A stretch of DNA of 64,000 bases. It comes from Heterotrichella gracilis. Lineage: Eukaryota; Sar; Xanthophyceae; Tribonematales; Xanthonemataceae. The stretch spans positions 62,001 through 126,000 of the forward strand of contig JAULBX010024405.1 in the NCBI GenBank assembly GCA_032358255.1, read 5' to 3'. The notes beneath the pieces were generated by a model. It saw nothing but the letters and a program-made list of their open reading frames with translations. It was not told the DNA's origin and did no database searches. A program made the position numbers and the translations under genes. Shown here in pieces: positions 1 to 64,000 of the stretch (position 1 is the first letter of the stretch; the number at the start of each line of letters is the position of its first letter).

Positions 1-171
1 CATTCACGCACTGGGCGGCCGTTGACACTCTAGGGTTGAGATAGCCCTGTGTGGCCCTAGCCAAACCCCAGCACTGCATTTGCAATGTTGGATACGCGGC
101 AAGGTCATACCCCTCCCCCTCACTCCCAAACCCCCACCCATACCCCCCCTTCCTCCCTTCATCTTCAGGCA

Positions 172-580
172 CACAACTCCCTCCAGCCCGGCTGGCTGCA
201 CGTATAAATAGGCCCCGCTCACAAATGCCAATTTATCTATTCCTTGACCCCCTGAAGCACACGGCCCTCTACATTTTTGCTGGATGCACATGTTAACACC
301 CCTTCCTCCCAATGTCCCAGGCGCACAGATCCCACCAGCCAGGCTAGCGGCATGTATCAATAGGCCCCAAATCACAAATTTTGAACATTGCTCCCACACA
401 TGAAACCCCTTACCTCAGATGCACAGCATTTTTATTTCCGGGCTTGGTGCATGTATCCATAGGCCCCATCCACAATATGTGTCCCACAAGTGCCCTCCTT
501 TCCATAGGCGCACAACTTCCTCCAGCCCGGCTCGCTGCATGTGTCAATAGGCCCCGTGGAAATGGCCAACATCAACCGCT
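172..580 (+). repeat. Four-copy array of the ceramidase acceptor / exon start
   Basis: The block that ends in the functional acceptor (CAATAG before 551) and the first exon bases GGCCCC is repeated upstream at about 172-225, 312-372 and 428-470. Each copy has a C-rich run, a CCAGCCCGGCT-like stretch where preserved, and an ATAGGCCCC end. Spacing is about 80-140 bases. The first three copies diverge directly after GGCCCC. Confidence 0.8.
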
Positions 581-3500
581 CCCCCACCGCCTACATGGCC
601 AACCCCCCAGAGGAGCGGGCCCGCTACGACCACGATGTGGATAGGAACATGACCCTCATTAGGGTTTATGATGCGCAGGGCAGGTGAGGGCTAGGGGGTC
701 GGGAATAGGAGTTGAACATCTTAGGATTTATTTTGGGCGTTCCAGCCAAATGATCCACCTCGCACCACCACCGTTCTCCCACCCCTAGGCCTATTTGTGC
801 CTCCCGCTCGGCGGGGCAGGTCCCTCCCCCTGTCAAGGACTGGAATATGTTTGACCCCTTGACTTTCACAGTCCAGTGGTGCGCAGGGGCCTGGGTGCCT
901 TAGCTGGTCATACTGGAATCTGTCTCGACTCTTGCATTTCAACCCCCCGATCCCCTAAACCCTAAACCTTAAACCCTAAACCCCCATGTGGTGCGCAGGG
1001 GCCTGGGTGCCTTCAGCTGGTTTGCGGTGCACGGCACCTCCATGAGCAACACAAACCCATACATCAGCGGGGACAACAAGGTAAGGGTTGGGGGCCAGTG
1101 ATGTAAATTCTGTGGGTTTGCTCATCAGCAAGCTAGTATCTGTGCTGAGGCAATGCAAACCTCTTCTTCTGAAAACTCTTTGTGCGCTGCATCCCCTAGG
1201 GTTGACGGCTGAGAATTAGGGTACTGGTAAGGTGTTTGTTGTACCTCCATGAGCAACACAAACCCATACATCAGCGGGGACAACAAGGTAAGCTTTGCTT
1301 GTAAACAACTTAACGTACCACATCCCCTAATGTTAGGGTTTTAGGGTATCGCTGGGTGTTTGGTGCACGGCATCTTCCTGAGCAATACAAATCCCTACAG
1401 CAGCGGGGACAACAAGGTAAGGGTTGGGACCGTTCGAGGCAAATATAATGTGCTCCGAAATGATCGACATACATTCCACATGTTGTTTGGGTAGACTGTC
1501 CTGTGCTTGGGATGTGAATGGAACTGCTGGTCCCTGATAAGCTTCCTTAAAGCAACAAACCCTACAACCTGGGGGTTTTTCTCCTAAAATGATGTCAGAA
1601 CCTCCCCGTGTCCAACTGTGCCCCTGCCTCCCCTGCAGGGAGCCGCCGCGCAATTCATGGAGGAATGGGCAGAGGGCACAGGGCACCCTGGGTTTGTGGC
1701 CGCATTTGCGCAGGCAAATGTGGGGGACACCTCGCCCAATGTGCTGGGGGCATTTTGTAACGACACGGGCTTGCCATGCGATGCCGTGCACAGGTGAGGG
1801 TTTTGACGTGGGTAGGGTTTAGGGCTGTGTGCGCACACAGTTAGGGTTTTGGAATGGGTACTGCTGCCATGCGGCGCCGTGCACAGGTGAGGCTTCTGAT
1901 AATTCTAGGGCTTATATTTTTTGAACTTTGATCATTTGCAGTTAAGAGTTTTGAAACGACACAGGCGTGCCATGCGATGCTATCCTCAAGTGAGGGTTTG
2001 ACGTGGTTACGGTTTAAGATATAGGTTCTGGGCACCCGCAGTTTAGGGTATTGCAGCAACACAGGCCTGCCATGTGATGCCGTCTACAGGTGAGGGTTTG
2101 GACAAGGATAAGGTTTAGGTTTTTAGAGCATGCATTTAGGGTTTTGGAGTGGATAGTGCTGCCATGCGACGCCGTTCACATGTGAGAATTTGTGCAAGGT
2201 AAGGGTTACAACAAGGTTTAGGGTTTTGAGGGCATGCAGTCAGGGTTATGTAGAGGACACATGCCGCCATGCCACGCCATCCACAGGTGCAGGGTTTGAT
2301 GTGTTCAGGGAGTAGGGTTTAGGGTTTGAACATGCGCAATTAGGCTTTTGCAAAACTGCATCAAAGACTTTGGCCCACCCCCGCCCCACCCACCCCAATC
2401 CCACCCCCGCCCCATTTCCTTTCACGCAAACACAAGTCACTTCACAATGTGACAGTGGCTACAAGGCACACTGCTGCGCATTCCTCTCACCACAACGGTA
2501 ATATCAACCCCCCACCCACACCCGTGCAGCACCTGCAATGGGCGCAGCGAGCTGTGCCTAGGCAGGGGACCAGGCTGGCCCGATGAGTTTGAATCGACTC
2601 GGATCATCGCCGTGCGCCAATTGAACGCCGCCAAAGCGCTCTGGCACCAGGAGGGCAGCCGAGTGACCGGTCCGATCGATTCCCGCCACGCCTATCTGGA
2701 CATGCGGGCGGTGGTGGTGCATGAGAGCGGGTATACCAGGGAGGGGGTGACGTGCCCCGCGGCGATGGGGTACAGCTTTGCGGCGGGGACCACTGACGGT
2801 GCGTGGCGGCGGTGGTGGTGGTGGTGTAGTGGTGGTGGTGGTGGTGGTGGTGCTTCACTGTTGTATTTTAGTAGTGGCGGTGCGTGGTGATTGGTGCATG
2901 AGAGTGGGTATACCAGGCAGGGGGTGACGTGCCCTGCCGCCATGGGGTACAGCTTTGCGGCAGGGACCACTGACGGTGCGTGGGTGGTGGTGGTGGTGGT
3001 GATGGTGCATTAAAGAGGGGGTAAACCATGACTGCATCAGGGGGGTGGTGTAGAAGGGAGGGAGCGTGGGTGGGGAATGCAGAACGCTTCGGTGTTAAAC
3101 CCTACAGAAGGGTTCACGTTCAAGCAGGGTTTCAACAACGGCACCGCATTCTAGAACCTAGTCAAGGATTTGATCCAACAGTACAGTAGGGTCACGCCAG
3201 CTTGCAAAATTCCTAGCATGTTAGACGCGCAGAAAAGGTAACAAAGGAAATGACAAAGTAAGGAGCGTTTATTGATCCTACTCTTGTCCCTTTGCCCGCA
3301 GGCCCCGGCCAGTTTGACTTCAAGCAGGGCTCCACCAACGGCACCGCCTTCTGGAACCTAGTCAAGGGTTTCATCAAGGAGCCCACACCCCGCCAGGTGG
3401 CGTGCCACCAGCCCAAGCCAATCCTGCTGGACACAGGGGAGATGACGCTGCCCTATGAGTGGTGCGCCGTAGGGTTTAGTCTAGGGTTTTGTTAGGGTTT

Positions 3501-6076
3501 GCTCAAAGAGCCCAAGCCAATCCTGCTGGGTACAGGGGAGATGACGCTGCCCTACGAATGGTGCGCACTAGGGTAAAGGCTAGGGTTCTGGTCAGGGGCA
3601 CGCCTAGGGTTTGGGCTAGGATTTATGTCAGGCTTGTTGTGATGAGGCAGAATCCAAACAGTGCATGCCTGGTCGTGCTGGGCTAGATCACTGAACTGCA
3701 TTCCAGCAATACAGCCAGATGCTGGACTGGGTCGATTGCAAAAGTTGAAAATCCAAATCCAGAGCCAATGAGCTGTTCAAATGAAACCACCTTGCCGCTA
3801 CAGGACCCCCTCCGTGGTTCAGATCCAGATCCTGCGCATCGGCCAGCTGCTGCTGCTGGCTGTGCCTGGTGAGCTGACCACCATGGCAGGGAGGAGGCTC
3901 AGGGAGGCGGTGTATGCAGAGGTAAGAGGGAAGTGAACTCAAGGAAAAGCGTGTAAGGTGCTTTATAAACCCTGATGGAGGTTATTGAGGCCTTGAGGAA
4001 ATAACGGGCGGGGCTGGGGTGGGAGAAAGTGCCTGGTACCCTGACCACCATGGCGGGGAGGAGGGTCAGGGAGGCGGTGTACAAGGAGGTGAGAGGGGAG
4101 GACAACCTTAAGGAAAGTGTCCAGGTCTTGGTTTACCTTGTTGCTGGTCTGAGCAATGTGTACAGGAGCTATGTGACACCTGGGAGGGAACCCAGCACGA
4201 AAACAACCCTCGCAAACGACCGTGCACAGGCACTAAACCCTGTCAATCCATCCCCCAAAACCCTAGCAAACCCTCCTCGCGCAGGCACGCGGTGCGTGGC
4301 CTTGTGCCCATTGTTGCCGGTCTGAGCAATATTACAACAGCATGTATGTTGCCACACGGGGATGAGTATTGGCACCAACACCCTAGTGGAAGCCCCTGTG
4401 TATAGAACCCTACTGAATCCCTACCAATCCATACTCCTGAAAACCTAGCGAAGGAAAGATCTCTTCTTGCAGGTACAGGGCAACCATCGTGGAAGAGTGC
4501 CAGCACCAAAACCCTAGAAAACCCTACCACATCACACTCCAGAAGCCCTAGCAAGCCCTTTTTCCCGCAGGCGCGCGGCGCATGGGGCGACAACCTTGTG
4601 CCCATTGTTGCTGGTTTGAGCAACGTGTACAGCAGCTATGTGACTACATGGGAGGAGTATCAGCATCAGCGATATGAGGGGGCGTTCACGCTGTATGGGC
4701 CGCATACCCTGGGGGCATACATCCAGGTAAGGAAGACTGGGTAGGAGTGGAGGGGGCCATAGTTAATTAGCTACATGCATTCCAGCAATGCAGCCAGATT
4801 AGCAGTCGGTCTTGCACATGCGGCGCCACGCAGCTCTTTCCTGGCACTGTTTGAACCACTTATTGATCCCACGCGACTTGAGGTCCTGCTGGAGTAAGTC
4901 AGCCCACGTGGCCCTTGGCTTACCTACCCCCTTTGCCCCCTCCACCCTACCAAACGCCATACATTTAGGAACCCTATCGTAAACGATAAGGGGGCATGTC
5001 TATTCTTTACGTGTAAAAAAAATGCTGGGGCAGAGTGGTATGGCTGCCACAAAGCTGGATGGACGAGTCATTGATGAGACCTCCATTCAAATTGAAGTCC
5101 CTGCCAATACCCTGCCAGAATCCTATAAAAAACCCTACCAAAACCCTTGCAAATGCCCTGCTTCACCCGCAGGAGTTTGTGCGTCTCACCCATTCCATGG
5201 CGCGCAACCAGACCCTGCCCACCGGCGCACCCCCGCCCAGCCTGATTTCCCGCCAAATCTCATTGCTGACTCCCGTGGTGGTGGATTTGGTCCCCCCGGG
5301 GGCAGAATTCGGGGGCCTGGTGGCAGATGTGGCGCGGGGTCCTTTCCGGGCGGGGGCCAGGGTGGCTGCCACATTCCATGCAGGGTGCCCGCGCAATGAT
5401 CAAATGCTGGGGGGCACATTTTTGGCGGTGGAGCGATACGATGAGGAGGGGGAAGAGTGGGTGCAGGTGGGTGGCGTTTGTGTCGGTGGCAAGGGCGGAA
5501 ACAACCAGCAACTATCCATGTGCTGCTGCCTCTAACTACAACAATACGCACACCCAATAATTACCCAACCAATTCCTTCCTTACCTGCGTAATACCAACA
5601 CCCCTTCACATTTGCAGCGATATGGTGAATTCATTGGGGCACCCTCTTGTATTGGTCCAGCCCCTGGCCACTGTCTGCCACCTCAATTGCCTCGGCCACA
5701 TGGGCAATAAAAACAAATGTCCATTTTGCAGGAATACGGCGATTCCCATTGGAGCACCCTCTTCCATTGGTCCCGCCCCTGGTCAGTGTCTGCCACCTCA
5801 ACTGCCACAGTCACTTGGACAATCCCCAAGAAAACCACCCCAGGGGTGTACCGCCTGGCGCACTTCGGCCACTACAAAACCCTACTGCAGCGGGTGGTAC
5901 CCTACAAGGGTTTTTCCAGCACCTTTGTGGTGGTGGATGGGGATGTGGGTGGTGGTGGTGGGGAGGAGGGGCAGAATGGGTGGGAGTGGGGGGTCTCGCA
6001 TCTGCGGGATTTGTGGATCCAGCTGGTGGGGGGGGTGAGCCGCGTGTTTGGTCGTATGATTTGGCCCTTTGTGTAG
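551..6076 (+). CDS. NCER: Neutral ceramidase (N-acylsphingosine amidohydrolase), 5' end outside window
   Basis: Hydrolyses ceramide to sphingosine and fatty acid; family members act in the secretory pathway or at membranes. Nine exons are visible: 551-683, 999-1080, 1639-1793, 2530-2798, 3302-3461, 3804-3921, 4571-4726, 5173-5466, 5732-6076, all phase-compatible (about 569 residues; the family is usually 650-780, so the N-terminus lies upstream). Family landmarks in order: NINRSP; SWFAVH, whose His matches a zinc ligand; NVGDTSPN, which contains the family nucleophile Ser; KPILLDTGEM; EFTTM-like GELTTMAGRRLREAV; WEEYQHQRYEG and LYGPHT, which supply the remaining metal ligands; then the C-terminal Ig-like domain ending around PGVYRLAHFGHYK. 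A Gly/Glu-rich insertion follows and the last approximately 25 residues are not family-like. Introns are full of exon-edge copies, annotated separately. The identification is secure; the exact C-terminus is less so. Confidence 0.93.
875..915 (+). repeat. Copy of acceptor plus exon start (ceramidase exon at 999)
   Basis: GTGGTGCGCAG plus GGGCCTGGGTGCCTT recurs about 117 bases upstream of the functional site at 990-1013. A one-base loss follows, and the copy then decays into non-coding sequence. Confidence 0.8.
1241..1417 (+). repeat. Two copies of exon 3'-end plus donor (ceramidase exon ending 1080)
   Basis: The copy at about 1242-1292 is identical to the exon end through the GTAAG donor, so it is very recent or has been converted. 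The copy at about 1358-1417 has several replacements but keeps SGDNK-type coding and the GTAAGG donor. TAGGGTT words separate the units. Confidence 0.88.
1765..2292 (+). repeat. Ladder of exon-end/donor copies after ceramidase exon 1639-1793
   Basis: The exon end CCATGCGATGCCGTGCACAG|GTGAGG is followed by at least five decayed copies near 1857-1888, 1951-1992, 2050-2092, 2156-2186 and 2251-2290, about one per 100 bases. Each is followed by GGGTTT/TTTAGGG-type sequence. Most retain a GTGAG or GTGCA donor-like word. Confidence 0.85.
2804..2862 (+). repeat. GGT triplet tract just inside a donor
   Basis: An imperfect (GGT)n run starts a few bases after the donor at 2799. It is one example of the G-rich donor-proximal composition seen across the window. 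Confidence 0.8.
2892..2980 (+). repeat. Well-preserved copy of ceramidase exon end 2717-2798
   Basis: About 90 bases with six substitutions relative to the functional exon end and its GTGCGTGG donor. Five of the six are synonymous in the exon frame; the other changes Glu to Gln. The reading frame encoding the CPAAMGYSFAAGTTDG region is intact in the copy. Confidence 0.88.
3109..3180 (+). repeat. Decayed copy of ceramidase exon start 3302-3380
   Basis: The stretch matching FKQGSTNGTAFWNLVK is recognisable upstream of the real exon but contains an in-frame TAG in place of the Trp codon. It is therefore a dead copy. Confidence 0.85.
3497..3572 (+). repeat. Copy of exon end plus donor (ceramidase exon ending 3461)
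   Basis: The region coding for PKPILLDTGEMTLPYEW is repeated just after the real donor, with a GTGCGC donor at its end. TAGGGTT words lie on both sides. Confidence 0.88.
4037..4370 (+). repeat. Mixed exon copies between ceramidase exons 3921 and 4571
   Basis: A copy of the GELTTMAGRRLREAVY exon end with a GTGAGAGG donor lies at about 4037-4095. Two partial copies of the next exon's start follow, around the bases for VAGLSNVYSSYVTTW, at about 4126-4180 and 4283-4370. Donor-side copies thus precede acceptor-side copies within one intron. Confidence 0.82.
5617..5710 (+). repeat. Copy of acceptor plus start of last ceramidase exon
   Basis: TTTGCAG followed by a diverged version of the exon starting at 5732 (GGCGATTCCCATTGG-type sequence through the CTGTCTGCCACCTCAA stretch). 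It retains a plausible acceptor about 115 bases upstream of the real one. Confidence 0.85.
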
Positions 6077-6189
6077 GTTTCATGTGCATTTTAAAATGCT
6101 GCTGGTGCACTTTTGCACACAGTGTATACTATCGTTCGCTGGACTATAGGCCTGTGGGATTGACCATTGTGTTGTTGTTTGTTGTTGTC

Positions 6190-6315
6190 CCCACGCCATG
6201 TTGCGCAGCGCTGCCCGGCCTGTCTGTTTTTCACCATTGCTGGCTTGTGGTGTGCCGCCGTGTGCTGAGGCGTTCCGTTCCGTTCCTTTCTTTATTTCTT
6301 CGTTCTTGTGGCCTA
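6190..6315 (+). repeat. Dispersed 3'-flank repeat, copy 1
   Basis: Shares the ordered blocks CCACGCCATGTT, TGCCCGGCCTGTCTGT, CATTGCTGGCTTGTGGTGTGC and a following GTTCTTTC/TTCGTTCTT tract with 29400-29520. Both copies lie in the same orientation downstream of unrelated genes. Confidence 0.8.
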
Positions 6316-6368
6316 GTATTTGCTGTGCTTTACACGGGGGTGGGGGGAGGGAGGAGGTGTCGATAAAT

Positions 6369-6373
6369 TGTAA
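6369..6373 (+). terminator. Candidate TGTAA polyadenylation signal of ceramidase
   Basis: TGTAA lies about 290 bases after the stop codon. This pentamer is the usual poly(A) signal in volvocine and related green algae. Its use here is inferred. Confidence 0.45.
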
Positions 6374-8353
6374 CATACATCATAACCCAACAGATGACTG
6401 GTCAGGTTTAAAAATGTACTTTCTTGAACCTGGGGCCTTTTGCACCTAGCCAGGCAAAGGCGCCGGTGCTGTTGGGTTCCAACAGGGTGAGATACATACG
6501 TTCAACTTGAAGCCAAATTGCATGGAGCAACGATGCTATATGGCACATAATCGTTTGCACGGTCTGCTGCAAACAAACTGGGCTCGGTTTGCCGCAATAC
6601 TTTATTCATGGATGCGCTTGTACACGTGTAATGTGGGCGGTGCACTGTCCACTGTCCACTTCAGGTAATGTTGTCGTGGACGCAACCCCTGGTCAGGTCG
6701 ACCGAGGACTTACAGACCGTCGGTCTAAAACCCTTGTAAAATTACCGAGACCCTATTCATGCCAATGGCCATGGGACCTGAATCCCTACTTCTAGGACGA
6801 GCCAACGAACACCAATCACAGTTACAGTCAGCCCAAGTAAAGGTGTGCTACAAGTAGTTCAAAAACTCAACCTCGGAGGTAACTGCGACCCGGGTGGGGA
6901 ATGCCACCCTAGGTACCGCACACACACACGCTTGCATATATATACAGTGGGTGCCACGTAATCGAGTAAGGTTTTACTGGGCGAAAATGGGGGTGGCACT
7001 TTGATGCCCAGGATGTTCTCCAAGGCACAACGCGATGGGCGTCTTCTCGCGCGAAAGATTCTTTACAATTTAAACCTCGGTTTTTGGGACCGTTCAGCTC
7101 CTGTGGTTCCCTCTTCAGGCTGTTATTTGCTAGGTTCCGAGCAGTACCGGTCAGCCATGGTCAGCAAGCTGGCACATGTCTTGCCTATGACCTCCAGAAA
7201 TAAAGTTACAGCGACGGTTGACGAACCAATTGGCCAGCGTACTTGCTTTCAGAAATTATCTTACATACCTAACTTGAGTTCTAAGCCAGCTTTGCAGACT
7301 ACGGTAGGGTGTGGAGAACGCACTGTGCGCATTTAAACGGACCCACTTCGAAGAGAATTCTGCAGTCAACGGCCATCGAGGCTCTGACAGGCACCCTGCA
7401 CTACCGGCGTGCCTGCACACAGCACAGGCGTTTACCTCGGGCCGTATCCCTTTTGCCTTTGGGTTTTGGGTCAAAGGTGCAAAGTGCTACGTGCGGGTGC
7501 GCTCCGTGCGCTCCGCTGCGCCTCGCGCCCCATTCGCATCCTTTTTATAGGGCATGCATATGCATTCGGGGGTGTATGACTTTCCTTGACCAGTTTAAAC
7601 TCAACCTGTCAAGCCGTGGCCTCTCTTGGGGGGCCAATAAAAACTAAGTTAGCCAAGTAAGCAGGCCCTGATGGGTGCAGGTGGTTTCGGCTCGACATGG
7701 TATTTGACAAACCTTACTCAGTTAAGTGGCTCCCACTGTATAATATTATGATATTAAGCAGGACAGGGCTGGGTGGCACAAGGCATGTCGTGATAATTGA
7801 CTCATGACCACCGTGGGCTTTATCGCCGAAATGCGATACATGTATTTTATCAAGCATGTTGGAATAGCTACGGAAGTTTGTTAGTTACTCACCCTCCAAT
7901 GGTCACCAAATTGATTCAAAAGGTACGTTTGCGGCTAGTAGAGATTGCCCATTTTGTATTCAAATGGCATGCCTGTCGCAACTTGATAGAATGTACTGCA
8001 GGTAATTTTATTGCTCCTTCTGAGCGGGTACACATTTTTAAAAGTTTGACAAACATGCAAACATTATGTATAATGTGTGTGACGGGATTGATGAATGCCA
8101 TACCGATATTAACACTTCAAGTTTGCACAATCAGCATCACAGCTTTCCAATGTATTGTTTGCAACGGTTGCAAGATATTAATGGATTGCTCCCTGCCAAT
8201 CTTACCCCCCCGGGTGACGGCTTTCCAGGACTGAGGGCTATGCGTACTTGATATTGCTTTGCCGCCTTGTGCACGCATTTGGAAGGCATCTAGTAACCCA
8301 AGCCAGGTTCAATTTCTGAGTCACATGCTTCCAACGCGTCGATTCCCGGGAGT

Positions 8354-11300
8354 TCATCGCAGCTTGATTACAATCCCCAGTGGGCAGTGGTCGCTCCCCT
8401 GCACCTCTGGCAGGTGGTAGCAGTCGTGCACCTGACCATACAGGGACTCAGACACCTGCAAACCAAATTGAAAATCGGATGGTAATTGGATGGTACCATT
8501 TGGGAAAAGATATTTGAAATCGACAACCATGTGGCACAGATTGGGTGAATACAGGGAATGCTCATCGGAGCGCGGCAATGAATGATTGGCAGTGACAAGG
8601 TTTTAGTACAGCCTCCACCCCTTGTTGCTTGCTCGCGCCCAGAATTAACCCTGCCACGGCACTCGATAGTGCACACAGAACCCTGAGCAGATAATTCTGC
8701 GGAGCAAACCCTACGCTACACACTACACCCCACCTCCACCCACGTAGCCGCACTTCTCATACAACCTACGCCAAACCCTAGGCCAGACCCTAGCTCAAAC
8801 CCTACGCACCAGGAAGTAGTCCAGCCGCCACCCATGCAGTTGCACATCTCTCACAACCTAGGCCAAACCCTAACCCAAACCTTAAGCCAGACCCTAGGTC
8901 AAACCCCACGCACCAGGAAGTAGTCAAGCCGCCACCCCTTGTTGCTTGCCCTTGCCCTGGTGCGGTAGTTCCAGTATGTGTATCCTACCACCCCTGGGTA
9001 CTGCTGTCGGAAAGCGTCCACCAGCCCGCCCCCCACTAAGTGCTGGCTGAAGGAGTCGCGCTCCTCCTGCAAATGGGGGAAATACTTGCTATTATACATC
9101 ATGCATGTATTTCAAAAACATGTTGTGTTTAAAAATAATCCCCCACAACCAGGTGCTGGCCAAAGGAGTCGCACGGCAGTGACAGGTAATGCCCATTACC
9201 TGTAAAATAAGATATGTGCTGTGCCCTGGTCCTATGCGCAGGGACCCTTGCAACCCTTGACCCAGTTCCAGCGGTAATGTGGGCTGCAGGGGCTGCAGGG
9301 CGACTGTGCATGAGAGTACTGCGGGAATGAGTGTGCTGAATCCAGGTAACGGCAACTCATCATAAAGTCAGGTTCCTCCCCACCTGCGTGAACCCCGCTG
9401 ACCGTTTGTTCCCCTTGGGATCGTGGATGTCGATTTCCTGGTGCGCGCAGTTCATGTCGCCAGTCACCACCACAGGCTTGCTGCGCTCCAGGCCCTGGAA
9501 GAAAGAACCCTAAATTAGGGTTCAGCAATTGAACAGCCATCATCTTTATCATGCAAATACACATGTTCCCTGGTTGAGGTATTTGAATTCTGGTTCTCTT
9601 GTTTTGCCTACATCAGGGTTTGGACAGCCAAAATCCAACCAAACAACCATGCCTTAGCCTGTCAAGCGTTGGTTTTCTTACACCTAGGTGCTGGTTCCAT
9701 CACAGAAGACGCGCATTTGCATGCATACTGTGCTTGCCCATTCCTTCTCATGTGCAAGTTCTTCGATGTCCCTGCCACGCACACACGGCTTGCCCCTCTC
9801 CAGACCCTACACATGTGCCCTATATCAGGCTCCGCACCTTGATGTAGGCAGCGAACGCTGTGTCCCACTCCTGTGTGCGGTAGTCCAGCCGCTTGAGCCC
9901 ATCGCCAGAGTTTGGCACATACACGCTCACCAGGAAAAAGGAAGGGAACTCCGCTGTTACCACCCTCCCCTCCCCGTCGTGCACATCCGCGTTAATCCCC
10001 TGGGTGACGGATAGCGGTTTGGACCTGCGAGCGGGGGTTGGGAGGGGTTAAGAGGCTGCTAGGAGATTGACAAGGATGGTATGTGGGGTCAGAGCATCCT
10101 GGAACGCTGTTTCCAACCCTGTAAGATGCCATCCTGCCTTAAACGCGCCACACGCCTTATGCCCAAACCCTAGCATTACGGCCGAATGCCTACCACAGGC
10201 CATCTGCCTTTCTCTCCTGTGCAGCTGGCCTGGAATGTGTCAATCCAGCCCAAGCAGAGGGTTTAGGGTTGTGCTAGGGTTCCGGTTTAGGGTTTTGCCC
10301 TACTTTGACAGTATGGCAGTCCCCCACTAGCCCAGCATGGGACCAAAGCCGCTCCTGTGTAGGGTCCAGGATGGGGGAAATCCTATTGAAGTATTTTTAC
10401 TTTTAAAAAATGTCTATTTTTTTTTATAAAGAGTAAATAGTTTAAGTAAAACTTATTTTGTTATGAAATATAAAAAAATGAGGGTTTACAGCTGGTGCTA
10501 GGGTTCCAGGGTGGCGCAAACAATGCAAGGGTGAATGATGATCTGGCTATACTTCTGATACACATACTATCACCCTTACTAGGGTTTAGGGTTTAAAGAC
10601 CCACTTTGACAGTATGGCAGTCCCCGAGTAGCCCAGCTTGGCGGTGGAGCAGCTCCAGTGCACGGTCCAGGGGGAGGGAAACCCTAGTAGGGTTTCCACC
10701 TCCTCCACGTGCTTGCACTGCAGCTTGGTCTCCTGGAGGCACACCACCTCCGCACCCTCCCGCTCCACTAAGGAAATCAGTGCGCTGGGGTCCTGTGGGG
10801 GGTGAGGAGTGGTGTGTGGGGATTGGCATGTGGCGGGGAAGGGCAATGGGGACTGGCATGCAGTGAGGTCATGCAAGGTGTCTGGGGATTGGCTTTAAAA
10901 AGGGGTAATGTGGGATGCAATTGGCATATTCTGAACTGCAACACGCACAGCGTTGTAAGGTCTTATGTCAAACCCTACAGAGGTCTCCCAAACCCTGTAC
11001 CTTCTTGAGCAGCGCCCTGAGCCCCGCCACGTTCCAGCACAGCACCCTGCATGCCTCCCCGGTGTAGGGCGGCGGCCGCATGCTGGGCTCATACACCGGG
11101 CCTAGCAACAGCAGTACAAACATGCGTTACACACTGGTGAGATAAAACCTTAGGAAGGGATTTGTGTAGGGCGGTCGCATGCTGGGTTCATACACCGGGA
11201 GTGGCATCAGCCAATGCACACCATTGGCTCAAGTGCGAGCATACAATTCAGCGCAATTTTGCCACCAGCAATGCAACTCGAAAGCGGGTAATGATGGACA

Positions 11301-11760
11301 ACTTTGTGCTGGGAAGCATGAGCATGGGCGTGTTGCACTTAAACACCACATGAATGAAATACTGGTAACGTGCTGTGCAGCATGGCGTTTTGCATACAAA
11401 CACCAAATGAACATCTTACTGTTGATGTTGCTGGATGTTCCGCCATTGTCCTACTGATGCACCATGCTGAGCATAATGCCATGTTCTCGTCCTATGTATG
11501 CACCCGGGCGTGACATACTCACCTGGAGGCACTACAACTTTCTTGGGCCTCTTCCCCGCTGGTTTTGGTTCGCCGCCATTGTCCCCTGGCACCCCAGCAG
11601 CAGCCCCCGCCGCAGCCCCTGCATCATCTTTGGGCTTGGCCTTTCTCCCCCGTTTCTTTGGTTCTAATTGCACCCCTTCTACTGCGGCTGGTGGTGGTTC
11701 GGTGGGTGCAGCCCCGGGAATTGGTACAGCCGCGGGGATGGGTGCAGTCCCGGGGGCCAT
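8354..11760 (-). CDS. ARP: AP endonuclease A (exonuclease III / APE1 / plant ARP family)
   Basis: Class II apurinic/apyrimidinic endonuclease of base-excision repair; cuts 5' of abasic sites in nucleus or organelle. Seven exons, given 5' to 3' on the minus strand: 11523-11760, 11001-11101, 10605-10792, 9838-10024, 9384-9494, 8914-9066, 8354-8455; 1080 nt, 359 residues. Residues 1-80 are Ala/Pro-rich with a basic [10 protein letters not shown] stretch (possible nuclear signal) and no SAP domain, unlike plant ARP. Catalytic landmarks: [21 protein letters not shown] (metal Glu), [19 protein letters not shown] (catalytic Asp and Asn), [11 protein letters not shown], and GSDHCPLG (catalytic His). 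The start is the first ATG before the basic region. It is a paralogue of 25422-28693, and exon lengths of 101, 187, 111 and 153 nt are identical in both. Confidence 0.93.
8608..8850 (-). repeat. Two partial copies of AP endonuclease A exon 8914-9066
   Basis: About 8804-8835 repeats the exon end and GTGCGTAGGG donor (CGCACCAGGAAGTAGT on the plus strand). About 8608-8645 repeats an inner piece, CCACCCCTTGTTGCTTGC. Both lie in the downstream intron. Confidence 0.82.
9149..9185 (-). repeat. Copy of the start of exon 8914-9066
   Basis: The plus strand CAGGTGCTGGCCAAAGGAGTCGC-like stretch mirrors the first coding bases (RDSFSQHL) of the exon, just upstream of its acceptor. Confidence 0.75.
9765..9810 (-). 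repeat. Decayed copy of AP endonuclease A exon 9384-9494
   Basis: A plus-strand stretch around CACACGGCTTGCCCCTCTCCAG resembles the exon start coding for [14 protein letters not shown]. It lies in the intron upstream of that exon. Confidence 0.6.
10298..10375 (-). repeat. Copy of the 3' part of AP endonuclease A exon 10605-10792
   Basis: The ACTTTGACAGTATGGCAGTCCCC block is repeated after the functional donor, with further diverged exon sequence to about 10375. GGTTTAGGGTT lies next to both versions. Confidence 0.85.
11164..11202 (-). repeat. Copy of the start of AP endonuclease A exon 11001-11101
   Basis: GTGTAGGGCGGTCGCATGCTGGGTTCATACACCGGG on the plus strand repeats the exon start, about 100 bases upstream of the real acceptor. 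It has lost a six-base CGGCCG-type piece. Confidence 0.85.
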
Positions 11761-13251
11761 TGCGCCCAGGCTACTCCTTCTGCTGGGCCGAGTGCTGCCT
11801 GGGGTGGTATTGCCAGCCAGTGAATCCCTGAAAAAACGCCACCCACCACCACGTCAACAATGGGTCGAAGCAAAGTACAACGTGCAGCTTGCAAGGCATT
11901 CTGCACCAGTACATAAGCAGTTGATTTTTTGTGCACCTTTGGCCGCAACTGCTTGCATGCCTTCGCGGGTTTGGAATTATTTGTGTGCAAAAGTTGCTTG
12001 TGACCTTTCCATACAATGTCGTGCAGCCAGCTTCCTTCACATTACTACACCCAGTTACCCATATCCCCGACTTGCATAAAGGTACCTGGCAAGGGTTTGT
12101 ATATGCATGCATGCGCTCAAGTAAGCGTATAGGACTGCAACCATATTGAGACCAAGGTTGATCCGGGATTGGGCATGCATGCATACGCAATGGACAAGTG
12201 CAGCATATGCATGACCCCTCGGCATGCATGCATATACCAAGATGCTCCATGTTCGATCAAACGGGGCACGTTCTCGAATTCACAATAGATCAAGAAGCTT
12301 ACCCTTCAACTTGCTGGCCCATACTTGCAGTAGTTGAAGCAAAGGGCACCAGGGTTCGCCTGCGATACAGAGAAAAGGCTGTCACTAGAAGGAGGCGACC
12401 CCGGGGACAATGGCCCACTCCATTTGGGTACCCACGATGTGTTCACACAGTGCTTGTTCCTTATAGAAGTAGAACAGATGCAGACCCTAGCTTGTATGTG
12501 ATTGCACCAGGCAAATTGGTCAGTACGTTGGGACCAAACGCCTGTGTTGCTCTGCAGGAGCAAACGTCCAGCGCCACTCCTGAGAGTCCAGGGTTATCAC
12601 CTTGCAAGTGTCGGGGCGACACTTGGTGTGGCTGCTAGCCTGTTGGCAGCAAACGACAGCTGTTGCAGGAAAGCGCCCCTCATCAGCAGCCCGCAGATGC
12701 TGTCCCACCACTCAAGTCACCAAGGTGAAAGGCACACAGGCTAGGCACAGGTCACGCCACAGCGCTCCAAATTGACAAGCTGGCTACCAGTGGATTGACG
12801 GTCCTAGTTGTTTTAAGTTGGCTTATGTAAGGCAAACCAACTGCGTTCCAAATGTTGTAAAGTTATTTTGTTTGAAATTCGAATCTGTTTATTTTTAAAT
12901 CCAGGATTTTTCTCCTTTGCGAGTCAACGCAAGAGTCAAGTCAAAGCAAAAGCCTGCTTTCTCTCCGTTTCAGTGATGCAGCCTTGCAATACGAGGTTCC
13001 GGCACGTCAGGGAATGTTCCAGGCTTGTAGTCTGGCCTGGCGTTGTGAAGGGGTAGTTGTGTGCCAGTCTCGGATAGTGCTGATTCTCGCAACCCAGGTT
13101 TCCCATCGGCGTAGCATTGAAACTGACCGGGTATCTCTTAACCTCGTCTCCGCCACTCAGTGGTTGTTGTATATCGGGTGGCAAGTTTGGTGCCTTGCAC
13201 TCCCACTGTGCTCAGCTCAGCTTCGTCAGTCACTGCAGTCACCCAGAGACA
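11761..13251. other. Divergent intergenic region
   Basis: Separates the starts of AP endonuclease A and the coiled-coil gene and should contain both promoters. It is rich in GCATGCAT/ATGCATGC words (about 12105-12235). A 146-codon open frame at 12198-12638 has no recognisable domain, and I do not call it a gene. Confidence 0.5.
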
Positions 13252-16200
13252 ATGGAGGCCAGAGCTAGGCGCAGTTCCTTGTCTGGAACCGAGTCTGGGG
13301 GCTCAAACCGGAGGGGCTCTGCAAATGGCACGTCATCTTTCTCACCTTCGCTGCGTAGCAGTAGCAGTGGTGGCGCATTGAATGCGTTCACCCCCAAGGC
13401 TGGCAGTGTCCCAAGACCCCCCAAGCCTGGAAGTGCAGCCAAGCAAGGTAACGCCACTCGGCTGCGGGATATGAATAACAATGATTTGACAAATGTTTCA
13501 CTGAGTCCTACCGCCAGTCACCGCAATGCACTCTTGCCATGGCAGCTGTTACTGACAGCAACTTAGGTGGCATGCATACATGACCTGCAATTTTATTGTC
13601 GTGGCTTCTTGCAGCCTCTAGCGTTGTCTCTGATGCTACACACTGTCAGCGTGCAGTGGCATGCATACATGAGTTGACTCCTTGATTTCCTGCAGCTGCT
13701 GGGGTTGTTCCTAATACTACTGCTGTTGAGCAGCTGACTGTCCATGGTTTATTGCAGCCCCTGGTGTTGTCTCTCATGCTACCCACTGTCTGCAATCAGC
13801 AGCCCCCATACATGACTTGGGATTAGATTCTTTATTGGTACCATTGTTGGAACATTTTCCAGAAGGCTTATCCCAAACCCTTGACCTTTTGCTTTCCTGC
13901 AGCTGCTGGCGCTGCCCCAGATGCCACCGCCATGGAGCAGCTGAGGCGCGTGTACCCAGCAGCAGCAGCAGCCACTGACGAGAACACGCCCTACAAGACC
14001 CCAAAATCCACTCCCAACATCATGACTCCGGGGTCTGGGCCAAACCTGGGTCGCCAGGCCCTTTCTCCGATCACAAACATCTCCCTCTCGGTCCCAAGGC
14101 TGAGGCTCCCTTCTAAGAGCTCCCCAAGCTTCTTCTCCACACCAAGTGGCCAGAGCACGACCACAGGTACAGCTTGTGGATAAACCGTGGTTCCTGAAAC
14201 CACCATAGTGTGCAGGCTAACAAGGTGTTCTCAAGACGTTTTCATGTATGTGAGCACCATGTGGACAAGACTATCTCATGTATATGTCTATTTGTGCTCA
14301 CAACCTTGAATGCCATGTACATGGAATAGTCGTGAGGGCAGCCATATACAACGAGATAGTCCTGAGAATAGCCATGTGTACGGTCTTTACTGAAAGGGGC
14401 ACAACAGGCTATGCGGCAAGGCCCAATGGTGCTGATGCGCAGCTGCTTGTTGCTTCAGGTACTGGTTCAGACGAGGGGGGCGAGAGCAGCCCACGCAGCG
14501 CAACCGACTCTACGCTGGACTTCTTTGACGAAGCAACTAGGTACCAAGCTCAGCTGCGGACAGTAGAGGTGCGCCATGATCCTCTCCTGTTTGCCCTGAA
14601 AAAGGCATACCCCTCCATCTGCAGTTATAACCCCCACAGGATCGCATGCCCCAACTGTGGCCACGCGCCGTGCAATCCTGTCCTTCAGAAATTGCTGCCA
14701 GGTAGCAGGGCCATGTGGCATTCCACAGTTGGTGGCAAGATGAAATTGCAAAATCTGGCAGGAGGGTTATAAAACACCCCTGTTCCCCACCACCCTCTTT
14801 CTCAGTGATTATTATTTCTTGCATACCGGCAACAAAGCCAGATCAGAATTTATTTCTGTCAGTGATGGCGTTGGCTTGTGCTGTTTTGCAGGCCAGCTAC
14901 ACGCGGTTGGAGCAGCAGAACGCGGTGCTGCTGGGTGAGATAGAGAGGCTGAAGCAGGAGGTGGACTCCAGGGGAGAAGTCTCAAAGAACTCAAACGACA
15001 TCACCACCACGGTGCGCACCGGAAAGTAGCGGCATGGGACGTATGCATGGACCATACCCAGCAGGGTCCATAAACCTTAAACCCTAAGGCATGCAGCGGG
15101 GAAGTCTCCAATGACGTTACCTTCACGTTGCGCACCCACAGAACCTTGACAGAACGTTGGCTGGTGTTGTGCACCTGTGTGTGAAGTGCAGGATCCGTGT
15201 AGATGATGTTGGGCCAATTGAAGGGCTTCATGCATGCTACCATTGGCCAAGGAGTGGTACAGCCTCGACAACCATGTACCCATCATGACGGTGCATTGGG
15301 CAGTTGCGGCGTTGGCTTGTCTATCCTACAAGCAGGATCCACATGCAGCATTATGCTGCGCACCTGTGTCATGTGCGACATTCGCAAGGGTGTTGTGGTT
15401 ATTGTTGTGAAAGTTGCTATTAGCGCGCTGTGGTCTTGTGCAGGCCATTGCCCAGGCTCTGGCCGACAACAGCAAGCTCACCAACGAGCTGGAGCAGACC
15501 AGGCAGCAGGCCTTGCACCACCACCGCATGGGACAGGTGAGTTCCTGCCTAAATGCACCTGCATTGACTGTTGCCACCGCCTGCGGCAAAGTTGCGATGA
15601 CAAGAGAGGCCCCTTGCTGGCATCTTCCTTTGTCAAAGGCTTCCATGTCAGAGACCGGTTTAGTCAGCGACTGACCTTAGTTTATTGTCCCGGTGCCTAG
15701 GAGTTGAGCCAGCAAGTGGTGGGGTTGGAGTCTCAGATTGAGGCCCTCCAAAGGGAGGCCAGCCACACTCAGGAGAAGCTGCAAAAGGTGAATGCTTCGT
15801 CATGTCATGATCATGATGAGACTTTTCTGCATGGGAAAAAGCCACGCCAAACCAGGTTAGCATGTGCTGGGATAAGTCCATTCTCCAGCTTGCATGAAAG
15901 CATCATGTAGTCAGGTTGGTGTTGCTGGGTATGCATCCCCATTGCTCAAAGGCAATCTAGGTGAGTGCTGCATGGTCACGCACAATTCATAGTCAGGACA
16001 TGGTACAGTCTAGACCATGCCGGTAAATTGGACACGGGCTGCTGGCGGTTTGAATTTCCAATTGGAATTGAATGATTGGGCAACAACCCATTGGATTGTG
16101 TCACACTCAGAGGTCCTCATCAGCATTGCCTTGCAAGTTTCATAAAATGCGGTGCCCTAAATCCCTGTTAATATTTGGGGATTGCAGAAGTACGAGGAGC

Positions 16201-19200
16201 TCCATGCCAAGTTTGCGCGCATCACCAACGAGAAGCTCAAGGCAACGCACACAAAGGACGAGCTGATGCGGGCAAAGGTAAAATTGGTTCGACATGAATT
16301 GCTTGGTTTCATGCAATGCAAAGCTGCATGTGGCTGCAGGCAGTGCCTGACTGTGCCATGTGTCCCTGCAAGAGCCACACAATGCAATGCAAAGCCTCGT
16401 GGATCCGTAACTCGGAGTGCAAGCACACACGCTTGCCAGCGAGCAGCAGGTCCAGGAGCAGCATGGGGTGAAACATTTGAAAATAAACGATTTTCTATCC
16501 ATTGGTTTATATTCTTTTTTAATTGCGCCTCTCTATGTGCAGCTTGAGGTCCAGGCACAGGCGCTTGCCAGCGAGCAGCAGGTCCAAGATCAGGAGCGCG
16601 TGATTGACCAGCTGCGCTGCGACTGCGAGCACCAGCAGGAGGCCATACAGGCAATGTCAAGGGAGCTAGACGACTCCACGTTCAAGATGCAGGTGGGCAC
16701 TTGCAGCTTAAGCCCTGGCCGTGCGTAAATCAACTTCTACTGTTGGTGAAGATGGCAGGGCCATATCTCGATACCACCCAACTGTTGTGGGCCGACCCAC
16801 CCACCTTTTGCCAGAGGAAAAGCTCTGGGACGACCCACAGTCCATTTGAAAACAAAATATATGTTCCCTAAAAGAAAATGTTGAAGCAATACTGTATATC
16901 AAAGCTGCCTATAGAAAATACAAAAACCTGCCCCGCAGGAGCTGCTTCAGCAGCAGGAGGGCGCAAAATATTTCTTGAAGCTATTTTGTTTTCAAAATGC
17001 ATTCTAATGATAATAATTTACCCGCCCCACAGGAGCTGCTGCAGCAAAAAGAGGCCGCTGAGTCCGCACTGCAGCGCCTGCGCAACCACATGGATGCGGC
17101 ACTGGAGGAGCACAGCGCAATGCGGGAGGAGCAGGTGGGGCCTGTGCTCAGGGTTGTTGACTTCCCTTTACGTAGTAGAGTTTTCCCATTATACTGCAAC
17201 TGACCAAACTGGTATAAGGAGAGTTGAAGTCTGTTGATGGGGCCCTGGACGAGCTTGTGGGACTCCGCTCTGTGTGCAATTCTATCTGCATAGGAAGCAT
17301 GGCTAGCATGTTACCTGGCATGTCACATGCTTGGCAAGCACTCCACAGTCGAGCTGCAGCACTGTTTCCACAGCTTGACCTTGCTATTACATCCACTCTT
17401 GACACACAGAAAAATGCTTGAACGTGAATGTGTTGACAGAAATCAATGTAGATAATGTAATTTGAACGGTCAATTTTGTAACATATACGCCATGCGTAGG
17501 TGGCAGCGCTGTCCGCAGCCCATGCAGCGCTCATGGAGCAAACCGAGGCGGCGAGCAACGAGTGCTCCAGCCTGCACGAACAGATGGCCGCCGGGGAGGT
17601 GGCGAGGCAGGAGCTGGCGGCGCAGCTGGCGGAGGCACAGGCGCAGCATGCGGCCCTGCGGGGCAGCGCGACTGTGCACAAGTCGTTCCAGGTGCGTGCT
17701 GCAGGCTATGCAGGAACCAAAGCCCACGGTGGCCTGGCAATGTAGTCAGTTCTGTGGGGAAATCTAGGAAATCGCGGTGCACAAATCGTTCCAGGCGGGT
17801 GCTGGTGTGGCCTTGTGATGTGGGTGCTGAGGGGGAATCACTCAGTTACTTGGAACCCGACCTACAGAAGGACAGTTGATCTGCACACTCCTTGACAAAT
17901 CCAAAGTCTCCGTACCCACTTTGCTGCAGCTGGAATCAGTATTTTTGCTGATTTTTCCCAAAGGTTGAACCAACGGTTAAAGTATGATCCACTTCTGCTC
18001 GGCGCGCGTGCAGGAATCTGCACTGAACCAGCTGGCGGATGCTGAGGAGGAGTGCAGCCGGCTGGATTCCGCCCTCCAGGAGGCGCGCACCCAGCTGCTG
18101 ACCGCACAGCGCCAGCTGGCGGATGCTCAGGCGCAGCTGGACCAGCTGTCCGCCTCACACGACACCTTGGTGGTGCAGCTGGAAGCATCGCAGGTGGGGG
18201 GAATGCCTGGTGATGGGGTGTGACTAGGGGATATAAAACACCCCCTCACTGGGAACGATTGCAGCGATCACGTAGGATTGTTTCCATGTGCAGTTGGTCT
18301 GCGTAATTTACAAGTAGTAAATTCACATCAATATAGAAGAATAGTGATCTTCACAGAGTATGGGTGTACAATGATGGTGGTCTATATAATCCTTGATAAT
18401 CAGCGGCAGTGCTGATTTGCATGTATATTGCGGCGCAGCGCGAGGCGGCATCGCTCCGGGACATGCTGGCCACCCGCACCGCCGCGCACCGGGAGCTGCA
18501 TGCGCGCCATGTGGTGGCCACGGCGGCGTACCGGGATGTGGGCGGGGATGGCGGCCCGGGGCAGGGGCTGAGGGCACGCCTGGCTGCGCTGGTTGCCGCG
18601 CACCAGCAGCGCATGGGGGCCCTGACGGAGGAGTGCGAGGCCATCTTGCAGGAGGCGGTAGGAACACACAGCAGGCTGACTTGTCACAAGAAAACGCTGA
18701 TATTCTCATTATATTTAACTCAGTACCAAAATAATAACTTAACGCCTAAAAAATAATTAACCGCTGCGTACAATTGCATATTTGCATTTTGCACTAAATT
18801 TCAAAACCCTTCTACATCACCCTATTACTTCAGCACCTGTGCAAAGATGGCTGCGTTTCTATATCACCGCGCACGCCACCTAAGCACATGCACCTCAGAC
18901 GTGTACCAACAGCGCCACTATCGTCCCTATGTGTAGGGCGGCGGCGCCGAAGCAGCGGAGCGGCTCAAGCAGACCCGCGCGGCCGGCGACGCCGAGGTGT
19001 GCGCCTTTGCCGCAGCCCAGATGGAGCTCCTCGGTGAAGCCCTGGCTGGCCTGGATGCTGCCGCTGAAGAGGAAGCTGCCGAGGAAGCACATGACGCGTG
19101 TGAGGAGTATGTCGGCGGCGTGGTGGTGGGTGGTGGCGGTGGTGGTGGGGGGTTGCTTGGGAACCTGCTGCTGTGGGCGGCGGTGTCGGTGGGGGTGGCG

Positions 19201-19308
19201 GCGTCGATCGGGGGGGCGGTGCTGGCGGCGGTGGCGGGTGGTGGGGGCCACCGGGGGCAGGGCGGGCGCAGGCCGCGCGCCATCCAGGGGGCGGCCTTCA
19301 GGGCATAA
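13252..19308 (+). CDS. Long coiled-coil protein with C-terminal membrane anchor
   Basis: Thirteen exons: 13252-13447, 13903-14166, 14459-14568, 14892-15011, 15444-15536, 15701-15787, 16188-16277, 16543-16692, 17033-17134, 17500-17691, 18014-18193, 18439-18657, 18937-19308; 2175 nt, exactly 724 codons plus stop. Residues 1-190 are Ser/Pro/Gly-rich and disordered-looking. About 190-600 is a nearly continuous heptad-type coiled coil (for example LEQQNAVLLGEIERLKQEV, then many Gln/Glu/Ala-rich helices). A Gly-rich linker leads to one hydrophobic segment, LLGNLLLWAAVSVGVAAS, ending about 35 residues before a short basic tail. This topology fits a tail-anchored tether or golgin-like protein, which is an inference from shape only. 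No catalytic domain is seen. Confidence 0.85.
13611..13800 (+). repeat. Three acceptor-side copies of coiled-coil exon 2
   Basis: Units beginning TTGCAGCCTCTAGCGTTG, CCTGCAGCTGCTGGGGTTG and TTGCAGCCCCTGGTGTTG (about 13611, 13691 and 13752) mirror the real CCTGCAGCTGCTGGCGCTG at 13897. They run in part up to the GAGCAGCTGA stretch. The intervals also share CATGCATACATGA. Confidence 0.75.
15097..15140 (+). repeat. Copy of coiled-coil exon 14892-15011 end and donor
   Basis: GGGGAAGTCTCCAATGACGTTACC and GTTGCGCACC match the exon end and its GTGCGCACC donor region with substitutions. Confidence 0.72.
16413..16460 (+). repeat. Copy of coiled-coil exon 16543 start
   Basis: GCTTGCCAGCGAGCAGCAGGTCCA is shared with the exon encoding ALASEQQVQ. 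It lies about 140 bases upstream, and the copy then diverges. Confidence 0.85.
16930..16965 (+). repeat. Copy of acceptor and exon start at 17033
   Basis: CTGCCCCGCAGGAGCTGCTTCAGCAG repeats CCGCCCCACAGGAGCTGCTGCAGCAA, with its own AG acceptor. Confidence 0.85.
17774..17802 (+). repeat. Copy of exon end 17664-17700 (coiled coil)
   Basis: GTGCACAAATCGTTCCAGGCGGGTGCTG repeats the TVHKSFQ exon end, with the GT donor changed to GCGGGT. Confidence 0.8.
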
Positions 19309-20807
19309 TGCCTGGACCCTAATGAAGGGTTTTGGGGTTGGATAAGCATTGTGGCGAGGCAGGCGCAGGCCATAGGCTACACAGTCAAGTTGACAATCAC
19401 TTTTAGGGTTTAGGGTCGCTCCCGCAGGGCAGACAAACGAATTTAGAAAAGTTTCAGGGTGGCAGAAATGCGCCAGCATTTCCTTGGCGACCCAAACCAA
19501 TTTCAGGCCTCCAAATGGTAGCGGCGAAATTGAATGACCATGGTTGAATGGTAAATTGCAGATGGGGGGCAGAGCAAGGAAGTTTTCATCCTTACCGTGT
19601 TTCAGAGCCATTGCTTGACCTAGATTGAAAAAATGGCTATATAAGAAATTTGTGACTTTCCAACTTTTCAGTGGGATACCATTGATTTCAACATGGGCGC
19701 TCCACATGACGACGTTGGCTTGATAGCAAGAACTTAGGAGCAGTACTTGCACACTAGACTTTTGGAGCCTGACGAGCCTTCGTACTGAGTATTTTGCTGA
19801 AATCTCCTCCTGACAAGGACGACTGGATGACTGTGCATTGAGGCAAGCGCTTGATAAATTGACGTACCCAGTAGTGCCCTCGTATTTATGGACTTTCTGC
19901 AAACCAATGTTGTTGCTGGCCTGCATGCCAGGATTGGGGGTGCTTCCAATTGGTTGAAAAATGCGGCTGGTATGGATGCCAAGCGCTGCAGCATTGTACT
20001 TTTCAATACGTCACCCTTGCCTGATTGACCAGTTACAGTACTGTACTGTAACATTATCTATGATTCAGTCTCATGATGATTGTATTTGAGCATTACCACA
20101 CTCAGCTCAGCCTCTGAGAGCTGAACATCCAGCACAGCGAAGCACCCTACGGCTCTTGCATTATGACACGCTGAGTCTCTAATATTATTTATAAAGCATG
20201 TTCCTAGTCGCCGACGGGCAGATTTGCCAATAAAGTTTGACAGTCGTGCCGTACCCTTGAAGGGTTCTCTTGTGACTTGTGTTGCCAATTGGGCTAAGGT
20301 ATGCCAACCACGGCCACTGTAGTAGCCTGCCTGTATCCGTCCTTCCATCAAAACCACTGCCATTGGCACCCGTTGACTGCTTGCATGCGCTGAAATGTCA
20401 CTGATTTTCATCGAATTGATTTGAATGCCGTCTAGCTGGTATGTTCAAAATTGAAAAATGTACCTAAAGTTGGGTCACGCTGCCACTGACTGCCTGTACA
20501 TAATGGCATGCATGCTGTGCTTCTGGCTTGAATTGAGCTTTGGCGCTAGCTGAATACCAAGAAATCCTCCTACTGTCTTGGACACTGTGAGAGCGCCTAA
20601 AGCTGAAATGCGGTTGCTTGTTGCTTGAAAGAATACACTCACTACGCCCCCTGTGTGACACTGTAACTGGTTTACTCACTGAGCGGGATCCGAGTTGGAT
20701 CCTTGCGACAGGCTGTTTCCCCTCCCCCACCCTTGCCTGAAAAGCAGCGCATGCGCCCCCATGCCACCCTCCCCTCCCCTCCCCTCCCGCCCCCAAAGAC
20801 ACCCTTG
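19309..20807. other. Convergent intergenic region
   Basis: Downstream flanks of the coiled-coil and membrane-protein genes. A TGTAA at 20047-20051 is the only candidate plus-strand poly(A) signal noted, and it is far from the stop. No further gene is supported; the long minus-strand frame across 18895-19926 is antisense to the last coiled-coil exon. Confidence 0.5.
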
Positions 20808-23800
20808 CTAAGGGTTTGACATCTCCAGCAGCATCAACCACCCATTGAAGGCAAATAACAGGCTGCCGATGAGGTATCCGATGAAGTTGAACACCCAGTG
20901 TATGTCCAGGACATCTCCTCAAAGTGCCCCACCTTGGCCAAAAAGGCAGCGCTGCCCAGTGTGAAGCACACACCGCCCCAGAACCCAGTGCATGGCGCCC
21001 AGAAGCCAACCCTGCACACAAGGGATTTGGAAGGTCGTTGAGAGAGCTTGAGCAGGTCATTTGGTTGGAATGAGTAAGTGCTCTTGGGAGCATGCTCCTG
21101 GGTTTCAGCTAGGGAGCTTACCCTAGCTGAAACTGCTGCACAAAGATTTCAATAGGGCTGTAGCAGACCCCTGTGTAGGGTTTTAAGTCCCAAATTAAGG
21201 TCTCGACTTTTTGCAGGTCCTTGATAAACACCCCGCATCCCCCACAGCCCAGAACCCACCACTTCACACACACCTTCACTACCTGCTGTCACCAAATACC
21301 CCCCCCACCCCCCCACACCACCTCACCACCATTTACCTGGTGAGGTCCTTCCGATTTGTGGGCACCAGCCCCCTCCACAGGCTGTGCGCCCCCTCCGAGG
21401 CCTGCACCCAGCCAAACATGGCAAAGCACATGCTGCCGTAGGTGGCGGGCACCCACACCACCCAGCGCTGGGCGGCTGTGGACAGGTTGAGGGGTACTGT
21501 GGGGTCCAAAGCAAAGGTGGTGAAGGCGGTGGAGAAGCACAGCTTGCCCGTCAGCATCACCCACGAGGCCCAGGACATGATATTGTGCGCCTGAAAAAAA
21601 AAGGTTTTTTTTTGTATTTAATTGATGTGTGGGTACTGCTTTTGGTACTGCTTTTTGTGTCTAGCGTGGTTGGCACCCCCCATGTTGAGGACCTAGGAAT
21701 AATTGGGTCAAAGGCAAAGGTGGTGCAGGCAAGACGCGAGAGGGAGCAGCACGGCTTGCCCGAGAGCATCACCCAGGAGGCCCAGGACATGGTGATGTGC
21801 GCCTGCAAGTGGTGGGTGGGTTGGTAATAATGCGTGCACCCCTTGGCCCTTCAGCCACACATCCATCCTGGCCCCTCGATCAGCGAGATCAATATCCCCA
21901 AATAACCTGCCACATTCATCCTGAAAAAGGTTCCACAAAATTGCCTGGTTTTGGGAATCCGTCTGTGGCGCACCTTGAATGGTAGGAACCACCTGTAGCG
22001 CGGCTTGCGCCCCTTGGACCCCTCATCCCGCCACGCGTCCACCCTTGTGTCGTAGTCTGTGTTGCCAACCTCAATCAAGGTGAGGATGACACCCGGGAGG
22101 AAGAACATGTCTGTACCAATCACCGAGGAGTATCCCACCAGAAAGGCCCAAGGGCTGGCCGCGCCATCGTACTCAGAATCGGACACCTGCGCACGTAATC
22201 GAAACAAATATCAATTTTCAAGAAACCCTTTTCTGAGTAGCAATGATGACAATGGCCATGCAAGCCCGGTAGAATGGTGGGCTTGACCCAAACCTAACCC
22301 TAAACCCTAATCCTAAGCCAATCACCGTTGATTATCCCACCAGGAAAGCCCAGGCGCTGGCTGCGCCATCGTACTCAGAATCGGACACCTGCGCATGCGG
22401 TAATATCAAATACATATCGAACAAGGTTCACTGGATATCAGATGGTGGTAATGCACGGTAGGGGAATGGGTCTAGTCCAACCTGTAACCCTAAATACGCT
22501 AAATGCACACTACAAGTGATCCATCCAAGCCACCTAAGGCAATATTGTCCGACCAAACATACATAAACCTGAATGAATGCCCTTACACCCGACGGCTTCC
22601 TGGCTGCTTAATGCCCCTACATGCAGGTCAGTCCCATGTGCACAACTTGTGACTTACCTCTTACAAAAGTGCAGTAATGGAAGGTGATATTGTCACAACA
22701 TCCGGGTTGATGATGGCTCCAATGGTGAAGATGATTCCTCCCAATGGGAAGCACAAAAGTACAGTAACTCAAGGTTGAATTACCAAAACGTACCGGCTTG
22801 ATAATGGCTCCAATTCCCCCGATTGTGAAGAAGATGCCTCCCATGAGGAAGCACAGTCCTGACCACCACAGCACCGCCTGCTGGGGAGACTTGTGGTACC
22901 TGGCCAAGAAAATTGAATCATAAGCGCTTTTCAATGCATATATGGATACATTGGCTTTTGAAATCAAAAGCATTTGACGGTATATCCCTGCACAGAAAGG
23001 TGTATGGTACCTGGCCATGTGAAAGAGACCCATGCTTATTGGGACTACAACATCATTTCATACCTTATCGTTTGCAAGAAATACTGGAATAAACAGGAGA
23101 ATGGACCACTTTGCACACGCCTCCTCTTAGCGCAACCGCCGCGGTTGAACCAGTTCAAAGCTTGCAGGGATGGATACAAACACACTTTTTAGTTGGGTTA
23201 GTAACAGCCTCGGGGTTGTACCTTGACACGTGCACCCAGTCCCACCACTTGAAGCGCTTGCCTGGTGGCTTGCCCACCTCCTCCCCTGTCGATGTGGTCC
23301 AGCGCACCGTCCTCCCCTTGCGATGTCGACGGGCGCCCCATTCGAAATGGAGGCCATCCGGTGAGGTTCCTGCGGATGACACCCATAAAAACGTTATTTC
23401 CTCCGCTAATTAATTTAATTTGATGCACCTGTGATGACTTTGAACGTCACAACAGGGGTGGCCACTTGTACATTTACATTTCAAATCCCACAGACGTGAT
23501 CTGCAAAACCCTCCATGGCGCCCTGTACAACCCTGCCTGGGTCATGTCAAAACCCTAACTTGGTGCACCTTGATACCTGCACGGTGCGGTTTAAGACCCT
23601 ACACGGTGGGCTCTGAAACCCTAAATGGTGCCTCACCTGATGCCCCTGTTATGAAGAAGGGTTTGCCGTGGATGTTAAGGAAACCCTTGTACTCCACTCC
23701 TTCCCTGCAAGCCATGGTGGTTAGGTGAGCATACATCGAATAGGGCTGCATGTAAGTATCTATGAGATAGAGTGTCCACAAGCAAGCTAGTACCCGGCTA

Positions 23801-24372
23801 CCCTGGTTAGGGTTGGTAAAGCAGATCCAGCACCTGTGTCTATCAGCCACCATGTATATATACCAACCCCTAACTAGGGTACGAGTGACCTACTGTTCTA
23901 CATACGTATGCTATTGTATGGTGTAGTACCTACGGTGGTGGGACAATAGTGTGAGGTGCCATGCCAGCTGCATGACAGGGTATCAGCATCAGCATCACCT
24001 GAGGGTGGCTGACTGGCCTCCTAGCTGTATTGCTGAAGTGCACCCTGCTATTACAGCCTATGTGGTCTGAGTTCCAGACTGTGGAACCATGATCTGAGCC
24101 ATTTTCTACAACGTTACTCCGCACACAGCACTTCCAGCCGCCATTGCTGTGAGAAGCAACCCCTTGTGCCTCACTTGGGTACCCCCCACCCACCTGTCAT
24201 GGACGGGCTTGCCATCAAAGACTGCGTGCTCCCACTCGTGCAGGTACTTCGCGTGCCCCTGACCAGTCCCATGGTCTTCCTGGCTTTCGACCGAGTCAAA
24301 GGTGTGTGGGTGGGTTCCTTTCCCGGGCTGGGTGGCGATGTAGTCCTGGACTACGTCCGCAACCCTAGACAT
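20808..24372 (-). CDS. Polytopic membrane protein, family not recognised; frameshift in last exon
   Basis: Exons 5' to 3': 24194-24372, 23637-23704, 23222-23369, 22794-22899, 21974-22186, 21337-21590, 20808-21011; phases match at every junction. The N-terminal ~130 residues are soluble (LHEWEHAVFDGKPVHDR, then WDWVHVSRY). About six hydrophobic segments follow, including FLMGGIFFTIGGIGAII, GTDMFFLPGVILTLI, GSMCFAMFGW and FNFIGYLIGSLLFAF, resembling small paired-helix modules. Total is 1172 nt, two more than a multiple of three. The last exon needs a two-base removal near 20915-20920, where GAGGAG may have been GAG, to join GHFE to DVLDIHWVFNFIGYLIG and reach the TAG stop at 20808. The gene may be damaged or the base call wrong. 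No function assigned. Confidence 0.75.
21703..21806 (-). repeat. Copy of membrane-protein exon 21337-21590 start
   Basis: CATCACCCAGGAGGCCCAGGACATGGT with GTGCGCCTG and the flanking GGCAAAGGTGGTG repeat the exon's first ~90 bases and acceptor in the upstream intron, with an insertion. Confidence 0.85.
22325..22396 (-). repeat. Copy of membrane-protein exon 21974-22186 start
   Basis: About 70 bases including CGCCATCGTACTCAGAATCGG and the acceptor. The copy contains an in-frame stop where the exon has Tyr, so it cannot substitute for the exon. Confidence 0.88.
22699..22753 (-). repeat. Copy of membrane-protein exon 22794-22899 end
   Basis: TTGATGATGGCTCCAAT, GTGAAGATGATTCCTCCCA and GGAAGCAC on the plus strand repeat the GGIFFTIGGIGAII coding region directly after the functional donor. 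Six bases are missing. Confidence 0.85.
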
Positions 24373-25421
24373 CCTTGAAGCACAGCATGCGCAGAACCAG
24401 TGTCGATTGCAGCAGGATTTTGAGTCGATGTTGTCATTTACTAGTTGCCTTATAACTTTCGCACATAAGTGGAGTGTGTAGTTGTCTGTGTGCCACTTTT
24501 AGGTGGACCATCAAGGAACGTTCGTGGCGGCTTCCCATGTTTAGCTGCTGTAGTGACTGCCAGGCAATGCGGCGCTGACTGGTACCCGAAGCAAGTCAAC
24601 GCAACCCCAAAGTGCTTTCATGTTTACCAATGCAGCAATAGGTTGTCTATACCTCTTTTAGGCGTCTTAGAGCTTGTGGGCTCTTTTTCGTGACCCACAT
24701 GCCGTGGCCCCGCATGTGTGATGCCCCGCAAGCCATCTCCTCTAGCACCACATGCTATGACTATAACGCCAGAGGACGGCTTATCAGCGATGCCTGCCAT
24801 TGCTTAGCACGCTCAACCTGTAGCATAGTCCTGCCAAGCGTAATGGAGTAGATGGCGGGAAACTGGTTGCCACCCCAATATGTTTTTGAAATCTTGGTGG
24901 GCATGGTTGCAGAAGCTATCGCTGTCACCAACGTAGGGCACCTTGTGTGAGCGTTGGTCACTGTTAACATAGTTGTGTCTGGTACCAGAGGCCTCAGGGA
25001 CAAGATCAGTCAGGTTGCATTGCATTTTCAAATTTGCATGCATGTGGAATGCATGCATACGCCGGTGTATCGGTGCGATAAAGCCTGTTATTGCCTGCCA
25101 TTGCTACTCCCCGCCTTCTCTGATAACAAACAAGATTGTACTTCTTTCAAAACGGTCTCTTCACACTAAACTATCTAGCAAACTAATTTCCACCTCCCCA
25201 CCCACCTCCCCCGCCCATCAGCCGTGCATACCAGCCAGTACACCACCTCAGGTTCCTTTACACGCCATGTATTCCTCCTAGCTTGGGCTCATACCACATA
25301 CATAGGGCAATCGCACCCTAATCGGCTTGGGAACCAGATCGCCAAAGCCAGTTCAAACCACCTAGCTACTGCCAGCTTAGGGCTAGCCCCCCCAAGCCAG
25401 AGCACAGACAACACCTACACC
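24373..25421. other. Divergent intergenic region
   Basis: Lies between the starts of the membrane protein and AP endonuclease B and should hold both promoters. GCATGCAT words occur near 25035-25060. No other gene is supported. Confidence 0.5.
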
Positions 25422-28400
25422 ATGTCTTCACTGACGGTTCCAGCTGCCAGTGGCGTCGGTAGAAAGCCCAAACGGGCCAGGAAAGCGGAGCCCATTGGGG
25501 AAACAAACCCTACAGCCCAGCAGAAAGCTGCGCCCAAGAAGCGGGTGAAAGCAGAGGTGGTGCCCAGTAAGTGTTAACTGAAACACAGAATAGTGATGCA
25601 AAGCCCGTCGCAGTTGTTTTCCAAAACTGGCATCGCCTGGGCGGAGCGGGTTCTGATCCTAGGGAGCCTGCAGTACTTCCACTGGAACTTCCTCTTGTAA
25701 ATCCCATTGCCTCCTCACCACCCCGCCCACCCCTTCTTCTGCTTAACCACATTGCCACCACGCGACCACGCACCCCACACACCCACGCACCCACGCACCC
25801 ACCCAGCATATCGACTACCCCGCTGTGCCCTCCGTTGCATATACTGCCCCCTGCTCCGCCACCATCATCACCACCACACGTGCAGGGCAGATGTACGACC
25901 CCAGCTTGCGCCCCCCTCCCTGTACCACCCCTTGCACCACTATCGTCACCTGGAACGTGGCAGGGCTCAGGGCACTGCTCAAGAAGGTGCGAAGGGTGTC
26001 ATGTAAACCCTAAACCCGAAATATGGGAGACCAATGTAGGGTTTTGACGCAAACCCTTAACCTGTAGCATGGCATGCTACATACCACTGCCACTGTCACC
26101 GCCACCACCACCACGCCCACCACCACCATGAAGACCACCACAGCCACCACACACCACCACCGCCACCCCCACCACCCCCACCACCATCACACCAACCACC
26201 ACCATCACCACGGCCACCACCACCACCACACACAACCACGGCGTTGCCATCCATTCTCCACCCCCTAAACACGATGTCGTCATTATTCACCCGCCGCCTC
26301 ACCCCCCACCCCACCCGCAGGACTCCTATGCCATCCGCCACCTGGCAGCATCAGAGCGCGCTGACGTCATCTGCCTGCAGGAGCACAAGCTGCAGGTGGG
26401 GATCAAACCCGAGACCTAAATCCCGGACCCTGCATCCCAGCTGTGATGCATATGCCTTTTACCATGCATATTCTTTTCCTTAAAATCCATGCCCCCTGTA
26501 TACCAATTGATGGTATATACTTGTATACGATGCCCGCTGTTTGTGTGATCACCAGCTGCATCTGAGAGCTGAAGCCCACTTCGATGGTGTGCAGGTGAAG
26601 CATGTTGAGGAGGTGCAGACCCTATTAGGGCTGGAGGGCTGGTCCCACGCATGGAGCTGCTCGGACACGCGGTTAGGGTATTCGGGGACAGCGGTCTTCT
26701 GCAGGTAGGGTTTTGGACTTAGTGGTGAACCCTACTAGGCACCCAAACATGCGCCATCAAGGGGTTGCAGTTGTCCACTGCAAACCCTAAACCCTACGCC
26801 TGCTGCCCATCATTTACCCCCAACCCCAAGCACCCACACTACAGCGTCCAGACTCCAACCCTGTCCAATCCCCCACACATGTACAGGAAAAAACCCCTCG
26901 CCACCCCCACACACCAAGGATAATGAGACAGGGTAACAGGACCTATATAAGGTCCAATTTTCGATTGTATTACCCTTGCAGCACCCACATTTAACTACCC
27001 CCGACCCCACCCTCCCACATTCCAACCACCCCACCCTAACGCTAACTTTGTTACCTACCGATGCAGGAAACCCCCCCTGTCTGTCTCCCAAGGGGTGGGG
27101 ATGGAGGCCCACGACGGGGAGGGCAGGGTGGTGACTGTGGAGCTGGAGGGGGTGTATGTGGTGTGCGCGTATGTGCCAAATTCCGGGGAGGGGCTTAAAC
27201 GCATCCGGTACAGGGTGGACCAATGGGACGTGGATTTTGCGGCATATCTCAAGGTGGGGGCAAAACACATGCAGGATTTTCATGTTTCACGGCATTTTAT
27301 CACAGTCTCCCGCCAGTACTGCGGTTCTGGTGAGGGCCCAAATGCAAACCCATGTGAATCCCTTGCTACCCACAGGGTGACCCCACACCCTAGGGATTTG
27401 GGCTTGTGGCAAAAACCTCGGTCGTACACTACATGCAACCAATGTGAATCCCCAAAACCCTACCAAAACTCTAACCAATTGTTGTTGTTGTTCGGCAGGG
27501 CTGCAGCAGCGCAAGCCTGTGGTCCTGGTTGAGGCCCTATATTGTGCGCACATGAGCCCCCCTGCTCCCCAAACACTGCATCTTACCCTTCAGTCTCGTG
27601 TGTCAGGGCCTGCGAGAGCACAAGCCTGTGATTCTGGTTGGGGACCTAAATTGCGCACACCAGGAGATTGACATCCACGACCCGAAGGGGAATAAGAAAT
27701 CAGCGGGGTTTACGCAGGTAGGAGGTAATTCCCTGAATGCTTGGTCCCTGTCCCTCGGTCTAGACATGACTCCTTGGTATGTTTGCACTAAGTGATACAT
27801 TGTGGGATCTCTAGACCCTCTCCATTTTTATTATGCCACGCATTGCGCTGCTTATCCCGATCATCTCCCAATCATTGGGTCTTGTGTGGGTTTAGCCCCT
27901 GGTCCACTTGCACTCCAGTATGTGTGGCCAGGGGTAATGATTAGTATCAGCTGCTAGTTCCTTGCACCTTAAGTCCCAAATAATCCCAAATGCAGGAGGA
28001 GCGCGACTCCTTCAGCCTGCACTTCACCAGCGGCGGGTGGGTGGACGCTTTCCGCCACCTCTACCCGCAGGAGGTGGCATACACATTCTGGAACTACCGC
28101 TACAATGCGCGCGCACAGAACAAGGGCTGGCGCTCCGACTACTACCTGGTGCGTAGGGTTTGACTTAGTGGTGGGTTTAGGGTGCAGGATTTAATGGTTC
28201 AGGGGTTAGGGTTTAATGGTTCGGGTGTGGGTCGCTACCCGTGGTCGCTACCAGTGGCGGTTGTTTAGGGTTAGGGTTAAAGGATTGGGCGTCTTGCATG
28301 TTTGTATGTAGCAGCCTGGTTGTGGCATATGGTTTAGGGTTTAGGGTTCCTGTGCAGGTTTTGAAATCATTTAGGTCCAGAGCATCTGCCCCTGGCCTTG

Positions 28401-28693
28401 CCCATGTGGCAGTCCACATGGGTTATACACTTGACTTTGGATACAGTTGCGGGACCAGGAAGTTGCTATGCTTGCCCATTGCCAGCCAAAAAGAAAAGAA
28501 AAGAAAACAAGCGGGAACGGCGCGAGTAAAGCGGCCTCTGGATCACCCACATACATGCCATGTGGTTCCGCAGGTTTCAGAGCCGCTTGCCCCCCGCATC
28601 CACGACTGCCACCCGCTGAGCACAGTGATGGGGAGTGACCACTGCCCGGTGGTGATGGTGCTCAAGGAGGGCGGGGATGGACATGCACTATGA
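25422..28693 (+). CDS. ARP: AP endonuclease B (exonuclease III / APE1 / plant ARP family)
   Basis: Second class II AP endonuclease, inverted relative to paralogue A. Exons: 25422-25566, 25886-25986, 26321-26395, 26595-26704, 27067-27253, 27607-27717, 27996-28148, 28574-28693; 1002 nt, 333 residues. The N-terminus is short and basic (GRKPKRARKAEP, APKKRVKAE), consistent with nuclear targeting. Landmarks: [59 protein letters not shown]; every catalytic residue I can place is present. It has one intron, after CLQEHKLQ (26396-26594), that paralogue A lacks. The Thr to His change beside the metal Glu distinguishes it from A. Copies of its exons occur inside an intron and after the stop codon. Confidence 0.93.
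26096..26240 (+). repeat. CCA/ACC triplet tract before an acceptor
   Basis: An imperfect (CCA)n run lies in the intron ending at 26320. It is the C-rich counterpart of the GGT tracts found after donors. Confidence 0.85.
27494..27554 (+). repeat. Copy of acceptor and AP endonuclease B exon 27607 start
   Basis: GGCAG acceptor plus GGGCTGCAGCAGCGCAAGCC. The open copy would read LQQRKPVVLVEALYCAH where the exon reads LREHKPVILVGDLNCAH. The catalytic Asp and Asn positions are changed, so it could not replace the exon functionally. Confidence 0.85.
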
Positions 28694-28805
28694 TGACGGG
28701 TGTTTTCACAGCCATGTCACCGGCGCCTCATAGCATTTCTCACGCCAAGGCTGTCTCGTGATTGCCTGCGATATGACATACACCTAGGGTGAAACTCGAG
28801 ATGCA

Positions 28806-28872
28806 GCTGAGGACAGTTATGGGGAGGGACCACTGCCCGGTGGTGATGGTGCTGAGGGCAGGCGGGGATTGA
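28806..28872 (+). repeat. Post-stop duplicate of AP endonuclease B terminal coding end
   Basis: GACCACTGCCCGGTGGTGATGGTGCT is repeated about 180 bases after the original. It keeps the GRDHCPVVMVL-type frame and ends in its own TGA. Confidence 0.88.
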
Positions 28873-29399
28873 CACCCAGATTTGTGGGGACTGATCGATA
28901 GTTTGACACAAGGGGGTGGTGGGAATGTCATGAATGGAGGTTTTTTGCCGGGGTATCCCGGACAATAGCATGCAAGGTTCTGCCAGTCACAGGCTGTGGC
29001 CATTAGTTGGTGTGTTGTCTCTCAGTAAGGCCTCTCCCCTGGCCTCTCCCCTGTATGTCAGGGGCATGGTGGAGGGCATGGTGAAAGGCCTTCCCAGATG
29101 GCTTAACGCTTGCCTGCTCTAAATCTGCTTTCAACAGGCTGGGCAGTGTGTTAAACTTGAATTTCTTGGGCAGGGGGTATGCAACTAGGCACAGCTGGGG
29201 CACAATAGGCAGAGCCGCAAGGCCCTGCACCAGGTGCTTTGCAATTGAGTTGGACTAGTTGGAATGACTTAGCTCCCGCCGCACCCGTCCCGCTGAAGCA
29301 CCGCCAGCTGGCTCATGTCCTGGCCTCAGTGATCCGTGCACTGGCAGACACTAAACCATTTTCCCGGCGGGGCTATGCTTAGGTGCTATGCCCTTGTCA

Positions 29400-29520
29400 C
29401 CCACGCCATGTTCCACTGGTTGTTGCCCGGCCTGTCTGTGTTTTGAACATTGCTGGCTTGTGGTGTGCGGCTGTGTGTGGGGGCGTTGTTTTGTTCTTTC
29501 GTTCTTCTGTCAAATTCGTT
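29400..29520 (+). repeat. Dispersed 3'-flank repeat, copy 2
   Basis: Same block order and orientation as 6190-6315. Lies about 700 bases after the AP endonuclease B stop. Confidence 0.8.
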
Positions 29521-29782
29521 TCATTAGGCCTATTTTAATTCGGACTGTTTTATATTTTATGAAAAATGTGACCCATTTTACCGAAAGTCGTTTTGCATGC
29601 ATGCATAAGACTGAGACGTACACACAGATTCCGCTTTTGCGGTACATATTCCGCCAGTTGTTGACAAACTAAGAAACGCTAGCTGGCTTTCGCTCGTGAA
29701 TTGCTGCGCTGCTGACTCTGTGAGCCACAGACTCATTAACTGGTCAGATCACATTCGAGTGGCGGTAGGACACCCACCCTCA

Positions 29783-31778
29783 ATGTCTATCCTCGCACGG
29801 TCACCTGCCCTGCAAGGCGTCCCATTGCACCCGCCACACTGTATCTTGCGTAACTCCACCACCAAAGCTCCTAACGCGATCCACAGCACCATACACACCC
29901 AGCCAGGGATCCCATGGGGAGCACCCAAAGCTCGCAGTTTCTGCTCCAACCCCAAGCCCTTCCAGAGATCTCGACGGGTTGTGACCCAGGCCTCGGCCCA
30001 GGCCAGCAGCGAGTACTCCACCCTACAGGGTTTCCCCGTCGTCAAGGTGTCTGAGGGCGAGGTGGTGCAGCTGTCTTCCCTCGTGAGCCCCTTGCCAGGC
30101 ACCAAGTCTGTGGTGGTGTTCCTCACACACTTTGCAGGTGTGTAGGTACACGTGCAACCTTTGTGGGGACATATGCATACTATGTACTCCCATATATATG
30201 CAAGGGACAGGTTCCACCCATGCTGTCGTGTGTCGCCACAACCACGTTCTGCACGAGGTGTGAGGCTGATACTACAACCATACGATACTATTGCTGGGCC
30301 CAACGTGGTCCCCAACTCACAGACATACAGCTATTTACTGTACACCTGCTTCCCCATGCAGACCTGAGTTCTTGGGAGCTGGCACAGAAGGTAGTCAAGA
30401 AGCTGCCGCTGCTCCAAGCAGCAGGGGTGCAGGTGGCGCTGGTGGGGCTGGGCAGCCCCGACAATGCACAGAGGTTTTCAGAGGTGCTCAGCGTACCCCT
30501 GAACCTGCTCTACTCAGGTGCGATACAGAACCCTACAGTACGGTTGAAAAACCGCTATGGTGGAAACCCTGCGTGCTATGAAATTGCCTGAGAGGAAAAC
30601 CCTAGGGTAAAAGGCAGGTTGAGGTCGTCGGTGTGCAGATGGCCCTGGTGGGGCTGGGCTGATAATGCACAGACGATGCACAGATGTTTTCATCGTCTGT
30701 GCATTGTGTGCCCCTGGACCTGCTCGCTGGGTTTTGTACCCGAAGCCCAGGTGGATCCCTATAACCAGCTGCTGCTGCACATCCAGCGCTGACTGAACCG
30801 CTGATCCCCCCCACACTCACCCATGTATTGTATTCCCCACAATAATTCGCTGACGTGACTCCCATCGTCTGCCGCATGCAGACGCCACCGGCGCCCCCTA
30901 CCGCGCCCTAGGGTTTTCGCAGGGTTTTGCACCCGAGGCCCAGGTAGATCCCTACCTCAAGCTGCTGCCCATGCTGGCTGGGATCGGATCGCCGGGAACC
31001 CTGCAGGAGGTCATTCGAGGCTACTTTGGAGACAGGTAGGGCAAGAGCCTTTTTGGCTAAGATGATACCATTTGTGGCCATAATGGAGGTCATGATGTGG
31101 TCACTTTGAGGTCACTTTGAGGTCACTTTGTGGTCACTTTGTATGGCAATTGTGGTCAATCTGAGGTCATCCGAGGCTACTTTGGCGACAAGTAGGGCCA
31201 GGGCCAGATGTACTGCATTGACACAGCAGGATTTGGCCACACCCCAACGTTTGAAAGGCAATTGTGCAGGCAATTATCCAGGCTGATAGGAGGGAATATG
31301 GGGTGAATGGAGTGCGGTGTTAGCGGAACCTCTCCCTTTGACATTTGGCACCAGATATGATTTGAGCTGGCCACTCTGTTGCTCTTCAACATGCTGCCAG
31401 CTACATTTGCCACAACTGAATAAAGCAAGCAATCGCTAAATCCATGGACAATAAAACGTGAAATGTGCTGTTGGCAGGGGCGCAAAGCCTGTGTTTGACG
31501 GGTCCACGGCATTCGACATTTTGGGCACCGGCTACCAGCGGCCCTTCGAGCTTGCCACCCTGCGCCTCTTCAACATGGCAGGCATCCTGCCCAAGTGGGG
31601 CGAGCTGTGCCCCGCCGACACCTCGTTGCTGACTCAGCAAGGGGGGGTGCTGGCGTTCAGCGGGGAGGAGGTTGTATTCAGGCATGATGACAGCGGCATC
31701 CTCAAGTACTGCGATGTGGATGCGCTGGTGGAGGCGGTGATGGGGATGCCTATGGCTCTGCCCGGCGGGACCAGCTGA
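29783..31778 (+). CDS. Cysteine-less peroxiredoxin-like (AhpC/TSA-fold) protein, probably plastid
   Basis: Four exons: 29783-30137, 30362-30517, 30882-31035, 31478-31778; 966 nt, 321 residues. Residues 1-70 are Ser/Arg/Pro-rich with few acidic residues, like a chloroplast transit peptide. The rest follows the thioredoxin-fold peroxiredoxin-like family found in cyanobacteria and plants: SVVVFLTHFADLSSWELA, GVQVALVGLGSPDNAQRF, LLPMLAGIGSPGTLQEVIRGYFGDR, FELATLRLFNMAGIL, LLTQQGGVLAFSGEEVVFRHDDSGIL. The usual redox Cys positions after FLxHF are occupied by Asp-Leu-Ser-Ser, so no thiol peroxidase chemistry is expected there. An upstream in-frame start at 29696 would only lengthen the presequence. 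Its role is unknown, perhaps structural or regulatory in the plastid. Confidence 0.87.
30636..30790 (+). repeat. Fused copy of peroxiredoxin-like exons 2 and 3, with hairpin
   Basis: Sequence matching exon 2 (GTGCAGATGGCCCTGGTGGGG through CCCCTGGACCTGCTC) runs directly into exon 3 sequence (GGGTTTTGTACCCGAAGCC onward) without the 364-base intron. The last ~7 bases of exon 2 and the first ~40 of exon 3 are missing. Inside it AATGCACAGACGATG (30664-30678) and its exact inverse (30691-30705) flank 12 bases. Confidence 0.85.
31097..31199 (+). repeat. 11-bp minisatellite plus copy of exon 3 end
   Basis: GAGGTCACTTT / GTGGTCACTTT units are repeated about four times. They are followed at 31163-31198 by a near-copy of the exon 3 end, GAGGTCATCCGAGGCTACTTTGG, and its GTAGGG donor region (here AAGTAGGG). 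The minisatellite unit looks like an internally deleted form of that same exon end. Confidence 0.82.
31340..31393 (+). repeat. Decayed copy of peroxiredoxin-like exon 4 inner part
   Basis: GACATTTGGCACC, GAGCTGGCCACTCTG and CTCTTCAACATG match exon 4 in order, with about eight bases deleted, about 150 bases upstream of it. Confidence 0.8.
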
Positions 31779-33185
31779 GATGATCAAATACATGCAGGCA
31801 CTGGTGCTGGTGGGGTCACTTCTGGTGCGGAGGTCACTTCTGGTGCAGAGGACACTCTTTTATTTTTTTCTTACAGTGGGGAGGAGGTGGTGTTTAGGCA
31901 TGATGACAGCGGCATCCTTGAATAGTGCGATGTGGATGCTTTGGCGGAGGCGGTGACGGGGATGCCTATGGCTCTACACGGCGGGACCAGCCATGCAGGC
32001 ACTAGAGTGCTGGGGAATTTGCAAGCGCACAGCACAGCAAAAGGAGCAGCTTGCAGGACAATGCACGCGCACAGCATCTGTAGCACAAGGAGCAGCTAAA
32101 AGCCCAGCTGAAAGGACTTGAGTTTTCTATAGAGGGTATACCACATGTGCGCTTGCGTTTGGCCACGTGCACACCGGCTAACCTAGGACTTCTGAGGATT
32201 GCGGAGATTAGGAGGTTGCAGCTGGAAATTGTGTGTAAAATAATCATCCTGAGATGCTGCCTGATTGCATGCTTGAACAGTGGATTGCCAGGTTGGTCTC
32301 CATTATACAGCATTAATGGTAGTTCTAACGAATTGGTAGGAGCTCTGCCGCATGTGCGCACGCGCTTGACCGAGTGCAGACGGGGTAACATCTCCATGCC
32401 TCTTGACTTGAATGTCCATGCACCTCCCTGGTCCCTTGCCGCTCAGCTATGGCATAGGGTTGAGGGCTTGTGTCCCTAGAATCTCTGCGCGCCTCTGGCC
32501 CCGTTTCATCAAATCTGTGGTTCCTGCACACCAGGTGTACCATCAACAACACGCGCTGCGCAGCGGCGGCACAATGTACAGCCTAAGGCATATGTCTTGT
32601 GGACAGTGCGACAGTCTGGCTCACTCAGGAAACATTGATGCACTGCATCAGACTGTGATCTGGCGCTACATCTCCGTTTAATTTGAAGCTGCCAAGGTTC
32701 AAATATTTTGATTTATAGTTTACTGCTTTGTGCTCTGCCACTAAGCCAAAACCCCGACGCATTCCATCTGCTGAAATGCTCAATGCACATCCACGCGGCG
32801 CAAGTCAACACGTACCATTCAACTTCTCTGGCTAAGCTACATCTTCGCACAGTCGACATGTAGGCTGGCAGGTGTGGGGTGGTCATCACGCATGCTGGCA
32901 GGTGGTTGCAGCCTCCTGGGCAAAAACAACGTAGCGTTGCGGCTAGGGCTGGGGTGAGGAATTAGGGTCCAGGGTCAGGTTTAAGGTTAGGCTCCATGTC
33001 AACCAACCCGCCTCAACAACAATGACACAATAGACCAGTGCAAGGTTGGACCCGCCTGTGTGCAATCCTTGTGCAAGTTTTGTCTGTGCGCAAGGACTGC
33101 TAGGACTCAGCCAGATAACCAGACCCTAAACCCTAAACCCTAAACCTCCCTGTACACGATGGCTCACAAGACAGCATGAACTTAC
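31779..33185. other. Convergent intergenic region
   Basis: Holds the terminal exon copy (31877-31992) and a TGTAA at 32234-32238. The minus-strand gene may have a further 3' exon near 32325-32520, after an acceptor at about 32521, but I could not decide its frame. A CCCTAAA triplet repeat is at 33123-33147. Confidence 0.4.
31877..31992 (+). repeat. Post-stop duplicate of the peroxiredoxin-like terminal exon, with acceptor
   Basis: About 115 bases match the last exon (GATGACAGCGGCATCCT through GGCGGGACCAGC). They are preceded by a strong pyrimidine tract and TTACAG, so it could be spliced to. A TAG replaces the Tyr codon that follows the GIL(K) codons early in the copy. Confidence 0.88.
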
Positions 33186-35259
33186 CGTGAGGCCGTCCTG
33201 CACGTGCCTTCTGACATCGTACAGGTCTATCTTGAAACATCTCCCTTGGACACAGCTGGGCACAGCATCTCCGTGGAAAAAGCAGGAAAAAGGGACCTCG
33301 AGCGTGTCATCTGAGAGGCCACGCGCGTCACAGCTGGTCCCGAGGCCAAACTCCTTCTCAACCTACAGGCAGGCCCCCAGTGTTCAGGCAAGTTGTGGTA
33401 GTCCCTCACCCTAAACAATAAACCCCTCAGGGTTCAAGGCAGTTTGTTGTACATCTGGCATGTGCCACTGCCCTGTTTAGGGTTTAGGGTTGTACACCTG
33501 GCAGGTGCCAGTGCACTGTTTAGAGTTTGAGGTTCAAGGTTTAGGGTTTAGGGTTAAACATCTGCGGCATGTGCCAGTGCACTGTTCAAAGTTTGGGGTT
33601 CACGGTTTAGTGTTTGGGGTTCAGGGTTGAATATGTGCGGCAGGTGCCAGTGCACATGTCCACCCCACCATGCATGTTCCATGGGTTTTAGAGTTTAGGG
33701 TTTAGAGTTCAGGGTTGTGCATCTGGCAGGTGCCAGTGCACACAGCCACCCCACCATGCATGTTCCATGGGGCTCTTCTCCCCCTCACGTGACATGACCT
33801 TAAGCTTGTGTGCATATCCGCCCATGCGCCGTCATGCGTTGGTCCCACACGGCTACTCTCTCCACCTACTCCCACCTCAAACCCGCCAAGCACATGCACG
33901 TCTGCCCAGCATAGTTAACACCACTTGTTGCTCGTCATGAGAGCTGCCCTGTCACCCTGCACACTGCACAACTCTTACATACCACCGAGTGTGCATACCT
34001 CCTCGATAACTCCAGTTGGGTCTATCAGCAGCAGTCGAGCTGTCATCTTTGCAGGGCCCTGGTGCTGGGCGACAACCTTGATGAGGATATGAGCCTGGCA
34101 CAGCACCGCGCACAATCAGTAAGTGTCATTTCATGTGGTTTCAGCTAAAAAGACTCCTGGGTCTAAGGATCACCCAGATCAGGATGTGTGGGTATAAGGT
34201 ATGCCCTACCCATGTCCAAGAGCAAAGGCTTGTCTGACATGCTTTCCGGGGTGGCAGACGGTGGCAAACCAGTCGTGCCGCTTAGGTGCTTTCATGCTAA
34301 CCACAGTGGGTCGTACACACTTCACACACCATACTAACTGTGCAAATATGTCTCATACCTGGCAAGCTTGCAGCCCCATCCAATCCCACCCATCCTTCCC
34401 CAGCACGGCGGGCCTGTGTTCATTGTAAAATTCGACCTCTAGCACCACGGTTGGCTGGGCATACTTCCACAGCCGTGCGCGAGGAAGCCAGCAGCAGTCC
34501 GGCTCCTTGCTCACGTTCTCGAGCTGGACGCGAGGTGAAGCTGCCCCGATGATAAGGCTTGCCACCTTTCGCCCTGCAGGGAGGCATGTGTGGGTGAGCA
34601 AACTGGTGTTGCAGGAGTGGAGGAGAAAAAAAGGGGATTAAGGCAGGGGGTGGAGGGTGCGGGGTGGCAACGGTGGTGATAGGCCTAGGGGTGGGGAGGG
34701 GGATCCATCGCTGCGGCCGTGGTGGGGTGCGGGTTGCGCTAATCACTTGCTAATTGCGTCAAACAGTGCTCCACAATGGCCATACGTAAGAGGCAAGAAC
34801 CGGCATTACAAGTTGCAGTTGCAGCCACGTGCGAGCCCTGGAGGGGTGTGCCTGCGAGGTGCCCACCAGAGGTGGCCACGTGTGCACACACCATGGTGTC
34901 CTTGCCCCTGTCCTTCACTTTCTACCTCAAGTACCCTGCACTGGCTCTGCCCCTCACCGTATAGGGCAATCATCTGCTGGCATAGCTGGCCGCTGACTAC
35001 CCCTGCTACCACTGCGTGGGCCCAGCTGTGGCCTGTCCCAATACACGAGGACCTGGCTGCTGCCTGCGGTGCCCAGGGCCACCAAGCCCTTGTCGTCGGA
35101 GTGTTCAACGAAGCTTTCGAACGCTGCCCTTGAGAAGGGTCCTAGCTCAAACGTGTGCTCGCAGCCTGCGTCTTTTAACACCTTGTGCTGCTCCAGCTTC
35201 TGTTGCAAGGAGTTGACTTCATCTGCAGACAGGGTATCGGAGCCTGAGGTATCAGTCAC
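33186..35259 (-). CDS. Unrecognised multi-exon protein
   Basis: Three exons chain in phase with good splice sites: 34359-34573, 33999-34094 and 33186-33362, reading GRKVASLIIGAASPRVQLE, AHILIKVVAQHQGPAKMTA and EVPFSCFFHGDAVPSC in that order. An upstream frame starting at ATG 35259 (MTDTSGSDTLSADEVNSLQQ, then FELGPFSRAAFESFVEH) is probably the N-terminus. A middle exon around 34840-34960 (DTMVCAHVATSGG) is likely but its edges are unresolved. The alternation of short hydrophobic strands suggests a beta-rich domain. I recognise no family. The 3' end is open: the frame after the donor at 33185 is not located. Confidence 0.5.
33446..33785. repeat. Tandem array with telomere-like spacers
   Basis: About five imperfect units of 60-110 bases each contain a CATCTGGCAGGTGCCAGTGCAC-type core plus GTTTAGGGTTTAGGGTT-type spacers. 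The last two units also share CCACCCCACCATGCATGTTCCATGGG. The array lies in the intron just upstream (minus sense) of exon 33186-33362. Confidence 0.85.
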
Positions 35260-36407
35260 AGCGAGAACAGCGCGAGTGGCTTAGTAGCCTATGCATGCTG
35301 GGTTATTTATTCTCACGAGTCATGTTTTGGGTTGCTTGTCACAGCGCAACGACCCCTGACAAGGCAAACAGACAGTTGCAATGCATGCATGCATAAACGC
35401 GCACACCCCAGAGTCGTAGCCTGTACATTACTGGCGTACACAACGACAAGGCAACGAAGCAAACTTACAGTGTAGCAGTATGCCGTCTCACAACGCCCCC
35501 AACCGGAACCGAGTGCCCACAAAAAACCGGAATCGAGCTACCCAACTACAGTACTACACCCTGTTGGTGAGCGCGCCAATCCGGCGCAACTCGCAGCAAC
35601 AACAGCTGATTCTTGCCCTGCTGCTTACCCTGTAGGTTTTCCATGGTTGGCGGCTGTGTCCGCACTGTCGCGGTGACTCACGCGGGGGTGCCAACAAACA
35701 CCTGTTGCCTAGGCTGCAGTCCTCGCTTGTGCAAAAACAGCACGACGGGACCCTGTCGATGCACACACTCGCTTGACAAAGCAGTGTCAAAGTGCAGCTA
35801 TTATATCACGGCAACCAGTCGAGCAAAAAACGCAGATTACAGGCGCGCACAGACCACGGGATGCGCACCTAGTATGATATGTCTGTGCTTGTGAAAGCAA
35901 ACACTGGGCAGCACCTGGTACCACCGGTGTTACTGCTTGCAACTCGATACGAGCCACCCATGAGCGTTCAGAAATTCTAGCATATGCAAGTTAACGAGCC
36001 TAGGCATATACAGTTCAAGCTGCTATGATACGAACACTTCCAGATGCATCCCAAAAAGGGCCAGGGGGATAAGACTCGTCCTATTTAAGTCCCCTGAGTG
36101 ACATTATGCACCTGCAAGATGGTGGTGCCTTGAAACCTGCTTGCACCTTACCCCCACCAACCCACAACAGAGCCCCGCAAGTTGCTGCCAAACCAGTCGA
36201 CCTCATATCTGGATACTGCATATAGCAGGCAAACAGCACCTGTCCCTTCAAAGACCATGAGCATCAAAAGTGGTGTGAGTCTCCTCATGCACCCTGATCA
36301 TTCGCATGGCTACTCCCTTGCCACTCTTGTGGGGCCCTGCTCCCCCCCCTCCTTCCTTCTCCTTCACCCTCCTCCTCCCCTTCGCCCTCTCCCCCCTCCT
36401 TCCCTCG
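35260..36407. other. Intergenic region between two minus-strand genes
   Basis: Expected to contain the promoter of the unrecognised gene and the 3' UTR of the F-box gene. It has a GCATGCATGCAT block at about 35381 and a TATTTAAG word at about 36082. No gene is supported. Confidence 0.45.
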
Positions 36408-39400
36408 TCACTCCTCATTCCCCACCTCTCCCGCACCACCCGCCCCTCCCCCCTCTGCGTTGCCCTCCCCCCCCTGGTCCCCCTGCCCCTCCGCGGCCCC
36501 CTCACCACCCCCGACCACTGCCGCCCCCGGCGGGCCTGCGGCCCCCACCATCGCCAGTAGGAGCTGCTGCAGCTGCGCATTGTGTGGTCCTGGAAGGGGC
36601 ATCATGGCCACCTGGTGCAGCAGGTGAGCCAGGGCAGGCGGGAGCTGCTGCGGGGAGGGAAAAGGGGAGTAAGCAAGCCATATGTGAAGTGGCAGACACC
36701 CCATCATCTATTCTGTTATTCAAATGTGGGGGGGAGGTAGGGGATAGCACATCCTTTGCTTGGTAAACCCCGGGTCAGCCGGATGTGACAGAGCAGGCGT
36801 TGAGGTGCTGCAGGGAGGAGGGGTGCAGTGATGTACAAGGCACAGGCATCCCCACATTCTGGCCGTACCCATATGATTCCCTGTGGCTGTGGCAGGCATG
36901 GCAACATACGCCAGGTAGTCACAGGTCACCAGCCACAGACACAGCTACAACACCCTCCCAGTCACCAAGAGACACCACGACATGCAGCCCCCACCACCCC
37001 CACACTCACACCCACCTGTGCATGCGGTATGGCCATGAAGCCGGGGAGGTGCAGGGGTGGGCCCGCCACACCACCAGCACCGCCACCAGCACCTCCACCA
37101 CCATCGCCGCCGCCGCCACCATCGTTGCCACCGTCGCCCCCACCAGCACCAGCACCAGCGGCAGGAGCAGCAGGCACCCCCATCACAAGCTGCCCATTGC
37201 CAGCACCAGGACCAGCACCAGGCATACCCATCATCAGATGTCCCACACCAGCGCCAGCGCCACCGCCAGGCATCCCCATCATGAACTCCCCCATACCAGC
37301 ACCAGGACCAGGCAACCCCATCATGAGCTGTCCCATTTCAGGACCAGCACCAGGCATCCCCATCAAGAGCTCCCCCATACCAGCACCAGGTCCAGCACCG
37401 GGCATCCCCATCATCACATGTCCCACACCAGCACCAGCACCACCACCAGGCATCCCCATCATCAGCTGCCCCATACCAGCACCCGGACCAGCACCGGGCA
37501 TCCCCATCATGAAATGCCCAGCACCAGGACCAGCACCAGGCATCCCCATCATGAGCTGACCCGGGTTGGCCAGGAAGAGGTCAACGTGCGCTGGCATGCC
37601 CATGTGGGGCAGCATTGCGGGGTCAAAGTGGAGCGCCAGGTGGACGCCAGGGGCCAGGAACAAGGGCATGTTATCTGCAGCGAAACAGGGGACTACATTA
37701 AGAAAACATTGCAATATAGCCAGCATTCACTCCTTACTCATGAAATGACAGGTGACCTGCTCAGGTGGGACAGCGCTGGGTCAGGACCGGGGCTTCATAC
37801 CCTGGGGATCCCGGGGAGGCGTGCAAAGAGCAATCGCGGTCTAAAAGACAAAGAAAAATTCACATTGTCCCACCCACACCCACCTTCATCCTCCGAGTCT
37901 TCCCCATCGCTCTCCTCCTCCCCTATCAGCGGGGGCTGTGATGGAGCGTTCTCGTGCGGGTGGCGCCGCTGCACCCACCGCAACCCCCCTCCACCCCCCA
38001 CCGCTTCGCCCAACACATACAGCACAGGCAGGAAGGCATGTGCCGACATCATGAACGGGGGGGGCGGCGGGGGCTGGAGTGATACCACTGTAAGGGAGGA
38101 GTCGAGCGCGGGTTCCAGGGCTGACAGGATCTGGGCGGAGGGGAGAACTGACTGTATGTTCAGGGCTCCAAGGGCGGGTAGCTCCAGGAGGTGGGATAGG
38201 CCTGGGGGGGCAGGGAAGGGAAGGGTGTGTCAGTCGGTGTGACATAGGATGGAGCTAGCAGCGTTTAAAAGTGCAGTATCACCCTGAACCCTAAACCACA
38301 GCGGCAGCATGTATCAAGCCTCGCCCAGCAACACCACCCCATGCCGGACCTCCCTAACACCGCCGCCGGCACAACCACCCAACCAGAAACCTCTACGCCA
38401 AACACACCCGTTCACAACCTCAACACACACGCGCAGCCCCCCACCACACACACACACACACAGACACAGCCTGTGTGAGCATCCGCGGTACCCCCATCCA
38501 CGCATCCACCCACACGCACCCTCAGAGGTGTGTGTGCACGATGTTGCCAGGCACCACAGCCTGCCCAGCTTGCGCAGCGCCTCCAAGGTCCTGGGTGCCT
38601 CCTCCACGCGCGTCATGCGCATCATGAGCTGGGTCAGGCCAGTCAGGCGGGACACCTCGCTCAGGGTGGAGTTGTCAAACTGCGCGGGAAGGGGAGTGGG
38701 GTCAGTTGCGCGATTTGTTTTGTGGTGGAAGAGGGTAGATGGGTGTGGTTTTGCCCACTGAATGGGACACACCTTCCCGCAGGATCATGGTTTGTGGGCG
38801 CCAGCCACCCAGCCACCCACCACCTGTGTCCCCTCCACCCGCAGCCTAGCGAGGACCGACAGGCACACCCCTAGTCAAAGGTTATGTGTGAGAAGGACAG
38901 GCGGCAGCGAACACAGCCATCCATTTTACGGGCATGCATATGCCCAACAATTCATGCATCCCCTGCACCCCCCTGTGTCCCCTCCAAATCCCAGGCCTGC
39001 CGCCAGCGCCAGCAGTCGCAGCACCACCCCTTGATGTCCAAATGCTGCTGCTCAATTTCACATTTAATCTCCCTTACAGCGAATTTCACTTCATTTAACT
39101 TCAGGCATGCACCCCCTCACCTTTGTCCCCTCCACCTCCAGCCCCGCCAGAGCCGGCAGGCGCAGCACCAGACGGAAGCTGTGGGGCGCCAGCATGCCGC
39201 AGTCGTTCAGGCCCAGGTGCTGCAGAGCAGACAGGCTGGGCAGACCAGCCAGCGTCCCCAGGCGCGCACACCCCGACAGGGTGAGTGCGCGCAGGCGGGT
39301 GAGGCGGGAGAGGGCGGGCAGGGGGCACAGCAGGTGCATGGTCCTGCGGTGTACACCAAACAAAAATGAGTAGGAGGAGAACACAAAATACTATTATGGT

Positions 39401-42400
39401 GAACTATCATCTGTCTAGAAGTAGTTCTTTTGGGTGGGGTGGATGCGTTTGGGGCAGAGGGTGCAATGGGGTAGCTGTGAGAAGATGGGTAAGAGTAAGT
39501 GCGCAAAAGGTACAAACCATTTTACACACATGCAAAGCACTGTACACTACCCTTCCTCTCCCCATGTCCCACTCACAGCGTTAATTTCACCTCCACCGCC
39601 CCCTCCCCCATCTCATTCGTCCCACACCCGGCTCGGTTGCTAGACCAACCCCCCACCCCTCGTACCTCCCCCACCCGCCACCCCCCCCACTCACAGTGAC
39701 AGGTTGAGCTCCTCCAAGCCGGTCATGCTCCCCAGCGACCCCATCCCCCTGTCCCTGATCTGTGTCTGAGTGAGTGCCAGGTGGCGCAGGTCCGTGAGGG
39801 CCGCTGCCAACGGGGGTAGGCACGCGTCGGTCAGGCGGGGGCAGTTGCTCAGGACCAGCTTGGTCAGCGGCAGGCCTGGAGGCAAGGGATAGGGTTAAGG
39901 TGCCAGACATAGGGTTCAGTGGTCCTAATGCAGGGTTTTGTAGCCCTGCCCAGGGTCTAAAGGAATAGAGAGCTAGGTGTTGACAGCAGAAGTGTGCATC
40001 TGGGACTGCAAGCCATGGATCAAGCGCCCTTCAAAATAAGGGAAGACGCACAATTTCAACTCATTTCTACCAATTGCACACTCCCGAGCAACCTAGCATT
40101 CCACCCCACACACACCCGCACCTGCAGCCGCAATGACCCCCACATGCTCATCCGTGAGCCGGAGGGCGCGCGCTTCCCCGACTGCCCTCAGCCCCCCAAG
40201 CGACAGCTGGCACAGGCCAGTCATGCGCTGCAGCAGCGCGCGCAGGGCCGAGGGGGAGTAGCAGGCGCGGTACGGGCGGTGCATGCGCTCTTCGGTGCCT
40301 GCCTCGCCTGTGGGTGGGTGATGTTTGGATGGGGGAATATGGGGCTGATGGCGGGTTAGGGTACAGAGCGCATTGTAAGGGCGGCGCAGGCTCTCCTATA
40401 TCAGCCACCTTGAGAGCCGCCCCGAATGGCGCTGCATGCATGGGCGGTACTTATGGAGAGGTGGTGTTGGGGTGAGACTGGGATGGCAGCCCCACATCCA
40501 CCAGGATCATCGCATAATGCTTCGCATGATGCATCCCATGCGTGCACCTCACCTACACTGATATACACACATAGAGAAAACTCACCTACCCCCAGCTTGC
40601 TGAGTGCGGTGAGTGCCCCCAGGGCCTCCAGAGCCTTGTCCTGCGCCAGCCACGCCCCACCCAGCCCCAGTTCCCGCAGGCGGCACATGGCGGCGCACAG
40701 CGGGGGGAGGTCGGCCAGGGGCGGGGCCTCACGCGTGGCCGCCATTTCCAGCGCTGTCAGCTGTGTGAGGCGGGAAATCGCCAGGAAGCCGGGGGCGCCG
40801 TCGGCCAGCGTGCAATTACCGAGATCCAGGACCTGGAATGGGTGGGTTGGGGATTCAGGGCACAGGGCGCAGGTATTGCCTTGATTTGTGAGTACCGCGG
40901 GCGTGGGTAGCATGGAATTCACCCCCTGCAGCAGCCTCCACACTCACCCCCACCTTCAACCCTGCGCTTACACATAAATGCATGAGCTGCATGCAGTGGC
41001 AGCATGACAACGCACACACCAGCCACCCACCTGCCCTGACCCCCACCCTCACCATGCAGAGTCCCTACCCACACACCCAAGGCAAAATGACAAAGCCAAC
41101 GCAAAAGGCATGGCTACCACCCACCTTGAGCCCTGCGCATGCCGTGAGGTGCGTGAGCTCCAGCCCTGGCAGCATGCCCTTGTCCTCCTCCCCGTGCAGC
41201 GCAGACAGGGAGAGCGCGGTGAGGCGGGTGAGGTGCGCCAGGGTGCGCAGGTCGGAGGCGGTGCAGGTGGCCTGGAAGGAGACATAACGCATTCATGACC
41301 ACTTTATGAAACTCAACAATGGGGAGTTGTACGTGGAACCACCGTGGTCATTATTAAGCACTGGTCGGGTGGCCTGACGACAAGGACGAGAGTGCACTGA
41401 TAAAAAAACGCATCAGTAGTCGCTCTAGCCAAGGACACCCACCCTAGAATTGCATGCCCGCCGTGCAAGTGAACACAGGCCCCAATTCCCCCACCCCACC
41501 ACCCACCCTGTCCATCAGCATCTCCAGGTCCTGGACGGCGGTCAGGCAGGTGAGTGAGGGCGGCACGATGGCCACAGGGGCATCCTCCGCATTCTCCTGC
41601 GACACCACAACAAGCCAAGCACAAGTCAGCAAGCGCAGTGGCGTGGTCACTTGCAGCGCAACGCCACGTCAACCTGACGGAGAAGATTCAGGTATGGATT
41701 TGCAAACCACCACCCACCACACCACCAACAATCCAAAATGCTGCCGACCCCAACCCAACCACATCCATAGCCCTGTACACCTTGAGCAGCAGTTTTATGA
41801 GGCGTCTGAGGTGGCCCAGGCTATGCAGCGGCTTGAGCACACATTTGTAGAAGCGGAGCAGCAGCAACAGCAGCATCACCCACCACCACCACCCACAACC
41901 ACCACACCCACCGGGCTCCACGCCCTCAGCAGCAACGTGGTGAGGCGGCTGAGCTGGCCCAGGCTGCGCACGTGGTGCTCCTGCAGCTGCTGGAGCTCGG
42001 GGAAGGCCACACTGGTGAGGTTGGGGAACAGGCGGGTTGCGTCGGACTGCGAGGTGGGGAGTCGGGAATGATATTGGGTCGATGGATGGGTGGCTTGTTA
42101 ATGTGTGGTGAGGTGTTTGGAGGGGTTTGCGTGGTGGTTGGTCTGGGAGCTCAAGGCGCATGAAGTTGCGCAGTCTGTGCAATAGTATACCATTTCCAAA
42201 CCCTTGCACCCCACGACACGGACATCGTTCAGGCAAAGAGCACCCACCTTGAAGTACCGTGGGTGGAGGCTTGCCAGCTGGTCATCGTACGTGGTTTGCC
42301 AGCCCTTGCACACCTGTGGGGTGTCAGAAGTTTCAGGGAGGGCCACTGTGGCTGTGGCAGGGCCTTAGTGTACCCGAGGTTCTATGCAGCTACACAGCAA

Positions 42401-42709
42401 TCAGCACAGGGCAGGCCTGGAGGAACAAGGTTGTAATGATGCCAGATAGCTCCAAGCCAGTTGTTTTTAGTGACACAGCCCATACTACAACCCATACTCG
42501 AAACACAACCACGTCCTGGTTGGTGAATTCCTCGACATGTGGCAATGCATGCAAACAGTTGTCAACCTCAGCAGCAGCACATCCATGCACAGTACCTGGC
42601 GAAAGGTTCTGCGTTGCTTTGGAAGGAGGTGTGTTGCAATAAGTCCCACCACGTCGCCTTGCAGTTCAGCCCAGTTCCTGTCCTCGGATGCTCTCCGTTG
42701 TTTTTTCAT
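36408..42709 (-). CDS. F-box / leucine-rich-repeat protein with Met-Gly-Pro repeat tail
   Basis: Probable substrate receptor of an SCF ubiquitin ligase. Exons 5' to 3': 42596-42709, 42248-42313, 41912-42046, 41507-41596, 41125-41271, 40586-40832, 40122-40307, 39695-39875, 39121-39343, 38520-38679, 37884-38201, 37016-37674, 36408-36647; 2766 nt, 921 residues. The F-box spans residues ~13-60 (WAELQGDVVGLIATHLL, then VCKGWQTTYDDQL). LRRs fill ~60-530 (LTRLRALTLSGCARL, LTKLVLSNCPRLTDACL, LTDLRHLALTQTQIRDRGM). An acidic SDGEDSEDEG stretch, a Met/Gly/Pro/Ala repeat region (~625-780) and a Gln/Leu then Gly/Glu-rich tail follow. The repeat tail is not typical of F-box proteins. Exon 37016-37674 joins in phase on both sides, which supports a single gene. 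Confidence 0.87.
37150..37560 (-). repeat. Coding minisatellite, about 48 bp period
   Basis: Nine units inside the F-box/LRR gene encode variants of QLMMGMPGAGPGAGMG. Variation between units sits in the first two residues and in the Gly/Ala run. MMGMPG is almost invariant. Confidence 0.92.
38820..39020 (-). repeat. Two donor-side copies of F-box gene exon 39121-39343 end
   Basis: GTGTCCCCTCCACCCGCAGCC (about 38825) and CTGTGTCCCCTCCAAATCCCAGGCC (about 38975) on the plus strand repeat the CACCTTTGTCCCCTCCACCTCC exon end. Both lie in the downstream intron and keep a CACCTG or CCCTG donor-like edge. Confidence 0.75.
41779..41840 (-). repeat. Copy of F-box exon 41912-42046 end, or alternative LRR exon
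   Basis: AGGTGGCCCAGGCTATGCAGCGG mirrors AGCTGGCCCAGGCTGCGCACGTGG. The minus-sense frame stays open (LHSLGHLRRLIKLLLK), with AAG|GTGTAC as donor and CTCAAG as possible acceptor, in the same phase as its neighbours. Confidence 0.65.
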
Positions 42710-43483
42710 CGCAAAAGACAGCTAAGAGGTTCAAAGTCCCCGGGGGACGTACAAGGCAAGAACCTGGCAACACGAAGTAAACAGCCCCAGCCCACCAAGC
42801 ACTGCAAGCAGTGCCTCATCAAAGCAAACCGAAAGAAACTTTTGCTAGTATTATGTGGCGTTACGGGACCAAAACCTTGAGATGGATGGCCCAGTTTCCC
42901 TCAATGTTCCGTAAAGTACGCCGACCAAAGCAGTACGGTTTGCCGTCAAATATGACACGAAACGGCCTGCGTTCACGTTTATGAGTCGTAGAAACCGTGC
43001 TCGAAAGGAAGGTTTCACCGGTGAAGCCTCGGTGGCAGCGGGCAAGAGAGGACCGGGGAGGGCAAGTCTTGTGTGTGCTTAAAAGGACCAGGTTGAAAGC
43101 AACTGTGCTTGTGCACGAGTAAGTGAGATGTGTTCCGTGGCCCAGTAAGGAACTCTGGGTGTTTACAGCAACCTTCTCCCAATTGCCCTAACATGCATGC
43201 ATGCAAATGCACTATCCGCCCATGTTCTGTCGTCTATTCTCCTCTCAGCACTTGAATAACCGCTTCGTTGAAAGTCAGCAGTTGGATGGACGTATCTGCC
43301 TTGTGCGCGCCATAACGGAGTCCTTGCGCCTGTGATTACCGCCATTCAACCGCTGGTGTGATTCCAGGAGTGCCATGTCGTGAGTTGGTGTTGGGTGCCA
43401 GCACCTGGCCTATCCATCGCTGCAAGAATCTGCCCTGGCTGGAAACGTGGTCGCGGCTCTGGATGCACTCCAGGCGAGGGGAC
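42710..43483. other. Divergent promoter region
   Basis: Short shared upstream region of the F-box gene and the methyltransferase-like gene, with an ATGCATGCATGC block at about 43193. No additional gene is seen. Confidence 0.5.
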
Positions 43484-44953
43484 ATGACTTGGCGCGCCTG
43501 CTGGGCGCTGGTGTGTTTGTCCTGTGCTGCAATAGCCAGCAGCGCTGCTCATGGCTCAAAGGCCCACGTCCTCAGCCTCCTGCCGCACGTAACGCACCAG
43601 TACTGCCACTTGGGTGAGGCGGGGACGGAAGCCTGCACGCCTGTGGCCACGCTCCCAACAGGCAGGAGGTTACAAACCTACATCTCTGCAGGTGTGTATG
43701 GTCCAGTGCAGTATAAGCACCCAGGTAGACAGTGATACGGGGTGTGTACTCTCCTATTACTGAGTAGACCAGTCAGTAGTGCTCGCGGGACGTGCATATA
43801 CTGCATGCCCACAAGCCCATGTTCAACCGTAAGCCCTACATGTAGCTACACGCGCCACGCTGGTATTCTGACAACCACACCCACCTGCTTGCACTGCAGA
43901 TGGGCATCAATACTGACTTGCCTACAACCCACGCCCACATACTGACGACTGTGCCCACGTACCACGCCCATGTACCAACAAGTCATGTCCCCGTGTGGCG
44001 CAGCGGACCCTCGGGACGTGTTCCAGCGCTTCAGGGCAGCGGTGGCCGAGGTCGAGTTCCTGAAGAAAAACAGCATGTACCACATGCTGCACTGCCCCAA
44101 GAGCTACCACATCGGCGTGCGCCCCACCGGCCACAAACCCAGCCTGTTTGGCAACCTGTGCGAGCCCTGGATCAGCCGCTACGGGGTTGTCATGTTGGAA
44201 AACCTGGTGAGCACCAGCATGGTCGCCCTGGAGTGGGGAGGCACGGGGTCCAGCACGCAGTGGCTGCTGCAGCGGGTCAAGGCGCTGCACTCGGTGGAGT
44301 TTGACGCCCGGCACGGGGACAACGTGCGCAAGGTGAGAAAAGGGGGGGCGGGGTAAACTAAACTGTGGCATTATCTTATATTTGGCACGTTGCATGCCGT
44401 TGCAACAACTGCATGGCCAGTTTGGTCAAATGTGTGCGATGTGGCTAGCATGGCCCATATGGACTGCCCTATCCCTTGTGCATGTCCCAGAGATATGTTG
44501 GTGGCATCATGAACTTGAAATTGAGACCAGCGATATGAGGTGCTCGTGGTGCTCAAATTTTTTTGGAAGGTGATCGAGAAGATCTTCACCACCAAGCGGC
44601 TGGCCGGGCGCTGGAACTTCTACATCGCCAAGCCCAACCTGCCTGTGAAGACCTTCGAGGAGAGCGAAACCTACGAGAACTACCGGGATTACACCGACGC
44701 CGATTTCCTGCCGGAGAACCTGCACTTTGACCTGGTGATGGTGGATGGGCGGGCGCGGAACGCGTGCATGCAGCGCGCGCTGGAGGTCATCAAGCCGCAT
44801 GGGGGGGTGCTGTTGCTGGACAATGCAGACAGGAAGAAGTACGAGGAGGGCATCCAGCGTGTTCCCAAGCACTGGCTGCGGTATGATGATGCAAACGCGC
44901 TGACCAAGACCATCATTTGGGTGTCATGCACTAAAGGGAAGTGCCCTGTCTAG
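43484..44953 (+). CDS. SAM-dependent methyltransferase-like protein with signal peptide
   Basis: Three exons, 43484-43691, 44004-44332 and 44531-44953; 960 nt, 319 residues. The first 20 residues (TWRACWALVCLSCAAIASSA) are a convincing signal peptide, so the protein probably acts in the secretory pathway or outside the cell. The core has the class I Rossmann pattern: VALEWGGTGSSTQWLL (glycine-rich SAM loop), VKALHSVEFDA (acidic strand 2), DLVMVDGRARNACMQRALEVI and GGVLLLDNADRKKY (strands 4 and 5). This resembles the Methyltransf_24 type; the substrate is unknown. A start at the ATG at 43463 is also possible. Intron copies were not noticed here, which sets it apart from its neighbours. Confidence 0.78.
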
Positions 44954-45696
44954 CCGGTCAGGGGGTTGCCTGGACCCACCATGTTATAACCCCGCCAGAT
45001 CCTTAATTTTGCGGTGTTGTTTAGCGCGCTGCAGTGCGCATGCATGCTGCATGCACACACCTTTCATGATATATTTAAGCCTCCAGTTGGACCCTTGATG
45101 TTGTACTGAAAGCTTCCCTTCAACTTCCCAAAAGGCCATGGCCATTGGCTTTCATCAAATTGTTGTGAAATGTTGTTTTGAAATGACAAGCAGTATGCAG
45201 TTTCAGGCCCACCATCTTCACGCCATGCGGTGCCCTGAGAGTGAAAGGCAACGAAGTTTGCGTACATTATATAGCCAATTAAAGTTATCATATTGCTGGG
45301 CAGTACTATGCTATAACCAGTGCCTTGCATCAGTTCAACAGCATTTTTTTGTCAAATCTGCTGACTACTTTCCAGTGTAGCAGATAATATATATCGCCGA
45401 ATATGCTGTGTACCCTTGAGAAAACCTTGTACAAGTTTGTAATTCATCTATGACCTTATCCCAGCACAGTCACTGATCCCAAAGCATCCGGGCAATCTGT
45501 ATCACTGACGCAATGAAAGTATCCCCAATGATTACGAAATACGCATGTTAGTAGAAGTTGTCCCCAATCCCAAGGCGGCCCAGAGCCAACAGCAGTTGCT
45601 CAAAACAAAACAATTCCAAATAGTTGGCTCAGCCACCAGACAGCAAGAAGATAAACGGCCCTGCTTGGCTGCCAACACCATACATGTCTGTCACAT
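44954..45696. other. Convergent intergenic region
   Basis: 3' flanks of the methyltransferase-like and Aha1-domain genes, relatively AT-rich. A TGTAA at 45439-45443 could serve the plus-strand gene. No gene is seen. Confidence 0.5.
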
Positions 45697-46757
45697 TCAG
45701 ATGGCCTTTAATAGGGTGTGGAACTCCTTGAGCTTGGCTTCAATGTCCTGCTGCAGCTTCATTGCGATCGCAACCCCCTGTGCCTCCTCTGGCTTTGGTG
45801 GCTTCTTGCCGTCCACCACCCACTTAAATTCCAGCTCGTCAAAGTCGTCAGGGCAGGCGTTTGGGACCCGCACACTGCCCTTCACGGTGTGGTCTGGTGT
45901 CGTGGCGGGCGAGACAGCGATGTGGGCAGTCCATTGCAGCAACAGGTTGAAGTCAAAGCCATGCCTGCAGTAGGTGGCCATGACATGAAATGCTCATTGA
46001 GGGGTCAAGGCATGCCATGCCAGTATGTGCACTGTGGGAACCACAGTAAGGATCCCAGTACAGCACTCCATGCACCATACCTTTTCTTTCCCCGTACTAT
46101 CCAAACGTGCGCCTCTCCAGTGCACTCGGGTATTGCTGTCAAGCTCACGGTCCCCTGTGGCGTTTCTACCTTCAGACCCATCAGCAGCCTATTCAGCGTG
46201 TCTACACCCCACGGTGTAACGTTCTTCTCTTCAAAAGTCCCTGCCTATAAGACAACAGAGTAGATTAGATCAAGTGCACAACAGGTTGACAGCAAAAAGT
46301 TGGGTGTCAAGAAGCGGCCCCACTCACATGGTTCCAAGCTGATGCCCCCTGCTGGCTGTTCTGGCGTTCCACATGCAGTTGTACCTGTGCTTCATCTTCT
46401 GAAAGCTTCTGTACACAACAGAAGAGGAACAGCTCATTCAGGCTGCCTTCACGATTGCAAGGCATGGGAGACACTGCTGCTGCATTTGGATGGCCAGACG
46501 CACCTTGGGGGGCAGAGTGACAGTACCCCCGTTTTTGGCAGCCCAATATGAGTACGAAAGGTCTGCCTGAGCATGGCAGTGTGCAGGTTAGCGAGGCATC
46601 AAAGCAGTTTCCAGAACGTTCACAGAGTCAGATCACATCGGGTGTCGTCAGGCACTACTTGACATCCCTGTTGCCCAACGCAGACACTGGCAGTACCCGC
46701 TTCAAGTTGACGCACCTTTGCAGTAGCCTGCTGGTCAAGTTTGGATTTCTCAGCCAT
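45697..46757 (-). CDS. Aha1 N-terminal-domain protein (Hsp90 co-chaperone-like)
   Basis: Exons 5' to 3': 46716-46757, 46328-46408, 46081-46244, 45697-45964; 555 nt, 184 residues. The Aha1 N domain binds the Hsp90 middle domain and stimulates its ATPase. Matches run along the domain: SAWNHAGTFEEKNVTPWGVD (the family W...E..N.T.W start), LLMGLKV, LTAIPECTGEAHVWIVRGK, FNLLLQWTAHI, KGSVRVPNACPDDFDELEF, and a C-terminal helix IAMKLQQDIEAKLKEFHTLL. The protein stops there, so it lacks the C-terminal SRPBCC domain of full-length Aha1, as in Hch1-type proteins. The first 40 residues are a charged helix not found in the family. Confidence 0.8.
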
Positions 46758-47680
46758 GTTAGTGATCTGCAGAACAGCAGTCAAGGCACAGGGCAAACAA
46801 GCGTTGTGCCCACAATTGAAATGGCTTTCGAAGGCTCAAATATCAAGATGACAAGTTGTGCGTGCCCCGAAGGTCCACAGGTGACTCAAAAGCAGAAAAC
46901 AAGCTACTGGGTCAGTGCCATCACAGCGCATGCCACAGCCTGAGGGTCGGCGCTGCAATGTGCATACAGGCGCTTTGTGGTCGTGGCTGCAGGCGTTGCA
47001 ACGCGCGCGACACCTATGTACGCGTAAAGCTTGACCTTGGTTAGCCTACTTCGCCTCTTCCAGCAAGTTGGGTGGCGATGATGGCAAATGATGGTTTGGG
47101 CTTTGTGCCCAGGGGTATGAGGTGTACTACGAGGAGGTCGCCACCACCTCATCATCTGGTCAAGATGACCTGGCAGAAAGGCGTCCCCAGTGACCCTTCC
47201 GGGACCTTATTTCACCTTTTGTGGACCCAAAAGCGATCGTCAGGGACGCAAATCCACCGAAAAGTGCCGCGCCCCACCCAGCTGTGCCTCACCTTCTGGG
47301 ATGACAATTCGGCCTTCTGGGCCAGCAAAAAGTTGGCCTCAGATACACAAAAATGACGTGTGTTCATCCTGCCGCCAAGGGCCATTTTCGCACGCTCCTT
47401 TTTGGCTCTCGCTCGTTTTCGCCGACAAGCCCTAGCCTTTCATAACGTTGGCTGGAGGCCAGCGTGTGCACACTCCCACACTTCCACACGCCACCGGCAG
47501 CGCATTGCGCAATTCAACGTAGGGCAAGTTTGCAACTGACAGGGACGGTGGTTTTGGTGTGTGGGTTTCCCTGCCTGTTGGGTTTGTCTGTCGTTGGGTG
47601 GGCTACTACGCTAGCCGTTATTTACAAGTCCACTCGCCAGCAGCCGTTTCTGTAGCAGGCAAAACAGCGGATGCTGCACA
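46758..47680. other. Divergent promoter region
   Basis: Upstream regions of the Aha1-domain gene and the sigma factor gene. No supported gene and no telomere-like words noted. Confidence 0.5.
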
Positions 47681-50392
47681 ATGTTTAGGGCAGCCAGCGC
47701 CACCATTTGCAGTGTTGCGTCCACCTCTGGGCAAGAGAACTCTATGCAAGCCCAACTACCAAATGGGGCCCAGTGCCCAGTGGCATTTAGACGCCTCTCA
47801 GTCGTACGCCTGGGTAACGCCACCACCCACAGGTTGGCATTCAGGGACAGCAACAGCAGCAGCAGCCTCTTTGGTGTTCCCAGCAGCCGGGTTGTCTCGG
47901 CATCGCGGCGGACCGTGCTTCCCTGCGCCGCAGCCCGTCCAGCCCCATCCCACGTCTGCCACGCCAGCACTGCAGCCGTAAACAGCGCTGCCGTGTTGGA
48001 GAAGCTCGACCAGGGCACCGTGAGCCGCATGGGCATCAACAGGTTTGGCCAATACGAGGTTCCGGACACGGCCAGGAAGGTTTCAGCGGGGATGGGCTTG
48101 CCTACCTTCAGCCCGATGTCTTTCGAGTCTCGGGCCACCAGCGTGCATCAAGACCTCGCCAGCGCAGAAGCCAAGTACGCCCAGATTCTGTCGCCCGAGG
48201 CAGCGATGCTGGAGCTGCAAAAGAAGACTGCTGAGCTGAGCTTGAAGCTCCGGGAGTTGAAGGTGGGTGATCTTGTTGTTTTACTGATCCATTGTAGTTC
48301 TATGGTTACATGCCTGGGTACCAAACTTGCCTGCTTTGGCTGCTGCAGGACGACACCAAGGCAGGCAACAGCAAGCCCAGCGCTGGGGCCTCCCTAGTCA
48401 AGAAGACAAAGAAGAAGTCCACCTCCATCCTGCCTGCTGGCCTCCTTGTGGAGCCCAGCACCGCCACCAAGCGGTCCACCACCAGCGGGGCTATCAAGAG
48501 CGCTGCAGCAATGGCCACAGCCAGTCCCTCCGCCTCCCTTGCACCCACTGCCGGTGCAGCAAAGCTGCCCACTGCCAGTGCCCTCCCCTCGGCTGCACCC
48601 TCCACCAGCTCTGCTGGCTTTGGAGCAGAGAAGGTAGCCACAACCAAGCGGATCACCAGCAGCGGCAGGGGCCGCTCCTCTGTACGCAGCCAGGCGCACT
48701 CCTCCTGGGGCAAGCAGTCAGTGACGCAGCTGGACGCAAAGACCAAGGGGCAGGGCATTCGCGGTGCGGAGAAGGGCGCTGGGGACGGCTTCCGCGTCTT
48801 CTTGAGGGTGCGTGACAAAGTGGTGTTGGCACACACTGGTGGATCATACAGTCGTGGTTGTACGGGCTGCACTGCAATATGTAGCTTGTGACTTGTTCTT
48901 TAAGGGGTTATTTGAGGAGAAGGGGTGGTGGCTGGCTGGTAGGGGCCTCAGCCCTGGTCCCACGTTTTAGAGCAGCCTCAAACTCCAGCTGTCAGTCATC
49001 AGGTTGACAAAGAAGCCCTCCCACCTCAGGTGTGCGCCTCAGGTGGGTTCCTGGGTGGCACCTGTAGTGGGCAGGGTTTCGAGTGAACCTGCTGACTGAT
49101 GGGCAAGTGTTGGAGGCTGCTTTGGAAGGGGACTTTCTTTTTGTCAGGAACAGCAACCGTGTACCTGGGGTCATACAAGTGTATACTTGACTGCGCAGTT
49201 ATCAAGTATTCTTTCTCTTGACAGGTTGATTGAACACGCTTTTAGGTTCTGGGGTGGTTTTGGCATACAGCCATGTGGAGTGTTTCTGGGAACCTAGCAG
49301 TAGTCTGGGAAAAGGAAACCGCATTGTGTAGCTTCCTGCCTGTGTTTTATCTACTTCTGGTCAGAAATGCTGCACCACAGTCTGGCTGCTCAGAGTGGCT
49401 TCCAACCACCCTCCCAGAGTTGCGTGGCATAGCCAGCCACTCCACCCCACCCCACCCCTCTTACGCTGCTGTATCTCACCGCTGAAGCTCACCACGCTGT
49501 CAAAGCTTGTGCCGCGCAGCCGCCCCACCCCCACACCCCACCCCACCCCATCGCCTCCACCTATGTTGCTATCGTTCACCGCTGTTCCCCCTGCCGCAGA
49601 ACATCGGGCAGCACAAGCTGCTCACCCAAGACGACGAGCGCGAGCTGGCCATCCTCATCCAGGAGCTGCTCAAGTACGAGTCTGCCGAGAAGGAGCTGAA
49701 GGCAACCACTGCGCGGGACCCCACGGTGGCCGAGGTGGCCGCCTCCCTGGAGATGGACCCCCACGCGCTGCTTAAGAGGTGGCAGGTGCGCCGCAGTTCC
49801 ACTCCCCTGGAAATGTGAAGCGAAAGAGTCTTTCTTGTCGCTCCCTGAAGTGTGCAGACATCAAAGACAGCGAAGAGAGAGCCAACCCGGGCTCATTACA
49901 TTAGTCTGTTGGAGGTGAAGTACGAAGAAGTGATTGTGAAAAATAATGTAATACTAATAATAATAATAATGAAACGCGCAGGTGTGCCGCGACGCCAAGG
50001 GGCGGTTCATCCAGGCCAACCTGCGCCTGGTGGTGTCTGTGGCCAAGAAGTACGCCAATGGGGGCCACGGGATGCAGCTGCCCGACCTGGTGGCGGAGGG
50101 CATCGCGGGGCTCACCCGCAGCGCGGAGAAGTTTGACCACACCAAGGGGTTCAAGTTCTCCACCTACGCGCACTGGTGGATCAGGCAGGCCGTCACGCGC
50201 GCCATCTCGGACCAGGCCCGCGTGGTCAGGTGGGGAACTTGCACCGCCCCGCCCACCACTGGACGTCCATACCCATATACAAGTGGAGTGCTCCACCACA
50301 CCGGTTGTATCCAACATAGTGCACTGACCTAGCGTGCGAAATCCGCGTGGCACGGCATGAACAGCATTGGTCAGACTCCAGTGCCTGGCACC

Positions 50393-50431
<39 letters not shown>

Positions 50432-51904
50432 CAACTATCAAGAAAGTCTACAACTTCAATTGCATTAGCTGCGTAGTTTGTTGATTTATGCATAATGCTG
50501 TCCCATTGCCAACCCACCCACTCAGCCACTTCCCGCCAGCAACCCACCTCCTGCCCCCACCCCGCAGGCTGCCCGTGCACCTGCACGAGTCCATGTCCAA
50601 GGTGCGCAAGGCTGAGAAGGAGCTGGCAGACAAGCTGGGAAGGGAGCCATCGCAGAAGGAGGTGGCGGGCAAGGTAAGGGCAGGGCTGTGCTCTTGCTTT
50701 GCAAGTTTTGGAGGGTCAGGGTCACTGCTGGATTGTATGGACCTGATTGTATTGGCATCGTCAAGGATTTATCTACCTTGTGATTTGGCTGGCCAAGTGG
50801 GCTTCCCTGAAAATCAGCTGCTACCTTTCCTGTCCGTAAAGGCAGCAGCTGACTTTAAATAAATTAAGCTGTTTGTTGACAGGCTGCAACGATGTGCAGT
50901 GGCTGCAATGCTGAGCTGCATGTTGCTAAACCAGCCAACTGCAGATATGTGTACCTAACCGTTGATTTTGGGCTGGCCAGGTTGGCTTCTCTGAGAACAA
51001 GCTGCACGCGCTGCGCAAGTCGTACCGCAACCCCACCTCCATGGACGCGCCGCTGCGCTCCTCAAACGGGGAGAACCGCACGCTGGAGGACATGGTGGAG
51101 GACGACATGCAGGTGAGAGGGGGGAAAAGTGTCGAGGGTTGAGGGTGTATGGTGACTGAAGTGAACATATTGAATAGTAAGAAACAAAAGCCTGGTGTGT
51201 GTGAATTGCGGGGTGGGATAAGAGGAGTGGGTAGAAGGGGGAGGGGGAGGTAATGGACGAGGTGGTTGTTGCAAAAGCTGTTAGGGCAGCTGCGCCTAAC
51301 GTCGCGGGTGGGCAGATATACATGCAAGTGAGGGATGGTGTTGAGAGCGCATGGCGTGATTCCTGCTGCACACACTCTGATTGTTGCGCTGACCATGCAC
51401 TTCCCCACTTGCGCAGTCCACCCCCGATGAGACCGCCACTCTGCGGTTGCTGACCGAGGACCTTGAGAATGTGCTGCTGACCCTGAACGAGCGGGAGAGC
51501 GCCATCTTGCGGCTGCGATACGGGCTGGTGGACGGAGAGGAGAAGACACTGGAGGAGATTGGCAAGCACTTTAAGGTGCGCAGCAAACCCTGGACCCCAA
51601 ACTACATAGCCATGTCGTGCTATATTGCACTGGGAGCTTGGAAATGTGGTGAGTACGCATGCAAGTTAAAACCCCGACCTGGCCCTACAACACGGCGTGG
51701 TCCAGGCCCTAGTCTTAAAACCCTAAACCCTAAATCCCCCCCCTCCCTCCCCTCCAGGTCACGCGCGAGCGCATCCGCCAGATTGAGCAGAAGGCCATCC
51801 GCAAGCTGCGCCAGCCCTGCCGCAACTCGGTGCTGCGCGAGTACACCTATGGCATGGACGCAAAGCGCCTCAACAGGCGCGGCTCGCGCACCATGCGCGG
51901 GTAG
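47681..51904 (+). CDS. SIG: Plastid sigma-70-type RNA polymerase sigma factor
   Basis: Nuclear-encoded sigma subunit directing the bacterial-type plastid RNA polymerase to promoters. Eight exons: 47681-48262, 48349-48807, 49600-49785, 49982-50229, 50568-50673, 50981-51112, 51417-51575, 51758-51904; 2019 nt, 672 residues. A long Ser/Ala-rich N-terminal part (~350 residues) with a transit-peptide-like start is followed by region 1.2 ([14 protein letters not shown]), regions 2.1-2.4 ([45 protein letters not shown]), region 3 ([28 protein letters not shown]) and regions 4.1-4.2 ([42 protein letters not shown]). All core DNA-binding and core-binding segments are intact. The protein resembles the single sigma factor of chlorophyte algae. 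Confidence 0.95.
50396..50430 (+). repeat. (CA)n microsatellite
   Basis: An uninterrupted run of about 17 CA units in a sigma-factor intron. Confidence 0.97.
50787..50820 (+). repeat. Copy of acceptor and sigma exon 50981 start
   Basis: GGCTGGCCAAGTGGGCTTCCCTGAAAATCAGCTG repeats GGCTGGCCAGGTTGGCTTCTCTGAGAACAAGCTG about 180 bases upstream, with its AG acceptor changed. Confidence 0.88.
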
Positions 51905-53505
51905 GGCCTCGGTGGTGCGGTGTCGGGGATTTGCCGCTGCGCGAGTGCACCTATGGTGTGGACGCAAGCGCCTCGACAGGCGCGGCTCGCGCACCATGCG
52001 CGGATAGGGGCCCGGTGGCGGTCCTGGGGGTGGAGGGGCTTTCCATGAGGGGGTGATGGGGTCAGTAATTGTGTTGAATACAAGTGGGGGCGGTGTGCCT
52101 GGGCTGGTTGGGCTCGGGTGGCTGTGGGTGTTTGGGTTTGGGTTTGGGTTTCCCACTGGAGCGAGCTCTCGGCCTGGGGTGAAAGGAGCGGCTGGGGGGG
52201 AGGTTGAGCTTGAGAGTTGCTCTATTGGGCTGCAAGTGTATTTGGCAATACCATTGTACCACACTTGCGTTTTCAGTGGACTCGCTATTTTTTCCGAAGG
52301 GGGTTATATTTGGTAAGCTCCCGCCCAACTTGACTTTTGGGCCAGCAGTTTTGGGAAAGGGGTTTTCCTTACAGTGGGAAAAGCAACTGCACTGTGCTGC
52401 GCGAATGGGTATTTGTCTGTAATACTAGCCTTACATTCTTCCACTGCACATGTCATTGGTTGGCTTTCAACTTGCTGCGGCAGCAGCAGTTTGGCCAGGG
52501 GCTCGTGACGTGCAGCGCTGTGGATGGGTATGGGTATGGGTGGGGGTGGGAAGCCTGGGGCCAGGCCTTCCTGCCGATAGGCACTCTTTTTCTTGCGCAC
52601 TGAATAGCAGAACCCAACTTTTTTAGATGTATACCTGACGGGCTTGCGGGCAGTGGCGTTTTTACTCCCCCCTGCTCCTGGTGGGTTTTCACAGTCCACC
52701 AGCAGGGTATTGCGGGGTCCCCTTCGAATGGTTTTGGGTAGCCAGCCAAATGCTTTGTTTGCAACTCTGGAGTAGGCGTTGTTTCCTGTCTATACGCTAG
52801 CCGCCGCCACGTTGTTTTCGTCCATGTGCGCGCGCTTTGAGCACTGTGTGTTGAGGATGCCAGGCCTTCGACCAGTTGTGAAATGCGCTGGTGCTGATTG
52901 GCTCACTGGCTCACTGAGCCGACAGTCAGTGTTGTGGAACTTGCACAACCTTGTGTGTGGACGGGCTGTAAGAACTTGTGGCACACTATAACTGACAGCT
53001 CAGCAGACAGGGCCTTGCAACTTTGTCCCACTGGGCCGCATTATTATTCTATTCTATTCTACCATTGATGAGTACGGTGCAAGTTCAGTCCCACCACGTT
53101 GGGACAGACAGCAGTGTCTTCCTGTTTCCAGCGTCAACAGGCGCTGACAATGCCCCCTCCAAGACTCGAGAGACAGTGAGTTGCTGAGTATCATAAAGGT
53201 TCATCCATCCATCGGGGATCAAGGCCGTCCCTGGGCCTTGCATGCGGCATTAGATAAATTCGAAGTGCCCTCTGGGAGGCAGGATGCTCCCAAGAGCCAC
53301 TCAGGTTCCATGGAGGAAGAGTGCACCACTCAACAGCGCAGCCAGTATTCGCCCGATAAGCAGCAAGTCATAGCAACACGAAACCGTAAAACAGGCCCGT
53401 TGCAGTGTCCTAGCAAGCAAACAGCAGCTGACAGCAGCTGCATCTAGGGTTGAACGTCAGGCTGCGACCACATTGTGATCAGTGGAAACAGGAGTTGGGT
53501 TCAAG
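51905..53505. other. Intergenic region after the sigma factor gene
   Basis: Contains the terminal-exon duplicate (51936-52006), a TGTAA at 52418-52422 that may end the sigma transcript, a GGGTTTGG run (about 52130-52150) and the short tandem ATTCT run at about 53045-53062. The last part should include the next promoter. No gene is supported. Confidence 0.5.
51936..52006 (+). repeat. Post-stop duplicate of the sigma factor C-terminal coding end
   Basis: GCTGCGCGAG through GCACCATGCGCGGATAG repeats the last ~72 coding bases and stop, starting 31 bases after the real stop. A one-base deletion in the AAAG run breaks its frame. Confidence 0.9.
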
Positions 53506-56500
53506 ATGTCTCGCAAAGCGCCTGCAGTGCAGCAGCAGGTAAGGGACCTTTCAAGGGCAATGGTGGCTGACGCAGGCTTGCAACGAGTGTGGTATTTGAG
53601 TTACGGGGCACCAGGGCTTGGTGGGTTGCCTGTAGCGCGCATGGGAATTCTCAGAAGGGGCGCTACTGGCTTTTGGTCGAACGGTACCGCCTGTAGCACT
53701 CTTTTCGGTAGCATTAGTTCATACCCACCACTTGGATATCAATGCTGCTATGCCAACTCGCTGGGCGGAACGTGGGTGCTTGTCTTGCCAGCACTAGAAG
53801 GCTAACACCCTTTGTGAACACCCCTTTTGCAGTCTGTCACTGTCGAAGAGTTCTCGAGGAGGTTCTTCGAAAAGGTCGTCAACAAGGGCTATGGCGACAC
53901 TGAAGAGGCCAACATCAAGGCAGCATCAGAGAACTTTGTCGGTAAGGGAGATTGCCTTAGTAAGGGACACACCTAGCGTCGAATCGGTTCGGGGGCAGGA
54001 CCCACTAGTAGATGAGCTGCTTGGAGGGGCCGCCACGGTTTCAGCTTTTGCTCAACCACTTATAAAGTTAGGAGCAGGACAGCGTCAGTGAATGCAGCTG
54101 CTGAGGCCACGCAACCGCGAGCCATCACCTGCCTGCATGCACTGGCAGCCCCTCCAGGTTCGAATATTCCAAATCTACCTCTTTGCATGCATTGGGCCTG
54201 CGCGCGCGTTTGGCGGACTAGGGTCCCTAAAGCGGTGCCACCCATGTACCGCTGGGTGCAACCGCACTTGTATCGGGACCTGTTTGGCAACGAGAAGGAA
54301 GGAAAAGCTCGTCCCTCTGTAAAGTGAAGTGGCGGGAGTGCAGCCTAGTCTCAAGTGCTGTTCCAGCTAGCGTGCCATCGCACAGAAGAGGGGTGCTGCT
54401 GCGGCTTGCTGTACACAGGGGTAGATGGTATTTGTCACTTCTTGGATACCCACCTTTCTAAGGGACCTTTTAACAGACAAAATTGGACACTTGGCTCAGG
54501 CATGCTGTTCTTGAGCAGCAGTGGAAAATCACCGAGTTTCAAGTGGATATAGGGCTTCAGTAGTGTGTGGGCAACGTGCCCTAAAGAGTCTATCTGTAAA
54601 CCAAGTGGGCGGCCTACTACCGGCTCTTAGCGCCTGCCAAAAAAACTGCCCTTGCCGCCCCTTGCCTTGGCATGCCACTGGATGCCACACCAAGGCGCAC
54701 CACCGCCCGATCCTCCCTAGTATCTGAAAGAGTGTTAGTCGTTGCTTGTAACAGATGGCTTGGTATTTGGGCTGTATAGTTCACGTTGGTTGGTCTACCC
54801 CTTGTAAATGCGTGTATGTGTGGTGATGGTGTTCTTTTGAGGAACCTAACAGAAAGCCAGACAAACACTGCCGGGGCTGGTCAGTGTGCTGTTTTTTCCC
54901 TTATGGTACAGCTGTATGCAAAGTCTGCAGCTCTGGATGATTCGTCTGCACAGCAAGGCTCTTCTCCAGCGAACCCCGAGCTGGGGGCTATCGGCTGATG
55001 TGCCATTTGATGCTGTGGCTAGCTAGCTAGCTAGTGTTCTTGTTTAGCTAACAAACCTGGCATATGCCAAACCAGCCACGAAATGAAGGCATGTTGCTAG
55101 AATATGCCAGAAGACGCAACCCTTGTGGGCTCCCTCCTGCAGTTGGCCATGACTCGCAATCGTGCCAAACACTGGGTTGGGTTTTAGCTGTGAAGGTTGT
55201 GCTGACCAAGGTGTGTACCCCGTGCAGCGCTGATGAAGAAGCTGCAGTTTGCCGGCGAGAGGGAGGATGTGCGCATCCCACTGCGCGTGCTGCGTGACGA
55301 GATCGGCCGCCACTACTTCAAGGGGTGCGTGGCAGGACTGAAACCCTAACCCCCAGGGCTCCAACACCCTCGACCTGGAACCGCTCCTCGCTGCCTGGAG
55401 CTGACTCTATTGGTGCCTTGCAGGGTTGTGATCAGGTCATCACTGTGGAGTGTGTTTAGGGTTTAGGGTTGCCCTCCTGTCACGCCTAAAAATCAGGCTA
55501 TTCCCTTAAGGGCAAGCCAGAGTTTTAGTGGTATTGTATGTGCTGTGAGGCTGTCCCCGCAGGTCCGCTATCCGTACCCCAAATGTGGATGCTGACTTTC
55601 CCCTGGGACCCACACCCGCCAACACCCTTTTGGACCCAATTCAAAGCCCTAATGCCGGGTCTCCAAACCCTAACGCTGGCCCTGTGACCTGCAGGCTCTC
55701 CGGGCCCCAGGCTGGCAAGGTGGAGGTGCTGTTCAAGGTGCGGGGATTTAGACTTTGGGAATAGCTATAGGGTTTGAGGGTTTGGATGGCTAGGCGCCAG
55801 CTGTTTGCTGCTGCTGTGGAGGATAACCCTGCCTTAGATGGTCACTGCGACAATGACAATGTTCCCAGCGGTGACCCTCATTTTACCCTTGTTGTTTGCA
55901 GCTGTGACCCTCATTCCCCCTCTTCATTTGCAGCTGTACGATGCTGTTGGGGACAAATTCCAGATTGAGCCAGGCCCCTTTCTGCCTGAATGCCTCAACT
56001 GCACCCCTAATCGTTGCCCAAATGCGACCGAAATGTGCTCAATTGTCCCTTTTTGCTGCAGCTGTACGATGCCGTGGAGGACAACTGCCAGACTCAATTA
56101 CCACAGCTTATCTGTGGCAAAATGCCCTTAAAATTTGACTAAATTTGCCTCCCTTCCTGCAGCTGTACGATGCTGTGGAGGACAACTGCCAGACCGAGCT
56201 TGGCCCCGCCAACGAGAACGAGCAGGCCGCATTCATCCTGGAAGAGCTGCGCAACCGCCTCACGCGCCTGGTGCGGCAAAAACCCTTAGCAAGATTTTGG
56301 CAAAACTGCCAACAGTGCGTGGAATGTGGCAGGGTGTGGTTGCTTCCATAGTTGGGAGGCACATGTTTTGGGAGGGTTGTGACAGGAAAGGGTGCTGGCT
56401 TGTGTGGTGGTGGGGCAGAGCCTCCACAGCTTCAGGTGGCGGGGGGTTGCGGCGGTGCTTGGGTGCCACATGGGTTATGTGATGTCACCATGTCCTGGCG

Positions 56501-59500
56501 CATGCTTATCAGGGTGTGTGATCAGGCCGGCAGGTACCAATGCCGGCGTGGTGGCAGGGGGATATGTGGGTTCTAGGGTTACTAGGTGCACCATTGCATT
56601 ACGCACCTTGTGGGACTTGCAAGGTGCAGTTCCTATCGATTGTGGACATGGAGGGTAGAACAAGTCTTACCTGCGGGTTAGCAAGTCCCTGCCTCCCCTC
56701 CCCTGGGGTACCTTCAACTGAAATTCCTTCCCTTGCTTCCCCCCCTTGCAGGCTGTGGGTGAGACCTGGGAGCAGTACCCCGAGCTGAAGCTCATCGCTG
56801 TGAAGCGCATGTACAGATACATGGTGCGTGGGGGGACCCTGAAACAACCCTGCGGAAACCCCGAATCGGAATATCAAATAGCCCTGCAACACCTCTGGCA
56901 TGCACAGTATATGGACAGGGTGACAGCTGTTTTACTCTACTGTTCAACATCCACTGAAACAGGGTGCGTTCATCTAGCCCTCTTACTGCCAATAATTGTG
57001 ATGATGATGAAAGCAATATTAATGTGCAGCAAGGGACGCAAAGGAACTTGAGCTGATCTGCAACCTCACCCAAACCAACCCAGAACACTAACACCCTAGC
57101 ATTCACTCAGCCCCCTCCCCTCTCCCCTTCAGCTGAAGGAAATCGAGTTGATCCGCACCTCGTGCAGATCATCAAGTGCTGGCTCAGCGGGGGCGCTGAG
57201 CAAAACAATGATTGAAATAAGCAATAAACAAACCCCTCTCACCTGCTCCACACACTCGCACCCCAGCTGAACGAGCTGAACCGAGAGCTTTGCACCATTC
57301 ACTGACCACCTTTTCCCCCCTTTCCCCCATCTACAGCTGAAGGAGAACGAGCTGATCCGCACCAAGGCGCGCGGCTTTGGCTCCGGCAACCTGGGAAAGA
57401 AGTTCTCCCGGGGATCCAAGGTCAGCCAGGACAGCTGGCAGGACGCCCTCAACAACCTGGTCAACGCGCCCTCGCCCAAGCTCATGCCCCTGGTCAAGGT
57501 GGGTGCTGGGTGCATGGCGTGACACTGTTGGGTTGTGGTAGGCGGGGGTTGGTGGTGGTGGTGGTGGGGAAGGTGTTTTTTTTGGGTCAGGATGTAATTA
57601 GGACAGCTGGCAGGACGCCCTGAACAACCTGGTTAACGCGCCCTCCCTCAAGCTCATGCCCCTGGTCAAGGTGGGTGGTGGGTGGTGGGTGCATGGCAGG
57701 AGTGTGGTAGGTTTATGTAGGTGGATGGTAGCGATGGTGGGTGGTGGTGGCGGAAAGGAGTGGGATGGTGGTGGCATTGGCGACAGTGCCGGTGGCGATG
57801 GCGGCAGTAGGGGTGGGAACGTTAATATTTGGGAGTGACAAGGAGGGCGCGAGGAGGGCAGGAGTTACTTTCAGCGTTCTACATGTAAATGATGATGATG
57901 AAGGAAATGATTGAAATAGGGAAACAAAAATCAACCAAAATTATATCACTTGTTTTGCAGGGCCTGCTTGCTGAGCTGTTCACCTACGAGGAGTTTGGTA
58001 CCAAGATTGGTGAGGAGCCAACTGCCAACGGGGTGGCACCACCTACTGAGGCGGCGCCAGAGGTCAAGGTGGGTGCTTGTTTTTCTTCATTCCTTACTGA
58101 CATGCGTTCCCGGGGGTCAGCCAGCTTACAGTGTTTCCAACGTGCCTTGCGTCAAGCAGCCCTCACATGCCACAGCTTGGCACTACGAGTAATCCTAATT
58201 TCCATTCAGTGCCGGCATGGTTGCCACGTCAAATTCCCGGCATGGCAATGTGTGTGAATGGAGCTGGCACCTAATGTAATTCCATAGTGGATGGCGCTGC
58301 AGAGTAACGAAACCATGCTCATGATGCGATGCAGTGCATCTGACTCATAATTATTGCCAACAGCGGGGTAGTCTGTACAATCAGAGTAGTACTGGTTGCA
58401 ACCATGCTGGTTATTGACAATGTTGACGTGCCACATGATGTGATTAGCCCCACCAGGGGCGCTTTCAGGACACCACCACCACCACCACCTCCCTCTGCAG
58501 GCACCGGAGGCAAACCTCCTGGGCGCAGAGCCCGCCCCCGCACCCGCCGCCGCACCCACCCCCGCCGCCGCCCCAGCGGCCGCAGTCGCGGCTGTGGCAG
58601 CCACCAGCGGAATCAGCGACCTCCTCTCCATGACAGGTGGTGACGCGCTCCCCCCTGCACCTCCCACCCCCGCCCTGGCGCCGGTGGGCCAGGCCCCCCC
58701 ACCCCCCGCCTATGAGCAGCAAGCCTACCAGCAGCCTGTGTACCAGCAGGTGCCCCAGCAATACATGCAGCAGGTGCGATTACTTTGTGGATACCATGCA
58801 GCAGGTTGCGGTATGGAAGAGTGCCATGACTGAAGTGCAATTATTTAGGAGAAGCAGTGCCAGGAGTCGGCGGGGTGCGATGAGTATGCGAGTAATAACT
58901 CTGTGATTGTGGTGTGAATTCCTTATCATTTTGGTATGATTGCTCTCTGTAATTAGCCGTGCCAACAGCGAGTGTGCCAGCCAGTGCTGCAGCAATACAC
59001 GCAGCAAGGGAAATTGCTTCCACTTGACCTCGTCTAGACGAGGCCCAAAAGGAACTGGTATAGAGAAAGCTTACGACGAGTTGCATTATGCAACTTGCAT
59101 ACACCATGCCAGTGCCAGGCTTTGATCAAGGGCATCAGTACAGTATTCCCTCCGCCATGCCAGTCATGTAATCAATCATGGCAGTCTTGCAATGAGGAAC
59201 CCCAACTTGGCCCTTATTCCCATTGAACCCAACCCTAACCCCCTCCTTCTCTCCTCCAGGCCCCCCCAGCACCCCAGGCCTATGCCCCACCCCCCCAGCA
59301 GCCTGTGTACCAGGCACCACCCCCACAGTACCAGGCGCCACCACAGCAGGCGGCCTACCAGCCAGCACCCGCGCAACAGGCACCCCAGGTAATGGTTTAG
59401 GGTTTTGTTAGGGTTTAGGGTCAGCTTTGTTCTAGGGTGTAGGGTCTTAGCCTCCACAGCATGTGCCCTACCAACCAGCACCCGCGCAACCGGCACCCTT

Positions 59501-61296
59501 GGTAAGGGTTTAGGGTTGTGCCACCATAGTAGCCGGCCTACCAGGGAGGGGTGCCTGCAAGCGTGGTGGCAAAACCCCAGGCAAGGGTTTGAGCTGCTTG
59601 GCCACTGCAGGGTTTGACACCATTTGCATGCAAACCACAGCCTAAAGGGCAGGTTTTTATGGTTTCGACTACTTTGGTATATGAAAGCATTGCCCCTGTG
59701 TACAGCAAAAAAAACTCAACAGGCTGCACTTTTCTCCCTCTTTACTCACCTTTGTAATCCCCCTTGTAGGCATATGGCCCCGGCTCCATCCCCATCCCTA
59801 CCTTGCCCCGGTGTACATTGAATACTTTAAACAGGTTGGGCTTCTACTACTCTCTTTATGTACTTACCCATCCCATTCCCCTTTCTTAGGCATATGGCCC
59901 CGGCTCCAACCCCATCCCCGACCTGGCCCCGGTGTACAGCGAAAACCCTTACGGGGTGCAGCCCATCCAGGTGCCCCAGCAGCCGGCACTGGCACAAGGT
60001 GCGCTTAGGGTGTAGGGGGTAGTGTCTAGAGTTTTGGGGTGTACACCGAAAACCCTTACGGGGTTCAGCCCGTCCAGGTGCCCCAGCAGCCGGCACTGGC
60101 ACAAGGTGAGACCAGGGTGTAGGGCTTGATGTCTAGGGTTTTCAGGTGTACACCGAAAATCCTGATGGGGTTCACTCCATCCAGGTACCGCAGAAGAAAC
60201 ACCTTGATATGCATGTACGCCAGTGTGGTTTGCCCATCTGCACTGTGCTCTTTATTGCATGCTCCGTCATGCCCAAAAGCACACATGTTATTTTGCGTCA
60301 GCCTTTGTCATTTGTTTGCATCGCAAGTCATCCGCCTGCTGCTAGCATAATGGTCATGCACCATGATCTGGGTGTGAGATACACTTGGCAAGTCTTGTTT
60401 CAGCATGCCTCTGAGCACAGCACTCACTTGCCACAACCCCCACACCCGCAACCCCCACCCACTGACACCCTCCCCATCCCCCCCCTGCGTCCCGCACCCA
60501 CTGACACCTCCTATCCCCTCCCCCTCCCGCAGCCTACTCCAGCCCCCACGCCTACCTGCCCACCCCGCAGCCCATGTACTCACCCACCGCAGCAGCAGCA
60601 CCCGCACCCGCACTCGCCTCAGCAGGCTCAGCAGGTAGGGTACATCCTATGCCAATAATTGGTATATAATATTATATTCTTGGCCGACAGTGCCTTTTTG
60701 GTCACGTACAGTTTAGACGGGGTGACTCATGTACTCAGACCTGATGAGAGGAGGGGGATACGAAGTACCTGGTGCGCCTGTTACAAGTCATGTGCATGCT
60801 GGGACACGACGTGTATGTATACGCAATACAGCTTCCGCACGTCACCGGATGAAGGCCCGGCCACGTGCAACACGCATCCCCATATCTTCGGCCTAGGGCC
60901 TGTAGTCTGCGGGGATGGCACTGGCAAAGCCGCCATTCACAAATCCCTTACTTTCCCTTACACTTTCTTACCAATGTGGCAATGCCGCCGTTCTCTGCAG
61001 GCAGGGAAATTCCCTCCCTTTTCCGAAAACTGCCGAATATTCCGTCACTTTTTCTTACATTTCCTAAAACTCCCCTTCCCTCCCCTGCAGGCAAGAACCC
61101 CTTTGCCGACAACTCCCTCGCTGACCTGGCACCCATCCAGCAGCCACAGGCCGCTCCCCAGGCACCCATGCGCGCAGCTGCACCACCCGCACCCTACCCC
61201 GCCGCACCCGCCCCGGCACCCGCCCCGGCACCCGCCCCGGCGCCCCTGGCCGCCCCTGTGGGAGGTGACATCTTCTCAGGCCTCTCTGGCCTGTAG
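53506..61296 (+). CDS. NPF/DLL-motif protein, probably a membrane-coat or endocytic adaptor
   Basis: Thirteen exons: 53506-53538, 53833-53941, 55228-55324, 55695-55737, 56163-56270, 56752-56823, 57337-57498, 57961-58068, 58501-58773, 59260-59388, 59890-59998, 60533-60634, 61091-61296; 1551 nt, 516 residues. Residues 1-~240 form a charged helical domain (VEEFSRRFFEKVVNKGYGD, EDVRIPLRVLRDEIGRHYF, LYDAVEDNCQTELG, YPELKLIAVKRMYRYM) that I cannot place in a family. The rest is Pro/Ala/Gln-rich with short sorting-type motifs: DLLSMTG (clathrin-box-like), KNPFADN (EH-domain ligand), DIFSGL. A folded domain plus such a tail is the layout of ANTH/ENTH-type adaptors, which is why I infer a coat role. 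The intron density and copy number are the highest in the window. Confidence 0.78.
55798..56105 (+). repeat. Serial acceptor-side copies of exon 56163
   Basis: Copies begin CAGCTGTTTGCTGC (55798), GCAGCTGTACGATGCTGTTGGGGAC (55931) and GCAGCTGTACGATGCCGTGGAGGAC (56060). The real GCAGCTGTACGATGCTGTGGAGGAC is at 56159. Bare TTTGCAGCTGTGACC also occurs at about 55895. Several retain a pyrimidine tract and AG. Confidence 0.88.
57040..57300 (+). repeat. Serial acceptor-side copies of exon 57337
   Basis: AAAGGAACTTGAGCTGATCTGC (57040), CAGCTGAAGGAAATCGAGTTGATCCGCACC (57131) and CAGCTGAACGAGCTGAACCG (57264) precede the real CAGCTGAAGGAGAACGAGCTGATCCGCACC. Confidence 0.88.
57600..57690 (+). repeat. 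Copy of exon 57337-57498 end and donor
   Basis: About 70 bases (AGGACAGCTGGCAGGACGCC through CTGGTCAAGGTGGGTG) recur about 170 bases after the original with only a handful of changes. The GTGGGTG donor is preserved, as are the following GGTGGT-rich and GTGCATGGC stretches. Confidence 0.92.
58955..59015 (+). repeat. Copy of exon 58501-58773 end
   Basis: GTGTGCCAGCCAGTGCTGCAGCAATACACGCAGCAAGG mirrors the exon end coding for VYQQVPQQYMQQ. The donor is altered to AAGGGA. Confidence 0.8.
59028..59043. other. 16-bp perfect palindrome
   Basis: CCTCGTCTAGACGAGG in the intron after exon 58773, directly after an exon-end copy. Confidence 0.9.
59456..59570 (+). repeat. Two copies of exon 59260-59388 end
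   Basis: CCTACCAACCAGCACCCGCGCAACCGGCACCC plus a GGTAAGGGTTTAGGG donor (about 59466-59515), and a shorter GGCCTACCAG remnant (about 59535). The donor-side TTTAGGG context is copied with the exon. Confidence 0.85.
59766..59822 (+). repeat. Copy of acceptor and exon 59890 start
   Basis: TAGGCATATGGCCCCGGCTCC...CCCCATCCC...GTGTACA repeats the functional acceptor and the first ~50 exon bases, 124 bases upstream. Confidence 0.9.
60039..60190 (+). repeat. Two donor-side copies of exon 59890-59998 end
   Basis: GTGTACACCGAAAACCCTTACGGGGT...GGCACTGGCACAAGGTGAG (60039-60108) is nearly complete with donor. GTGTACACCGAAAATCCTGATGGGGTTC...ATCCAGGTACCGCAG (60145-60190) is shorter. GTGTAGGG and TGTCTAGGGTTTT spacers repeat with them. 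Confidence 0.92.
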
Positions 61297-63070
61297 ATCG
61301 TGATCATGGGTGATTGGTCACTCATCAATCTTGGGTGATCAGCCGGGCTTGTCTGGTCTGGAGGTTGTGGTCTTGGGTTGAGTACTCTGGCCTCCTCACG
61401 GCCTGGAGGTCACGATTATGGGCCCCATCGGACCGGATCATTTGGGCCAGTCTTGCCTCAAGATCATCCTTGTGGGTAATCACTTGGGCATCTCCCGAAG
61501 CGAGCTTGTGGAGTGGCTGGAGTGTTGGGCAGCATGGTGGCTATGAGATCTTGCAAGGGAGCCCTTAGTGGCATACTTCTTGCCAAAGCCAATATTTGGT
61601 GCAGGGCGCTATGCACCACTGGTCAATCTTTGGCAGCTGTATTGTACACGGCGGTGTGCCTTTCAATTGCAGCAGGTTTTGGGTATGAGCCCACTCCATT
61701 CAGTGACCTTTGTCTGGGGCTCAGTCGGGCCCCGTGAATTGTTTATCAATGCATATTATGTGCTATTTCCACAGTATCCATATGCATATATGTGCTTTTC
61801 TCCACCACACAGCATGGTGCAGGTGACCTTTGTTATGCGCCTGCAAATCAGCAAGTGGAACCTTCAGTCGTGACAAATTAGTGCAGCTACATTGTTGTAG
61901 TCAAGCTCCAGGCTTTTAAATCAACTTGAAACAGGCCCTGAGATCTGAGACAGGCCCTTGCGGCCTTGACTGTGACTGCCGTTGACAAGAGCGTTGCCTG
62001 CGCAACAGCCGGGTTTAGGGTTCAGGGTTATGTGTAACTCAGATGTTGACAATCGAGCATTTTGGTGCCACCATTGGTTTGAAATCACCATCAGGACCTG
62101 GTGCTAGGTGGTGCATTGCCAACTGACTACTGAAGTTTACTTCACTCTCGATGCCCAAAGAGGTCACTGGGGTTAACGGTGCCTACAGTTACAGGGGCTG
62201 CGTGGCATGCTTAGCCTAGTTCCTACCATAGGAACAATTGGGTTGGACCAACCATTTAGGGTTACAGGTCGGCAGTGGCATTGCCATGCAAGAAGTGCGG
62301 CATGCACGTGATGAGACATTGCCTGCTGAAAGACCAGGCTCGTGTATGTGCCAAACGCTGTCGGCTCACCCAATGCTTTTGAAACTCCCTTATCACGACA
62401 GTGACTCACTGGACTATTTGTGCCACGCACTATCTCCCTTCGTGAAACGAGAAACACCAGGGGAAATGTTTGTACAACAATGGATTTATCATTATAATGA
62501 AGCATTGATGCCTACAGCACTGATGTCTTCTGCAGGTGGCGCTGCAGCATGAGCGACATACTGCGCAGTGCTGGAGTGCGGTCATTCAGCAGGTACAGAT
62601 GCTGCACCAGAAAGCTGTTGGGTGGCCTCATGGAAAAGCTATGAAAATACTGGAACAGGGGGATGAGAACACTCTTTCTAGCTTTCCTCAACAGACAGGG
62701 ATCAGAATATCCACGATTTTGCCCCTGAACAGGGATCAGAAGTCCATATCAGGACAGTGGCTGTCCTCGCGAGCAAGGAAAAAAGAGCACAACACCGGCC
62801 TGTTGGAGCTTCTGAGTTCGGAAGTTGGGGGTCTCACTTAAACGAGGAGACAGGCCACCCAGGTGGCTGTCCTCGCAGGCAGGATAAAGAACACGTCGCC
62901 CCATGGAACAGGGGAGAGGTCTCTCTAGTGGCTTTCCTCGTGGGGCTTTTTTGGGCTTTTGGGTCCAGTCCAAAATAAATGGAGTAGGAAACCCACTCAG
63001 GCCACCATTTGGTTTGGACTCCAATCCAGCTTTGGTGTCCCTTGCCCCATGGAACAGGAGACAGGCCACC
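61297..63070. other. Convergent intergenic region with NDUFB2 terminal copies
   Basis: Downstream of the NPF-motif gene. TCTGGCCTGTAGATCGTGA, TGGTCTGGAGGTTGTGG and GGCCTGGAGGTCACG at about 61287-61415 look like decayed repeats of that gene's stop-codon end. The right half holds the NDUFB2 copies. No gene is supported. Confidence 0.5.
62753..62945 (-). repeat. Three post-stop copies of the NDUFB2 terminal coding end
   Basis: Plus-strand GTGGCTGTCCTCG (62758 and 62861) and CTAGTGGCTTTCCTCG (62927) repeat the real CTAGTGGCTTTCCTC at 63071. The last copy also shares CCCCATGGAACAGG upstream of it. In minus sense each reads as an E-[DE]-S-H ending, with or without the TAG. Confidence 0.85.
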
Positions 63071-63875
63071 CTAGTGGCTTTCCTCCTCCTCCCCATGCTC
63101 CTTCTCATGTGCCAGCTCATGCTCCCAGTGCTCAGCATGGCCATACTGCAGGACGGAACAGAACCAAGGTTCAGCATTAATAGCAAAGGAACGGGCAAGG
63201 GATGGAACCAAAGCTTAGCCTTGAAGCACAGCACAGCAGAAGACAAGGGATGACTTGGCTCCCAAATCGACACCACCCAAACGCACAGGAAAAAAACCAC
63301 AACCCAGCCAAGAACCACAGCAGCAGCACGCAAGCGAGGAGGAAAAATAGACTAGTAGCTGTATCACTGGTACTTCACCAACAGAGAAGAGTGTGTGCTT
63401 GCTGCACCCAAAGTGACACCACCCAAAACTCACCAACAGTGTTCTGCCATCATGGTACGCCCGGTAAAAGATCCAGAACCTGCAACACAGGTTGTGTCAG
63501 TAACTCCGTGCAGATGACTGTTAAGGATTGCAATACCGGCTTTGTCGATGACTCTGTGCAGCTCGTTTGTTTGATATGCCACCTATTCAACATGGCGTAG
63601 ATGGGTGTAGTGGATGGCACGCTGTGTAGTTCACCATTAATGTGGACATATGGGCAACCGTGCATTCTGTGTAGGTTGAGAAGTCACCTGAGAGGTCAGG
63701 GGTTTGGTTTACTAGGAGGTGTGGACAATATCCTACTAGCATATAGTGAATTCATGGTGTAGGTGGGGCACTCACCACATGGTCGCAGCCAGTCCCTCTC
63801 CCACGTACACGTGCCATTTGGCGGGTTTGTGCAGCGTCACCCCAGCGTACGTGACAGAGTCGCCGTGGTGCCCAC
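63071..63875 (-). CDS. NDUFB2: Mitochondrial complex I subunit NDUFB2 (AGGG), 5' end outside window
   Basis: Small single-span accessory subunit of the NADH:ubiquinone oxidoreductase membrane arm. Three exons in minus order: 63776-63875, 63434-63479, 63071-63145, all phase-compatible. They encode GHHGDSVTYAGVTLHKPAKW, HVYVGEGLAATMWFWIFYRA, YHDGRTLL and a tail YGHAEHWEHELAHEKEHGEE ending in Ser-His. The HKPxxWH...GxGLxAxMWFWxxYRAxxDG pattern is the plant NDUFB2 signature, and the His/Glu-rich tail matches the charged C-terminus of plant versions, though longer. The start codon and any presequence lie to the right of 63875, probably beyond the window. Confidence 0.85.
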
Positions 63876-64000
63876 CTGCTTCAGGTAAAGACTCAGGAAA
63901 GAGGACAGGGGAGCTAGGTGTCATGGGCGATGTGCAGCAACCCTTCGTTATGAAAGTGCAGTGCAGATAGAGGTTGTGCCAGCAGCTCCACGGTATCCTC

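Follow-up and report, generated by a model that had tools for sequence, protein, structure and literature searches.

Duplicated exon edges in the introns of Heterotrichella gracilis and telomeric sequence at their joints

Introduction

To our knowledge, the lengthening of introns without transposons is a largely open problem. The window studied here, a 64,000-nucleotide stretch of the Heterotrichella gracilis draft genome (assembly GCA_032358255.1, contig JAULBX010024405.1, positions 62,001 to 126,000), raises this problem in a direct form: its introns hold partial copies of the exon edges beside them, and the question is which process put them there. An initial annotation had described these copies as local tandem duplications across exon-intron boundaries, of all ages, which looked like the product of a continuing genome-wide process and not of a mobile element. 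Here we analyzed the distribution of the copies, their anatomy and the sequence at their joints, in the window and elsewhere in the genome. We give about an even chance to the reading that the copies are scars of staggered breaks across splice junctions, closed by fill-in and rejoining, in many cases once the exon-bearing end had been extended with telomeric sequence.

Materials and methods

The main data set was formed by the window together with 19 further stretches (253 kb in all) of the 68.5-Mb, 903-contig draft genome. For the genome-wide view 20 stretches of about 10 kb were drawn and one of them (L006) was dropped; it has 37% GC, is packed with bacterial-type reading frames and is the one bacterial stretch found in the draft assembly. 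Five further stretches (50 kb), fetched once the tests had been devised, were used as a hold-out.

Gene models were made by a small gene HMM trained on the sequence itself, which recovered strong signals at donors (CAG/GTRNG, the slash marking the boundary) and acceptors (TGCAG/G). Exons shorter than 45 b were left out of the analysis because many of them are edge copies. In the edge test the 50-b ends and starts of exons were compared with their own introns, a score of at least 36 being taken as a match.

The model of the neutral ceramidase gene was aligned with the solved human enzyme (4wgk), and the junction 1080/1639 was free of gaps (SGDNK/GAAAQF). Two predicted tiny exons, 2057-2089 and 2964-2975, lie inside exon-edge copies and add 11 and 4 residues to the protein relative to 4wgk; their absence from this homologue supports their intronic status. 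Nothing in 4wgk corresponds to the predicted exon 789-878 either, which may be a false exon. Eight proteins were compared with Pfam, by which the genes of a ceramidase, two Exo_endo_phos proteins (AP endonuclease-like), AhpC/TSA, Aha1 and sigma-70 were backed, while two proteins had no family and one had a sub-cut-off match only. By Pfam, one gene model fuses an AP endonuclease domain with an unrelated AhpC/TSA domain; the sigma-factor gene model looks like a fusion too. The introns of the paralogous AP endonuclease pair were too diverged for the timing of events.

Sites in the window

The sites are given below with coordinates, strand and, where one applies, percent identity.

876..908, plus: upstream copy of an exon start with acceptor (parent 988-1021; 97% over 34 b, spacing 112)
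953..983, plus: telomeric CCCTAAA array of 4.4 units between copy 876-908 and the parent exon (TRF)
1026..1092, plus: parent exon end with donor, neutral ceramidase gene, exon end 1080 (gene model, 4wgk alignment)
1243..1292, plus: intronic copy of ceramidase exon end 1036-1085, donor GT intact (identical, 50/50 b)
1362..1428, plus: second intronic copy of the ceramidase exon end (90% over 67 b)
1753..2352, plus: array of about 6 copies, unit of about 100 b made of exon end, donor and intron start (BLAST spacings 93, 100, 196, 296, 388)
2715..3001, plus: exon end 2715-2826 and copy 2892-3001 (92%)
3119..3375, plus: copy 3119-3175 of exon start 3319-3375 (88%)
3410..3590, plus: exon end 3410-3491 and copy 3509-3590, with TAGGGTTT between (88%)
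3862..4100, plus: exon end 3862-3933 and copy 4029-4100 (85%)
5611..5823, plus: copy 5611-5708 of exon start 5725-5823 (81%)
22116..22395, minus: two exon-edge copies, 22116-22193 and 22318-22395, with a CCCTAAA tract between (90%)
51832..52018, plus: exon end 51832-51915 and copy 51936-52018, sigma-factor gene model (90%)
57428..57684, plus: exon end 57428-57512 and copy 57600-57684 (94%)
59337..59520, plus: exon end 59337-59407 and copy 59450-59520, with TTTAGGG-like tracts between (sequence comparison)
59758..59946, plus: copy 59758-59825 of exon start 59877-59946 (86%)
59931..60196, plus: two and a half tandem 107-b units across a donor (TRF, sequence)

The copy number of the array 1753-2352 was taken by eye, and this array is absent from the TRF list. 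The G strand of the array 953-983 is directed away from the parent exon. In the tandem units at 59931-60196 the first unit ends with TAGAGTTTT and the second with TAGGGTTTT.

Distribution and direction of the copies

The cleanest result of the analysis is the edge test. Over the 253 kb and the hold-out together, exon ends were found again in their own downstream intron in 47/327 introns and exon starts in their own upstream intron in 33/327, as against 2/654 for the reverse complement, 0/638 in unrelated introns and 0/414 on the wrong side. The 253 kb alone gave 40/266 introns for exon ends and 29/266 for exon starts; the controls there were 0/168 on the wrong side and 0/259 in unrelated introns for each kind of edge, 1 and 0 of 266 for the reverse complement, and 1/154 for exon middles. 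The hold-out gave 7/61 and 4/61, with no match on the wrong side (0 and 0 of 39) or in other introns (0 and 0 of 60), and 0 and 1 of 61 for the reverse complement. Exon-edge duplication in introns is thus genome-wide and far above chance, and the corresponding statements of the initial annotation are borne out: introns do hold exon-edge copies, donor-side copies lie downstream and acceptor-side copies upstream, and the same holds in the 19 further stretches and the hold-out. Its count of ten affected genes among thirteen is not exactly reproducible because two gene models look like fusions; by hand comparison, 7 of 10 gene models hold families of copies.

With a second criterion added, a copy was present in 59/266 introns, each of which bears a datable growth scar with parent and copy adjacent. 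As the two stand side by side, the rate of growth, the break position, the source of the filler and the effect on splicing become directly measurable. Copy-bearing introns are also longer (median 460 against 323 b).

The window has 61 local direct pairs at E<0.01, which fall into 39 families: 34 link exon and intron, 1 is intron-only, 1 consists of coding repeats and 3 are intergenic. In 115 of the 194 local direct pairs of the 253 kb a copy extends across a predicted boundary, and the 135 families comprise 110 exon-intron, 11 intron-only, 8 intergenic and 6 coding ones, with a shortest spacing of 60-240 b in 127 of them. In the hold-out, 14 families link exon and intron, 3 are intron-only, 2 lie in intergenic DNA and 1 is coding. 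In the window, pairs less than 1 kb apart at E<0.001 were direct in 49 cases and inverted in 1; in the 20 random stretches such close pairs were direct in 105 cases and inverted in 3. The duplication is therefore direct and local, and it is independent of any particular sequence (introns of other genes, 0/518), which is what staggered breaks would leave.

The same figures bear on a mobile element or introner that would carry or make the copies. Direct repeats with some 90 b of filler between them do look like an insertion with target-site duplication, but none of the exon edges is matched in unrelated introns (the same 0/518), repeats more than 1 kb apart are scarce within the stretches (9, against 108 within 1 kb), and the sole shared filler motif noticed is telomeric. 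By these counts of exon edges and local repeats no dispersed element was seen, in agreement with the initial annotation, and we regard such an element as very improbable. Hardly any credence is due to an assembly artefact: the assembly is a draft of 903 contigs with one bacterial stretch, yet parent and copy differ by 0-26%, and the copies have indels of their own and obey splice-site geometry. The range of ages given earlier, from identical to barely visible, is supported as well.

Preference for exon-intron boundaries

A plainer account is that short tandem duplications, by slippage or patch-type repair, arise everywhere, that selection clears them from exons while conserved exons keep boundary cases recognizable for longer, and that telomere-like motifs are merely common intron words marking fragile sites. 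It has points in its favor, for full-length tandem units are present (59931-60196 and 1753-2352), exon parts diverge on one side only, and intron-interior windows too hold local copies. This account was simulated by placing duplications uniformly, keeping those which left splicing undisturbed, and decaying and detecting them with a similar score. The ratio of boundary to intron-only families was 1.25-1.76 for whole units and 0.81-1.11 for short segments, i.e. 0.8-1.8, against an observed ratio of 10 in the 253 kb; the hold-out ratio was lower (14:3).

A direct count of windows with local copies gave 40/263 (15.2%) and 28/261 (10.7%) at the two kinds of exon edge, 57/1180 (4.8%) in intron interiors and 19/1485 (1.3%) in intergenic DNA. 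These direct counts shrink the preference, to perhaps 3-fold when slower decay of exon-derived pairs is allowed for. The boundary preference thus lies somewhere between about 3- and 12-fold by our own arithmetic, and a part of it may be slower decay. Taken with the telomeric evidence given below, tandem duplication of this plain kind is possible but distinctly less probable than the staggered-break reading.

Anatomy of the copies and the filler

In 67 measured copies the exon part has a median of 52 b and is nearly equal in both spacing classes, being 53 b (upper quartile 75) in the 36 copies at a spacing of 135-250 b and 51 b (upper quartile 60) in the 30 copies at 60-135 b. The classes differ in the unmatched sequence between the copies, with a median of 92 b in the long-spacing class against 5 b in the short one. 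The match stops within 15 b of the splice site in 21/67 copies; the pairs 8329-8444/8540-8655 of stretch L017 and 2565-2675/2761-2869 of L019, for instance, have about 90% identity over the exon part and little past the splice site. The filler is flanked on either side by edge copies, which is a change of the flanks of the kind known at break insertions, such as target duplication. Spacings peak at about 100 and 195 b in the 253 kb, a suggestion of bimodality, while the hold-out is not clearly bimodal (13/20 families at 60-121 b).

Duplication of whole tandem units was rejected as a description of all cases, as 38/45 high-identity pairs had no clear flank similarity (z <3 on both sides); in the other 7/45 the sequence between the copies does resemble the flank expected to continue the unit. 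Of the earlier description as tandem duplications across the boundary, the local duplication stands, but many cases are not contiguous tandem repeats: often just the exon edge matches, with unmatched filler between the copies, and the telomeric part of the pattern was absent from the initial annotation.

Direct repeats around a filler are also a feature of models in which an intron is born inside an exon, by segmental duplication or by an insertion with target-site duplication. In such models the edge of the copy should meet the opposite end of the intron, but it came within 12 b in 0/40 and 1/27 copies only, and intron birth is improbable as the source of these copies. The same measure (0/40, 1/27) speaks against intron gain by AGGT segmental duplication, in which the copy edge should equal the other intron end.

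Telomeric sequence at the joints

At least 7 contigs begin directly with a TTTAGGG array, and TTTAGGG is therefore the telomere repeat of this organism; a telomerase RNA-binding domain is encoded in the genome. In noncoding DNA all seven rotations of TTTAGGG rank at the top of 140 permutations of the same composition (158-373 counts, median 30). These words, the commonest intron 7-mers and clustered near splice sites, would favor plain tandem duplication. The joints were compared with matched offsets in copy-free introns by 2000 draws.

In the 253 kb the organism's own telomere repeat, here internal, was found in outward orientation within 30 b of the joint in 24/64 cases against about 7 expected, the other 40/64 joints being without it. 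At donor joints sense TTTAGGG 6-mers stood within 30 b before the copy in 17/39 against 4.0 expected, a number reached in 0/2000 draws. The signal is weaker at acceptors, where the antisense motif was found at 7/25 joints against 3.1 expected (57/2000 draws). The opposite, inward orientation was at background (donors 4 against 3.9, acceptors 1 against 1.4), so that the telomeric G strand at the joints is directed away from the parent exon. When whole 6-mers were required, outward TTTAGGG was found at 21/64 joints against 5.7 expected and came first of 40 class-strand combinations (20 rotation classes), followed by its near-variants AGGTTTG and ATTTGGG, both outward; the inward strand gave 4 against 4.2 expected. 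A transcribed-strand effect through R-loops or G-quadruplexes is disfavored, the telomeric G strand being sense at donors and antisense at acceptors.

The sequence right before edge-only copies is often telomeric, as in AGGGTTTAGGATTTT followed by GGTC and GGGGTTAGGGTTAGGG followed by TTTTGG. In 44 unmatched fillers the outward motif made up 9.7% and the inward motif 1.6% of the bases, with an intron background of 3.2 and 2.1%. Donor cases with filler had the motif at the joint in 11/24, whereas the second unit's end had it in 1/24; in acceptor cases with filler the counts (2/13 at each place) are uninformative. Donor cases with homology over the full length number 14; the motif was at the joint in 6 of them and recurred at the second unit's end in 4, and there it may predate the duplication; the 11 acceptor cases of this kind had 5 and 3. 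Plain tandem duplication leaves unexplained the excess over matched offsets, the strand asymmetry and the 1/24 in donor filler cases.

The telomeric test was conceived after the data had been seen and its independent part is the 10 hold-out joints only, of which 4 had the outward motif against 0.4 expected (donors 2/6, 0.23 expected, 38/2000 draws; acceptors 2/4, 0.19 expected, 21/2000 draws). The inward motif was found there too, at 1/6 donor and 1/4 acceptor joints, and the asymmetry in the hold-out is thus just 4 to 2.

Proposed mechanism

In the staggered-break reading, a break would leave about 40-120 b across a splice junction single-stranded on both ends, and fill-in and rejoining of both ends would leave two copies of this stretch. 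Before this, the 3′ end on the exon-bearing side would in many events gain TTTAGGG repeats and other filler, giving the order edge, TTTAGGG-rich filler, edge copy. The spliceosome would keep using the outer, exon-proximal copy, while the inner copy and the filler would become intron and decay neutrally; repeated events would lengthen introns and could build arrays. Staggered breaks, the action of telomerase (or of CST-Pol alpha) and splice junctions as preferred break sites are what we infer from the observed geometry, and insertion, rather than filler which was there beforehand, is suggested by the asymmetry within this one genome.

The outward orientation is what extension at the exon-bearing 3′ end would leave. 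The choice of this end could come from G-rich sequence that leads out of both exon edges and primes the extension; it could also be that opposite events are lost, because an exon copy preceded by CCCTAAC, which resembles a branch point, would become an exon. With clearly less than even confidence, we suggest a lineage trait in which splice junctions are favored sites of a telomerase- or CST-linked break repair. The outgoing G-rich strand would prime telomeric extension, fill-in would duplicate the edge, and introns would be lengthened steadily at either end by exon debris and telomeric DNA. The orientation rule would tie intron growth to a named and testable repair machinery.

Comparison with known systems

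For rice, insertions have been described as tandem duplications that arise when double-strand breaks undergo patch-mediated repair (Vaughn and Bennetzen 2014, as described in PMC7407515, section 4.3). Like the copies here, these duplications are short and wholly or partly tandem, some contain an insert, and they are ascribed to asymmetrical nicks and end joining; unlike here, the description there mentions neither telomeric filler nor a focus on exon-intron boundaries. CST-guided Pol alpha-primase makes small tandem duplications at 3′ overhangs (PMC8355091), and there too the overhang is duplicated via fill-in and end joining, CST being also part of the telomere machinery; that system differs in its engineered breaks in mouse and human cells, and telomeric repeats are unreported in the sections of PMC8355091 consulted. 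The copies seen here, with their direct orientation, sharp edges, local spacing and filler between them, fit staggered breaks as in these two systems, as far as the cited sections describe them.

In primates, rodents and horse, short interstitial telomeric sequences have entered the genome at double-strand breaks, with telomeric repeats at the joints as here, at times with random sequence or target duplication, and with telomerase implicated (excerpts of PMC7215372). In contrast to the present copies, 31% of the human sites lie in introns, which is the random expectation, and in horse a simple duplication was given for 3/66 loci (same excerpts), whereas the present cases were found by their exon-edge duplication. 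Plant telo boxes are likewise short telomeric motifs near genes, for which a model supposes that telomerase works on free 3′ ends in transcription-associated repair; unlike the motifs here they are concentrated in 5′ regions, and exon-edge duplications are undescribed in the consulted part of PMC3022908. The literature searched gave no account of duplicated exon edges with telomeric sequence at the joints; the search covered subscription journals thinly and is weak evidence of absence.

Fate of the copies and their splice sites

Exon and copy differ by 9.7, 9.0 and 16.0% at codon positions 1, 2 and 3. Gap lengths are not multiples of 3 in 62/69 cases, and a frameshifting gap is present in 34/67 copies. 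On sequence comparison this pattern fits neutral decay of the copy together with synonymous change in the parent exon.

The view that selection keeps the copies, for use as exons or as alternative or decoy splice sites, could draw on the higher third-position difference (16% against 9-10%) and on the splice sites, of which GT is intact in 33/40 and AG in 18/27 copies. The third-position excess, however, is accounted for by synonymous change in the parent exon, the gaps mostly break the frame, and the intact sites are near the neutral expectation, which at 87% identity is about 76% intact, or 30.5/40 and 20.7/27 by our own arithmetic; such selection is therefore improbable. With GT and AG kept in this way, the copies would hold many potential cryptic splice sites, retained at about the level of neutral drift.

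Telomere-repeat words and their surroundings

The 7-mers of the noncoding DNA were counted, and words of the telomere repeat (TTTAGGG, CCCTAAA on the opposite strand) were the most frequent, being concentrated within 50 bases of splice sites in introns throughout, as at these example sites.

953-983, telomere-repeat words, intron
33475-33621, telomere-repeat words, intron
59389-59470, telomere-repeat words, intron

CCCTAAC upstream of acceptors also resembles a branch point and pyrimidine tract. In the same draft genome a match to the telomerase RNA-binding domain, split in two pieces, was found on a single contig (C626; stretches L024 and L025).

Comparison of copies and paralogues

Read by eye, the identical copy 1243-1292 shares its left flank with the diverged copy next to it (1341-1428) but its exon sequence with the parent, a pattern that overwriting through gene conversion or a second event would leave. 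Two oppositely oriented gene models are paralogues.

8354-11123, minus strand, AP-endonuclease-like paralogue 1
25891-28148, plus strand, AP-endonuclease-like paralogue 2

Their identity is 78-79% in two aligned exon pairs, and among the intron pairs none gives an alignment at score 40; in intron 9495-9837, the counterpart of the intron carrying edge copy 27496-27551, no family of local direct repeats was found.

Other features

37147-37562, repeat array of 48/96-base units, within a predicted exon
L006 1-10000 (contig C100), stretch of low GC, genes of bacterial type

The array differs in kind from the exon-edge copies, and the predicted product of its exon is an HPHH-rich protein. The genes of L006 include tyrosine-recombinase-like and HipA-like ones (names assigned by eye); given its low GC and bacterial-type genes, the draft assembly therefore contains bacterial contigs.
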